Origin: Macrolepiota albuminosa | Lineage: Eukaryota; Basidiomycota; Agaricomycetes; Agaricales; Agaricaceae | Reading direction: 5' to 3' | Length of the DNA stretch: 64,000 nucleotides | Assembly: GCA_027475525.1 (NCBI GenBank) | Contig: JAMWFC010000060.1 | Location: forward strand, 930,001-994,000 | Shown: positions 1-64,000 of the stretch, piece after piece | Position numbering within the stretch: the stretch's first letter is position 1 | Layout of the letters: each line of letters begins with the position of its first letter | Position numbers and translations under genes: made by a program | The notes under the pieces: model-generated | What the model saw: only the letters and a program-made list of their open reading frames with translations | Database searches by the model: none | What the model was told of the DNA's origin: nothing

Positions 1-78
1 TTGACAGTGCCAATGCAGAGTCCTCTTCTCCAGTCTTGTTTTGTTTGTGAAACTGCAGCTCATTTATCTTCTGTTACT

Positions 79-590
79 GTCAGGGGACTCCTCATTTCTT
101 CCTTTTCTCACTCCTTATCTCTTCACTCTCCTTCCATTCATTCTCTTCTTTCTTCTGACATTATTTCATTTTACTGTTTCTATTCTTTCAACACTATCTG
201 TTAGTACTACTCTCAGCCCTTGAGATGCTCTGGTTCTTTAGCCACCATTCAGACAAGTGTGGGCCCACTCAGCACCACTTCCAGACTGCTTATATAAGCC
301 AGAGTTTGCCAGAGTTTGCCCCTTATTTGTACAAGTGTTTGTGTAGGCAATTTTCAAGTTTTTAAGGTTTTGTTGTACTGTACAGTTGTTTCCCATGCTT
401 CAGAGGCCCCAGAAGCATCCAACCTGGCATAGGGAATCCCTAGACTTGTTCTCTTTGTATCTCCCTCTGCCAGGTGAGTAGCTACCTTGATATTGTCAGT
501 ATATATTCTAATACACTTTGGATCTCCCTCTGCCAGCTGTGTGACTGAGCCACAGCCTCTAGAGGTCGCCCTTACAACTATGAACATAGT
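79..590 (+). repeat. Interspersed repeat R, copy 1 (LTR-like)
   Basis: This stretch matches 5309-5790 over almost its whole length at roughly 85 percent by eye. Its first ~95 bases recur inverted at 6841-6985. It has a TATATAAG box near 288-298 and a possible LTR start TGTTAG near 200, so it may include an LTR of an old Ty1/copia element. I could not fix its ends. CpG is almost absent. Confidence 0.5.
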
Positions 591-868
591 TCTATTGATT
601 GGGCAATGTAAAAAAGGTGTCCCATCTGTCACAAAAAGGGTCACTCCATCTCCACCAATCTCTATTCTAACTCCTTTTTATACTAGGAATCTCACAAATA
701 TCAGGTTCTATGTTAGGTCTGGTGCATGTAATGCATTATTGAATGTGAGCTTGATTACCTCACCATTATACTGAACCCATTTCTGAACCTTTCTATAGCC
801 ATGTATTTTGAACTTGCTCCCTTTTGCAGTCAATCCTATCATATCCCCAAGTGATGGTGCACTATATG
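591..868. other. Unassigned AT-rich spacer
   Basis: I see no gene, clear repeat or motif here. It separates repeat R from the copia gag fragment and may be decayed element sequence. Confidence 0.3.
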
Positions 869-2240
869 TCACAAATCTGCTTTATTTGTAAAAAAGTGAT
901 AACTCACTGTGGAGTCGGCATATGTGGTAGCGTTCTGCATCACTCCTGACTCTGATATAGTGGTTGCTATGAATGCCAAGCAGTGACTATTGTTCACGTC
1001 GTTAGCCAATACTACTGTCACGTTGGCCTGTAGTAAACTGCTTGCATTTATCACAGTGGTGGGTGTAGAGTTTAACTGAGGGGTTGTTGTCATTGTTGTT
1101 GTTGTGCTTTGAGTGGTCTTATTGTTCTTCTTCCACCAGTCAGGAAACTGTCCTTCTAATTCACCACCTTTTCTAAAGCATTTCTCCTTGGTATGTCCTG
1201 TCTGCTTACAATTCTCACACATTGGCTTATCTTTGTCTCCTTGTTGTCTGTCTATTTGCATTGACAATGCCTAAACCGATTTTTGATAGAGCTATCACAT
1301 TCAGTCCATGGAGCAACAAAGCATGTGTAGTAAGTCTTGATATTACTTTTGCTGACTTTTTCTCTGTCATTAATGCACCAGTCACTGCTGTCCAGGAACT
1401 TGGCATGAATTTAATGATGTATGTTCCAAACTATTCATCGGTAATCCCTGCCCCCTGATTGTTTGCTTTTGCCCATGCAGTATGCATTGCCCTAAAATGT
1501 GACTTGATATTGGATCCTGTTGGGATATCACATCGAGATATCACATTGTCACAACACCACCACAGCCAAGCCACTACAATCCCTGCATTGTCTCAACCCT
1601 TCATTCAACAGTGTGAACAATGGAATCATTATTCACCACTCAAGTATATATACATGGACACAAGTAGATAGCACCCTCAGTCGATTATAATGAGCTGAGG
1701 GTGAGTAGACTATTAAAATACACCTCAAACATACTTACTGACTATACTGTAGGAATAATCTTGTATTATCCTATCTAGGTCCTGGTACAGTTTCTAACAG
1801 ATTCATCTGTGTACTTGATCACATTTAGTTCTTCTCCAGCATGTATTAACTCTAGATCAGATTTTGTGTCATGTATGACAGTAAGTGAAGTCCATGTGTC
1901 CACTGCTGATCCTTTCATGTTCACTCCAGTGCCTATCAGGTTTATGACATTTAAAGTGATCATACTATGTGCATATGCATCATGTTGGGTCCATTCCTTG
2001 GATGTGGAGTTGAAAGCTCCCCACCATCTTGTCTCTGCACCTCCAGACTTGTTTTCTGCTTTTTCTACACTCTCTTTAGAGTTCATTATTGTGCCATTCA
2101 GATACCTCAATAATCCATGTCTGCACGCTGCTTCAGTGATAACAGTCTTAAAGGTGGCCCAGTTCAACCCATCGAACTTTTTCTCTGTCAGTAGCAGGAA
2201 CAGTGATAAATTTTGCAACATTGTATTCAGTTTTTGATTT
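869..2240 (-). pseudogene. gag: Ty1/copia gag and start of protease, decayed
   Basis: A Ty1/copia nucleocapsid remnant. The N-terminal part (2221-1775) has the copia gag signature KFDGLNWATFK near residue 14. The same frame, interrupted by stops, resumes at 1267-869 with a zinc knuckle CENCKQTGHTKEKC (CX2CX4HX4C). About 60 residues later comes ADSTVSYHF, which fits the copia protease ADSGAS.H site with the glycine replaced by threonine. Nothing of integrase or RT follows, so the element is truncated near 869. Base composition is CpG-poor like its surroundings, pointing to an old copy. The family call rests on the knuckle and the gag motif together. Confidence 0.75.
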
Positions 2241-2297
2241 CAATTCGGTTGCTAGTTTTCTTGGTGAGTCGTTTACTATTCTGAGTAGCTCAGGGCA

Positions 2298-2450
2298 TAT
2301 AATCTGTTTGATACAGACTTAGTCAGTGTAATAACAACTTCATTATAATTTATCTGTTTGATACAGACTGTTGTATGCTGTTAGCATACATAGTAACTAT
2401 TGTACAAAAGGTTCAACATACCTTAGTCGGTGTCATAACGACTAAGGTAT
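2298..2450. repeat. Cluster of inverted repeats upstream of copia gag
   Basis: Several hairpins lie just upstream of the gag start (minus-strand sense). A perfect 12-bp stem ATACCTTAGTCG / CGACTAAGGTAT spans 2418-2450 with a 9-nt loop. A 7-bp stem TGTATGC / GCATACA spans 2372-2390. The motif TCTGTTTGATACAGA, itself a 5-bp stem, occurs twice about 50 bp apart. This may be LTR or leader sequence; the function is unknown. Confidence 0.45.
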
Positions 2451-2559
2451 ATCCATATCCTGCTTCTCCATTATCTTGCTGCTGATTACGTGTGCTTGAT
2501 GCGTTTGTAATCCTCCTCAACAGTAAGTAGATGCCATATGGGCTACATGAAGAAAGAAC

Positions 2560-5308
2560 AAGCTAATGCTTCTCAACATTGTTTTAGATCATGTTCCCTT
2601 GATAGATTCCTAAGGTCAGGCAAATGAGTGGTTATAGCTGAGGTGTGAAGCTACAAGTGCCCAGCAAGCAGGCCAGTGAGGATGAGCAAGAGGCCTGGTT
2701 CCCAACTAGGCTAGGAAGACAGAGAGGGAGTTAGTGAAGCCATTGCCAAAGTAGAGAGGTAGACAATTACAAGTGCATTCCATCAGCCAAGCCAGGTGTG
2801 ACAGAAAAGTCTCTATAGGCAAATCTTTTTGTGGCAGCTATATATTTGAAAAGGTGTACTAAGGCATCTGAATGGGTCAGGATGTGAAATAGGGACTCAG
2901 CTTTGCGTTTCAGTGGTCAGAACAAGTGCATAAAGCATTTATAAGCAAATCCAGGACATTCAAGGAGATAGTGGGTCACAGTTTTGACTACTAAGCCCAG
3001 GCAGTGCAGGTAGCATGGTGAATACAGAATAGGTAGTGGTTAAGTAGGGAGTGGCCCATTTGTAGCTGTGTTAGCAGGGCTGATTGGCAATGGTTGAGGG
3101 TCCCTACCAGATGCATATACAATTTCAAGGGCAGCAAGTGGTCTATCTTACCAACAATGGCATAATGGAGGAATTTCTTTCAATGAGCCTTCCACATAGC
3201 CACAGTCTGCTGAAGGGCTGCCTGGCATGTTGCTGGGATACTGTGTGGAAGGGGAGCTTTGTATAGATAGCCAGGTAGGGCCCCCACTGGGCTGGATATG
3301 CCCTGAGTGGCTTCTTTGGCTAGGGTATTGGCACGTTTATTTGGAGTGAATTTGCTTTGCCCAGAGGCCCAATAAAACTGTAGATTGATGACATTTTGGA
3401 AACACACCTTACTTTTATGCTGGGAGGTGCCTATCAATGCTCTTCAGCAGATAGAGACCCAAGATGAAACCTACTTTTTCTGCTTTGTAGACAATGTGCT
3501 TGTCAATAGTTCCAAGATGGTATCTGAGGGACAAGATCTTGGAGCCACATTCATAGAGGACTGCTGCCACTTCAATGCCATCTTAAAAACCAGTGTAGCC
3601 AAGGAGTTCACTGCCTGGATTGCTTCCAGTGCCAGGTCTTTCAATGCAGGGATATGGGCCAAGAATGACAGGATATAGCTAGGGTCCATGCCTGGTCAAA
3701 GAGACTGTTTCTATAAGGCAGGAATCAATGCTAGTATAGCTAAAGAGGTAGTGCAAAAGGGACCTATGCCTATGCACAAACTGTAATGCAACATAGCAGA
3801 CCAGACCATGCAACAAATAGATAGGTAGAAGTGACAAAAGGCATATTGCTGCTCTAGTTAGTATCTTACAAAATAGTAAGTCAATCGGAAGGAGGTTGGC
3901 ATGCAGTTCAAAGACGTTATGCTGATGGCCGAGCTTCTTTGCTATGAAGACTGAGCCTAACCTCTTCTTGCCTGATTCTGACAGCCATATTCCTGTGAAC
4001 CAATTGTCAGCCATGTATGTGAATGCTGGAACTACTACCATTTTATAGAGCTGCTAGATCTGCCTTGGGGGCATGTCACCAGACACCCATGAGAGCCTTG
4101 AGATCTGGTGGGTCTACCACACCATGCTTGCTGCCACCTTTTGGGTGTGCACTATCCAGTGCAGACTGGGGTTGAATACCACTCCTAGGTACTTGTAGGA
4201 AGGCACCATCTTTATAGTCTGGTATGAAGCTGAGCCATCAGGGCCAGTATGGTCAAGGAGAAGGTCAGATGGGAGTGCATTGTGGCCTGGATCTTAGGAA
4301 CTTCATCAGTGCTAGTTTTGTAAGTTCAAAGGGTGAGTTGTGGAAACTAAACTAGTCAAAACCTCTGCCTTATCACTCCATCATATCCTTGATGATTGCA
4401 TGTATCCCTGCCAGGTCCTTCACAATAGCTAGAAACATAGCATCATCCACAAATCCCACCATAAGCTCCTGCCTTCCCTTGGGCTGTGCTACCTCAACAA
4501 GTGGGGTGTTGTAGAAGGCATAGAAGATCATCAACAGTGGACATCTCTGGGTCATGCCATTGAGGACTAGAAACCACTCCAAGGTGAAATTGTCAAATTT
4601 GAATTGTGTTCTCCTGTCCATGAGCATGTTGCCAGCAAGGCAAGTGTATATTGCTGGGACATCTTGGTCCTTCATGTTTCAGAGGAAATGGTCACAGACA
4701 GTATTAGAGAAGGCTCTTTGGACATTGAAGAACAGTGCAGTTGCAAACTTCCCAGTTCTCCAGGCCTTCTTGATCTGCTGCACAACAATGTGCATTGTAT
4801 CCAATGTGTTATGCCCAGGGTGCCCTCCAAATTGACCCAAGAGGAATAAGCCATTGGTCTTTGCACAAAAGGAGAGGTCAGTGGTGACAATGGTGGAGAG
4901 AAGCTTGCCCATGGTATTCAGCAGGCCTATCAGTCAGTAGGCCTTGGAAACTTTGTATGAGGGCTTTCCAGGTTTGTGGAGCACCAGAGTCATGGACTCT
5001 AGCCAGTACCTATGGTAGACCCCTAGCTAGAAGACAGCTAGGAAGATGAAGTAAAGGTGGTTGATAAGAACATTGGTGCAGCACTTGAATACTATTCAGA
5101 ATACTGTCCAGGCCAGGGGCCTTAAATGGGGGAAGGCCCCTAATGGTCTTGAGAATCCTCTTGCATGTGATGGGAAGAGGGTCTTGGAGCAGAGGAGGGT
5201 GGGCTGCAGAGAGGGGGACAGTAGAACTGGGGGTGCCAGGAAGAATGACTCAGCTAGTACCTGGGCTTTGTCATGGAACTTTTTGTTGACCTGTTTCCTG
5301 GTGTGATA
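2560..5308 (-). mobile_element. LINE-a: decayed non-LTR retrotransposon
   Basis: A minus-strand LINE remnant. Read from 5306 downwards it shows RT N-terminal text (KPGKPSYKVSKAY, GQFGGHPGHNTLD), motif A-like ALFFNVQRAFSNT (4730-4690) where LFLDVQGAFPNT is usual, motif C GFVDDAMFLA (about 4450), an RNase H tail with NKRANTLAKEA (about 3330), and a C-terminal segment with SALLTQLQMGH near 3060. Many stops and frameshifts break it. No endonuclease domain was recognised, so it is probably 5' truncated at the junction with repeat R copy 2. Low CpG agrees with great age. Confidence 0.75.
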
Positions 5309-5790
5309 ATGACTCCTCATTTCTCCCTCTTTCACTCCTTATTCCTTCATTCTCCCTTCATTCATTTTTTTATTTTTTCTGTCATTTTTTTTTTACTTTA
5401 CTGCTTCTATTCTTTCAACACTATCTATTAGTACTACTTTCAGCCTTTGAGGTGCTCTGATTCTTTAGCTATCATTCAGACAAGTGTGGCTCTTCAACAC
5501 TGCATATGTACTGCTTGCATAAGCCAGAGTTTGCCCTTGTTTGTGCAATTTTTGAGTTTTTTTAGGGTTTTATTGTTCTGTACAGTTGTTTCCCATATTT
5601 CAGAGGCCCCAGAAGCATCAATCCTGGCACAAGCAATCTCTAGACTTGTTTTCTTTGGATCTTCCTCTGCCAGGTGAGTAGTTATTATGATATTGTTGGT
5701 ATATACACTAATATAGTTTGGATCTCTCTCTGCCAGCTGTGTGACTAAGCCATAGCCTTCAGAAGTTGCCTTTACAATAATGTAAAGACA
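5309..5790 (+). repeat. Interspersed repeat R, copy 2
   Basis: Second copy of the repeat at 79-590, same orientation, with small indels. It starts exactly where the LINE-a remnant ends and stops just before LTR copy L-A, so these elements are packed end to end. Confidence 0.5.
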
Positions 5791-5807
5791 AACAGTGGTG
5801 CAGGGGT

Positions 5808-6714
5808 TGTAGTACTTGGTGTAAGTATTACTAATAGTCCTGGGGCTTTCTTGAAGTCTTAAAAAGTCACTAAACTTGATGTATTGAAGAAAATTACTTT
5901 CTAAAAAAATATAAAAAATACTTTGAAAGGTAGAGAGTTTTCAATAAACTCCAACCTAAATAATTTACTTCCTGGAAACCACCAAGCCTTTGCCTATCAA
6001 TTGCTTCTTAATAGGTTTTCAACAAACTCCAGCCTAAGTGATTCACTTTCTAGAAATCACTGAGTCTCTGTCTATTGATTGCCTGTCTATTCTCTATTCT
6101 ACTTGGACTATTTATACTCTTTTTACAGTGTACAGACCACTAGCTACACTTACAGGCTCCTCAGCATCAATAACATATTTGTCATTCCACTTTCTCTTTT
6201 TGAATGCCTGTTTCAGTGCCACCATTCAGTTTCTTATGCTGTCATTTTTCTTTGCTATTATTGGCTTCCCCTTCCTCATTTATCTCTGCTTTTTTCATCT
6301 TGCTTCTATTCATAGGGTCTTCTTTCTCATTTTGGCCCTTCTCTGTATTTATGCTTCTTTTGACAGCCTTCCATTTATATTTTTTTTTTCATCTTTTAGC
6401 CATGCCAAATCTGGTATTGTCAGACCAGATCTTCCTTTGATCCAGGACCTTCTAGATTGATCCCATTTTGCTCTATCTGCCAGCCCCATGCTTCCCCTTC
6501 ATATTACAGTGGCTGGACTATTGTTGAATTGATAGCTTGAGCTGGTCTCTGCCCTATTCCATTCTGTACTTTTTGTGCATTTATTGGGGTGTTTTTGGAG
6601 ATATAATTTGTTGAGACTGCTACCAGAAGGTTTACAGTTTTCAGCCTTAATAAATGTTTTATTTTGACTTCTGATGCATGTTGTGTCCCTGACTGCTAGT
6701 ACAGCATCATATCA
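5808..6714 (+). mobile_element. Solo LTR, family L, copy A
   Basis: This matches the reverse complements of 31260-32026 and 43272-44196. It begins TGTAGTACTTGG and ends with CATCATATCA. In this orientation it has a TATTTATA box near 6110 and a polyadenylation signal AATAAA near 6648, so U3 and the RNA 3' end lie in the order expected for an LTR. An imperfect ~80-bp tandem copy sits at 5937-6100. No coding region flanks it. AGGGG occurs just outside both ends, but not at positions that fit the other copies, so I do not claim a target duplication. Confidence 0.65.
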
Positions 6715-6790
6715 CTAGGGGATGCTAGAGGATACTAACAGATGCCAACAAATGCCAACAAATGCTGACAGATGCTAGTAGATAGGTACA
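6715..6790. repeat. Short tandem repeat, about 10-bp unit
   Basis: About seven imperfect copies of a unit like GATGCYAACA stand directly after LTR copy L-A. It is a small minisatellite of no evident function. Confidence 0.6.
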
Positions 6791-6840
6791 GTGTCATATC
6801 AGAATCTGGTGGTGGCTCTGAAAATATGTTAGAGCAGTTC

Positions 6841-6985
6841 CTGAAGTGGAAGTTGTGACAGAACAGGCAGAATCAAATCGAAACAGTAAAATGAGGGAAT
6901 GACAGAAGAAATAAGAGAATGAATGAAAGGAGAGTGAAGAGATAAGGAGTGAAGGAAGGAAGAAATGAGGAGTCTCCTGACAGCA
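6841..6985 (-). repeat. Partial inverted copy of repeat R
   Basis: The reverse complement of this stretch matches the first ~95-100 bases of repeat R copy 1 and then diverges. It is a third, partial copy. Confidence 0.5.
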
Positions 6986-7915
6986 CTCCAGGCACACTTG
7001 GGTGCAGCCAAACTGTATAAGCAGTTTTCAACTACTAGTCCTCAGCCAACACATAGTCATCAGTGAATAAATCTGTCTCATTCCTAGGAAAGTTGTCAGC
7101 CTTACTGGCCGCTTCTTTGCCAGAGAGTTGTGTAAATTGCCTTTTCACTGTCTCCTCTTCCTCTGCTCCTGCCTCTTCAGGCACATTCTCAATGTGAACT
7201 TCCACAATTCTCATTATAGCTGAGCCTTCTGCAGCTTGTTTAGTCCTGCTTACTCAATTTGAAGTCACATGTAGGCCTGGGCATGTCATCAATTCAGCAG
7301 ATATTAAAGTGCCTGCTGTGCTTGGAGGCTGCCTAGCTTTCTTCTATAGTCCTTTGAATGCCAGTCAGCTAGACTGCCATAATCCTTCTGGACCCTGGAC
7401 TATTGGAAGGGTCAGTCCCCCCAGCATCTTATCATGTGGTCACAGCAGCAACCTACTAGTTCAGGTGTCAGCTCTTCATGCATCTAGATCTGGCCTTGTG
7501 GGGTCCCTGGGCTTTTGCTGAGTCAATCCAGCAATTGGTAGCCATTTCACCCACCCTCTGTGGTAACTGTAGGAATAGAGTTACTCATTGTTGTCTCCTG
7601 TTTGGAATTTGCATAGTGTGGCTGTGCAAGAAGCTCAAGAAGCTAATAGAGTTCTGTCACTGACTTTTTGTCCAATGTTGGCTGCTAGGCAATAGATTCT
7701 AGCTAGAAGATTTAAAAAAATGTAATGAAAATCACAGTTAAAAGAGCTAAAAATTCAGACTCAGTGAATTACACCAGTCATAGTCTATTGTCAATGTAGT
7801 CCAAACACAACAATAAGCTACATAACTAAGTAGGTGTGGTATCTAATTTGTATCTACAAAAATATGTAATATATAAATTGTAATTAAAATTTAATTATAG
7901 TTAGCTAAGTACTAA
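6986..7915. other. Intergenic stretch, no recognised gene
   Basis: It holds one short acidic minus-strand ORF of 59 codons (7214-7035, starting MRIVEVHIENVPEE) that resembles nothing I recognise; it could be an element remnant. The rest is AT-rich, most strongly at 7700-7915, which would be the 3' flank of the NLR-like gene. Confidence 0.3.
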
Positions 7916-8554
7916 CTATGCATGTAGTTTGCTATATATAGCAAGATTAGACATAGCTTGAATAGTATCTGGATAATTCTTGCCTAATGCTTGTTGCCTG
8001 ACTTTGAGCACTTCTTGTTGAAGAGTCTTAGCCTCTTCTAGTTTTCCACCTTGTCTAAGTGTTTTAGCAAGATTAAACATGGCATCAATAGTATCTGGAT
8101 GACTGCTTCCTTTAGCTTCTTGACAAACTTTGAGTAGTTCTTGTTGAAGAGTCTCAGCCTCTTCTAGGTTTCCACCTTTACTAAGTGTTACAGCAAGACT
8201 AGACATGGCTTAAATAGTTTTTAGATGGCTTTTCCCTAAGGCTTTCTGCCAGACTTTGAGCACTTCATGTTGAAGAGTCTCAGCTTTTTTCAGTTTTTCA
8301 CCTTGGCTAAGCATTAGGGCAAGATTAAACATAGCATCAATAGTATCTGGATGATTGCTACCTAAGGCTTGTTGCCTGACTTTAAGCACTTCTTGTTGAA
8401 GAGTCTCAGCCTCTTTCAGTTTTTGATCTTGACCAAGTATTATAGCCAGACTAGACATAGCATTAATAGTTTTTGGATGACTTCTCCCTAAGGCTTGCTG
8501 CCACACTTTAAGCACTTCTTGTTGAAGCATCTCAGCTTCTTTCAGTTTTCCACC
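7916..8554 (-). pseudogene. Continuation of TPR array beyond in-frame stops
   Basis: The TPR reading frame of the upstream gene continues here after a TGA at 8555-8557 and is cut again by TAA at 8210-8212, where neighbouring repeats have CAA (glutamine). About five more 42-residue kinesin-light-chain-type TPRs are legible (pattern EAETLQQEVLKVRQQALG, HPDTI.AM.NLA). The frame never shifts, so only stops separate it from the main gene. Either the gene makes a shortened protein or it is a young pseudogene. Confidence 0.7.
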
Positions 8555-8990
8555 TCAACTAAGTATTAGAGCAAGATTAAACATAGCATCAATAGTATCT
8601 GGATGATTGCTACCTAAGACTTGTTGCCTGACTTTGAGCACTTCTTGTTGAAGAGTCTCAGCCTCTTCTAGTTTTCCATTTTTACTAAGTGTTACAGCAA
8701 GACTAGACATGGCTTGAATAGTTTTTGGATGATTGCTTCCTAAGGCTTGCTGCCAAAGTTTCAGTACTTCTTGTTTAATAGCCTCAGCCTCTTTCCATTT
8801 TCCACCTTGGCCAAGTATTATAGCAAGGTTAAACATGGCATCAATAGTATTTGGATAACTGCTTTCTTCACCTTCTTGACAAACTTTGAGTACTTCTCGT
8901 TGAAGAGTCTCAGCCTCCTTCAGTTTTCCACCTTCACCAAGTGTTTTAGCAAGATTAAACATGGCATAAACAGTATCTGAATGGCCTCTT
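7925..8990 (-). repeat. Tandem TPR-coding repeat, 126-bp unit
   Basis: About eight and a half units of 126 bp encode 42-residue TPRs. The units are very alike at DNA level, so the array can probably gain and lose repeats by recombination, as described for fungal NLR-type repeat domains. Confidence 0.75.
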
Positions 8991-11801
8991 CCCAGTATTT
9001 TTATACAGTTTCTAAGAATATGCTTTTCAAGTTGCTCTGCATCATTCCAAAAGTATGCACATGAGAAAATTTGACTCAGCATGTTTGCTAATTTGTTATT
9101 ATCACATTTATAATTTAGATGCTTGACCAGCACTTGTATATGCAGCACCCATTGAGCTGCATCATGGTATTCATACTTCTGATTTCCTAAGCAATAAAAT
9201 AATTGTTGTCCACATTTTTTGGCTTTTTTCTGCTCTTCCCTTGTTAATGATTCAAAAGCCCAACCATGAACAAGTGAGTGAAACTCTAACAGTGTGACTT
9301 CTTCTTCTCTTACTTCAATTAATGAGTATGACCTGAGCATGTCAATTGCTTCTTCAACTAATTTATCACTCCAATCTTTGTTATCTGTAACAAACTTTTG
9401 AAGACAATCTTGTAATTCTTGAGTGTCCACTTCAAGACAATCTGAGAAATTTTCCCAAGCTCTTTCAAGGATTGAAATAGGTATCTTAGAGTGGTGTAAC
9501 ACACTACATAACATGAGAAGTACTTTTGCTCTTTCATTTAACTTCTCATAACTCAGATTCCATGTGGCAAAAATAGAAAGTTGATAGCTATCAATTTTCT
9601 GCTTTCTTTCTGTTGCTAAATATCTCATCTTATCTCTTTTATACCTTTCAAGATACTGCTTCACTTTAATATGTTTATTGTAAAATAGATAGCTCCCTGC
9701 TTGAATAATAGCTAATGCTAAATAGCCTAGTTCTTGAACAAGTTCATTTGCAGCTTCTTGCTCAGTTTGCTGCCTCTGACTAGCTTTATAGAAAGCTTTT
9801 AAGGAGTCTTCAATTGTTAATTCTCCAATTTTATAATGATTTCCAGGTGCATATATGCTAGATGCTTCATTTCTGCTTGTTATAAGAATATTTCCATGAC
9901 TCCAATTTTATAATGATTTCCAGGTGCATATATGCTAGATGCTTCATTTCTGCTTGTTATAAGAATATTTCCATGACTGCATTTTGGAAAAAATTCTTGT
10001 AGATCAACATCAGGATCATCAGCATTGTCAAAAAGCATCAACCATTCTTTTTTTTGATAACAGAGCCATGTCAGTGCAGCAGCAGAGTTTTTTTCAGTCA
10101 AATTAACACTCTGAGCAAGTAAAGTCAAAAACTGCTCAATTGATGCTTTAGAGCTAGCATTGAGTTTTTTTCAGTCAAATTAACACTCTGAGCAAGTAAA
10201 GTCAAAAACTGCTCAATTGATGCTTTAGAGCTAGCATTGATCATATATATAGAAGAAAATCTAGTTGATCAAATTAAATTGTAACTTGGTAAAAAGTGCA
10301 AGCTATCTCATACCTGCTTCCAAATTCACGGCAAAAATACAGTGCAATTTGTGTCTTTCCAGCTCCACCCAAGCCATGCAGCACACAATGCTGCTGTACT
10401 TGCATTTTTAATGAAGATTGATGAGGATCAAAACAATGTTCAAGATGTGACAAAATGTCTGCTCTGCCAATAAACAATGGAGATGGAGCAGGAATAATAG
10501 AAAGAAGTGCAGAGATAGGATGACAAGGTGTTTGTTTATTAGAAGGACTTATAGCCATGGTTCCACCTTCTCATCAATGTCAGCAAATAGTACAGTCAAT
10601 TGAGTTGAGTAACTTACAAAAAGCCTCAAGAGTACTCTTTTGAGAACAACTATATAAAGTCTTTGTTAGTCCATCCAATTCCTGTGTGACTTTGGCCTTC
10701 TCTAAATAAGACAAAGTATGTGTCTTAATTTCTCCCTGTCTATTCCATTCATCCAAAGCTAGCTTTTGAAGGCCTTGATTAACATTAAGTCTGTAAAACA
10801 GGCCACAAATTTGCATAGAAAACTCTCTAAAGCTCTCTGCTAGCCCTTCGCAGTTGGTAGCTATCCAATAAAGAAGTCCCATCATTTTTTGGTCAATAAA
10901 ATTGGTGGGCAACCAAGAGATAATGCCAGGGTGCCCTGCTCCAATGCTAACAAAACATGCAACTGGTTGAGAAAGACCAAAAACCATGAGAGCCTCTTTC
11001 AGAACCAAGTTGGTTGGATTGCTATAGCCCAAACCTGCACCTATAAAGGTTTCAGAGACTCCACCAGAAGTAATATAGACATATTTGAAAAAGTCAGGAG
11101 TAGCAGTGGTGGCATGAGCAGCTTGCACCACTGTACAATCATAGCCTTGATTAGCATCTACCTCATATGTTCTGAAGATCTGAGGGGTTATATTGACGGA
11201 AGGAAGAGCCACCACAAAGCTTTGAGGTCATTACAGTGTCAGCTGAGAAGTAAAAATGTGGAAAGGACTAAAGTACCTTCTGCAGACAGGATCATTCTCT
11301 CTCATCAAGGCATCCTCTGGAAATTCAGCAGATCGTAAGATGCTTCTCATGCCAGACTCAAAGACAGTTGCCTTGAACTTCTTGCCCTGAAGACTCCATT
11401 TCTTGCCATCAGAGTATACGTCCCGGCTGAACGATACATACTTCTCAATAGCCAAGTTGATAGGCATATGGAGTTGACCAAGCATCAATGCAATTACTCT
11501 GATATACCATCATTGAATATTCAACTGTGTAGTGATGCTTTGTCACATACCCTCCTGTTCCAGCCCCACCGATTATGTCAAAATAATCACAAGGCTTAGG
11601 CAGAGATTTAGCATTTTCCAAGTGCATAATACAAGACATGATTTCTCTGAGTATAATGAGCTCAGACAGTCCACGTACACCACCGTCATCTGGATCATCC
11701 ATCCTGACAATGTTTAGCAATTGTGTTCATAGTCAAAAGAGCCTACCCAAAGATAACATTCTCAATCTGCGTTGTTTTAGATCTGTGTCAATATTCTGCA
11801 T
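8555..11801 (-). CDS. Patatin-NB-ARC-TPR protein (fungal NLR-like), probably damaged
   Basis: The only likely cellular gene. Exons are 11801-11747, 11689-11551, 11498-11277, 11219-10618, 10566-10314 and 10260 onward; the introns (57, 52, 57, 51, 53 bp) are GT..AG and every junction keeps frame. ATG at 11801 leads into LRMLSLDDGGVRGLSEL, the patatin oxyanion-loop motif. The nucleophile elbow reads GGAGTGG (glycine for serine) and the second catalytic motif GAGLGYSNP (glycine for aspartate), so lipase activity is doubtful. NB-ARC follows: P-loop GLGGAGKT near residue 405, Walker B LMLFDNADD, ITSRN, and LGYLALAI in the GLPLA place. TPRs of 42 residues end the protein. Proteins of this layout are thought to act in fungal self/non-self recognition. 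Two 77-78-bp duplications (9822-10239) break the frame and look like assembly errors. Confidence 0.8.
9822..9979. repeat. 77/78-bp tandem duplication in NB-ARC exon
   Basis: Unit starts TCCAATTTTATAATG. Copies differ by one T in a T-run, so the offset is 78 before and 77 after it. It doubles ITSRNEASSIYAPGNHYKIG. Confidence 0.85.
10085..10239. repeat. 77-bp tandem duplication in NB-ARC exon
   Basis: Offset 77, unit starts GAGTTTTTTTCAGTC; one copy gives uninterrupted text from INASSKASIEQF to SAAALTWLCYQ. Confidence 0.9.
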
Positions 11802-11873
11802 GGGGGGGTGAATAGTTGAACTTGATTGAACAAGGGGAAGAAAAGAATGCGTTTTCTCACCTTTAATTGATTT

Positions 11874-11883
11874 GTTATAAAAA
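11874..11883 (-). promoter_or_regulatory. Possible TATA box of the NLR-like gene
   Basis: On the minus strand this reads TTTTTATAAC, 73-82 bases before the chosen ATG. Placement is plausible for a fungal promoter; there is no other support. Confidence 0.25.
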
Positions 11884-11884
11884 G

Positions 11885-12707
11885 ATGTCCTCACGCTTGG
11901 GCCTTTGCTCCCACACCTTAAAAAATCAACCGTTTTCATATTGAGATAAGATAGTCCTACACAAGACTTATTCAAGTTTTTCTGGACATTATATTTGGAA
12001 TGTCGGAAAAATCTCAGATACCTTATCTGGTTCAAAACCAGATTAGGTCAAATCAGGCTGTCAAGCCCAGGACTGGTTGGCAGGCACACATCTAACCAGA
12101 GCTGATATGGCATAATAAGGACACCTGATCTTGTCTGATGTGCCAACACTTGTCTGATTTGGCCTGAGAATGGTCTGTTCAAAGTAGCATGATCATGGCT
12201 GATTCTGTCTGACCTGGCCGGCCCTCAGCATTTTTTAGACAAATGGTAGGGAGTGAGTGCTTTGAGATCATTTCAGCCAACAACGACATTATTATGCCTG
12301 ACCACGCAGTAGGGATGGGACTCGGAAGTATGGAGGAATTATACAGTTTGTGGGTATGTAATCAGGATTGGGTATCGGAATCAGTCGTTCACAACCGTAT
12401 TAAATTATATATCCACTACTTTATCTACACGCCAATGTGCATCAACCTCTTCTCGAGTTGAACGGGAAGCAAGCGTGGATTATGATCCACCTTTGTGCAT
12501 GAGCATGAACATCCAGGGATACGACTGACTCTCTTCTCTATCATGACAGTGGTCGATCAATAAGCTACAGGCTAGTAACAACAGTCCAAAAAGATCACTT
12601 CCAGCGGCAAGTGTGTCACAACTCTCACATGCTCTTGGGTTCCCAAGACAGACTATCCATGTACCTAGCGCACAAATGTGGGAACAGAGGTTTTTGATTT
12701 CCGTCAT
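11885..12707. other. Intergenic stretch between NLR-like gene and element E
   Basis: No convincing gene. It contains an imperfect run of TCTGATNTGGC-like words at 12040-12230. A 72-codon plus-strand ORF at 12243-12461 resembles nothing known. CpG becomes normal from about 12.2 kb on. It ends with GTCAT directly before the first E LTR. Confidence 0.4.
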
Positions 12708-13425
12708 TGTCATGACCCCTCCCCTCCAGATCCACCCCAGGACACCCCCGGAACACCATCCGGGACCCTCCCTCCGACCCCACAGGACATGCCCCGCTGT
12801 CACAACCACCGACACTGCCATCACACGCATCAAGGACCGCCATCAGCCCTGATCAATGATCGGATCACGCAACTCGCTTCCGGCCATCACGCATTAGGCA
12901 TCACAGCTCTCTCCACGCCAATTGATTGCACGCCCCACATGTGCAATCCAGGTATACAGTCCCTGCCCACTACTCAATGACCCCCGGAACCCATCCCAGA
13001 CACCCCGGAATCCTGAGACCTGGTCCCGTAGTACTTATAGCGTAGTTCCCTGTTGTATTCGCTAGTCTTGATATTAACTTGAATAACTTTGATTGTTGTG
13101 TGCCCTTTGCTTGATTGGTACGCACTGACTGGCACGCTTGAATAACCATGTGCTCTAAGTTTGGTACGTACTTCACAACTTTAACTTGCTAACTTGGTCT
13201 TGTCTTAGAACCTCCGGTTCACGACTTGACCCCCACCCAATCCCCCAGCTACTCACAATCCAAAACCCCCAGACTGAGTCCCCTCCTCCTAGGATTACCC
13301 CTGCCCACATCTTGAACCCTGGAGTCCTAGCCCTGGAGTTCCAGACACCTGAGTATCCGTAGATCAAGTCTGCATTGTAAGGGCGTTGCTTTCCTGGAAA
13401 GCCCCCGACTCAGCGGAACCTGACA
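12708..13425 (+). repeat. Element E, upstream LTR
   Basis: 718 bp, TGTCATGACC at the start and GGAACCTGACA at the end, with the inverted termini TGTCA/TGACA. The same sequence recurs at 29829-30545, 31035-31259 (partial) and inverted at 57544-58489. No TGG-type primer-binding site follows the end (next bases TAATATCAAG). Confidence 0.85.
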
Positions 13426-13458
13426 TAATATCAAGACTTCCTCCTTACACCATTCTTG

Positions 13459-15954
13459 ATGGCTACGTATACTCATACCTACTACCCCATGGGCTACCAG
13501 ACCGACCCTTATGGGCGCCTGGTCCCTGATCACTACCCTGCACAGACCCCCCACCCTGCCTATCCACCTCTCCTGTATGAACCCCAATACCTCCACCACC
13601 ACTGGGCCCCTGACCTATCTCTCTATGATCTGGAGCCCTCAGCCAGCTGGGCCCCTCTGCCCAACCTAGCCATGGCGTGACCCGTGGAGGTCCTCTTGTA
13701 CCGGAGCATCCCCAGGGGCCTGTCAGAGACATCACCAGTTCCTAGTGGACCTTGCCTGGTATCCCCCAGCAAGGGCCCCTTTGCACCCACCCCCTACTAC
13801 GGTTACCAGCACCCTGCCCCCCAACCCCGGGGACCTCTCAACTACAACTATCCCCCTCAACACTACCCAACCGCTGCCCCACCCACTCGGACTCCTCCCT
13901 CGCCAATGGGACGACGACATCTCGAGGACTACGAACAGCAATGGGACAAAGTGCTCTGCTTGCTCAGGATCTTGCTGGAGGACTTCGCACAATAGACAAG
14001 GGCGCTACTCACAGAATTTGGACACGATGACTTCACAGGCACTCCAGAGGACTGGGCCCATTGCTTGGTCGAATTCGGGGATTGCCTCATGCGAGGAGAA
14101 CTCCCAGAGCAGACTATGGTAAAGTATAGATGTAACACAATCCTCCGCAAAGAATTGCAACAACTGCTTGATGAAGTCCATGCGTCCCTCTCCCCTCGAC
14201 CCCTCAATGATCCTGCAGACCTGGGCCACTCGATTCATATCCAGTGGAAACCCCCGGAACCGGCCCTGGCAGCCCCCACAGTCCCCACTCCAGAGCAATG
14301 ACAACAGGAAGAGCGACAAAATGCCTCAGCCATATTACGGTTCCTCAACCTGACAGGAGGGCTATTCAATCAGCCCGCTGCCCACATAGTAGGCTTGTCA
14401 ACTCGCCATAGGGCTAACTCCGTTCCTAGCACCTTCGAGACCTGGGGACAGCCCCAGAGACCCCTGGAACCCCTCCCACAAACGGACAACGCCCGACCCC
14501 TGGTAGACCCTGTGCAGACACCCCTAGCATGGACGACATGCTGTGCTACATCGACGAGCTCACACGTGGCAACAACGAACAACGTTCCGTGCCCGCGCCC
14601 ATCCCGGTACCACCCCCTACATCAGCCCAACTTCCACCACGACCCCCCGCCCCACTTCGATCTGCGGAACCCCCCACCGCCTCCGATGCAAGCACGACCC
14701 TCCTGAGTTGAATGTCCCCTGCACAACCCAGCACTCGACCCAGCACCCGGCCCTCCTCAAATCGACCCGACACCACCAAACCCTCCCCGACCGCCTCTGC
14801 CACCTCCAGCCGAGCCTTGAGGATGACCCCCAGGCCCTCCACCTCCGCTACCCCCCAGCAGGAACGAACTCCCCCGGGACAACGGACCTCCTGGGCGTGG
14901 ACCCCCAGGTGAGCCACCCGAAGGAGACCCTCCAGGCGGGTGGGGTCCTGCCCTCAGTGCCTTTCCTCCACAAGGAGGGGGGAGTAACCATTATTGCTAC
15001 TACTACAATGCCGGCCCCCCTCCCCACAATGCTGCTGGACCAGACGACACTCACGATGCCCTCGCCCACGAAGGATGCCTGGACATTCAAAAGCCTGATG
15101 CATTCACGGGCTGGGACCCCCAAAAATGGCATATATTCCTCACCCAATGTCTTAACACGTTTCAGGCAAAGCCACTCACTTTTCAGGTTGACAGCTCCCG
15201 GGTGGCCTTTGCCGCCTCGTACCTCCAGGGAATCGCCTTCGACCATTATACGGCCCTCATCCAGTTCGACCCCAACAACCTGGCACTCTCCCGCTGGCAA
15301 GCCTTCGTCGATGAGTTTTCCGGGAAATTCAGGATCTACAACACCATGGCCGAAGCCGAGGACAACCTCTTCAACCTCCAGATGCGCTCCAAAGAACGTT
15401 TCACCACCTTCATCGTATGTTTTGAGAAGGAAGCTTACAAGACAGGTTGGAATTACAGCGCCCTCCGGTATGCCCTCCACCACGCCCTGCTGCAACATAT
15501 CAAGGACGTCCTCCGACTCGCCCCAAAACAACCCTCCTATGACGGATACAAGGCCCTCGTCATGCAGATTGACCAACGCTATTGGGAAGACTGCAGCAAG
15601 TATTTGAACTTCTGACCCCCCTGGAACCCTAGAAGAGGACCTCCATGGCCCTCTGGCAAAACCCCCAACCCCTAAAATTGAAATTCCGGTCCCCTTGCGT
15701 TCTCCGGCGGCTGATTCCCAGTGAGTCGTGGCCCACCCAATACTAACGCTGGCAGCAGCGCCCGCCCCCAGGCCCAACTCAACGCCGCCGTGGCCGCCCA
15801 CAACCCAGGCAACGTGCCAAGCCCCGAGGAACCCCCAGAAGACCCCGAAGACCTCGACTTTGCTGATGAACGGGACGAGGAGGCCCTCCAGGCCAACTGG
15901 CTTCAAAGAAAGGGACGACCCTGGATCAAAGTTCCAAAGGATGTGCAGGAACCA
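13459..15954 (+). pseudogene. gag: Element E gag (capsid part), interrupted
   Basis: ATG at 13459 opens a Pro/Tyr-rich N-terminus. The frame meets TGA at 13678, TAG near 13993 and TGA near 14300, each where the flanking frame goes on. After frameshifts the capsid domain appears at about 15080-15615: KWHIFLTQC, RVAFAASYLQGIAFDHY and NLFNLQMRSKERF are typical of basidiomycete Ty3 gag. The linker 15721-15954 ends DVQEPQ, where LINE-b interrupts. The gag resumes in frame at 23395 with the zinc knuckle. It packages element RNA in cytoplasmic particles; this copy cannot make a full product. Confidence 0.75.
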
Positions 15955-15962
15955 CAACCACA

Positions 15963-15993
<31 letters not shown>

Positions 15994-16252
15994 AAATCTC
16001 AAATTCACATAAAAATATTCACTTGTCTTCACAGGGCCAAGTTTTTACACATACAGCTCAAAAAACCCATCCATATCCGTTATCTCTTGTCCTTTTCAAC
16101 TGTCATTGTGCTATTTCTCGTTCAATATCAAATTTCCTCTTTTTCAATCTTCGATTTGCTCTTACTTTTCAATCATCAATTTTTACCCATCCCTTGCACC
16201 AGAGGCATTTAAACTAAATAGCCCCAAATTGTTAAAACGTGTTATCTTTTCG

Positions 16253-18080
16253 ATGTCGTCTCCTTCTTCCAATATTTCCTCACCCTCTCCCGTGTTTGAC
16301 ACTCAATATCCACCTTACTCATACCACACCTACCCCTACCGTCACTATTATTGAACCTAAAATCCCTAGCTTCACCCCTCGTACACCAAAAACAGGAGCG
16401 AGACCTGTCACTCCGGAAGCTGACACTGGCTCAGACGATGAAATGGTGCTCTCGCCTGTGCAGATTCCCAAAGGGTGTCAACTTATCGTTCGAGGATGTG
16501 TCACAGACAACACATCTGAAACCCCTACTTCTCTCGTTAAAGACTTACTTTCCAACTTGAGCATGGATACACGTTACGAATACTTCCGTAAATTGCACAT
16601 CCAGGTCATCCCGTTCAATGATCGACCGTCAAACATATCATCTGCATGTTATGTTGAAGTTAAGGTCAAAGACAAAAACTGTACCGAACCTCGGGTTGAT
16701 CTTTTAAAAGTCATCATGGACGCCATTCACGAAGTAAAACCTGATTGGGAAGTGCGGTGGAGTGCTAGTAGGAAGGGACGCAGCGATAAGAGATTGTCAT
16801 GCAGACTTTTGGACCTGTATCCCGGCGTGAGGGATCGTAACGAGATTCCAACAGCAGATCTACCCATTATCAAAGATCATATTCAAAAACAGGGATATCG
16901 AGTAGCCTCCATCTTCGCCTCATTTGGGGGACCACAGGTTACCTTTCTCTTGCCATCAGACGCTGACAAATTTATGGCGTTAGGAACGTTCGCTGTACCT
17001 ACCAAAGTTTCCAGGCACCTAGCTCGTATCGAACCTCTTAAGGAGATCCCATTAGAGAAACCATTTGAGCTTGTCATTTCTGGTATGAGAGATTGGGAAC
17101 AAATGGAAACTCGAATCGAACGATGGGCTAGGAAAACAGCTCCGGGCTCATGGATAGGAAGTCGAACCACAGAGCTTAATTCCGATTTGTTTATATTCTC
17201 AATGGCTACATGGGCTGATACTTTAAAGATTCTACGTGCAGAAGAGTCATTCAGGAAAATCTTTCCTGAATCCCTCACGACTCCTCGACAACTCTGGGAT
17301 TACAACGACAATCCCACTCGTAGGACTCTCGGGGACCAAGTCACAAAGGGTGCAGATCAAATCAGCGGCACGTTAAAATCCATGGCGGCAGAAATTTGTG
17401 AACTGCGTAATGAGGTTTGATCGGTACAGATCAAGCAGGATGACATAACTTCAGCTCAAATGAAACTCATCGATCAAGTCTTATCCCTCGATCAGAGACT
17501 ATGCATGACCCAACAAGCTCTTTTGGTACAAGGTCGCGAGGAGAAAATTCGATCATGAGTAGTGGAGCTCGAATCTCAAATTGGTAGTCTGCGAGTCTCC
17601 CTTTTATTTCCGACAAATCAGCAGCGGACAGAGGAGATTCAGGCTGCCTTGGATTCTATGACTATTGAATTAGCTGGAAAAAGGGCTGAGCTGTCGACCA
17701 CTTCGGAACAGTTTGCTAGCGTCACTGGAGCACCACCGGCGCCAGCTCTTCCTGCTCCGCAGCCACTTCCGATACCAACTATCGAACATCTACACAAACC
17801 TGCATCAAAAAGTCCTTCCACGACACAGTCAACCAGACTTAGGAAGAAAAGGAAAACCATGGACGACTTGCCTAGCGACAGAAATGTCTCTGCACCCGTT
17901 CTGTCATACTCAGATTCCGATATGGTATGTTTCAATTGTGGTTTGACATGATTTCATGATGGAGTTAATATGGGTGCCCATCCACTCAGACCTCCATTCT
18001 GTGATTCCGACTCTCTCCACGTTGTGCCTCGGACCTCAAGGGTCAAACTTGACTCCAGTCGGATATCGTGGAGGAATTGA
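16253..18080 (+). pseudogene. LINE-b ORF1 (RNA-binding, gag-like)
   Basis: ATG at 16253 gives a Ser/Pro-rich start; the reading moves to another frame near 16340 and then runs to 17951. TGA stops interrupt at 17418-17420 and near 17556, and again at 17949, with coding-like text on both sides each time. The middle has a globular region (KGCQLIVRGC to LRAEESFRKIFPE) and a coiled-coil-like Gln/Glu stretch at 17430-17680. The end has CFNCG followed by H and C at about 25 residues, a partial zinc-knuckle-like motif. ORF1 proteins of LINEs bind their RNA; that role is inferred from position. Confidence 0.6.
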
Positions 18081-18089
18081 TTTGTCGAT

Positions 18090-21000
18090 TTGATTTTTTC
18101 TCATCCTTTGCGGGCACCCTTTGATATTGCTGAAAGACTAAAACCTCTATATTCAAAAATTTTTACTATCTTGGCACGACCCTCTTTGCCATGCTCAACC
18201 ATGGTCGCAGGTCCTTCTTTTCAGTCTATTACGTCAGATGCAACTCTGACTATCAAACAACATACCTGTCTTACGGACAATTTTTTGTCATCACCTTCTT
18301 ATTTGTTGTCCTTATTTCCTACGGATTTTTATTCGATCTTGCGTCTCATTCGCTTTGTCATATATATGTTTGTGCTCTCAATTATTCTCCCGGTTGTATT
18401 AGCCCAGCCGACTCCACCACAGTCGCAAGTTACCATTCTTGCACTAAACGCTAACGGACTTGTTAGTCCTGTCAAACTTGCCTTAATCGGTCCTCTAATT
18501 GCGAAAGTTGCTCCACATTTCTTTGCAATATCTGAAACTAAAACTAGATCGAATGCCGGCAATAATCTCCCCATCTCCAACTATGAGATTTTCGAGGAGA
18601 ACAGGGTGCCATGCTCTACTAACCATGGAAAGTGGGGTATTGTCCTAGGCATTCGAAAAGATATTCAAGTTATTTCACGTATTAACCTCACTCATTCTAC
18701 TTTTTGTGGTCGTGTCATTGCTATTGATATTGTTATACCTTGTTCAGGCTCAGCGTCCTTCATTCATCGTTTATTCGCTGTTTACGCACCATGTGATCCT
18801 GGACTCGACGAGATTTCCAAGGACTTTTGGCCACACTTGACAGATTTAGTGCGCCTCACTAAAACTTCATGGTCATTATTCGGAGATCTCAATGCTACGG
18901 TGTCCCCAGCTGAACGAGCGTCTGATAACTTATTGGCCAGGCAATACTTGTTAAACTTCTTAAATCTGACTAACGGAACAGATTTATGGCGTGAAACTCC
19001 TGATTCCAATAGGTTTATTAATTGGACTAGTCGTGCTTGGCATTCTCATGATGGCGGCAATATTATCGATTGTGTTATTACCTCCACTCAGAGTCTAGCT
19101 GACTTCGAAATTTACACAGATCATACATGGATTCCTGGCACCGATCATAGGACCATTATAGCGAAGCTGGTCTTGTCCTCTAATGCAATTTGCACTGGAC
19201 AAACATCTCTTGTTGGACCTATGGCCTCACTGAACCCATTGCCACCACCACGAGTGAAATATCCTTCCAAAGTCGACAAGAACAAATTTAAATTGTTCTC
19301 CGATTCAGTTGACAGGCTTGTCGATGCAGACAGAGATAACTTTGACAAAGAAATAATTGATGACGAGTCCTACGTGTTTCGTTACGAGAAGCTTACCAAT
19401 GTTATTGAACAGGCCGCCGTCAATATCTTTGGGCGAACCAAAACCTTTTGTCGATCAAATAAGAAAATTACGTCCCCAGCGATACGTGGAATTGTTTCTA
19501 AGATACGACACTTAGGTGGTGCTATTTCTATGCTTAAAGGAATCAATCAGAATACTTCCTATGGATCTAGGAGAGCATTCGAGTCGCTGAGCTATCAATT
19601 CAGCTTGTTACCTGATCAGTCTGAACAGTCATTCCTTAGATTTCTCATCAACACTCGTAAATCATATTACAGTGACCTTCATGCGGCTCGGAAGTCAGAA
19701 ATTTGGGATAGAGTGAAACGCCAGGACTTCGGAAGAATATCTGGTGTATTATCTGGGGGTTCTTCAAAGAAACTTTTGGGAGGTGCCTCAGCGTTTGTCT
19801 CGCTACCTACCGCGCTAGCATCTCCACATGACCCAGATGTTTTGATATCAAACCCTGGAGAAGTTGCGGAACTCACTAGGAGTTATTTTTCCAACTTGTA
19901 CAAACAATCACCGCCACCCGATAAACCAAAACCATGGCTGTCCACTCCCTCTGTAATTCGAGTTCGAGACAAAGTCAAGGAGGATCCATTTGTTTGGCCC
20001 ATCATGGCAACACTATCTGACTTTCGTGCCATGCTTAGAAAAGGGAATCCGCGCCCTTCACCTGGACCAGATGGTTGGGAAAAATGGTGCGTTAAAAACT
20101 TATCTGATCGGGTCTTACAGTTAGTTTTAGATCTACACAATTATTCCGTCATGAATGCCCGTTTCCCTGGCAATCTGAAGGATGCACACCTCACGTACTT
20201 TCACAAAAGGGGTATACGCACAAATCTCTCTAATTGGAGAGGCTTAATTATCTCAAATTTCTTAGCTAACTCTCCGATGACGTGGCTAAACTACAAATTG
20301 TCCCCATATGCTGCACGTTTAGGTATCATTCCAGATACGCAAGTAGCAACTCAACCTGGAGTGCAAACACGCGATCTCATGAGTTTTCTTGCCGGTCTGA
20401 AGACATGGAGCAAGAGGAACAAAAAAACTATATTTTTACTCAAACGCGATCAAATGAAAGGCTTCGACTATTTATCACCCCATGGATTTTATGACGCTTG
20501 TGAAGCTTACGGACTACCTTTATCAATCTGCGATCTGGACAGAGCGGCTCAATCCTTGATCAAGTGTCTCCCAAGAACGGCCTTTGGTATCGCCTCCTCA
20601 ATTGTTGTTGATGGGGTAACTAAACAAGGTGGCCCTATTTCGCCCTTCAAATCCACGATTACCACTAGCCTGGGGCACAGATATTTGGACGACATTGCTA
20701 GCCATGATCCTGACGCAGTTGTAATTGAAAGTACGTCCAACTCTATTGGTGACCCTCATTTACCCGATGATCATTACACTCTGACTTTATCTATGACGGA
20801 GGCGACGGATGACAGCTACCTTGTTGCACTCTCTCACGAATCCTTACATCAATTCACTCTAGAGATGGAAAGATTTCAACTTGCATATGGGTGGTTGACT
20901 TCGTGGGAGAAAACTACTGCACATGTATTATATCCTAGCGATCCGCTACCCCCCACACTTTCATTCCCCTCTATCACTAACGAACCAGGAATCGATCTAT

Positions 21001-23188
21001 GGACTGTTTCCGAACATGAGGTTCCCGTTTCTGCTGATGAATTTAGTTTTTTACGCACACAGGTCGATGACCCAAGATCTCGGTACCTCGAATTGCTCAA
21101 CATCATAGACTCCTTTGTGTTTCCCAGTTTTACTACTCGAATACCTTTTACTTTGGTTTGCAAGATCTTAGCGCAAAACTTAATCTCGAAATGTCGAGCG
21201 CTCTTGTCTCTACAACCTATTTTGCATGCGGACGCCATCAAACTCGATCAGCGCATGACACGACAGGTACATGACATTCTAGGTTTTCCGTTTTGCCCCT
21301 CTTCGAAGCTGCTGACATTACCACTCGACTTGGGGGGCTTTGAATTCCCCTCAATCGTAGAATAAATGCCGGGATTGCTGTTGATGGACTTATTCGGGAT
21401 CTCAATCACCACATATCCACTTATCGAATTATGGCTAAAATAACGTTGGCAGATTGGACATGTAATACTAACAATTGTGTTTACCCTTTAGATGGTCGGG
21501 GTCTTGACCATAATTTCTCACGTTTTCTGGGCTCTATCCCCTCTGCCTGGCTGATAGCGCATGAACATCTTGCCAATCTCCGGCTCGCGGTGTGCCAAAC
21601 GGACTTCAGTCATTTACTTGATGGAAACTGCTCGATTTCTCATGTTATGAATGCTACAAAATCATTCTTTCAAGCTGATAAGTCACCCACAGGTCACGCC
21701 GTCAGATCCATCCACTCTATGGGTTTCACCAAATTGAAAGATTTAGGTAAGTGGTCTGTCAATGATAATCAAGTAACATCCTTTATAGTGTGAAACATAC
21801 CGGAGGGTAGATGGTCAGAGGCTCAGAATCGAAACTGGTCAATAGTCAAAGAAGCCTTTGCTCGTGTTCATATTGACATGCTCTACAACGGTCAACCTGA
21901 TCTGCTCTATACTAAGCATCACAGACGACTGATCGCAGAGAATTACGTAAGGGCGCTAACTCTTAACAGCACACTTGATTCAGTCGATGTTACTCATGAT
22001 TCAAATCAATGGGGTACTGACGGTTCAATGGCTCCGGCATCTGCCAGCCTATTGGACCACAAATCAGTGACAGCTGCAGTTACTGGTGATAAAACCTTAT
22101 GCCTAAAACTAAGTGGTCGCAACATATCAATCCTGCATGGTGAACTGATAGGATTGATTGCAGGCATCATCATATCGCATGAGAAATTGATGAATGCGTC
22201 AATCCATACGGATCATCTCAATTCTGTCAGGCTAATTGACGACAGTCGCACCACTGTTAATTTGGAAAGTAAACTTCGTCATATGAATGCTCGATCCTAC
22301 TATTGTTGGCTATTGAGCATTCTGGCCGGTTCTTCCACTATTGTCAAATATACAAAGGGACATGCAAACAATAACATTATACCCTCAATACTCAATACCG
22401 TGGCGGATCGACATGCGGTCAGCGCCCACACTAATACGAATACACCTTATGCTCCGATCCCAACATTCTTTATGGACGATTATACTCTCTTCAATTCTAC
22501 TGATGGTTGGATCGAAACAAACACCAGGTACTATATTGAACGAAGACTCGCATTTAACGTCGCACAAGAATTGGAACATAGCGATGGATTACGACTTCAA
22601 CGTCGTATATATGATCCCGCTTCACCCCCGGAATTTCCGTATACATGTGCAATCTCTTGTTACTCAGCGGTTACACAACTATACGCTCGTGCTGGTCAAC
22701 TCCCGACTGCTGCACGTCTCTTCTCGAGAGGCAAACTTCCTACACCCCGCTGTCGATTCAGATGCAAAACGGAGTACAAAGATGATCACCATATCTTCGT
22801 TGTTTGCCCTCGTTTTTCCAACTTTAGACGACAATTTTCAGAAGAAAACTCTCGAAACACAGACAATCGGTGCAAGGAACTAGTTGATAAGGGTTTGATA
22901 TCTCACGAGATTGCATCCCAGATCATACGCGTTGCTAAGTCTCTTTTTATCAATGATCGGTCTGTATGGCCATTGCATACTACTAAGTTTTATTTCGGCA
23001 GGATTCCTAAAGTACTTGGTATACTACAGCTACAGAATACTGGATCCGAACCCACCCTGGAGACTAGACGATTAGCTCATTTTTTCGCCTCATTGTGGCA
23101 TACATCTGCTATCCGACTAGCTGGTCGTATCTGGGGCCAAGTTCAGAGATTTATTGCATACAAAGCTAATTCAGGGCCTCGTACTTAG
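18090..23188 (+). CDS. LINE-b ORF2: endonuclease, reverse transcriptase, RNase H
   Basis: One long frame of 1091 codons (18090-21365), then a single frameshift near 21360 and one TGA at 21791. The endonuclease has LALNANGL, SETKT, GDLNATVSPAERAS, SHDGGNIIDCVIT and TDHRTI (about residues 112-360). RT motifs are PSPGPDGWEKW, motif A KRDQMKGFDYL (near 785), KQGGPISPFKST, SLGHRYLDD and motif C ATDD (near 905, in place of YADD). RNase H shows GTDGS, HGELIGL, HTDHLNS and the late ADRH. A CX3CX7HX4C finger (CRFRCKTEYKDDHHIFVVC) ends it. The protein nicks target DNA and primes cDNA there. It is nearly intact, so the insertion is young. Confidence 0.9.
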
Positions 23189-23389
23189 CTCAGATTTTGC
23201 GCAACATTGTGTATTTCTTTTGCAGTGGTGGCAAGCTTTCCCTAAGGGGTTTTGATGCTACCCCACTTGCCCATTTTACGTCTTACATTTCATGCTATGT
23301 TGATTACTAGGTCTATCGAGGATTGTCCTTACAGACATATCCTTAGCTATTTACTTAGCGGAGGTAGATAACATAATAGTAACATAGTA
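23189..23389 (+). other. LINE-b 3' untranslated tail
   Basis: Non-coding; ends in short A-rich TAACATAG-like repeats rather than a long poly(A), just before the ACAAC target-site copy. Confidence 0.6.
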
Positions 23390-23394
23390 ACAAC

Positions 23395-24085
23395 AAAGGA
23401 GGGAAGGCGTTTGCATACTCTGTGGTGAGAAAGACCATTTCATCTTTGAGTGTCCCCAATGACAGGTTATGGGACGTGCCACCTGGACCTTTGAAGGAGA
23501 GGATGCCACCTTTGAGTATTCAGAAAACGACCTGGCAATTTAGACCTGGAAGACGCCCTAAATCGCGGAATCGACCCCGACGTCTTCTCCGCCCCGGTTT
23601 CCCATCTTTGCTCCATGACACTCGCACAGGACACCCTCATGGCTTACCTACCCTCCCACTCCTCGCACTCCCTCCTCCTCAAAACCTGCCTCGCCCCCTC
23701 CGGAACCCCCCTCAACACCCTCGTCGACAGCGGCGCCACCGACAACTTCATCAACAAAGCATGGTCTAACTTCGCCCTGGAACCCGCTCAGCAACTCCTG
23801 GTCCTGGTGCGGCTCTGCCTCTTCGACGGAGACGCCTCTATGGCAGGGAACATCACTCACTTTGTGCGTATGCCCATTACTTTCACCAACAGACAGACTC
23901 ACACCCTTCAGATGTTGATAACCAAACTCCACTCCTCCACACCCCTGGTCTTAGGGCTCCCGTGGCTCCGAGACACCAATCCCCACATCGATTGGCGACA
24001 TCTTACCCTTCACCTGACCTGGAACCCGATGCTGATGACCAGCAACTCCCCTTTGACATCCCCCGCTCTCCAGATCCTATCCTGA
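23395..24085 (+). pseudogene. Element E: gag zinc knuckle and first protease domain
   Basis: The gag frame resumes with CILCGEKDHFIFEC (CX2CX4HX4C, 23412-23453), which binds element RNA. It stops, and another frame carries a retropepsin: catalytic LVDSGATDNFIN near 23730, flap-side text RMPITFTNRQTHTL, and the C-terminal signature LGLPWLRDTNPHIDW near 23950. This is a normal-length aspartic protease of a Ty3 element, which cuts Gag-Pol. Its DSG is intact, unlike the second copy just downstream. Confidence 0.75.
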
Positions 24086-24139
24086 AGGACCCCCTGGACA
24101 GGCCTCCACCACTCCCCGGACTCCAGTCCTGCTCGTTCT

Positions 24140-24571
24140 GATCCTTTGTCATCAATGCCAGGCTGGACGGCGTCCCAGGACCGATATCAGCCCTCATCTA
24201 CAGTGGAGCCACCAGAGTTTTTATCAGCGACGCCCTCCACCTTCCCCACAACTCCCTCGACCAGCCCCTCCACCTGCAACGCCTCAACGGCACCCCCCTC
24301 CTCCTCTGGCTCCATCCAGAGGTCTCACTCAGGACGTGTGACCCTGGACAACGACTATGAGTTCACCTCCAACTTCCTGGTCATGCGACTTCATGAATCA
24401 ACCCCAATGGTGCTGGGACTACCCTGGCTGCACAACACAAACCCCGACATCGATTGGAGGATGCTCACCATGACCTTCCCAGGACCCAAAGATGCCCGAC
24501 ACCCCTGGGACAACAGCCACGCCCCCCACGCATATGCCACCCACGCCTGTCCGAGCCTGCAAGGCCCCTGA
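24140..24571 (+). pseudogene. Element E: second, degenerate protease-like domain
   Basis: Directly after the first protease a second retropepsin-like unit can be read. It has ALIYSGATRVFISDALHL (tyrosine in the catalytic Asp place), QPLHLQRLNG, then after a frame change LHESTPMVLGLPWLHNTNPDIDW, closely matching the end of the first protease. The layout suggests a duplicated protease within one polyprotein. A shared stretch arising by local duplication of the DNA is the alternative, but the two units differ at many positions. Confidence 0.65.
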
Positions 24572-24734
24572 TCAACCCCCAAACATCCTCTGAAACAAGT
24601 ACAAAGGGCCAAACTACCCGGGCTGGTCTCAGACACACGTCAAACCTGCTCCGGCCAATGCGTCCGCGACTCCAATTGACCCAAATGTGCTCGACATTAG
24701 GATCATTGGAGGCGCCCCCTTCGCCCGCCTCATG

Positions 24735-26262
24735 AAGGATGGAATCCCCATGTTTCAGCTACACACCTCGCCATCTCTCCCGGAAGAACACCTATGAGGG
24801 GACGCTATCCCCCTGGAAAAGAAAACTGAGGAGCAGATCCTCCGAGAAGTAGTTCCCCTGGAGTATCACGAGTTCGCTGACATATTCTCCAAAGGAGATG
24901 CCAAGGAGATTCCCCCTCACCGCCCCTATGACCATACTATCGACCTCAAGAAAGGAGCTGCCCCCCCTTTCAGCAAGGTGTACAACATGTCAGAAGTCAA
25001 ACTCTGGGCCCTCAAGGACTACCTCGACGAAATGCTTGGTAAGGGATTCATCCGACCCTCTGCCTCTGCCACCGGAGCCTCAGTTCTATTCGCCAAGAAG
25101 AAGGATGGCTCGCTCTGACTCTGCATCGACTACCGGGGACTCAATAAGATCACCAAGAAGAACCGCTACCTGCTCCCGCTCATTGGCAATCTGGTCGATC
25201 GACTCTGCAGTGCCAAGATTTACACGAAAATTGATCTCCACTCCGGCTACAACAACGTCCACATCGCCCTGGGACATGAGTGGAAAACTGCGTTCTGTAC
25301 GTGGTACGGTCTGTTTGAGTACCTTGTGATGCCTTTTGGAATGACTAACTCCCCCGCCACATTCCAATAGTTCATGAACAACATTTTCCATGACGTAAGC
25401 AACGTCTTTGTGATTGTCTACTTGGACGACATCCTCATCTACTCTGACTCAAAGAAGGACCACCAGAAGCATGTCCAGCAAGTCCTTGAACGCCTCTGGG
25501 AGCACAACTTCCACGCCAAGCCCGAGAAGTGCTCATTCCACATGGAAGAGGTTGAGTATCTTGGTGTCATCATATTTCTGAATGGCGTTTGCATAGACTC
25601 CCACAAAGTCGAGGCCATCGTCAACTGGCTGCAACCCTGGAACGTCAAGGAAGTACAGTCCTTCTTGAGTTTCACTAACTTCTATCGGAGGTTTATAGAC
25701 AACTACTCCGGTATCACGAAACTCCTCAACCAGCTCACACGCAAGAACGTTGCATGGAACTGGGACAGTAAGTGCCAGAGCGTCTTTAACCTACTCAAGG
25801 AGGCTTTCACAGCTGCCTCCGTACTCCGGCACTACGACCCCGCCCTCCTGATCATCCTAGAATGCGACGCCTCTGACTACGCCATCATCAGGATTCTCTC
25901 GCAGATGGGATCTGACGGTGGGGAGCCCTGGCTGGTTGCCTTCTATATCCGGTCCATGATCCTACGACATCTACGACAAGGAGCTCCTCGCCATTGTCGA
26001 AGCCTTCAAGCAATGGTGGGCCTACCTCGAGGGAGCCCGGCACCGGATCCAGGTCTACTCGGATCACAATAACCTGCAGTACTTCACCACAACCAAGCAA
26101 CTTAGTCGACAGCAGGCCCAATGGTCCGAGATCCTCTCGGAGTATGACTTCACAATCCAGTACTGCCCGGGACGACTTGGAGCTAAACCCAATGCCCTCA
26201 CCCGTCGACCAGACATTTATCCTAAGAAGTCGTTCGAGGCGGAACGCAATGCGTTCAATCAT
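24735..26262 (+). pseudogene. pol: Element E reverse transcriptase and RNase H
   Basis: Text from LREVVPLEYHEFADIF through HRPYDHTIDL leads into [69 protein letters not shown] and the catalytic VYLDDILIYS near 25420. RNase H follows with WNWDSKCQSVF, LECDASDYA and, after frame changes, text near 25990-26200. Stops include TGA at about 25118 in GSL*LCIDYRG (arginine expected) and TAG at about 25369. The enzyme copies the element RNA in particles; this copy is dead without repair of several stops. Confidence 0.85.
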
Positions 26263-26265
26263 CAC

Positions 26266-27830
26266 GTGGTGATCCCTCCTGAACATCTGAATGCCATACT
26301 GATCTTGAACGATGAAGGAACCCTGAGCCAGATCCGCTGCGCCCCCCGAGACAAGTACTTCACCAACCATGACCCCCACAAACCCTCCAACAGAACCGAC
26401 CGGGACCCCGCTTTCTCCCTGTCCCCTGACAAAAAACTCCTCCTCTGGGACGGCCGCATCTACATCCTGGATCATGCCCGACTTCGCTATGATGTTCTCC
26501 GCCAACACCACAACCACAAGCTCCAGGGACACCCTGGAATACGTAAGACCCTCCAGCTTATCTCCCGGACTTACTTTTGGCCAGGGTTGAAGAAGGATGT
26601 GACCCGCTACATTCGATCGTGCGAACCCTGCCTCTGGGCCAAGGTCTCCCAACACCAACCATACGGACTCCTGAAACCCCTGCTGGTCAGACGACGCCCC
26701 TGGTCCTCCATATCCCTGGACCACATTGTCGAACTCCCAGAATCTGAAGGGTTCGATGCCATTCTCGTCGTTGTGTGTAGGCTAACCAAACAGGGCATCT
26801 TCCTACCCTGCCACACCACGGACACCGCCCCAGACTTTGCCCAGCTGTTCCTCGAGCACGTCTTTGCCAAACACGGACTCCCAGACGACATCGTCTCTGA
26901 CCGTGGCCCACTCTTCATGTCCAAGTTCTGGACTTCCCTGTGTAAGGCCCTTGAAGTAAAGACTAACCTCTCTACTGCCTACCACCCCGAAACCAATGGT
27001 CAAACTGAAAGGGTCAATCAGTCTCTCGAGCAGTACCTTCAACTGTACGTCAACTACTTGCAGGACGACTGGTGCGCCAAGCTTCCCCTGGCCGAGTTCA
27101 CCTACAACAACACACCGCACTCTGCCACTGGGGTATCACCCTTCTTTGCCAACAAGGGATACCACCCCTGACTGACGCTCTCGCTCTGGGACATCCCATC
27201 ACATGCTGCCCACGAGGTCGCCCAGGATCTCCAGTCCCTTCACGAGTTTCTTCAGGAAGAAATCGACACTGCGAACCAGGCCTATGCAAAACACGCCAAC
27301 CAGAAATGGGAAGACACCTCTGACTGGACCCCCGGGACAAAGGTATGGTTAGATCGACGCCACCTCCGCACCTGCCGGCCCTTCCCAAAACTCGATCACA
27401 AGTGCCTTGGCCTGTTCAAAATTTTGAAGAAGGTCTCATTCCACGCCTACAGGATTGAGCTCCCCCTGGGACTTAAAGGTCTGTACCCGGTATTCCATGT
27501 CCGCCTCCTGGAACGACACCCCCCAGATCCCTTCCCCGAACAACGCCCCGAACCCCCTCTCCTGGTCGAGGTCAAGGACGAGTACCACTACGAGGTTGAA
27601 GACATTCTTGACTCCCAGGATGTTCGTGGACGACCCCACTTCCTTGTACAGTAGAAGGGATACGGCCCAGAAGACGACACTTGGAAACCGCGCTGAAACC
27701 TTGAAGGTGCCCTTGACAAACTCCAGGACTTCCAGCAACGGCACCTGGGAAATGACCCTCCCGGGCACAGGACTCACAGACGGCAGTAGTAGGTGTAACC
27801 TCCACCTCTGGGCTCAGTAGGAATTCAACT
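26266..27830 (+). pseudogene. pol: Element E integrase with C-terminal chromodomain
   Basis: Integrase with the HHCC finger (HKLQGHPG, then CEPC), catalytic Asp in LDHIVELPES, Asp in VSDRGPLF and Glu in NGQTERVNQSLEQY. TGA after GYHP (near 27171) splits it; the GPY/F-like module [15 protein letters not shown] and HVRLLERH follow. A chromodomain ends it: [17 protein letters not shown], stop, KGYGPEDDTW; the stop is TAG where TGG (Trp) is expected. Chromodomains guide insertion to marked chromatin in Tf1/MAGGY-type elements. Three stops break the frame. Confidence 0.85.
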
Positions 27831-27834
27831 CCCA

Positions 27835-27999
27835 TGTATACTTTCTGCTTTCCCTTTCTAAATCTTACTCTCTTTTAGTACCTTTTCATAGTAGTGTCCC
27901 GGAGTCTGGGCAAGGTGCTCTTTCCAGTTTTTTTCGCCCCCTTACTCACACTTCCTGTTGACCATGGGAGACCAAGTATATACATTTTAGTAAAGTACA
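27835..27999. other. Spacer between convergent pol and antisense gene
   Basis: AT-richer non-coding stretch between the end of plus-strand pol and the end of the minus-strand gene. Presumably it holds the 3' ends of both transcripts; no clear AATAAA on either strand. Confidence 0.35.
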
Positions 28000-29834
28000 T
28001 TATCCTACAGTTACGGGACCACAAAACAGGCAATAACAAGAAAACGGGGGCCCCAAACCGCCCTCACCTTCCCCTCCCCTTGGCCAGCCCCGGAAACCCT
28101 CCCCCATCCCCTCTGGACCATGCTTCCGCCACACTTCCTCGGCTAGCAGTTTCCAGGACGGGAGGGGCTCGCCCTTGTCCAGCACCCGTTCAAACCAGGA
28201 CCCTGGGGCAGGTACGTTCCTCCACCAGTGGGTGACCACTAATCGCCCCAGGAGGTCAAGCCCACGCTCCACCCCGGGGGTCGTCACCTCTGGGCGCTGC
28301 TCCTCCTGCAGAGAAGCCAGTGCTGCGGCAACCCCATCCAGGAGCAGACGGTGCTCCTGGGCCCAGCCTGGAGACGTTAGCAGAAGAAGGGAGCCGGCGG
28401 CAGGAGACTCACTCAGGGATGCCATGCACGTGACCACCACATTGCGACGCAGACCCTCTATTGACTCCTGCCCCAAGGGGGCCCTCTCTGGAATCCCCAC
28501 TCCCTGCCCCAACCTCACCCGCAATGCCTCCAGCTCTGCCTCCACCTCCCTGAGCGACTCGGGCCTCCTTCAACTGCCAAAGCATCTCCCGACCCGCCTC
28601 CAACTCCCTCCACACGTCGGCCTCCTCCTCGGACTCTCCTGGACGCTTCAGAAAGGCCCTCACATCCGTCCTCAGGGGCCGCCCCAACAGAGGCAAGAAC
28701 ACTGCTGAGGAGAGATGTAGGGGGGAAACCAGAGGCAGGGTCCCAGAGGGCAAACACGCCCTCTTGGAGGGCCCCGGGGAGGGGCTAGGCAATGCCTGCC
28801 TCTTCCCCTTGTCGGGGCGCCCCCCACGACCCTCGTGACCACCGGTCCCGGCCTGGGTTGCCCAGCACGTGATCAGGACCATGGGGTGGCCCTGGCCCCC
28901 CGACCCCCCACTGGGCGCCTCTGCAGGCGCTGCGGGCACCTCCCCCACTGGCTCCACCACCTCCATCCTCTGGGTGACCCCCCCCAGCGGCCACCCCTGC
29001 TCCCGGGAGACACAATGTGCCTTCCACAGCGCCGACATGGAACACCGCTCGTGGTTGAGGCGGCAGGCCTCGCACACGGACGTGTTCCGGTGGGATGAGA
29101 GGCCCAGAACCTCAAACAAGCAAGGGACCACTCGTCGGGTGCAGTGCAAACACTGCACCAAAGTCAGCAAGAGAGGCCAGAGGTAGGAGACCACTCACTG
29201 GTCCATTGCTCATGCACCAGACGTGGGCGGGTAGACCCTGGAGCCTCTCCAGGGCCTCCCCAAACAGCTCCTGCATCATGTCTGCCCACGCAATGCGTTG
29301 ATCTTCTGGGACCTCTGAAACGGCCCCTATCACCATCCCGGAACAACAAAAACGGGGGGCAGGCAGCCTAGGGCAGGGAGGGCGGACAGTCATCCGCGCA
29401 AAGATAGGCACGGGATGACTTGGGCGGGACTCCGAAGGAACACTGGGGCCTGCATCGGGAGCAGGCTCTGGGAGCCGGCTGGGACCCACCTCCGGGGCAG
29501 GAATGCTGTGTTGTTCTGAAAAAGGAAGGTCAGTTGCAATAAGCGACCAGCACAGCAACACCTATGCTGTTGGGTGAGCGCCGCTATGCGCTTCCGATCC
29601 AGGTGGCACCGGTACCGGGCATTCCGGGACTCCCACATGATCAGGGGTGCGACTTCGTTGATGGGGGGGGTGTTGGGGAATGCGTTGGCATACACAATAT
29701 GGTTGAGTTTAATGGTAAATTTTTTTTTCGATACGTGGCAAGTCAGGTGCCAGATCCCATGATTGGACCCCAGTCCGAACCACCAGCTACGCGCGCCTTG
29801 GAGGGTCTTGGCACTGAAGGGGGGGTGATGTCAC
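28000..29834 (-). CDS. Antisense Zn-cluster gene of element E (spliced, damaged)
   Basis: Lies opposite to pol, between pol and the 3' LTR. From the LTR edge the minus strand encodes an N-terminal domain (GIWHLTCHVSKKKFTIKL, YANAFPNTPPINEV, LIMWESRNARYR), a Pro-rich part, then after a 46-bp intron (29198-29153, GTGAGT..CTGAC..CAG, phase 0) a cysteine cluster: CLHCTRRVVPC, 15 residues, CEACRLNHERC. The spacing CX2CX6CX15CX2CX6C is like Zn2Cys6 DNA-binding domains. A disordered part and a coiled coil (ELEAGREMLWQLKEA, VEAELEALRVRL) follow, with a frameshift near 28545. Another intron probably lies near 29515-29565 but I could not fix its start. A nuclear regulator of the element is only a guess. 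A homologue follows element F. Confidence 0.7.
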
Positions 29835-30545
29835 GACCCCTCCCCTCCGGATCCACCCCGGGACACCCCCAGAACATCCCCCGGGACCCTCCCTCCAACC
29901 CCACAGGACACGCCCTGCCATCACGCGCATCAAGGGCTGCCATCAGCTGCCACCAACTCAGATCAACAATCAGATCATGCGAGTCACTTCTGGCCATCAC
30001 GCATCATGCATCACAGCTCTCTCCGCACTGATTGATCGTGCACCCCACATGTGCGATCCAAGTATACAGTCCCTGCCCGCTACTCAATGACTCCCAGAAC
30101 CCTGAGACCCGGTCCTGTAGTACTTATAGCGTAGCTCCCTATTGTATTTGCTAGTCTTGATATTAACTTGGATAACTTTGATTGTTGTGTGCCCTTTGCT
30201 TGTTGCGTGCCCTTTGCTTGATTGGTATGCACTGACTGGCATGCTTTTGACTGGCATGCTTGAATAACTGCGTGCTCTGAGTTTGGTACGTACTCCGTGA
30301 CTTTAACTTGCTAACTTGGTCTCGTCTTAGAACCTCCGGTTTACGACTCGACCCCACCCAATCCCCCAGCTACTCACAACCAAAAACCCCGGACTGAGTC
30401 CCCTCCTCCTAGGATTACCCCTGTCCACATCTTGAACCCCGGAGTCCTAGCCCCGGAGTTCCAGACACCTGAGTATCTGTAGGTCAAGTCCACATTGTAA
30501 GGGCGTTGCTTTCCCGGAAAGCCCCCGACTCAGCAGAACCTGACA
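29829..30545 (+). repeat. Element E, downstream LTR
   Basis: 717 bp, TGTCACGACC to GAACCTGACA, preceded by polypurine tract GAAGGGGGGGTGA. Compared with the upstream LTR it has many C/T and G/A differences and a few indels, including a short tandem copy of TGTGCCCTTTGCTTG near 30190. Confidence 0.85.
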
Positions 30546-31034
30546 GCAGGAAGCCTAGGGCAGGGAGGGGGTTGAGGACAGGGAGGGCGGACAGTCATCT
30601 GCGCAAAGGTAGGTGCAGGATGACTCAGGCGGGACCCCGGGAGGACACTAGGGCCTGTATCGGGAGCAGGCTCTGGGTGCTGGCTGGGACCCGCTTCCGG
30701 GACAGGATTATTGAGTTGTTCTGGAATAGGAAGGTCAGTTGAGATAGGTGAACGACACGGGAAGCACTCACATTGCTGGACAAGCTCCGCCACACGCTCC
30801 TGGTCGAGGCGAGCTTGGTATTGCGCATTTCAGGCTTCCCAGGCCATGAGGGGCACGACCTTGTTAGTGTGTGGGGGCATCGGAGAATGTGTTGGCGTAC
30901 GTGACATGGTTGAGTTTGATGGTAAATTTTTTTTTTGATACGTGGCAAGTCAGGTGCCAGATCCCACAATTGGACCCTGGTCCAAACCACCGGCTACGCA
31001 TGCCTCGGAGGGTCTTGGCACTGAGGAGGGGTGA
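30546..31034 (-). pseudogene. Second copy of E 3' region: antisense gene, 5' part
   Basis: Matches 29355-29828 but lies beyond the downstream LTR. On the minus strand an ORF opens with ATG at the inner edge of the next LTR (31040) and reads through HLTCHVSKKKFTIKL into YANTF, homologous to the N-terminal domain of the antisense gene above; it then breaks. It shows that the N-terminal reading is conserved between copies. GCAGG at its left end suggests the preceding LTR inserted here. Confidence 0.6.
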
Positions 31035-31259
31035 TGTCATGACCCCTCCCCTCCGGATCCACCCCAGGACACCCCCGGAACACCATCTGGAACCCTCCCT
31101 CTGACCCCACAGGACACGCCCCGCCGTCATGACCACCGACACCGCCATCAGCTGCCACCAGCCCCAATCAATGATTGGATCATGCGACTCGCTTCTGGCT
31201 ATCATGCATCACGCATCACAGCTCCCTCCATGCCAATTGATTGTGCGCCCCACACGCGC
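31035..31259 (+). repeat. Element E, third LTR, truncated
   Basis: First ~225 bp of an E LTR (TGTCATGACC start), after the usual G-rich tract. It is cut off at 31259 by LTR copy L-B. Confidence 0.8.
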
Positions 31260-32026
31260 TGATATGATGCTGTACCAGCAGTCAGGGACACAATATGCAC
31301 CAGAAGTCAAAATAAACATTTAATTATAAGGCTGAAAACTGTAAGCCTCCTGGTAGCAGTCTCAACAAATTATATCTCCAAAAACACCCCAATAAATACA
31401 CAGACAGTACAGAACAAAGGGCAGGGACCAGCTCAAGCTATCCACTCAACAATAGTCCAACCACTGTAATGGGGAGGGGAAGCATGGGAGCTGGCAGAAG
31501 TGACGAAATGGGATCAATTTGTGATGATCTAGATCAAGATCAGATCTGACAATGCCCGATTTGACATGACTGAAAGGGGAAAGGAAAAGAAGCATGGATG
31601 ATGATCTAGATCAAGATCAGATCTGACAATGCCCGATTTGACATGACTGAAAGGGGAAAGGAAAAGAAGCATGGAATGCAGGGAAGCGCTAAAAGGGGAA
31701 AGAAGGATCTATGAATGGGATCGTGCTAAATGGAGCTGAAGCAAATGGGGAAGTGGCAATCAGAGACATCTGGAGGAATGGTGGAACAAGAAGTTGAATG
31801 GTGGAACTGGTGGCACCGAAACATGCCTCCCAAAAGGGAAATTGGACTATCAAATATGTTCTGGAGGCTGGGGAGTTGACAACAAAAGAGTCATGTGTAG
31901 ATAGTGGTCTGTGCACCAGAAAAACAGTATAAATAGCCCAAGTTTAGTAGAGAATAGACAGGCATTTGATAGGCAAAGGCTCAGTGGTTCCCAGGGAGTG
32001 AATCACCTAGGCTAGAGTTTATTGAA
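31260..32026 (-). mobile_element. LTR of family L, copy B (truncated)
   Basis: Reverse-orientation copy of 5808-6714. The 3' terminus is complete (TGATATGATGC on the plus strand) but about 170 bp of the 5' end are missing where the G1 LTR begins. It carries one 77-bp duplication. Confidence 0.7.
31523..31676. repeat. 77-bp tandem duplication inside LTR L-B
   Basis: Two copies with offset 77, starting GATGATCTAGATCAAGATCA; absent from copy L-C, which has the unit once at this place. Confidence 0.85.
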
Positions 32027-32260
32027 TGTAACGAAGTTACGAAGTTTAGAGAGCTTAGTGTGCACACACAACACTGAATCAGACCAGACCGGTCTATTGA
32101 CAATGTAGTATACACAAAAATAAGCTGCTTTGTAAGCAGCTGGTAAAACTATTTATAATAATGTAAACTAATATTATATTATAATAAATATAATATAATA
32201 TAAACTACTCTACAGTAAGTAAAGCTATGTGGCCAATGCCACATAGCGGACTACGCTACA
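32027..32260 (-). repeat. Element G1, 3' LTR
   Basis: 234 bp, TGTAACGAAG to ACGCTACA on the plus strand (TG..CA), AT-rich centre. The tract CACCCCCC right after it is the polypurine tract of a minus-strand element. Confidence 0.75.
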
Positions 32261-32305
32261 CACCCCCCAATCAGACCGAGCTATGGTCTTAAGATAATAC
32301 GACGG

Positions 32306-35300
32306 TCATGCCGTCGGTAAGTCAGGGATGGGGGCAATGGGAGAGTCCCCAGGCTCCCGGAATGGATTGGCAGTTGCGTCGTCCATGTCGTAGTCGAGGA
32401 GTTCATCCTCGGGTGCGGGCGCGTATGAAGTGCCCAAAGGCCCTGCAACTGGCAGGGAATCATCATAGTCCCAGAGGGGGGACAGTGTGAGGTTGGGGTC
32501 GATGGTTGACCCCAGGGCAGATGGTTGGGGATCAGGAAGATCCCCAGTGTCGGACGGGTACTGGCGCGTCCAGATCTCACGGGCATGAATGTCTTGCCCG
32601 ATGAGGAGGTACATCCCCTTGGTGAGTGCCTCGTCGTAAGCACGACAACTGTCCTGCTGCTGGAGCATCAGGCATTGGCGATTGCCAATGGTGGCCTCGC
32701 GCCACCCATCCCACTGAGCGATGGACTGGGGTGTATCATAGTGGTCAAGGCGTTGTAGCCTCTCGTCGTCGATAGCGGCCGCCTCGTTGTAGAGCCGGCT
32801 GTCGCTGAAGAATAAATGGGCCAAGTAGGTGACCCCATAAGTATACGCATGGTCAGCCCAGCTGACCGGAATTTGATTATGAAGAAGGATGCGTAACACG
32901 TCCGAAGTGGTGAACACGGAAGCTGACGCTTCCGGGATGTCCACAGCCCGAGCCTCAAAGTTAGGGTCATCGGCATGGAGGGGCACAAAGACTTGCCCCG
33001 TGGCTGCCTCGTACTCAGCCACGGCCTCTTTGTAGAGGCCTGGCCAGGCGAATACGTAGGCCAGGTACTTGTGTACCGTGGCCTTGGAGGCGCGGCTGGC
33101 GCTGAGGGTGCATACAAGCGCAAACCCAAAGAGGCTGCGCCAATGAATGCGCATGGCATGGTCCATGGCCAGACCGGTCCATACGTTGGACATCCCAGGA
33201 CGTCCATAGAGAAGGGCATATGAGCCCAGGTAGTCCAAAGCAAATGGTTGCTTTGGATCAGGGGGGGTAAGGCCGACGAAGGCAATTTTCCCTCCCTCTT
33301 TGCGGCGATAGAGCCGCAATGGCACAATCATTCGCAGGACGTTCTCCCGCTCCTCTGGACTCGCGAAGGGTACCGCGATAGTCCTATACTCGACCTTGTC
33401 GAGTAAATGAGACATAGCTCTGTCTCGGGCCGTAGGGTGGCAGTTGAGCGCCACCCGCTTGAATTCGTTGAGCAAGAGGTAGCCCAACTGACGCTGACAA
33501 AGCGGCGTAAACTGGTTGTTAACCAGTGCATGAAGTCTGCGGACTTCTCGAGGACTGCGGGGAAACCCGCGAGGTGCCACTTGGTACACCTTACTGTTGT
33601 GGGGCGTCGCCGCAGCGTTGCCCTTTTTATCATCCTCAAAGGACCTGGCTGCGTGGGCTTCTTGCCCGACGAAGATGGTATTGGTCACTGGCGACCAATA
33701 GAATTGGGGAGCTAACCCCACGCCAAAGAATGAGTTTTGGCGCTCAATAGTGTGATCTCAATAGATCACAACACCAAGTGCATCAGGGATGCGCCCAGTT
33801 TGGTCCTCGAGGAGGGCAGCTCCTTGCTTGGCGCTATCCTGTGCCTGATGTTCCATCTTGGCCCGTCGATTGCTGTTGCGCTGTTCGCATGCCATATGTT
33901 GTGCCGCCGTCTCGTGTGGCACAGGGGATTCCATACGAGCCTCTTCAGGCTCCTCATACCAATCGTCGTCGGAGGGCAGGAAGGGCAGCCTCTCTGGCTC
34001 CGACTTCTCAGACCGTGGGTCCATAGCCTACACACACCACGGGAGTTGGGCTGGTGGGCCCTCTACCAGTATAGCGGGTAAAAAGGGGATGTTAGCCCCT
34101 GGGGCCCCTTTCGGGGCATCCTCGGGGAAGTGCACGTTGACGTATGCGTGCCCTTCCGGTTGCTTACCCCGACAATCCTTTTGGGGTTGTGAGGCCTTAG
34201 CCTCAGTGGGGCGTGTGCTCATGCCCCTGGAACTCTGCTCCCCAGAGTACGTGGTGGAAACCACGGATACTGGTTGCGAAGACGCGACCTCAGATGCGCT
34301 GCTGGTGAGGCGCTGGATAAGCCGGGGGGCGGCTGGAGCAGGGGCATCTTTGTAGGGGAGGATGTCCCGTCCTAGGCTGGCCTCCCAGCCGGGGGCAGCA
34401 ACGCTCGACTTAATCGAGCGGGAGGGCACGTCCTCCACTCCTTGCCAATGTGCCCTTTTGCTGGAGTCGGTGTCCCGACTCGGGGGTGTAGTCTGCCGCT
34501 TATGAGCAGCCGAAAGGGCAAGGAGATCAGTTTTGTGCTGAGCGCGCATATGATCCATGTCGTCCATCATCTGGCAGATGAGGACAACTGCCTCTGCATT
34601 GCAGAGGAATGATGACTCTGCGGGTACATTGTACCCGTTATCTCCCAGACGTTGGAGAAGGGTAGCCAGGACTAAGTCCTGGTTGAGACTAGGCTCGACA
34701 GCCCGTGCTTTTCCTTTGTCGCGTCGAGGACGCAACTCTTCTTCCGAGCTGGGCTCGGATTGGTGCGGCATTTCCAGCCGCTGTAGCAAGGAGAGCTTGG
34801 CCAAGCTCTCCGTCGGCGCATCAGCCGATGAACTGATGCTCCGTTCTGTATTGAGAGTTTCTGTACTCTCAATGGCCGCGGTGGCCTGCACGAGGGATGC
34901 TTTGCATCCCTCTAGATTGTTATTTGGTGCTGTGGTCGACAGGGAAATTGACCGGCCTCCCTTGGCTTGCGACTCATGCAAGTCGCTGTACTGGGGCATT
35001 GTGCTCCAAGCCCCCATCCAAGCTGGGGGGTACGGCATCATTACGGGCACACCACCCATCCCAGGGTAGTGCGCCAGGGCGGTAAACTGGGGAAAAGGAT
35101 GTGTCCCCAGTTGCCCTGTTGCCGGTACGGGGGCAAGCTGCCTCCATGCCGACGCTGCTTGGGGGCTGACTAGCCCCCCGTAGGCCTGTTGCTGGGATTG
35201 GCCCTCAGTGTGATGTGGCGCATAAGCGCCCGGTACTGGTTGTTGGGGCTGATAGCCGCCCACAGGTGTGTTCTGGGGCATGAAGTTGCCCTGCATGGGT

Positions 35301-35514
35301 TGAAGTGGTGGATAGCCACTGATCACCGGCTGCTGTGGCAGGTAGCCTGCTGCTGTGGGAAGCCCACAGCTTGTTGCGATTGTCCTCACTGGGGCGCATT
35401 TTGGGCGAGCGGGGGAGCCATCTGCCCCCCCCCTTCAGCCGATGGTAAGACCGACGGCGTACTCTCAAACTGCTGCTGCTGCTGTTCACTCAAGTCCACG
35501 GGCATGCTGTCCAT
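32306..35514 (-). CDS. Element G1 ORF3, unknown function
   Basis: A long extra ORF after pol. ATG at 35514 (MDSMPVDLSEQQQQQ) leads into a Pro/Gln/Gly/Met-rich region; a G9 run near 35430 probably hides a frame error, then 35389-34028 is open. A helical part has LLQRLGDNGYNVPAESSF and MMDDMDHMRAQHKTDLLALS. TAG at 34028 and TGA at 33758 interrupt, but the frame is the same on to 32306. The C-terminal domain has FYWSPVTNTIFVGQEA, VAPRGFP, GRPGMSNVWTG, MRIHWRSLFGFALV and IPVSWADHAYTYGV. No membrane segment or signal peptide, so not an envelope protein. Homologous to G2 ORF3 in position, length and motifs. I recognise no family. Confidence 0.75.
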
Positions 35515-36226
35515 GGTTGGGGAAAAAAGCGAAAAAGAAATTTCATCTTTTAAGACGTGTTTCAGCCACAGCTGCTGACCAACTCAGCCAAGCCGCGATT
35601 GGCATTGCCGATCAAATTAAGCGCCGGCATGCTTACTTAATTGATGTGGGCACTTAACACTCTTCAACTCCAAGTAACGGTCAAGTGCTGCTAACTTGGA
35701 GCAATGGGAGTGTGGCTCCCATGTTGTGTCCCCCAGGGACCAACGTACTTCAAACTCAAGCGTGTTACGCTCAGTCCACCGGTGCCCAATTATGCACTTG
35801 ACAAACCATTCATCATCATCTCAAGCCCCAAAATCATAGGGGCCCAGGGTTGCCCTGTTAGGGAACAGTGCATCGTCAGATGCGCTGTAAGGTCGCAACA
35901 GCGACACATGAAACTTAGGAACGATGCGTCGTTCCTGTAATGCCAGAGGCAGCTCCAGCACGTAGTTGGAGGTACTTGGCTCTGCGTCTAGGACGCGGTA
36001 TGGGCCTACCCATTTTGGGCAGAGTTTACTCGCCCGTCCCTTTGGGAGCTTCAGATTACGCGTTGATAGGTAGACCAACGCTTCTACTGCTATTGGCGGG
36101 TCTGCTCGCCTACGGTGATTGGCATTTTTTGCCTGGAAGACTTGCGCCTCTATGATGGCGTCATGCGCCGCCGCGATGTTCTCCAGGGCCTGCCTGGCAA
36201 ACTCGACAACTCCGCGGTGAGCCACC

Positions 36227-36380
36227 GTATCAGCACGAACTTCATGCAGCATGGAGGGCAAGTACCCTCCGTTGAGTTCAAAGGGCGCATACCCTGTGGT
36301 ATCGTATCAGCACGAACTTCATGCAGCATGGAGGGCAAGTACCCTCCGTTGAGTTCAAAGGGCGCATACCCTGTGGTATC
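36227..36380. repeat. 77-bp tandem duplication in G1 integrase
   Basis: Offset 77, unit starts GTATCAGCACGAAC. It doubles the text ending LPSMLHEVRAD. Confidence 0.9.
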
Positions 36381-36561
36381 TGAGATACTCACATTAATCG
36401 CGAACTCAGTGAGTGGACACCAGTCCACCCAGTCTCGTTGGTCAGGGCAAACAACTGCCCTCAGAATCTGACCTATACTGCGGTTAGCCCGCTCTGTCTG
36501 CCCATCCGTTTGAGGATGGAAGGACATCGACATGAGGAGTCGCGCTCCTAGCAGTTTGTGG

Positions 36562-36715
36562 AGTTCTCTCCACCATTGAGATGTGAACTTCGAGTCACGG
36601 TCGCTCACAATGGTGCTAGGCAGCCCATGCAGCCTAACAGTTCTCTCCACCATTGAGATGTGAACTTCGAGTCACGGTCGCTCACAATGGTGCTAGGCAG
36701 CCCATGCAGCCTAAC
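36562..36715. repeat. 77-bp tandem duplication in G1 integrase
   Basis: Offset 77, unit starts AGTTCTCTCCACCA. It doubles the text around VRLHGLPSTIVSDRDSKF, including one catalytic Asp. Confidence 0.9.
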
Positions 36716-36897
36716 GATCTCCCTAAGGTAGATCCAAGACAGCTCCTTAGCCGTCAGCGTAGTTTGCACCGGTATGAGGTGCACCATGCTCATCATGCGG
36801 CATATAACTACCCAGAGGTAATCAAACCCTCTGGACTCAGGAAAGGGACCTACGAAGTCCATTCCGATCGAATCCCAAGGTTTCACCAGCACGGGTA

Positions 36898-37227
36898 TGT
36901 AAGAGATATTACTGTCTTAGTCACACAAGACACAGAATCTGCCAAATCAGTAGATTTCTCTGTACGTAGTGTAAGTAAAAAAGTATCTACCCAAATATCA
37001 CACAAGACACAGAATCTGCCAAATCAGTAGATTTCTCTGTACGTAGTGTAAGTAAAAAAGTATCTACCCAAATAAGAGTAAATACATCGTAATTTAAAGG
37101 TAAATTAATTAGAGAAATAATTACTACTGTAATTATGTCCTCTAATACAACATACTTCCCACACCTCTCAGGGTGCGGTTGTGGAGAAATACTGAATTAG
37201 GGACCTCGATGAGGTCCCCCTGTTACA
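36898..37227 (-). repeat. Element G2, 3' LTR
   Basis: TGTAAGAGAT to CCCTGTTACA on the plus strand. Followed by CGCCCCCCTTT, the polypurine tract read on the minus strand. Confidence 0.92.
36921..37074. repeat. 77-bp tandem duplication in G2 3' LTR
   Basis: Unit starts TCACACAAGACACAG. The other G2 LTR has it once, and the LTR lengths differ by exactly 77. Confidence 0.92.
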
Positions 37228-37284
37228 CGCCCCCCTTTCAGACCGTTGTATGGTCTGCAACACTCAGCTCTGTGACCCATGACA

Positions 37285-40173
37285 TCAGTCCATGGTGGGT
37301 GCAATAGGTGATGCAATTGGCTCCAGCGGGCTTGACGGGTAGTCCTCCAGCTGGGGGGACTGCATGTGCTCATTGACTGACGGCAGCCTCGAGGGCGGCG
37401 CCAGAGCCGGTGGACGAACCGGCGTGTCGGGCTCCTGTGATGGGCCAGCACCTGCGGTTGGACAACTCATGGGCAGGGGCCCATGGTGCTCCTGCCTCTT
37501 CCATAGATGATGCATGTTGGGGTCTGACCCAATGTAATAGTGCAATCCGTGGTTGGCATAAAACCGGCACTGCTCATCCTCCTCCTTTGCCAATAATACC
37601 CGAAGGCGGTAAACGTCCTCGGTGGTTGGTGTTCTCCAACCATCCCAATCTGGCATAGCGACCGGTGCCCCATAACGATGCATTCGAACATGACACTCAT
37701 TATCCACATGAACATAGCATGGCATGGCCAGAGTAGGCTGGAAAAATTGGTGTTTGAGGAACACCACTCCATACATATACGCATGGTCAGCCCACTCCAC
37801 AGGGATGCGGTTGTGAAGCATCACCCAGATCACGTCGTCTTCTGTAATGGTGCTCGCTGCCTCATCTGGGAAGATGGGCGTCATGATGGACACGATGTTC
37901 CATGGAGCTGGAACAAACGGATCGTTGGGATGGGCCGTATTAAAGTCTTGTACCGCCTTGCGGTACAATCCCGGCTTGGCCAACACTAATGCCATTTGCC
38001 GGGCAAATGACGAATGAGCCTTGCCCTGGGGGGACAAGGACCTAATCAGGGCATGGCCAAAGATGGTCCTCCAGTGCATACGGTATGCAGTGTCAAATGT
38101 GATCCCAGGGATGGCATTAGGCATGCCTGGTCGCCCGAAGTACAGTGCATTCTGGGCCCATTTCTCCAGGTCCAGCGTCTTCTCAATCTGCTCAAAGCTG
38201 ACGCCTGCGAGCGTTGTGTTTCAATGGCTCCCCCACTCCTTTGTGCGCACTATCCCATCTGGGACAGGTAGGGCCATCATCCTCATCACTGCCGATCGCG
38301 CCTCAAATGGGGGGTCCACCTGGCTGTAATTGCTATGGCTCAAGACCAGCTTCATGGTCTTGTCGCGTGTGCTGACATCGCAGGCATCGCTCACACGGCG
38401 GAACTCTCGAAACAATTGATAGCCGGCGATCCTGTCGTTGGCTGGCGCATACCGGTTACGAATTAGTTCCACAAGTTTGCGTAATTGGAGGGGATTCATG
38501 GGGAACCCTCTAGGCACGACCTTACTGAGGGTTCCCTTTGCGCCACCATACCCACTCACATGGCTTGACTCGTGGATGTAGGCCTGTTGAGCCTCCGGTC
38601 CCACATATACGGTATTATTCGCGGACGAATAATAAAAGTGTCGGTCCAACCCTCCATTGAAGAACAAGTTAAGGCGTTCCACTGTGTGGTCCGCAAAGAC
38701 TCAAACACCGAGGCTCAGGGGGATAATCTCCGTAGCTTCCTCGGCTCATCTCTGCTTGTTCTGCTCAAACTCAGCCTGTTTGTTCTTCCTCCGCTTGTTC
38801 TTCTTCATATTGCGAGCGACCCTCACTCCCTGCTCGTGCTTCGACTCCTCCTTGTCAGGAGTAGCCTCATTCGAACTGATATAGTTTGCATCCTCATCTT
38901 CACTATCCCTGTGGGGATAGGCTGCCTTCGCTTCCCCTGCAACAACCATTGGTGCACCTGAAGGCACCACATTCTCTGCCTCGTTCTCCGTTTGAGGGTT
39001 GGCGTCCAGCCACTTCTCCGGGTAGCTTTCCGATAGCGGTTCATACTCTACTGGGGGCTGAAACCTCAACACTCCTCCCAGCGCTCCCTGTGGCACGTCT
39101 GCTGCAAACGTCACCATTTGCACCAAAAATTCATCCACCTGCTTCGCTGCTCTCTCTTTCCTCTTCGGCGCTTGCGTCGAAGATATTGCACTCCTCACCG
39201 ACCCCTGTCTGGACAACTCCGACGACGTTGACAGCCCACTCTCTCTCTCTATCCGCTGCTCCAACGGCAGTACCCCCGTTACTCGACCTTCACGAGGTCG
39301 AGCGCTATCCTCCGCCTGCGGTCAATCTGCCCAGGTTCTCTTCGGTTCTGACTCCAGGGCAGATTCGGGTGTGGCCGCCCAACGTTTCAGCGCCTTGTTA
39401 AAGGTCGCAATAGTGTTATGCTGCCGCTCTTGCAACAGCGCTATCTCGTCTAACAATCCAGTGACCACTACTTGGGCCACTGTATCTCGAAGGAACTCAG
39501 TCTCAGGTGGCACGTGGTGACCTGCCTGTAACAAGCGTCTCCACAATGCCTCTGCGTATGGCTCATCACGCCACTGGTCCCTTTCTGTCATCCGTTCCTT
39601 CCCTTTTCCTTTGTCCTGAGTTGTCTCCCGCTTGGGAGACCGCTGCTTTGTCTCTTGACGCGACCCTTCCTGTAGGCCTCGTCTGCTCGACCTCTCCCGG
39701 GGGGATCCCCGAGGTACCTCTCTCTCGTATTGCACCTTACGTCGACCTTCTATCGGAGGCGAACTTTCTTTTCTCGGTCTACTTGCTCTCGCTTCCCCAT
39801 CAACCTCCATAGGCTGATGACTTCCTCCACTCTGTGCCTGGCCTTGTGCCATTCCTCCCATTTGCTGCCAGGGCTGCAACGGCGGCATCATCGTTCCCTG
39901 GGGCATCATCATTCCCCAGTTCGATCCTGCCCCCGCCGCCTGCTGACCCATTGGTACTGGCATCGGCATAAAGAACATGGGCATCTGCCCCTGCCCGTAC
40001 CCCTGCTGCGCCTGAGGGTACGCAAAAAAACTCCCCATACCCCCTTGCTGCTGTGGCATTTGCTGCTGTTCTCTCACTTCTCCCCCACCACCAGAGCTCT
40101 GTGAGCTCTGGTTATCTCTCGAATAGCGTTGGTCCTGGTGCGACAAAGACATGGAGGTGAGGTGTACAAACAA
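37285..40173 (-). CDS. Element G2 ORF3, unknown function
   Basis: About 963 codons in one frame, starting shortly after integrase ends. TGA stops lie at 39322, 38746, near 38702 and 38221, with homologous text on both sides; several fit CGA to TGA change. The N-terminus is rich in Gln, Met, Pro and Gly (MPMFFMPMPVPMGQQ), followed by Arg/Glu/Ser-rich charged text and a helix (LWRRLLQAGHHVPPETEF, LLDEIALLQERQHNTI) matching G1. A Lys/Arg-rich stretch (NMKKNKRRKNKQAEF) could be a nuclear signal. The C-terminal domain has FYYSSANNTVYVGPEA, VPRGFPMNPLQLRKL, GRPGMPNAIPG, RMHWRTIFGHAL and IPVEWADHAYMYGV, all with G1 counterparts. Confidence 0.8.
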
Positions 40174-40261
40174 TCCAATGACAAGACAAAAATTCCAAGT
40201 CAGCCGTACACCGCCTTTGCTTACATCATCACTTCCCCTTTCGGCCGACGATCCACCACAT

Positions 40262-41917
40262 TCACATGGCTCCCTGAGCCCTGTCCTTCCTTGGCAACTG
40301 TGCAGGGCGCTTCACGCCATGCAACTCCAAATACCGATCTAAGGCGGCCAACTTGGCATACTCCTGATGCGGCTCCCATGTCGTATCACCCAAGCTCCAC
40401 CGTACCTCATACTCCAGACCCCCAGCCTCATTCCACCGATGGCCTACTAGGTCCTTGACAAACCACTCCTGATCATCCTTTGCCCCGAAGTCATAAGCTT
40501 CTGGGACCACCTGTCCAGGGAACAATGCATCATTATTCGGCCTGAAGGGTCGAAGCAGTGATACATGGAACTTCGGTACAATACGTCGTGCCTGCAGCGC
40601 CGTAGGCAACTCCAGTACATAGTTTGACGTCTTTGGCTCGGCCTGTATGATTTTATACGGACCAATATACTTCGGGCATAGCTTGCTCGCCCTGCCCTTG
40701 GGTAGGTTCAAATTTTGCGTTGATAGATATACCAGCGCCCCTATGGCCAGCAATGGCTCCTCCGCTCGCCTCCTATTCGCATATTTCGATTGAAACACGC
40801 GTGCTTCAATGATCGCATCATGCGCGTTTGCTAAATTCTCCAGGGCAGTCCACGCAAAGTCTTTAACTCCCTTATGCACCGCTGCATCGGTGCGCAACTC
40901 CTGAAGCATGGAGGGCAAGAACCCCCCATTCAACTTGAACGGGGCATACCCTGTTGTCTCCGACACACTAGCGTTTATCGCAAACTCTGTCAGGGGTACT
41001 CGGTCTACCCAGTCCCGCTGGTCTGGGTGCACTACCATGCGCAATATCTGTGCCACGTTACGGTTTGCTCGCTCCGTCTGTCCATCCGTCTGTGGATGGA
41101 ACGAGGTTGACATCAGCAGCTTTGCGCCCATCATCGCGTGAAGCTCTCGCCACCACTTTGACGTGAACTTTGAATCCCGATCGCTGACGATTGAGCTCGG
41201 CAGCCCGTGCAACCGCACGATTTCCTTCAAGTAAATCCATGAGAGCTCCGAGGCCTTCATTGTGGTGCACACCGGTATCAAGTGTACCATACTCGTCATC
41301 CTGCATATCACTACCCACAAGTAGTTGAACCCCTTGGACTCGGGAAACGGGCCAACAAAGTCCATCCCAATGGAGTCCCACGGCTTCGTGGGCACAGGTA
41401 GCGAGTGCAACTTGCCAGCCGGTTTACGGTTGGCCCCTTTCGCTCGTTGGCACAACTCGCAAGTTGTGCAAAACGCAAGTACATCAGCATGCATCTTCAA
41501 CCACCAATACCAATGCCGCACATATTCTAGCGTTTTCTGTGACCCAAAATGCCCAACCACCCCATGTGCCTGATTGATCACCTCTGTGATCAATGCATGC
41601 TGCCGGGGCAACCACAGAACCTGCTGGCCACTAGCGCTAGCAGTATAGATCAGCTCCTGACGCACTGAAAAACTAGGGTGATCCTCGGGCCATGTCAGCA
41701 CCTCTGTACACAGCCTATCCTCTGAATACGCCAGTATCACTGCCTTTCGAAATTCAGATCGATGGTAGTCCCGAGAGGCAGACTTCATCTGTAGTGCGTC
41801 TGCCAGCCGCATATCCCCGTCGCCTGCATCCGCAGTGCGTCCACTAGAGCCTACCTCGGCCCCAGCGCCTGCGACCTTGAGACGTTCTGCCTCGCTATCG
41901 CGTGCCTCCTGCCGCTC
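40262..41917 (-). CDS. pol: Element G2 integrase with chromodomain
   Basis: 516 open codons (41812-40262). HHCC zinc finger: HALITEVINQAHGVVGHFG region, then CTTCELC. Catalytic Asp in SIGMDFVGPFPES, Asp in SIVSDRDSKFTSKWW, Glu in TDGQTERANRNVAQ. The GPY/F module is KLCPKYIGPYKIIQAEP, and the tail DQEWFVKDLVGHRW with EVRWSLGDTTWEPH is a chromodomain. It inserts element cDNA in the nucleus. The frame is continuous with RNase H upstream apart from TGA at 41918, so both were one pol polyprotein. Confidence 0.9.
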   Translation of the reverse strand, partial: ERQEARDSEAERLKVAGAGAEVGSSGRTADAGDGDMRLADALQMKSASRDYHRSEFRKAVILAYSEDRLCTEVLTWPEDHPSFSVRQELIYTASASGQQVLWLPRQHALITEVINQAHGVVGHFGSQKTLEYVRHWYWWLKMHADVLAFCTTCELCQRAKGANRKPAGKLHSLPVPTKPWDSIGMDFVGPFPESKGFNYLWVVICRMTSMVHLIPVCTTMKASELSWIYLKEIVRLHGLPSSIVSDRDSKFTSKWWRELHAMMGAKLLMSTSFHPQTDGQTERANRNVAQILRMVVHPDQRDWVDRVPLTEFAINASVSETTGYAPFKLNGGFLPSMLQELRTDAAVHKGVKDFAWTALENLANAHDAIIEARVFQSKYANRRRAEEPLLAIGALVYLSTQNLNLPKGRASKLCPKYIGPYKIIQAEPKTSNYVLELPTALQARRIVPKFHVSLLRPFRPNNDALFPGQVVPEAYDFGAKDDQEWFVKDLVGHRWNEAGGLEYEVRWSLGDTTWEPHQEYAKLAALDRYLELHGVKRPAQLPRKDRAQGAM

Positions 41918-43271
41918 TCACAACCGCTTACTTCGCCGATGCTCTCGAACCTGCATGGCTCGAATGTCCACCACATGGTCCTTAATCTCCCGATACTGTT
42001 GATAAGGGATGTCGTCCCCTTCTGGGTCAATACGTATATCCGCATTGACATAGTGATGAGCTTCATGGGCTTCATCTAGTCGGTCACTCTCAAAGTAGCG
42101 CGACAAACAGTCCGCTACCTTGTTAAGCTCCCCTTTGACATATGTTATGTCAAACTTGTACCGCGACATGTAATCAATCCATCGCCGCTGACGCGGAGAT
42201 AAGTTCGCCTGGGTTTTGAAGAACTCAAGCGCTTTGTGGTCGGTTATGATATGAATATCATACCCCATCAGCTTGTCCTCCCATTTCAGGAGGGCCTCTA
42301 ATATAGCCAATGTCTCCAACTCATGCACAGCATAATTCTGCTGCGCATTCGTGAACTTCTTCGACATAAACCCGGCCGGGCGGCAAGTTTGCCAGGACTG
42401 TCCCTGTCCATACATTGCTCCCACTCCCGTCTTCGATGCATCACAAATGAGCCATATTGGTTCATTTTGTCGCGGATCAATGGGACGTATGATCGGCATG
42501 CGATCACATATTCGTTTAATCATGTCCAAGCAGCGTTGGTGCAGTGGCCGCCATACAAATGGCGCCCCGTTTTGTGTGATGGCCATCAGCGGCCCCGTGT
42601 ATGTTGTGACATCCAGCAGAAATGTCGATACGTAGTTTACCAGCCCAACAAACCGCTGCACATTGTTGTAGTTTCATGGCGTCCGCCAGTCACGAATCCG
42701 ATCCAATTTATCCTGGTCAGGATGAATATCTTCATTGTCAATAACATGTCCCAGGCAGTCTACCCGGTCCGCATACAACTCGCACTTCTTCCACTTCAAG
42801 TACAATAGGTTCGAACGTAAGCGCTCGAACACAACACGGAGATGCTTCTTGTGCTCCTCAATGGAATCCGAGTAAATGAAGATGTCATCAAGATATACGT
42901 GCATGAATCGTCCGATGACATCATGAAAAATCAATGTCATCAACCTCTGAAAGGTTGCTGGGGCATTACAGTCACCTATCTGCATTATGTTGCTGACATA
43001 GGTGCCAGTAATTGATGAAAACACGGTCTTCCCGACATCACTCTCCCGTATTTGAACTTGTTTGTATGCGTCCGTCAGATCGATTTTTGACCTGACTTTT
43101 GCCCGAGCCACATCTTCACGAATCACTTCCTGATCAGGAAGCGGGGTCACATCCTTAATGGTGTTATCGTTGCACTGGCATGCGTCCAGTGCCGTGCGTA
43201 ACGTCCCATCCTTCTTCAGAATGCACAGCAATGGCGCGGCCTGCGACGCAGGTCTTGCCTCCCACCACCAG
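41918..43271 (-). CDS. pol: Element G2 RT (3' part) and RNase H
   Basis: RT text SQAAPLLCILKKDGTLRTALD, KSKIDLTDAYKQV-like, and catalytic YLDDIFIYSDS lie at 43250-42850; then DCLGHVI and the connection TGPLMAITQNGAPFVWRP. RNase H: LICDASKTGVGAM, HELETLAILEALL, ITDHKALEFF, KGELNKVADCLSRY. TGA at 42674 falls in WRTP*NYNN where G1 has WQTPRNYN (arginine). The RT N-terminus is on the far side of the L solo LTR at 44197-44487. Confidence 0.9.
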
Positions 43272-44196
43272 TGATACAACGCTGTACCAGCAGTCAGGGA
43301 CACAACATGCACCAGAAGTCAAAATAAACATTTAATCATAAGGCTGAAAACTGTAAGCCTCCTGGTAGCAGTCTCAACAAATTATATCTCCAAAAACACC
43401 CCAATAAATACACAGACAGTACAGAACAAAGGGCAGGGACCAGCTCAAGCTATCCACTCAACAATAGTCCAACCACTGTAATGGGGAGGGGAAGCATGGG
43501 AGCTGGCAGAAGTGACGAAATGGGATCAATTTGTGATGATCTAGATCAAGATCAGATCTGACAATGCCCGATTTGACATGACTGAAAGGGGAAAGGAAAA
43601 GAAGCATGGAGGGATGTCAAAAGAAGCATGGAATGCAGGGAAGCGCTAAAAGGGGAAAGAAGGATCTATGAATGGGATCGTGCTAAATGGAGCTGAAGCA
43701 AATGGGGAAGTGGCAATCAGAGACATCCGGAGGAATGGTGGAACAAGAAGTTGAATGGTGGAACTGGTGGCACCAAAACATGCCTCCCAAAAGGGAAATT
43801 GGACTATCAAATATGTGGAACAAGAAGTTGAATGGTGGAACTGGTGGCACCAAAACATGCCTCCCAAAAGGGAAATTGGACTATCAAATATGTTTTGGAG
43901 GCTGGGGAGTTGACAACAAAAGAGTCATGTGTAGATAGTGGTCTGTGCACCAGAAAAACAGTATAAATAGCCCAAGTTTAGTAGAGAATAGACAGGCAAT
44001 TGATAGGCAAAGGCTCGGTGGTTCCCAGGGAGTGAATCACTTAGGCTGGAGTTTGTTGAGAACCCTCTGCTTTCAGGAAGATTATTGAAAGCCTTCAAAT
44101 ATATCAATTTCATCATCAAGTCAGTGTGCACTGCAAGTAACCTTCTACACCATCAAGCCCCAGAACTATCAGTACTACTTGCAACCAAGTACTACA
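43272..44196 (-). mobile_element. Solo LTR, family L, copy C, inside G2 RT
   Basis: Reverse-orientation copy of 5808-6714, full length (ends TGATACAACGCTGTACC and CCAAGTACTACA on the plus strand). It splits G2 RT. Flanks ACCAG (43267-43271) and ACCGG (44196-44200, sharing one base with the LTR end) may be the target duplication with one CpG transition. One LTR alone remains, so the element was lost by LTR recombination. Confidence 0.75.
43738..43891. repeat. 77-bp tandem duplication in LTR L-C
   Basis: Offset 77, unit starts GTGGAACAAGAAGTTG. The same place in copy L-B has the unit once. Confidence 0.9.
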
Positions 44197-44736
44197 CCGG
44201 GCCCGGAGGTAACGGTTCGTTTTATCCCACAGCTGCTGCTGTAGGGCCATGGGGCAATGTGGTAGATGGTACTTGTACTGTTTTGTATCATCGACTAGGT
44301 TAATTTCATGGTTCACCTCACGCCACGGTGGCAGCTCCTCCTTAGTGCCATTGACCATATCCGCAAACTCCTCCTGCCACTGTCGGCGGAGCTCCGGAAT
44401 ATCATCTCGGGACAACTCAGTTGCCCTGACCTTGCCTTTGTCCTTGGCTCGTGGCGGCTTGTTTAGCCTCTTCCCACTACTGCCCACTACCTGGGTAGTA
44501 GCATATTTCTCCTGAAGTGCTCACAACCTCTTCTCACTGTCGTCTGGCACCTGTAGACGATGCGGTCTCTCCTTCCTGACTCATCGCGCCGAAATCGATG
44601 CCCCGTCCACCTGGATCTCCTCCGGAAAGGATATCTCGTTATCCCTCGCCTGTCGATAGACCTCGGTCTGCCGAATCCACGGTCGACCTTCCCAGGCACA
44701 CATGGATGCCACCAGCTCGTTCCATTCTCTAGGCAT
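44197..44736 (-). pseudogene. pol: Element G2 RT, N-terminal part
   Basis: Begins with ATG directly after TGA (44737-44739, sequence TGAATGCC): MPREWNELVA, then stop-broken text to VRATELSRDDIPELRRQW and EEFADMVNGTKEELPPW, VNHEINLVDDTKQYKYHLP, which matches G1 closely. It ends at RYLRAR where the solo LTR sits. Confidence 0.75.
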
Positions 44737-45903
44737 TCACGGATCGAACGCCCAATCGAACGCTGGTGGAGGTACCGGCCGGTCCCATAAGGATCGGTGC
44801 GACTGTTCGCTACACGCTACATCATCCTCCCAGTCCCCATTCCATGGGTCCATCAGAGGTTCCTCACAAACTAGCTCTTCAACCTTCACCTTCGACGATG
44901 TAGGTTGGCATTCCCTTCTGACAGACCGCTTCTGCGGCCGTGTTGGCCGAGTGCAATGCACATCCTGACCACCCACCGCACCTGCGGTGAGTTCCTCCCT
45001 TTGCACACTCTCATACTTAGCCCATTCTTCCGTGGACATCAGGATCGCTCCACACTCCTCGGGTAAGCCTCTGATAGGGTTTACTTCCTCTGGCTCATCC
45101 TCCACAGTAGCCGGTAGCGCCCCTGAGCATAGTCAATTGGTGCCCACTGCTTGCTTCCTCTCCGTTGCGCGTTGGCGACGAACTCTCTCTCCAGCTTCCT
45201 CCACTGCAACCCGCACTGCCGGGATTTCGGTGCCAGCTACAATGACTTTGTTATTGCAGAAGTCAAGTACCACCTGGTGCTTGCGCATGTACGGCGTCCC
45301 TACAATCATGTCGTACCGCTTGAAGTTCGCCACGTCCACGTATTCAACACTTGTTGACCCCAGGACGGATAGCTCGAGGTTTGCTCCAAACTGTACTGCA
45401 GCGCGACTGCCTACAGTACCAAGCTGCAGAGTTATGGGCCGCTCCAACTGATGCACCGCCAAGTCATGGACCTGACAGAACTGGGGTGTTACTCCTGTAG
45501 TTGTACTTCCCGAATCCCACAACGTCCATGCTTCGTGACCTCCCACCTTGACGTAGGTAGCCAAACATTCCTTATCCTCATGTCGCAGTTGCGGCCGGGT
45601 CAACTTGCGTGCTGCCTTCCTAAGTTTCACTTTGTGAACCTTCACTCGACCCGCGCCCAACTGCATGCTTTCCTCATCCTCAGGAAAGTCTGTTAACGCC
45701 ATCAAGAAATCTTGTTCTGCAGAACTAGCATAGAGCTCCGAGTCGTACACATCCACTTCCACATACTCATCCCCATTGATCATCACTGTCTCTACCTCGT
45801 CATCAGCTGGACCCTCATCGCCAGACTGGGAGCTCTCATCCTCCTCCTCCACGTCCGGCTCCTCATCTGCGTCATTCGCAGACTCCTCTGCTTCAGTGTG
45901 CAC
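44737..45903 (-). CDS. pro: Element G2 protease and linker
   Basis: An acidic start (EEPDVEEEDESSQSGDE) is followed by a retropepsin: catalytic WTLWDSGSTTTGVTPQF near 45500, then QLGTVGSRAAVQFG, and MIVGTPYMRKHQVVLDF as the C-terminal signature. The linker 45105-44737 contains CTRPTRPQKR and ends FDWAFDP before the TGAATG junction. The frame is the same as gag (TGA at 45919) and the linker (TGA at 45133). It processes Gag-Pol; the catalytic DSG is intact. Confidence 0.85.
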
Positions 45904-45918
45904 GGTGCGTACATATGC

Positions 45919-48236
45919 TCATGGTTTACCCGCTATTTGCCCCCTTCTAGAGCAAGTGCTCACGAAATGTCCTTTCTCACCGCACGCATAGCATGTTACT
46001 ATGCGTTTTTCACCCATCCCACCTGGGCCTGTTCCCCGCTCTTTACGCAGATCACGATTGGCCTCAGGTTTTGGCGGATTGTGACCACGCTCTTCAGCCA
46101 CAAGTTTTGGCTCAATCAGCTTAGGTCGATGAGGCCTCGACAATGTTCGTCTCAATACGAATCTAGGGTTTTGGTTACGTTCCATGTCCGCTTTCCTGAC
46201 CAGGAAAGTGCCGATCATTTGTGACTGGCGTGCCTCCGTCGGCCCCGCAGCTTTTACTCGCGAGCTATGCAGATCAAAGTGGCGTGCCGTCTTCAATGCC
46301 TGTTTGTAACGTATGGCATGCACTACGAATTCCTCAACTTCATTTATTTCTGGAGATAATCTGTCATCCCGGATTAGCACTCGCCTCATCTCTGCGGGGA
46401 TGCCCTTAAGAAAGGTCTCGCACACTGTCCATGCGTCAGGATAAATGGCCATATTTTGAGCATGGTCAACAAGGGTATCATAGAACCCTTGTACTCCGAG
46501 GGCCTCGGTGTACACTGCAGAGTAAAACGCCTCTCGTGCATCCTGCATTGTAGATGCACTTACAAATCGATTGTACAGTTCAAGGATCACATCCTTGAAC
46601 GTCCACTGCTGCCTCGCCCGATTATAGTGAAGGACATGATGCCGAAACCACCTCTTTGCCGGACCTTCCAGAAATTCGGGCAACACAAATACTCGTTCCT
46701 TATCCATACAATCTCCACCGTACAGGCATGCTGCCAGATGGTAGCATACATCCATGGTCCAGTCCTCAAGTTTGCTGAACTTTGTTCCCCCCTTATAGGG
46801 CAGAATATGCTTCGGGTCAGCCTGCCGTGGCTTGATCTCTTCGGGTAATCGCAGAGCAATCCCGACTGCGTCATCGATTATGCTCACTAGTCTTCGGTGT
46901 AGGCTCTGGTGGCCTCATTCATCCCAGGTGTCTTGTTGCGTCTCTCGGCAGGGACGAACGTCGAGAAGGCCCGCACAGGCCGAGTCATCGGTCCCCTGGG
47001 GCTGCGGGATCTGTCGTCCCAAGGGCCCTGCCCTCCATTCCGTCTATCCGACTCCAACCCCCACGGCTCCTCTCTACTGCTAATATCGCTCCTGTGCTTA
47101 TTTCAACGGCTGTTCTGTGCACGTTCCACAAATTCTCGCCTCATTTCATCAATGGGTTGGGGCCCATTGAAACTGATTCCCTGATCGTCAATACAAGAGT
47201 AGCCTTGCCCCCATAAGTCCTGGATCCGCATTCTTTGGAATGCGACTCGGTCCTGAAACGTGTCGGCAAGTGGTACCCTTGCCGGCACCACTGGTTCCTC
47301 TGCTTCTCTTTTCACCTGAGGTGACAACACTTCTTCCGGTACTGTTTCCAACAGTACATGTGTAGCCGGTCTGGACGTCACCATCTCGGCCACAGACATA
47401 GCTGTAGGTCAATATCCTACGAACCTCTGCTGCCTCTGCCCAGCCACTACTCGTGTCTGGTATTGCTCCTGAGTCTCCCCCGCCTGTTGTGGAGCGAATA
47501 TATTGCTAAACGCCTCCTCAATGTGAGGGGAACTCCCTCTCCCTGCGGGAATCATAGGGATTAGCTCCGCCTCTGCTGGGGTGGACGCAGCAGACCCTCG
47601 GCGACTTTTATGGTTGAGGTAGCTTTGAGCTTCCAGGTCCAAGATCTGCATATATGCCGAGATATACTCATCTGTTCCCACCTCTGGAAGCGCATCGCCT
47701 CTAGCCTCTATCAATTGCATGTGCTTGTTCACATACAACTTCAACCTAGCCCTCGTCGACAATTTACTTATCTCTGGGAACCTGGCCCAGAGCATAGCTA
47801 TTTGAACGTCGAGGGTCACTTCATAGCGTCCATTCTCGTCTTCATCAGACATATCATCAACCACTGTGGGCTGACGTCTTCTTGTCCCCGTAGTCTGCAC
47901 CGGTACCGCTGGCCGCTGCCCTCCAGGTCGTCGACTCAATGGTGTCGATTCCGGTATATTCCTCTATGGTGTCTCATAGAGAACTTCCTCTTGTCTACCT
48001 TCCAAACTTGTCCAAGCCTCTCCTGCCGTTCCAGGAGCCCCTGCCCTAAACGGGGATGGTTTTTTTCCTTCATGTGTAGCCACACCCACGCCTGACGTCC
48101 TTAATCCCGAGAATCGTACCGGTGCCCTTTGAGGTACCTGTATAATCGGCGGTGACTCACTAGCCACCCCAACCTCCCTTCCAACTCTACGCTGGATTGG
48201 ACGTCTCTGCTCTGTCATGAGCAAACTCCCCGGCAT
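45919..48236 (-). CDS. gag: Element G2 gag
   Basis: The capsid part (46887-45919) has KFSKLEDWTMDVCYHLAACL, KRWFRHHVLHYNRARQQWTF, LGVQGFYDTLVDHAQNMA and the zinc knuckle CYACGEKGHFVSTC. An N-terminal extension (48236-47103) with basic and Pro-rich text and DIQIAMLWARFPEI-like helices continues in one frame through TAG at 47964 and TGA at 47409 and 47103; a frameshift lies between 47103 and 46887. G1 keeps only the capsid part, so the extension cannot be compared. It forms the particle and binds element RNA. Confidence 0.8.
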
Positions 48237-48533
48237 ATCTGTTTAGGCTGGGGTCAACTCGACCTCAGCCTCTTCCCAATTTGCCACCTGCTGATCTTGA
48301 GTGTGTGCTGCCACTGGTGTGGCATTCTCGTCCTTCTGCACCGGGGCGACATTGTCGTTCCGTTCTGGTGGCAGAGGTTCGTGATCCATTCCACTATCAA
48401 TCGGCTTGCGTTCGGCGCTCAAGAAGCTTGATGGTTGATGTCGCTGTCAATCGAGATTCTAGAACTAAGTTCTAGAATGTATAGTTCTTGTATGTTCGCG
48501 TACAGATTATCGTCGTTCGACAATTCAAAAAAG
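48237..48533 (-). other. Element G2 5' leader
   Basis: Between 5' LTR and gag. The first bases after the LTR (minus strand CTTTTTTGAATTGTCGAACG) lack the TGG start of a usual tRNA primer site, so the priming mode is unclear. Confidence 0.5.
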
Positions 48534-48786
48534 TGTAAGAGATATTACTGTCTTAGTCACACAAGACACAGAATCTGCCAAATCGGTAGATTTCTCTGTA
48601 CGTAGTGTAAGTAAAAAAGTATCTACCCAAATAAGAGTAAATACATCGTAATTTAAAGGTAAATTAATTAGAGAAATAATTACTACTGTAATTATGTCCT
48701 CTAATACAGCATACTTCCCACACCCCTCAGGGTGTGGTTGTGGAGAAATACTGAATTAGAGACCTCGATGAGGTCCCCCTGTTACA
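48534..48786 (-). repeat. Element G2, 5' LTR
   Basis: 253 bp, TGTAAGAGAT to CCCTGTTACA; partner of 36898-37227. GGGTA follows at 48787-48791. Confidence 0.92.
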
Positions 48787-48791
48787 GGGTA

Positions 48792-51284
48792 GCTGGTGTA
48801 GCTTCCCGTAAGGGGATCCAGGGGGCAACTTTGCCCTCTGACACGCTGCGCATGATGCGCAGAACTTAGTCACTTCCTGGGCCATACGTGGCCACCAATA
48901 CCATTGCCGGATATAGCCCAACGTCCGGGCGGCACCAAAGTGCCCCACCAGGGCATGGGCCTGGTCTAAGACCCGCATAACAATGGTTCGCGTACAGGGG
49001 AGGCAGACCACTGCCATCCCTTGACGGTTCTCCGTCGTGATCAGTCCACCAGGCTCATGCCTGAACCAAGGATGGTCGTCAGGATTGGCGATTATCTCAG
49101 CAAAGAGAGAATCATCGCCATAGTCCTGCACCACCTCCTGCCGGAAGTCGTCATTGACCAGGCTAGGAGGCTGGGATGAAGGCAATTCGCCTTTGAGCAT
49201 CTCCGCAAGTGTAACGGGTACATCGTGGCGCTCGTGCTCCCTAGTGGACGCTGGGTCCACAGCTTCATGCTCCTTGAGCAACTGGGCGGCTACGTCCCGC
49301 TCTTCACGCTGCTCTCTGAGGCGAGTGCCTCGTCTCCGTTCATTGTCACGCATAGTGCGTACTTCCAGGACATGCTCCCTGAGCTCCTGGTATCGGTGGA
49401 GAGGTAAATCCTCTCCATCAGGGTCTATGCGGCAGTCTGCCTGCACATACTCATGAGGCTCATGAGCCTCCCCAACTACATCACTCTCAAAGTAGCGCGA
49501 CAAGCAGTCTGCCACTTTGTTGAGTTCACCTTTAACATAGGTGATGTGGAACTGGTATCTCAACATGTAGTCTATCCACCGTCGCTGATGTGGCAACAAG
49601 TTCACCTGAGTTTTGAAGAACTCAAGGGCCTTGTGGTCCGTTATGATGTGGATGGGATATCCCATCAGCTTATCCTCCCATTTGAGGAGGGCTTCGAGTA
49701 TGGCAAGAGTCTCCAACTCATGCACCGCATAGTTTTGCTGGGCTGTCGTGAACTTCTTCAACATGAACCCTGCTGGGCGGCACGTCTGCCAGCTGCTTCC
49801 CTGGCCGTACATGGCTCCGACGCCTGTCTTGGACGCGTCGCAAATGAGCCATATTGGCTCGTCCCGTCTAGGGTCGATTGGTCGAATCACCGGAGTCTTT
49901 GTACAGATCCGTTTGACCATCTCGAAGCACCGCTGGTGCAACGGCCTCCAATTGAATGGTGACCCGCGGGAGTCTTTGTACAGATCCGTTTGACCATCTC
50001 GAAGCACCGCTGGTGCAACGGCCTCCAATTGAATGGTGACCCGTTCTGTGTCATGGCCATAAGTGGCCCAGTATAGGCTGTAACATCGGGCAAGAAGCTC
50101 GATATGTAATTGACAAGACCAACGAACCATTGGATGTCATTGTAGTTTCGGGGCGTTTGCCACTCCCGAATGCGATCGAGCTTGTCCTGATCGGGGTGGA
50201 TACCCTGCTCATCAATGACATGCCCTAGGCAGTCTATACTCTGAGCGTAGAGCTCACATTTCTTCCACTTCAAGTACAACTTGTACTTGCGCAGTCGTTC
50301 GAATACGACTCTGAGGTGCTGCTCATGCTCCTCCATGGAATCCGAGTAGATGAATATGTCATCTAGGTAGACGTGCATAAAACGTCCTATTACGTCTCGG
50401 AAGATAGAGGTCATTAGCCTCTGGAAAGTTGCTGGAGCATTACAGTCTCCAATCTGCATTATATTGCTTGTGAACGTGCCCATGATCAATGCAAATACGG
50501 TCTTGGGTACGTCCTCGGTGCGAATGCGCACCTGCTCGTAAGCGTCAGTAAGGTCAATCTTCGAGCGATACTTCGCCCGAGCCACGTCTTCCCGGATCAC
50601 CTCTTGATCTGGTAAAGGAGTTACATCCTTTATGGTATTGTCATTGCGCTGATGCGCATCAAGAGCTGTTCGAAGGGTTCCATCCTTCTTCGGGATGCAC
50701 AATAATGGTGCAGCTTGAGCGGTGGTGCATGGGGACCACCATTGAGCATTCAAATAGTGATTAGTCTTATCGCGTAGTTGCTCCTGGAGGGCGCGCGGAC
50801 AGCACGGCAAGTGGTACTTATACTGCTTGTTCTTGTCTATAAGATTAATCTCATGGTTCACCTTCCGCCATGGCAGGAGCTCCTCCTTGGTCCCATTGAC
50901 CATGTTGGCAAATTCTTCTTGCCATTGCTGATGCAACTGAGGGATATCTTCCTCACGAAGGCTTGTCGCCTTCTGCTTCCCCTTCATACGTACCGGGGGA
51001 AGCACTTCCACCATCTCTGAAGGTGGCCGAGGCGGTGGTGCATACTGCTCGTGCATTGCGAGCACCCGATTGACACTGTCATCAGGTATATGTAGTCTCA
51101 GCGGAGCACCCGCTGCAGCTGCCTTATAAGCTACGAGGCTTGTTCCCTCACATACAAGTGAGTACGCTATGGACACCTCGTCCGAGGCTGGCTGGCGATA
51201 CGCTGGGTTGATGGTCATCCGTCTCTGGTGCGCATTTCGCGCACACGTAGCTGCCACCAGCTCATTCCACTCTTGCGGCATTCA
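48792..51284 (-). pseudogene. pol: Element G1 RT, RNase H, integrase N-terminus
   Basis: ATG follows TGA (51282-51284) as in G2: MPQEWNELVAATCARN. RT: QAAPLLCIPKKDGTLRTALD, KIDLTDAYEQVRI, NAPATFQRLMTSIF, YLDDIFIYSD near 50350. RNase H: LICDASKTGVGAMYG, HELETLAILEALL, ITDHKALEFF, ELNKVADCLSRY. Integrase finger: HALVGHFGAARTL and CASCAACQRAK. It stops at GKLHQLP where G2 inserted. One 77-bp duplication (49892) doubles the RPLHQRCFEMVKRI text. Otherwise the frame is remarkably open, including the RT region now interrupted in G2. Confidence 0.85.
49892..50046. repeat. 77-bp tandem duplication in G1 RT/RNase H link
   Basis: Offset 77, unit starts GAGTCTTTGTACAGATCC. It alone makes the apparent end of the RT frame at 49887. 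Confidence 0.9.
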
Positions 51285-52298
51285 GGGGTCGTATGCCCAG
51301 TCATACTCCGGTAGGGGGGCTGGTCGCTCCCATAGGGACCGTGTGTCCCCCTCTACTGAGGCTTCCGCCTCTCAGATGCTGTCTTTCAAGTCTTCCAACT
51401 TGACTTGTGAGGACGTAGGTGGACATACATCCACTGAGTCCTCCCGTCGTCTCACCTTTCGATGGCATTTGTCTGGAGGCCTTGCGCCTCGAATCTCAGG
51501 AGCGCTTATTCGCTCGTTGCTCCTCTTGGAGGCTTGATACTCCTCCTCGCTCATCATTACCACGTTGTGGTCTGAGCTCAGTCCAGGCATCGCCTGTACT
51601 TCCTCCTCTACATCCTCCACGGCCGGCACTCTGTGCCGGCCCAGTCATGGAGAGTACTTGCATTTCTTTGTAGTGCGATGACGTCGCAGACGATTATCAG
51701 TGTCGTCTGCTGCAGCATGTTTGGCTGGGATTACTTTCCCATTCACTATTACCTGACAGTGGTCAAAGTCTAGTATGACTTTGTTACGCCGCATGAATGG
51801 CGTTCCCAGTATCATATCGTAGCGATCGAAGTTCGCTACATCCATGTATTCCCGGCTACGTGAGCCCGGCGTTTGGACATTCACATTTGTCCCATACTGC
51901 ACCATGGCTCGGCTCCCTACGGTGCCCAGCTGTAACGCCAATGGCGTATCCAACTCCTGCACAGATATTCCGTACACATGGGCGAACTGGGGCGTTATGC
52001 CCGATGTAGTACTCCCAGAGTCCCATAGGGTCCATGCCTTGTGGCCGTCTACGTCCACATACAAGACCAGGCACTCCTTGTCTGCTCGTTTCAATGTAGG
52101 GCGCTGCAAAGTGCCCTCTGCACAATGAAGGGTCACCTTCTTCATCTGAACCACGTTATTCCGTTCAGGATCATTTGTGGACGGCCAATCCATCATCGCC
52201 GCTAGGCACTCAGAGTCGCTGTCGCGACTGTAATACTCATTGTCGTAGACGTCGTCATATACGTCGACTGTGATGTACTCCTCCCCCTCCACGACCAC
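51285..52298 (-). pseudogene. pro: Element G1 protease and linker
   Basis: Retropepsin with WTLWDSGSTTSGITPQF near 52040, QLGTVGSRAMVQYGTN and MILGTPFMRRNKVILDF. The linker to 51285 has a TGA at 51372 within SI*EAEAS and ends YDWAYDP before TGAATG, as in G2. The acidic stretch upstream (near 52300) is doubled by a 77-bp duplication. Confidence 0.8.
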
Positions 52299-52353
52299 AC
52301 TCTTGGGCTCGGCGCCCGATGCCTCCTCTGGGGGCTCCTGGTCGTTTGTGGGG

Positions 52354-52507
52354 TGCTCTGCCTCAGAATCGGCAGATACGTCTCCATCACTCCCACTCGC
52401 GGCTGCAGTATGTGCAGCTCAAAGGTGGGCTGCTCTGCCTCAGAATCGGCAGATACGTCTCCATCACTCCCACTCGCGGCTGCAGTATGTGCAGCTCAAA
52501 GGTGGGC
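52354..52507. repeat. 77-bp tandem duplication between G1 gag and protease
   Basis: Offset 77, unit starts TGCTCTGCCTCAGAATC. Taking one copy away puts gag (stop 52496) and protease in the same frame, as in G2. Confidence 0.9.
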
Positions 52508-53470
52508 GCAGGGTGTATACCCCTTTCTCGGGGTTCCTGGCTTCGCAGGGCAGTTGGTAGCGTAGTGGCCTGGTTGGCCACACGTGAAACAAGTCCCCGA
52601 CTGCCCCGGTGGGTTGGCCGGCTTGAAGTCTGGCCTTGGTTTAGGACGTTCTCCGTCTGGCGCCCGCTCTGGGCGTGGGCGACTCCGCCCTCGGTTCGCA
52701 GCATGGGTTCTGCGTACAACAAACCGCGTGTTGCGGTCACGGTCCAAATCGGTCTTTTTGGCCAAGAAGGTCCCTACATGCTGACCCCGTGAGGGTGTCC
52801 CACCAGGCGGTAGTCGCCTGGGTCCCCCTTTGTGTCCACTCCGATGTTCGTAGTGGTTAGCAGTCTTCAGAGACTGCTCATACCGGATGGCATATGCCAC
52901 AAATTCTTCCACATCGTTGACTTCTGGGGACAATCCGTCCTCACGTATCAAATAGCGGCGCATGTCCGCTGGAATGCCATCCAAGAACGTTTCAAGCATT
53001 GTATACCCGTCTGGGTATACTGCCATGTTCTGGGCATGGTCATTAAGGGTATCATAGAACCCTTGTACTCCCAACTTCTCGGTGTACTTGGCGGACTGGA
53101 AGTCCCGCCGTGCATCCTGGAGCGTTGAGGGGTGTACGAATCGATCATACAGTCCTGTAAGGACTCCTTTGAACGTCCAGTCATATTGGACACAGTTGAC
53201 GTGCAATACTGCCCGTCGAAACCAACCCATGGCCTCTCTGGCCAAGAACTCAGACAGAACGAAGATTCGTTCTCGTTCCATATGGTCACCCCCGTATAAG
53301 CACATGGCGAGATGGGTGCATACATCCATCGCCCAATCTTCCAGGTCGCTGAACTTGGATGCGCCTGTATAGGCGCAAATGTGCCTACTGTCTGCTTTAC
53401 GCAGCTTCACTCTGTCTGGTGATAGGACCCCATACAGGATCAGCGCATCAACAGCAGGCGACAGCAACAC
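52496..53470 (-). CDS. gag: Element G1 gag, capsid and zinc knuckle
   Basis: Open for 324 codons: KFSDLEDWAMDVCTHLAMCL, GWFRRAVLHVNCVQYDWTF, LGVQGFYDTLNDHAQNMA, and the knuckle CFTCGQPGHYATNC. It matches G2 gag residue for residue in layout. The N-terminal extension present in G2 is missing because element F begins at about 53475. It builds the particle shell. Confidence 0.85.
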   Translation of the reverse strand: MLLSPAVDALILYGVLSPDRVKLRKADSRHICAYTGASKFSDLEDWAMDVCTHLAMCLYGGDHMERERIFVLSEFLAREAMGWFRRAVLHVNCVQYDWTFKGVLTGLYDRFVHPSTLQDARRDFQSAKYTEKLGVQGFYDTLNDHAQNMAVYPDGYTMLETFLDGIPADMRRYLIREDGLSPEVNDVEEFVAYAIRYEQSLKTANHYEHRSGHKGGPRRLPPGGTPSRGQHVGTFLAKKTDLDRDRNTRFVVRRTHAANRGRSRPRPERAPDGERPKPRPDFKPANPPGQSGTCFTCGQPGHYATNCPAKPGTPRKGYTPCAHL

Positions 53471-53624
53471 GGCACCGACTCAAAATACCTTAGCGCACGC
53501 TAATTAACCAATTTTGGCGATATTTGATGGCCACGCACGGCAAGAAGCAGATCCGATCAGTGATAACGCCGACGGCAGACAGAATGACAACTGACAGATG
53601 GCATCAGTCACTGACGACAGCGCT

Positions 53625-53778
53625 TAGGGAGAAGCCTGATGATCTATCAAAAACTGACGGACAGCTTGGCGTTTGACCTTGGCGTCTGACACTGCTTAGC
53701 GTAGGGAGAAGCCTGATGATCTATCAAAAACTGACGGACAGCTTGGCGTTTGACCTTGGCGTCTGACACTGCTTAGCG
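53625..53778. repeat. 77-bp tandem duplication in F leader
   Basis: Offset 77, unit starts TAGGGAGAAGCCTG. Confidence 0.9.
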
Positions 53779-53940
53779 CTTTGATTCGGCGCCTGACATT
53801 GCTAAGCACTTTGGACAGACAGAAGGGTGATGGATTGATGATTTAGCACTGCGATCTGCCGCCTGGTGGCGCTAAGGGTCTTGAATGGACGGTAGGGATC
53901 TGAAACCGTTGGAGCTACCCCTATGAAATTTTCCAGTTTA

Positions 53941-54094
53941 CCGCACTTTGGCAATGGTTGGTCACTGGTGACGGTGAACTCCTTGTAGTATATAAAGTAC
54001 TTACCAACTTGTACATACCGCACTTTGGCAATGGTTGGTCACTGGTGACGGTGAACTCCTTGTAGTATATAAAGTACTTACCAACTTGTACATA
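53941..54094. repeat. 77-bp tandem duplication in F leader with TATA box
   Basis: Offset 77, unit starts CCGCACTTTGGCAATG; it doubles the TATATAAAG box. Confidence 0.9.
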
Positions 54095-54381
54095 CGCCAT
54101 CGAACAACAGACCAGAGTTTCCTGCTCCCACTTCTTCAGTCCCCTTTACGCACAAGATCTCATTTATGGTCGGCAACGTCGAACTCATCGGCGGTTGCAG
54201 ACTCTCGCCAACTTTCGACACATTCGCGCCTTGCAACTACGGCAGGCATTATCGACGCTTAGGACTTTGCTAAGCTTACCGTACTCTTGCCGCTCACATT
54301 GCCGTGTTCACTTACCGCTTCTTCCCTAGGCGCTTTACCTTAGCGCTTTACACTTGCCGACCCCATTACCGACTTTTCCCC

Positions 54382-54535
54382 TTTTTCATAGGCGCGTTCT
54401 CTGGGACCTGCCCGGGACTCCTCAAATCACTTATAGCGCGCCCAACGCAAGCAATTGGTTTTTCATAGGCGCGTTCTCTGGGACCTGCCCGGGACTCCTC
54501 AAATCACTTATAGCGCGCCCAACGCAAGCAATTGG
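54382..54535. repeat. 77-bp tandem duplication upstream of F gag
   Basis: Offset 77, unit starts TTTTTCATAGGCGCG. Confidence 0.9.
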
Positions 54536-54616
54536 TATGGTAACACTTAAGCTATATTTGTTACTGACCAAACTTTGGGCGTCATCAAATTGGAGCCCAC
54601 CGCGAGGGATCTCTAG

Positions 54617-57283
54617 GGCAGAATTCCGCCAGAAACCCATCTCCAGCGTAGGCGCCGCCTGCTAGACCAGTCGGCAGAAGGCATAGCTCCTTCCCACCCA
54701 TCAACTCCACAACCACCTGGTGCCTTACCGGGTCTCTCTCTTGCACAGGAACTACAGAACGCCACTGTAGACAAATTTCCTGATCTCTTCCTGCGTTCTC
54801 TTGACTTTAGCGCCGACGACCTCTTAGCGTTGCTGCTTGCTGTACCGCAACCAGTCACACCCATTACTCCGTTAACACCTCTTTCTCAGCTAGCCATTTC
54901 TCTTACCCCGTCGCCAATCTCTAGAACTCCTTCCCCGCAACCGCTAACCGAACTCGCCAACACAGTCGCCATGGAACAACCAGTTCAGTGCATGCCGCCA
55001 CGCAACCACTTCTCGGCACTGAAATGGGACGAGTCCAAGCCATGGGAGCTCTCCCAGTATTTTAAAGAATTAGAATATTTATTCAGGGATTGCAACATTA
55101 CCGACCACACACAGATGAAGGAGTACGCGGCAAGATACGTATCGTATGACACAGCAGAAACGTGGACAGGTTTGACCAAATTTGCCGCCTTTGTTCCTGC
55201 TGCCCCGCCAGTTCCAGCCCAAGGTGCTTCGTATGAGGACTGGAAGACGGCAGTAATCCAGCTGTACCCTGGCGCAGAGGAGGCTACCCGATACACGGTA
55301 AACGAGCTGCAGAAACTAGTACAGGAATCTTTTGACAACGGCACTTCTTCTCTTGGCGCATTCTCCACGTATTACCGCGAGTTCCAGAAAATCGCTAGGT
55401 GGCTTCTGCAGAACGGCAAGCTCTATATTAACGAGGAGCGTCGCCTATTTCAGCAGGGCATCCCGACTTCACTGTGGACTCGTATTGCTCGTCGCCTAGA
55501 GATAGTTCATCAGGCCCATCACCCTGACGAGCCCTATAATGTTGCCGACGTCTTTGAAGCCGGTAAATGGGTTCTCAAGGGGACCGACACTGGCGTTGGT
55601 ATACAATGCGCTAGGATGAGCCCACCCCCTGAGCAAACTAACGGTATTATTCCCATCCCGCCTCCTACTACCGACTTCGTTAAGAAAGAGGAGCTCAATG
55701 CTGCCATTACCGCCGCTGTCGCTTCCGCTATGACTCATATTGAAACCATGATTACCACCAACCTCACTGCTAACCGACCCGCTAACGTACCCACACCTGG
55801 CCCTTGCCACTTCTGTGGGGAAATTGGCCATACTATGACTAGAGGACGCTGCGCTACTCTCGAAAATTATATTCGGCAAGGGAGAATTCGAAGAGCTATC
55901 GACGGCAAGATAGTTCTTACCAGTGGCGCCACCATTCCCAACTACCCAGACAAGAAGTCCTTCCAGGAGCGAGTTGATGAATGGCATAGGCGCAACCCAG
56001 GACAAATCGTTACCGGCATGCTTTCTGGCAACGCCAACCCCGACCCTGAGCAGGCGACTCAGCAGCAAATGATTCACGAGGTCTTACACTTTGACAGTGT
56101 TGGCGACCGCCCTACTTTCTTGCAGGAAGAGTGTATCGCCAAGCTACAGCAGGAATTGGATTTGCTGAAGAATCAGGTGTTTGATGGGGTTGAAGTTAAG
56201 CAGCCCAAACAACCTCTCAAAGGATATAAGCCAATGCCTCCCGCTAGCAAGTTACCGACTCCTGCTCCTGCCGCACCGCCTGTTACTTCCCCTGCTACTA
56301 CTCCAGAACCATCGTCATCCGCTACCGCTCCTGAACCGCCTTTGCTGCCTCTCCATCCCTACTCAGGGATTCCCGACCGTTACCATGCTCCTGCACAACG
56401 AAACTTTGCCGCTCCTGAGAAACGTCCTGAGGGTGGCTACCGACCTACCGCGCCAATTTTCGATATAGAAAAATCCAACCACGTCTTCAGCCGCATCATG
56501 AAAACTGCCGTTACCTTGTCAGTAGAAGAACTTTGTAGTATTGCTCCCGACGTCCGCAACCAGGTCAAGACCGCTGTCACTCCCCGACGACCCTTGGCGA
56601 CAGCCGTTGCCGAGGTTGATGAACTCGACGATGCGCTTCCCGGTTTCTCTGTTACCATCGACTCTCCCGACACCGATGAACCTCCTGCCGACCCCATCGC
56701 TAACGCCACCTCTGTGGATCCAGTGGAGACCTACCTTAGGTCAGTGGACCATGGAGAGGACCTGGCAATTCTTACCGTCACTCAAGAATCGCACACTATT
56801 CGCTCAGTAGCACTAACTGTCGACAACAAGCACGAGGTAGAGGCGATTGTGAATAGCGGGTCTCAAATTATTTCTATGGCAGCAGAAGTTGCTAACGATC
56901 TAGGCCTTATTTACGACCCTACCGTTATACTAAACATGCAGAGCGCTAACGGTACGGTAGACAGATCCCTAGGCCTCGCCAAGAATGTGCCGTGCACCCT
57001 TGGCGACATTACGTTTTATCTTCAGATCCACATTTTACGCTCCCCCGCATACGACCTACTACTTGGCAGACCTTTCGACGTCTTGGCGCGATCAGTCGTC
57101 AAGACAGTTACCGACGAGGAAACAACCCTCACAATTAGCGACCCCAATTCCGGAATCCGACGAACGGTGCCAACGTTCTCTAGGGGACAACAAAAAGGCA
57201 CCCTCACTAAGCCGCCAGAGTTTACCGACCAACATGCCAACAAACGACCCTACCGGTGTTTTCACAGACCATCGAGGAGGTGA
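54617..57283 (+). CDS. gag: Element F gag and protease
   Basis: Open from a stop at 54614. The best start is ATG at 54971 (GCCATGG context, MEQPVQCMPPRNHFSALKWD), though an upstream exon is possible. Capsid: ELSQYFKELEYLFRDC, YRVNELQKL-like, STYYREFQKIARWLL. Zinc-knuckle variant CHFCGEIGHTMTRGRC, then NYIRQGRIRRAIDGKIVLTSG. A Pro-rich linker leads to the protease: HEVEAIVNSGSQIISM, with Asn where the catalytic Asp should be, and AYDLLLGRPFDVL near the end. The frame shifts at about 57240-57280 into the pol frame (SQTIEEVIGEDHGD). Confidence 0.8.
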   Translation, partial: GRIPPETHLQRRRRLLDQSAEGIAPSHPSTPQPPGALPGLSLAQELQNATVDKFPDLFLRSLDFSADDLLALLLAVPQPVTPITPLTPLSQLAISLTPSPISRTPSPQPLTELANTVAMEQPVQCMPPRNHFSALKWDESKPWELSQYFKELEYLFRDCNITDHTQMKEYAARYVSYDTAETWTGLTKFAAFVPAAPPVPAQGASYEDWKTAVIQLYPGAEEATRYTVNELQKLVQESFDNGTSSLGAFSTYYREFQKIARWLLQNGKLYINEERRLFQQGIPTSLWTRIARRLEIVHQAHHPDEPYNVADVFEAGKWVLKGTDTGVGIQCARMSPPPEQTNGIIPIPPPTTDFVKKEELNAAITAAVASAMTHIETMITTNLTANRPANVPTPGPCHFCGEIGHTMTRGRCATLENYIRQGRIRRAIDGKIVLTSGATIPNYPDKKSFQERVDEWHRRNPGQIVTGMLSGNANPDPEQATQQQMIHEVLHFDSVGDRPTFLQEECIAKLQQELDLLKNQVFDGVEVKQPKQPLKGYKPMPPASKLPTPAPAAPPVTSPATTPEPSSSATAPEPPLLPLHPYSGIPDRYHAPAQRNFAAPEKRPEGGYRPTAPIFDIEKSNHVFSRIMKTAVTLSVEELCSIAPDVRNQVKTAVTPRRPLATAVAEVDELDDALPGFSVTIDSPDTDEPPADPIANATSVDPVETYLRSVDHGEDLAILTVTQESHTIRSVALTVDNKHEVEAIVNSGSQIISMAAEVANDLGLIYDPTVILNMQSANGTVDRSLGLAKNVPCTLGDITFYLQIHILRSPAYDLLLGRPFDVLARSVVKTVTDEETTLTISDPNSGIRRTVPTFSRGQQKGTLTKPPEFTDQHANKRPYRCFHRPSRR

Positions 57284-57543
57284 TTGGCGAAGATCACGGA
57301 GATGTGGCGCTAACGCTGGAATATGACCATTCTACTGGTCTTGTAAATGTTATGTCTACTGCTTTTCTTGACCAAGATGTTTTAACTACTTTACCCGCTA
57401 CCGACGCAGAGCTTCCCCAGAAAAATCAAAACATTACCGACTCCTCTCTTGCCTACTTGTACCTTACCGCTTCCGAATCCTTTCAAAATATTGCGTCTAC
57501 CGATACTTACCTCACTACTCTTCCCGGAGCCTCGTCTCCTGCC
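57284..57543 (+). pseudogene. Element F gag-pol linker, cut by solo LTR
   Basis: Frame 57256-57543 encodes GEDHGDVALTLEYDHSTGL and STAFLDQDVLTTLPAT, ending at the target copy CTGCC. It resumes with VLGLAAPQD at 58490 when the insert is skipped. Confidence 0.75.
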
Positions 57544-57736
57544 TGTCAGGTTCCACTGAGTCGGGGGCCTTCCAGGAAAGCAACGCCCTTACGATGCGGA
57601 CTTGACCTACGAATACTCGGGTGTCTGGAACTCCGAGGCTAGGGCTCCGGGGTTCAAGACGGGGACAGGGGTAATCCCGGGATAGGGGACTAGAGTCCGG
57701 AGGTTTTGGGTTGGAGGTAACTGGGGTTAGAGGGGG

Positions 57737-57890
57737 TCGAGTCGTGAACCGGAGGTTCTAAGACGAGACCAAGTTAGTAACTTAAGAGTCGCAAAGTGCG
57801 TACCAAAGCTTAGTCGAGTCGTGAACCGGAGGTTCTAAGACGAGACCAAGTTAGTAACTTAAGAGTCGCAAAGTGCGTACCAAAGCTTAG
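57737..57890. repeat. 77-bp tandem duplication in solo E LTR
   Basis: Offset 77, unit starts TCGAGTCGTGAACCGG; other E LTRs have it once. Confidence 0.9.
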
Positions 57891-58330
57891 AGCATGCGAA
57901 TACTAAGGCGTGCCAGTCGAAGCGTACCAAACAAGGCGTACCAGTCAAGCAAGGGGCACGCAATATCCAAAGTAACAGTTATGCAATATCAAGACTGGCG
58001 AATACAGTGGGGAGCTATGCTATAAGTACTACAGGAACGTGTCTCGGGGTTCCAGGGTGTCTAGGATGAGTTCCGGGGGCCATTGAGTAGCGGGCAGGGA
58101 CTGTATACCGGGATCGCGCGTGTGGGGACGCGCGATCAATTGGCGTGGAGGGAGTTGTGATGCGTGGTGCGTGATGCGTGATGGCCGCGCCGCGAGATCC
58201 GATCGTTGATGGCGGTTGGTCCCGGGGTCCATGATGCAAGGGTCCCGGGGGGCTGGCTGATGGTGATCGTTGACGGATGATGGCGGCCGTTGATGCGTGT
58301 GATGGCGGTGCCGGTAGTAGTGATGGCGGG

Positions 58331-58484
58331 GCGCGTTCTGCGGGGTCGGGGGGAGGGTTAGCGGGTGGGGTTCCGGGGGTGTCTCGGGGTGGATCCGGAG
58401 GGGGGGGGCGCGTTCTGCGGGGTCGGGGGGAGGGTTAGCGGGTGGGGTTCCGGGGGTGTCTCGGGGTGGATCCGGAGGGGGTTG
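58331..58484. repeat. 77-bp tandem duplication in solo E LTR
   Basis: Offset 77, unit starts GCGCGTTCTGCGGGG, in the G-rich terminal part. Confidence 0.88.
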
Positions 58485-58489
58485 TGACA

Positions 58490-60261
58490 CTGCCGTTCTT
58501 GGACTTGCCGCTCCCCAGGACACAGTTCCCCTTCCCACCTCTGTATATAACCAAGCTAACGCTCCCAAAAGGAAAGGGGTACAAGTCAAAAAGAAATATA
58601 AGCCAGTTGTGCTTAAAACAAAACCCGTCGCTACGCACTCTCCCGAGACGTTTAGAATCAAGCGCCAGATCATTGGCGACCCTCTTGCCGACATGCCGAC
58701 CTTATCACCAAACCCGCCACCCTTTCAGCCCACAGGACGTTTTACCGCGGAGCGCCAGCAGCAGTTCGCCAAGGAGCACGACACAGGATTTTTGACCAAA
58801 GATGAGTTGAATGTCCTTACTGATCTTGTTGCTAAGCAGGATAAAGCCTTCGCCTGGGAGGACTCAGAACGTGGCAGTCTACGTACAGATTTCTTCCCGC
58901 CTGTCGTCATCCTGACCATTCCTCACGTGCCGTGGACTGAGCACAACCGACCGTTACCGCCTGGGATCGAAGCTGAGGTCTGCCAAATTATTAGGACCAA
59001 GATACAGGCTGGCGTCTACGAGCCCTCCAATAGTTCTTACCGCTCTTGTTGGTTTTGTGTCCTCAAAAAGAACGGCAACCTCCGCATAGTCCACAGTCTC
59101 GAGCTGCTGAATAGAGTTACCATTTGACACTCTGGCGTACCGCCTTTCTCTGACCACTTTGCCGAGTCCTTTGCCGGGCGTATTTGTGGCACCACCCTTG
59201 ATCTCTACGTTGGCTACGATGAACGCTTAATACACCCTTCTTCCCGCGACCTCACTACTTTTCAAACTCCGTTTGGCGCCTTGCGCCTAGTTACCTTGCC
59301 AATGGGCTGGACAAACTCAGTCCCCATATTCCACGACAACATCACCTTCATCCTCCAACCCGAGATACCGCATAACGTCCTAAGCTTCATTGATGACGTT
59401 GGTGTCAAAGGCCCCAAAGACTGGCGACTCGTAAACGGCTTACCGGCGACCCACCCCGACAACTCCAACATTCGCTTAGCGCTATGGGAATTTTTCCAGT
59501 TGCTCAACCGAGTTCTCCAACGTATGAAGTATAGCGGTGGGACTTTTAGCGGTCACAAACTCCTCCTTTGCGTGCCAAGGTTCAAAATACTTGGTCACAT
59601 CTGCACTCCCAACGGACGCGTTCCCGACGAGTCTCGCTTAGCACTCTTGGAGCGATGGGGTCCTTGCCGCGACTTATCTGAAGTTTGCGCCTTTCTTGGT
59701 ACCGTTGGCGTTCTCAGGATATTCATCAAAAACTTTGCCCATTGTGCACATGCTCTTAACCGACTCACCCGCGCTAACAAGCCCTTCAAATTTGGGCCAG
59801 ACCAGGTTACCGCACAACGAGACTTAGTAAAAGCCCTACAAGACGCCAAGCCCCTAGTCCCCATCGATTATACCTCTGCTGACCCTGTTATCTTGGCGGT
59901 GGATACCTTGTACATTGCCATTGGCTACTTCTTGTGCCAGTGCCTTAGCAACAATTGGAAACAGCGACGCTACAATCGCTTTGGGTCGATCACGCTAAAC
60001 GACAGAGAGTCTCGCTACAGTCAGCCTAAGCTAGAGCTCTATGGACTGTTCAAAGCATTCCGGGCGCTAAAGATGTATTTAATTGGCGTGCGGAATCTTA
60101 TTGTTGAAGTCGACGCTAGGTACATCAAAGGCATGCTGCAGAATCCCGACATCCAGCCATCCGCTAGCATGAACCGGTGGGTAGTCGCTATCCTCATGTT
60201 TCACTTTGAGTTGGTACACGTCAAGAGCTCTTTCCACGGACCAGATGGACTCTCTAGGTGA
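58490..60261 (+). CDS. pol: Element F reverse transcriptase and RNase H
   Basis: One frame, cut only by TGA at 59125-59127 (VTI*HSGVPPF). Entry region FQPTGRFTAERQQQF and LVAKQDKAFAWEDSERG; RT: FFPPVVILTIPHVPW, VYEPSNSSYRSCWF, LKKNGNLRIVHSLELLN, FQTPFGALRLVTLPMGWTNS, catalytic FIDDVGVKGP near 59395, KFKILGHICTPNGRVP-like thumb. RNase H: LAVDTLYIAIGYFL, ESRYSQPKLELYGLFKAF, IVEVDARYIKGML, SSFHGPDGLSR. A working-length enzyme; with the stop it is inactive. Confidence 0.88.
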
Positions 60262-60560
60262 CCACGGCAGCCTGGCGACCCGGCAGTGGACCCACAGGCT
60301 GATAGCGATTTTGAGGACTGGATCGACCGCTTACATGGTTTCGTGCACCTCATACAACAGCCAATCCCCCTACTACGACGGCAACAGCCTACCAGTATCT
60401 TTTTACATCCCATTGTCCCTTACCGCCCCGAGACCTTTAGCACACCCCTCACGTTCTACACGGCAAGCATTTTCAGTCAAAATTCGCCTCCCGTAAAAGT
60501 TGTACAAGAGCCCCATCCGCTAAGGGAAGACAGCAGAAACCTGACCTACGATGCTGTTCC

Positions 60561-60714
60561 CCGATCCGCCAAAGCAAAGGCAGAAGACAGCCGCTTGTTA
60601 ATCGTTGAACAATGGCTACAAGACCTTAAGCGACCCGCCGATCCGCCAAAGCAAAGGCAGAAGACAGCCGCTTGTTAATCGTTGAACAATGGCTACAAGA
60701 CCTTAAGCGACCCG
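60561..60714. repeat. 77-bp tandem duplication in F integrase linker
   Basis: Offset 77, unit starts CCGATCCGCCAAAGC; it doubles the text LIVEQWLQDLKRPAD. Confidence 0.9.
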
Positions 60715-60975
60715 CAGACCTTACTGACGAACAGTACGCGACCTTTATCCGATATGCCACCCACTTCTTCTTTACCAACAACCGCCTTTGGCGACGAAAT
60801 CGAGATGGCGCTCACAAGCTGATCATCAAGCCAGAAAGTCGCTTACGAGTCCTGCGCGCCATGCATGACGAGCTAGGACATAGAGGTCTGTACGCTACTT
60901 GAGCTTCTCTGTTAGAACGATTCTGGTGGCCACACGCTAGTGCCGACATCGCCTGGTACATTAGGACTTGCCACC

Positions 60976-61129
60976 TCTGCCAAATTCAACAAACATGCCA
61001 AGTACTCATACCGCCAACCGTTGCAACGCCAGCTCCCCTCTTCAGCAAAATCTCTGCCAAATTCAACAAACATGCCAAGTACTCATACCGCCAACCGTTG
61101 CAACGCCAGCTCCCCTCTTCAGCAAAATT
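60976..61129. repeat. 77-bp tandem duplication in F integrase
   Basis: Offset 77, unit starts TCTGCCAAATTCAACAAAC; it doubles the text following the finger cysteines. Confidence 0.9.
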
Positions 61130-62038
61130 TACGTCGACACCATGCATATGCCCAAGTCTGGTCACTACAAGTACATCATTCAAGGTCGTTGCTCGCTAAT
61201 CCACTGGCCTGAATTTCGAATGCTCCAAAGAGAAAATACCGAGGCGGTCGCCAAGTGGCTATTTGAAGACGTCATTTGCCGTTGGGGAGCGCTAAGAGAG
61301 ATCATCATGGATAACGGTGCGCCCATCATCAAAGCGTTAACTTACCTCGCCAAGAAATACAATATACATCATATTTGAGTATCTGGCTACAACAAGCGTG
61401 CCAATGGCCTGGTAGAGAGACCACACTTTGACGTTCAGCAAGCGCTCTTCAAGGCAGTTGATGGCGATGAGTCTCGTAGGAGTGAAGCGACTTATTCAGT
61501 ATTTTGGTCGGAAAGAGTTACCATTCAAGCGACCTATCTTCAGCCAGCACCCAACAGTATCTTAGCGACTACCGACCTTATCGCCAGATGAGCTATTGAC
61601 CTGCAACAAAGGAAAGAAGATTTAGAGCAACTCCACAAGGTAGTCTTTAGTGCACATCGCCAAGCAGCATTGCGATTCGAGACCGAGCATAGTGCCACTA
61701 TCAAGGATTACAACTTCCCAAGGGGTGCGCTAGTACTCATGCGCAACCCCAAAATCGAGACCTCATACAACAAGAAAATGCGCCCGCGCTATCTAGGACC
61801 CTTGGTAGTTATCTCTCGTAACCGTGGAGGCGCTTACGTGCTCTGTGAATTAGATGGTTCAGTACTACATCGACCTGTTGCCGCTTTTCGCCTATTGCCG
61901 TATCTCGCCAGAGAACACATTGACTTGCCGCTTGAAGCGCTAGATATCGACACCGCCAAGCTTAGAGAACTGGAAGAAACCGAATTATTGGACGATGATG
62001 ACTTACCGACTCTGGTTGAAGAAGAAGAAAATGATTAG

Positions 62039-62458
62039 AAAAGAATATTATTGATAAGCTCCTTTTTCTATTACTTACTTTACTTATCTCTCTTGCCGAT
62101 ACTTACTGTACTATATCCAACAGACAATTCTTTACATAGTCAAGTCGCAGCGCTAGCGTGTCGCCAATGCTTAGCGCATTGCGCAACTCTCGCCAAGGGT
62201 TTTTCGCTATGATGATTTACTGAGCGTTTTCCTTTTCTCAAAAATTTGTCTAAGTCCCTCACCTACAACTCCTCTTGCTAAAACCTACTTTAGAATACTT
62301 GCCGCTTGCTCTCTCTTTGCTTTCTTGACTCTGTGCTGTGGGGCTAACTTAGACTATGGAACTTATCATTTCACTTCAAAAAGAGGCGGCAAAAATTGAT
62401 ATATGGGCGGTAACAAAAGATAAAATATATACAGCGACCACTCTACGCTAAGGTCCGC
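62039..62458. other. Spacer between F pol and antisense gene
   Basis: AT-rich, with no ORF; the 3' ends of the convergent pol and antisense transcripts should lie here. No LTR terminus recognised. Confidence 0.4.
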
Positions 62459-63884
62459 TCAGTCACTCTCATTGTCCATCGGCAAGGAGTCGTCGGAAAT
62501 TGGCAAAGAGGAGTCGCGAAGTGGAAGAAGGTCGCCCAGCAAGATGTTGTTAGCGGTCTGCCAATCCATGGCGGCTTGACAGTCGTCCTGGTAGTCGTGA
62601 AGAACGCGAAGGCTACGACCAAGGTTGGAATAGCGCAATCTTAGCGCCATTAGCTGCCCTCGAACTCGTTCCCGTTCCCGCTCCATTGACGACTCCATTG
62701 TTGCCGCCCTCCTTGAATACCACTCCAGCATCTCGCGAGGATTGAGCGCCACAACTGGGTAGACGAGATCTTGCCCCAGCCACTGGAAGGCGTCGCCAGT
62801 CACTGTCGGCTGCGGCTGAGGGGTCCAGGCAGGATTAATCCTGGCGATCATGGGGCGCCTTGGCTCCAGCCCGGCAACATCCTCTGGGTCCGACACTTCC
62901 CAGGGGGCAACGTTACCGTAGGGAGGCAGCCAGTGCCACTCTGGCTCCTCCCTGGCGATTCCTGCCGCTCCCTCCCCTTCTCCCGCTACCGCCTCCTTGA
63001 CGGGGGCCTCCTCCTCGTCACCTTCGCGCTGAGTCGCCAAGGTCTCGTCTGGCTCCCCCTCCGCGTCCTCGTCACCCGCCATTGTCGGGGGGCTTCCTTC
63101 TCCCATGGTTGTCGCCACTGTTGGTTCCGCCTCTTGGGGCTCTTCCCTTGGTGGCACGTCCATTACCGCATCGTCCTTGTCGACGGTCGGCAGTGAAGCC
63201 CCTCTCAGGTGAATAGGGGAAAGCAACTTGCTGGGCCCAGCTTCAGTATCCCTTGGCGGCAGGCGGCTGGTGGCAAGCGCCTTCTCCAGCTCCTCCATCT
63301 CCACGTCCTCGGGGGTAGGGGGAGGAGACTCCACTACCCGTGCGCGTTTAGCCTTGCCCTTTCCTTTGGTGGGCGAGGGGACTTGTCGTTTTGAAGGGAC
63401 CGTAGTCCCTTGGCGCTCTCCAGCGCCACGGTTGCCGACTGTTGCAGATTCGTCCCCTTGACGCGTCAGCAGCGCCAGGGAACTCTTGCTAATTGTGGCC
63501 GCGTTGCCAGCAGCCTGCTTCTTCTTCTTCTCCTCGACGAACTCCCGTGCCCTCTTGACGAGGACGGCACGCTTGAAGGTGCGCTCCACTACCGCGTCGG
63601 GAGCTCCACCACATTCGCGACTCTTAGCGCTGTCCAAAGTACAAGCCCGCTTTAGCGTCCCGCACTGGTAGCAGGGCTGGCCACCGGTGGGGTACCAACA
63701 CCCCTCTGGGTCGTTGTCGGCCCAGCATTTGTCGCACTACAGAAGTGTTAACAGAAGCGGTAAAAAGAGCTAAAGTACTTACCGCTCCTTGGGAGTCCTT
63801 GAACTCCCGTCTTGCTGCTGGGCTTGCTGTCTTCTTATCCTTCATCTCCGGCAAGACCACTCCCGCTTCCATTCCCTCATCCAA
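62459..63884 (-). CDS. Antisense Zn-cluster gene downstream of element F
   Basis: Minus strand. Exon text up to SQGA (63783) is joined by a 46-bp intron (63782-63737, GTAAGT..TTAACAC..TAG, phase 0) to CDKCWADNDPEGCW, then CYQCGTLKRAC: a CX2CX8CX8CX2CX6C cluster, Zn2Cys6-like. A basic stretch (KGKGKAKRARVV, probable nuclear signal), a long acidic disordered region and a C-terminal helical part (MESSMERERERVRGQLMALR, a coiled coil) follow; the frame is open to 62459. Upstream the frame goes on past a TGA near 63896 toward the window edge, so the 5' end is incomplete. Same layout as the E antisense gene. It looks intact over 430 codons, so it may be expressed. Confidence 0.75.
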
Positions 63885-64000
63885 AACCGCCTCATCTCAT
63901 CGCGCTACCAGCAAACCCTTCAGCTCGGCATTGCTAAAGGAAGTTTGCGTTGGCGCCTGCCAACTAGTCGGTTAGCAAAGGAAGTAACTTGGCATAACGA

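Follow-up and report, generated by a model that had tools for sequence, protein, structure and literature searches.

To our knowledge, the functions of the extra genes carried by LTR retrotransposons are mostly unknown. In the retrovirus HTLV-1, the HBZ transcript is spliced, and VANDAL elements are DNA transposons whose VANC gene lies in sense orientation. The VANC proteins of the Arabidopsis VANDAL transposons are described as element-encoded, sequence-specific anti-silencing proteins. HBZ is described as a bZIP factor encoded by an antisense transcript; its nuclear location is stated in PMC11963269, and an antisense promoter within the 3' LTR in PMC7264820. In plant Ty3 elements, antisense genes of the aORF-3R type are reported for Grande (gene23), RIRE2, and Retand (PMC7264820, PMC11963269). 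According to these accounts, the Grande product is nuclear and expressed from a promoter upstream of gene23, and 97% of the Retand clusters have antisense ORFs bearing a TRP28 domain.

Here, we describe the antisense genes of two Ty3 elements, E and F, in a 64,000-nucleotide stretch of Macrolepiota albuminosa DNA (the window). The first-pass annotation knew of no described fungal counterpart with a spliced zinc cluster; as a statement on fungal counterparts in general, this has to be corrected, since Boty-like Ty3 elements of Botrytis are reported to bear the antisense gene brtn (Zhao 2011, known here by citation), and one Boty-like gag-pol is described as having a chromodomain. A fungal antisense gene with several introns and a six-cysteine (Cys6) cluster was not announced in the titles and abstract openings of the open-access matches listed, and no open-access paper combining Termitomyces, LTR retrotransposon, and gypsy was found.

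Elements E and F

Both antisense genes sit opposite the 3' end of their element, in the order integrase, gene, 3' LTR, which is the location between pol and the 3' LTR that defines an aORF-3R of LTR retrotransposons (Table 1). The two LTRs of E are 81% identical, and a LINE-like insertion occupies about 16.2 to 23.4 kb inside this element. The LTRs of F share 96-99% identity over the aligned pieces, the 3' LTR lying past the window end (L039 1527-2540). E and F proved as divergent as first proposed, the best local matches being 26% (146 aa) and 32% (56 aa) for RT and 23% (60 aa) for integrase. The chromodomain attributed to E was recovered after the integrase (PF00385, Pfam E-value 1.1e-13 in copy L012), and 28 of the 30 E loci have a piece homologous to it; it was absent from the F integrase pieces scanned, three in number and 77-122 aa long.

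In nearly all loci tested, homologs of the antisense gene adjoin the same pol. The chromodomain piece lies opposite the gene in 28/30 E loci and in 10/10 loci of the group L066-L075, as does the F integrase end in 8/8 F loci with long flanks, all counted on gene copies collected via the antisense gene itself. The genome, which probably belongs to Termitomyces or a relative of it, contains 675 F-type motif sites.

Exons, introns, and state of the copies

The clusters and the 46-bp introns preceding them were found on the minus strand where the first-pass annotation had placed them, but the extents it gave for the genes were too short. The E gene comprises four exons or more, separated by at least three introns, of which introns 1 and 3 are new. 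In the F gene, five exons precede the last one; its six exons extend over 62459-64857 (minus strand), beyond the window, and are separated by five introns, all in phase 0. The start of F exon 1 is 170 bp away from the 3' LTR. When a loose six-cysteine pattern was run in six frames over the window and a 9-kb flank, it matched only these two clusters, each located right after an AG.

Table 1. Features of elements E and F and of their antisense genes (window positions; L039 positions for features past the window end)
Feature	Position	Strand	Remarks
Element E, Ty3 chromovirus	12708..30545	+	LTRs 12708-13425 / 29829-30545, gag, RT, integrase
E exon 1 region	29566..29702	-	Start codon changed and frame damaged by frameshift in window copy
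E intron 1	29516..29565	-	Phase 1; donor lost in window copy
E exon 2	29199..29515	-	
E intron 2	29153..29198	-	Phase 0, 46 bp in window; abuts first cluster cysteine
E exon 3	28413..29152	-	Cys6 cluster, coiled-coil start; bipartite NLS-like motif in other copies; frameshifted in window copy
E intron 3	28368..28412	-	Phase 1, 45 bp
E exon 4	28000..28367	-	Protein end
Element F, Ty3 type, no chromodomain detected	53420..64000 (window part)	+	5' LTR 53420-54587
F exon 6 (last)	62459..63736	-	425 aa, open frame in window copy; Cys6 cluster, NLS-like motif, coiled coil predicted at the C-terminus
F intron 5	63737..63782	-	Phase 0, 46 bp; end abuts first cluster cysteine
F exon 5	63783..63956	-	58 codons; tblastn with Termitomyces proteins
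F intron 4, part within window	63957..64000	-	
F exon 4	64036-64007 (L039 507-536)	-	Past window end
F exon 3	64402-64088 (L039 588-902)	-	Past window end
F exon 2	64524-64456 (L039 956-1024)	-	Past window end
F exon 1	64857-64573 (L039 1073-1357)	-	Past window end

Splice signals are widely retained. Among 30 E copies, GT..AG borders were present in 24 for intron 1 and in 29 each for intron 2, whose length varies from 44 to 50 bp, and intron 3, and the CTRAY motif was found in 30, 30, and 28 copies, respectively. At the site of E intron 3, the proteins P0021 and P0022 from Termitomyces are shorter by about ten columns. F intron 5 has GT..AG borders and a branch-like YTRAY in all 28 copies (the stricter CTRAY in 12/28). 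In all eight F loci compared, the five introns are bordered by GT..AG, and in four of them (L002, L003, L004, and L008) all six exons are open. The core of F intron 5 evolves about three times faster than the neighboring exons (p-distance 0.308 versus 0.113 in the preceding and 0.095 in the following exon); the core divergence of E intron 2 is barely above that of the exons (0.281 versus 0.223 and 0.230).

Both window copies are mutated, that of E as listed in Table 1 and that of F by three stop codons; exon 1 holds two of them and exon 5 the third. This third stop is confined to the window copy, with none in the seven other loci read.

Selection on the encoded proteins

The dN/dS ratios of the last exons lie far below 1, with medians of 0.12 in F (20 distinct copies with an open stretch longer than 370 codons) and 0.33 in E (7 such copies), and are lowest in the cluster block (0.04 in F and 0.16 in E). 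Without the open-frame filter, values of 0.13 for F (24/28 loci past the length filter) and of 0.27 and 0.38 for E (8 and 7 of 30) were obtained. Eight of ten control frames reached at least 0.99: the frames shifted on the same strand gave 0.99-1.91, and two reverse frames per family gave 1.07-2.64, the third (0.23 in F, 0.49 in E) being the one whose codon positions mirror those of the real frame. Integrase pieces from the same loci yielded 0.05 and 0.08 in F and 0.15 and 0.26 in E; constraint on the antisense gene is of the same order, about half as tight. The cluster cysteines are retained in 27-28 of 28 F copies and 28-30 of 30 E copies. Judged from these sequence comparisons, the antisense ORFs look like selected protein-coding genes. 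Two of the outcomes that the first-pass annotation had named as refuting, a lack of homologs next to other elements of the two types and a dN/dS near 1, did not occur.

Two other explanations were considered. Chance ORFs opposite pol are ruled out by the dN/dS of the control frames together with the cysteine-pattern scan. A function of the antisense transcript as RNA, by formation of dsRNA or by transcriptional interference, with the protein being incidental, is hardly credible. Convergent genes would indeed yield complementary RNA, and regulatory antisense RNA is discussed in PMC7264820, but selection acts at the codon level, the frame is conserved, and it is the F intron and not the exons that evolves fast. 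These observations contradict RNA as the sole function.

Features of the proteins

Six cysteines are present in both clusters, but their spacing differs, with C-x2-C-x6-C-x15-C-x2-C-x6-C in E and C-x2-C-x8-C-x8-C-x2-C-x6-C in F. Fungal Zn2Cys6 domains (PF00172) are spaced CX2CX6CX5-12CX2CX6-8C. Membership in this family was rejected, considering that the Pfam gathering score was not reached and that the E loop measures 15 and the second F spacing 8 residues; Zn_clus scored below the cut-off in 3/10 E-type proteins (best E-value 0.18) and gave no hit in any of the 26 F-type proteins. No Pfam family, including TRP28 (PF04195) and bZIP, was matched by the 10 E-type or 26 F-type proteins.

As first proposed, a C-terminal coiled coil is predicted for both proteins, in the form of long helices. 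A strict bipartite pattern resembling a nuclear localization signal (NLS) occurs in 12/26 F-type and 8/10 E-type proteins (means of 0.1 and 0.0 after shuffling) and a looser one in 14/26 and 7/10 (1.3 and 0.8 after shuffling), with patterns picked after the sequences had been seen and the proteins being related to one another. The strict pattern is missing from 14 F-type and 2 E-type proteins, some of which have incomplete or unusual gene models. AlphaFold models were poor (mean pLDDT of 56 for the E-type protein P0021 and 54 for the F-type protein P0005) and, at this low confidence, lent no structural support to zinc or DNA binding.

No relatives outside Termitomyces were detected among the 7991 and 7994 candidates chosen for scoring because they shared the most words, and a further protein search with 14 candidates listed three proteins, all from Termitomyces. 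Scans of IMG/VR found a pattern match in 40 and 20 stretches, none of which was confirmed, and a PDB sequence search gave 1 and 3 hits that were not credible (best E-values of 1 and 0.04).

Relation between the two antisense genes

The E and F antisense genes are likely homologous. Intron position, the succession of features, and the resemblance of the basic motifs speak for the common ancestry that had been proposed; profile comparison does not, as the hhalign probability of 0.2-2.5% is nonsignificant with these shallow alignments. We regard it as rather unlikely that the two genes were captured independently and are merely alike. Such an origin would agree with the nonsignificant profile comparison, with the unlike cluster spacings, and with blastp, in which the best of 260 pairs had an E-value of 6e-4 per pair and the six best listed left the cluster uncovered. 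It must account, on the other hand, for a phase-0 intron at the identical residue in both genes, a coincidence with a chance of about 3 in 1600 by our estimate if the three E introns were placed at random, and also for the common order of cluster, basic motif, and coiled coil and for the common site within the element.

Discussion

That two distant Ty3 families each bear a selected antisense gene with conserved splice sites, for a probably nuclear and zinc-binding protein, suggests a regulator supplied by the elements themselves. On balance, we favor the reading that each element carries, encoded in antisense, its own gene for a nuclear DNA-binding regulator of its transcription. A promoter in or adjoining the 3' LTR would drive the antisense mRNA, and splice-site conservation suggests that this mRNA would be spliced in the nucleus. 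The introns may persist because the RNA that is reverse transcribed is the sense strand, on which their splice signals would go unread. The product, of about 450-720 aa, would possess a compact and probably zinc-binding Cys6 cluster, could enter the nucleus by means of the bipartite motif present in many copies, and might self-assemble through its C-terminal coiled coil. Most likely, the regulator would bind to the LTR or internal DNA of its own family and tune sense transcription. Considering that the gene is kept in many copies, an activator or anti-silencing factor accounts for it slightly better than a pure self-repressor; the suppression of copies put forward in the first-pass annotation is only one option among several.

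Between E subfamilies, the antisense protein shows 35% identity, versus 67-86% for pol. Faster divergence than that of pol is expected of a family-specific DNA-binding protein. It could also stem from relaxed constraint or from an arms race with a host factor.

Alternatively, the product might be a replication accessory protein, nucleic-acid-binding or structural, that aids the particle or the pre-integration complex in nuclear import or target choice. Purifying selection across many copies, its strength being of the order seen for integrase, as well as the NLS-like motif and the predicted coiled coil are consistent with such a role, and import of the pre-integration complex has been raised for plant antisense ORFs (PMC7264820). 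We nevertheless consider it improbable. If the introns need to be removed, production of the protein would require antisense transcription of integrated DNA and could not start from the Gag-Pol genomic RNA, and its cluster appears closer to fungal DNA-binding clusters than to zinc knuckles.

Returning to the transcriptional regulator, we put forward tentatively that E and F may share an old family of retrotransposon transcription factors, spliced in antisense from integrated copies only, which would be common to two distant Ty3 lineages, of which apparently only one has a chromodomain, and which would have radiated in one fungal lineage into numerous subfamilies whose DNA targets diverge. The introns, the conservation of their splice sites, and codon-level selection, followed across dozens of copies, speak for a real antisense accessory gene, and the introns would mark the strand and place of its expression, namely integrated DNA in the nucleus. 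Many copies and subfamilies within one genome make the specificity of regulator and LTR testable. Predicted fungal proteins of the E and F type are filed as "hypothetical protein" and may pass for host genes.

Antisense accessory genes are already known from Grande, Retand, HTLV-1 (HBZ), and Boty (brtn), and the E and F genes are a variant with several introns and a Cys6 cluster. In contrast to the TRP28-bearing aORF-3R of Retand, the E and F proteins match no Pfam family, and their genes combine the Cys6 cluster with three to five introns, the word "intron" being absent from the main texts of PMC7264820 and PMC11963269. Like E and F, brtn (Zhao et al. 2011) is an extra antisense gene in a fungal Ty3 element, a likeness drawn from the cited title, but its host Botrytis cinerea is an ascomycete, unlike the host of E and F. 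With the fungal Zn(2)-Cys(6) factors (PF00172), the proteins share six cysteines in two CxxC-x6/8-C halves, at longer or shifted spacings. HBZ is a bZIP protein of a retrovirus, whereas E and F encode a cysteine cluster; the likeness to VANC is one of functional analogy only. If the tentative reading of an old, shared family is true, the E and F genes would be the fungal equivalent of HBZ or VANC, with introns restricting production of the regulator to DNA copies, excluding the genomic RNA.

Results

Opposite the ends of two Ty3 elements, E and F, the minus strand carries two six-cysteine clusters, each directly after a 46-bp intron, and the placement of this intron before the first cluster cysteine, proposed in the first-pass annotation, was confirmed at both sites. 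A six-frame scan of 73 kb (the window and a 9-kb flank) with the loose pattern C-x2-C-x5-9-C-x5-18-C-x2-C-x5-9-C matched only these two sites, both right after an AG. While these clusters and introns stand, the F gene was annotated too short, reaching 64857 and not 63884. Several Termitomyces relatives of its product have a longer N-terminus, and tblastn places the extra parts upstream of the known gene, towards the 3' LTR. The start of the F antisense gene lies 170 bp from the 3' LTR, and the gene comprises six exons and five introns, all of phase 0. GT..AG is kept at all five introns in each of the 8 loci whose flanks are long enough. Every exon is open in four of these loci, giving a product of about 716 aa, and the gene is broken somewhere in the other four, including the window copy with three stops. 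The E antisense gene has at least four exons, and its three introns retain GT..AG in 24/30, 29/30, and 29/30 copies; the window copy has lost the intron-1 donor and contains frameshifts.

All three stops of the window F gene (1073-1357 of L039, the DNA beyond the window end, and 63783-63956 of the window) lie at codons that encode Arg or Trp in other copies. This fits C-to-T or G-to-A change, possibly from RIP-like or methylation decay.

Exons of the F antisense gene and exact tandem duplications at offset 77
Feature	Position	Strand	Basis
F exon 1	64857-64573 (in L039)	-	tblastn with Termitomyces proteins, locus reading
F exon 2	64524-64456 (in L039)	-	as exon 1
F exon 3	64402-64088 (in L039)	-	as exon 1
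F exon 4	64036-64007 (in L039)	-	as exon 1
F exon 5	63956-63783	-	tblastn, locus reading
F exon 6 (last)	63736-62459	-	cluster exon
Duplications, window	9823, 10085, 31522, 36226, 36562, 36921, 43738, 49892, 52354, 53625, 53939, 54382, 57736, 58328, 60561, 60975
Duplications, L039	2139, 4076

The host elements are strongly different, as had been claimed. E is a chromovirus with Retrotrans_gag, RVT_1, RNaseH, integrase, and Chromo matches; F matched a retroviral-type protease and RNaseH, and its RT, read by eye, has the motif FIDD versus YLDD in E. In RT, the best local E-F matches had 26% identity over 146 aa and 32% over 56 aa; in integrase, the best had 23% over 60 aa. The chromodomain ascribed to E is present, and in the pieces of F scanned none was found. 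E also contains a LINE-like insertion (16200-23400) with a 1,091-aa ORF, whose weak endonuclease match lies just below the Pfam cut-off, and a reverse-oriented E-type LTR fragment lies within the F pol region (57537-58480).

The two antisense genes are probably homologous. Their introns lie at exactly the same residue in the same phase, cluster, basic motif, and coiled coil follow one another in the same order, the genes occupy the same place in the element, and the basic motifs are similar, e.g., KRRASPSPSPGPSKRAR (E type, locus L066) and KRPASPSSVASAKRPR (F type, Termitomyces protein P0008), although this motif was chosen after the sequences had been seen. However, cysteine spacings differ between the clusters, the best E-F blastp pairs did not cover the cluster, and E-F profile comparison gave probabilities of only 0.2-2.5%. 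The earlier argument for common ancestry draws support from intron position, order of features, and similar basic motifs, and not from profile comparison. If homologous, the genes were either inherited from a common ancestor or transferred between elements.

Both genes recur beside related elements in the 100-Mb genome, where match counts are lower bounds. The F last exon yielded at least 114 pieces from the best 99 of 1,223 candidates; 94 of these pieces, from best-scoring candidates, lack an internal stop. A 33-base F-cluster motif occurred at 675 sites with at most two mismatches (control, 0). Both types have divergent subfamilies. By script, the intron preceding the cluster is shared by 15 of the 16 loci L060-L075; in L075, which the script missed, the reading frames are compatible with an intron in this position that has a different kind of donor. 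Open lengths on either side of the intron are identical in nine loci (L066-L074). When orientations of pol matches and antisense genes were compared, a chromodomain piece lay opposite the gene in 28/30 E loci and 10/10 loci L066-L075, and the F integrase end did so in 8/8 F loci with long flanks. The chromodomain piece was not found in E loci L024 and L035, perhaps owing to short or broken flanks. The F product retrieved 20 proteins and the E product two, every one a "hypothetical protein" of a Termitomyces strain, which suggests that the fungus probably belongs to Termitomyces or is closely related to it. By eye, the F proteins of copies L040-L059 look mosaic, with disordered-middle blocks in varying combinations, which suggests recombination between copies or assembly chimeras.

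Selection has acted on both genes, with dN/dS among copies well below 1. The F last exon is open over 400 or more codons in 22/28 copies. Among distinct copies with an open frame of more than 370 codons (20 of 28 for F, 7 of 30 for E), median last-exon dN/dS was 0.12 for F (188 pairs, excluding those with dS <= 0.02) and 0.33 for E (21 pairs). In 75-codon blocks it was lowest in the cluster (F, 0.04; E, 0.16), followed by the C-terminal part (0.08-0.09; 0.17), and highest in the disordered middle (0.27; 0.54). The two shifted same-strand frames gave 1.65 and 1.91 (F) and 0.99 and 1.12 (E), and two of three reverse frames 1.07-2.64; values for the third, in which codon positions mirror the real frame, were 0.23 (F) and 0.49 (E), consistent with leakage. 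Without the open-frame filter, values were 0.13 for F (24/28 loci past the length filter) and, for E, 0.27 across the cluster (8/30) and 0.38 across 600 nt (7/30). Integrase pieces from the same loci were more tightly constrained, by about a factor of two (F, 0.05 and 0.08, 8 loci; E, 0.15 and 0.26, 25 and 27 loci). Mean p-distance was 0.308 in the F intron-5 core versus 0.113 in the preceding exon and 0.095 in the following one. The contrast was small in E (intron-2 core, 0.281; flanking exons, 0.223 and 0.230), which may reflect the damage in most E copies.

All 18 exact tandem duplications found at offsets of 40-159 in the window and L039 have an offset of 77. They are probably an assembly artefact of uncollapsed k=77 contig joins, one that would disrupt reading frames and confuse TE annotation. 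Several lie in the F pol region and LTRs; none lies inside either antisense gene. Some copies may be chimeric. Elsewhere, two near-identical LTR-like direct-repeat pairs (31260-32025/43272-44059 and 36898-37227/48534-48786) interleave and are not nested, pointing to recombination or misassembly. Two long minus-strand ORFs without a Pfam match (32306-33721, 471 aa; 34028-35389, 453 aa) share their strand with Ty3 integrase and RT ORFs and are possible extra sense ORFs. At 7933-9664, 126-bp tandem repeats overlap a minus-strand ORF with tetratricopeptide repeats.

Discussion

The antisense transcript would be the sole RNA in which the splice signals of these genes are readable, and the sense genomic RNA, the replicating form, would retain the introns; judging from retroelement biology, the protein should thus be made only from integrated copies. 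Its cysteine cluster, bipartite NLS-like motif, and coiled coil suggest a nuclear DNA-binding dimer. Between E and the subfamilies of L075 and L076, pol pieces are 67-86% identical and antisense proteins only 35%. Such faster divergence would suit adaptation of the protein to the DNA of its own family; relaxed constraint is another possible cause. A trans-acting repressor would protect defective copies too, and by this reasoning selection in many copies leads us to lean towards a positive or anti-silencing role.

Among the paper titles and abstract openings listed by our searches, no multi-intron antisense gene with a six-cysteine cluster was found. Plant elements are known to carry antisense accessory genes between pol and the 3' LTR, and the Grande product is nuclear, according to passages of PMC7264820 and PMC11963269. 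Fungal Boty elements are cited as carrying an antisense gene, brtn, and the best studied analogue is HBZ of HTLV-1.
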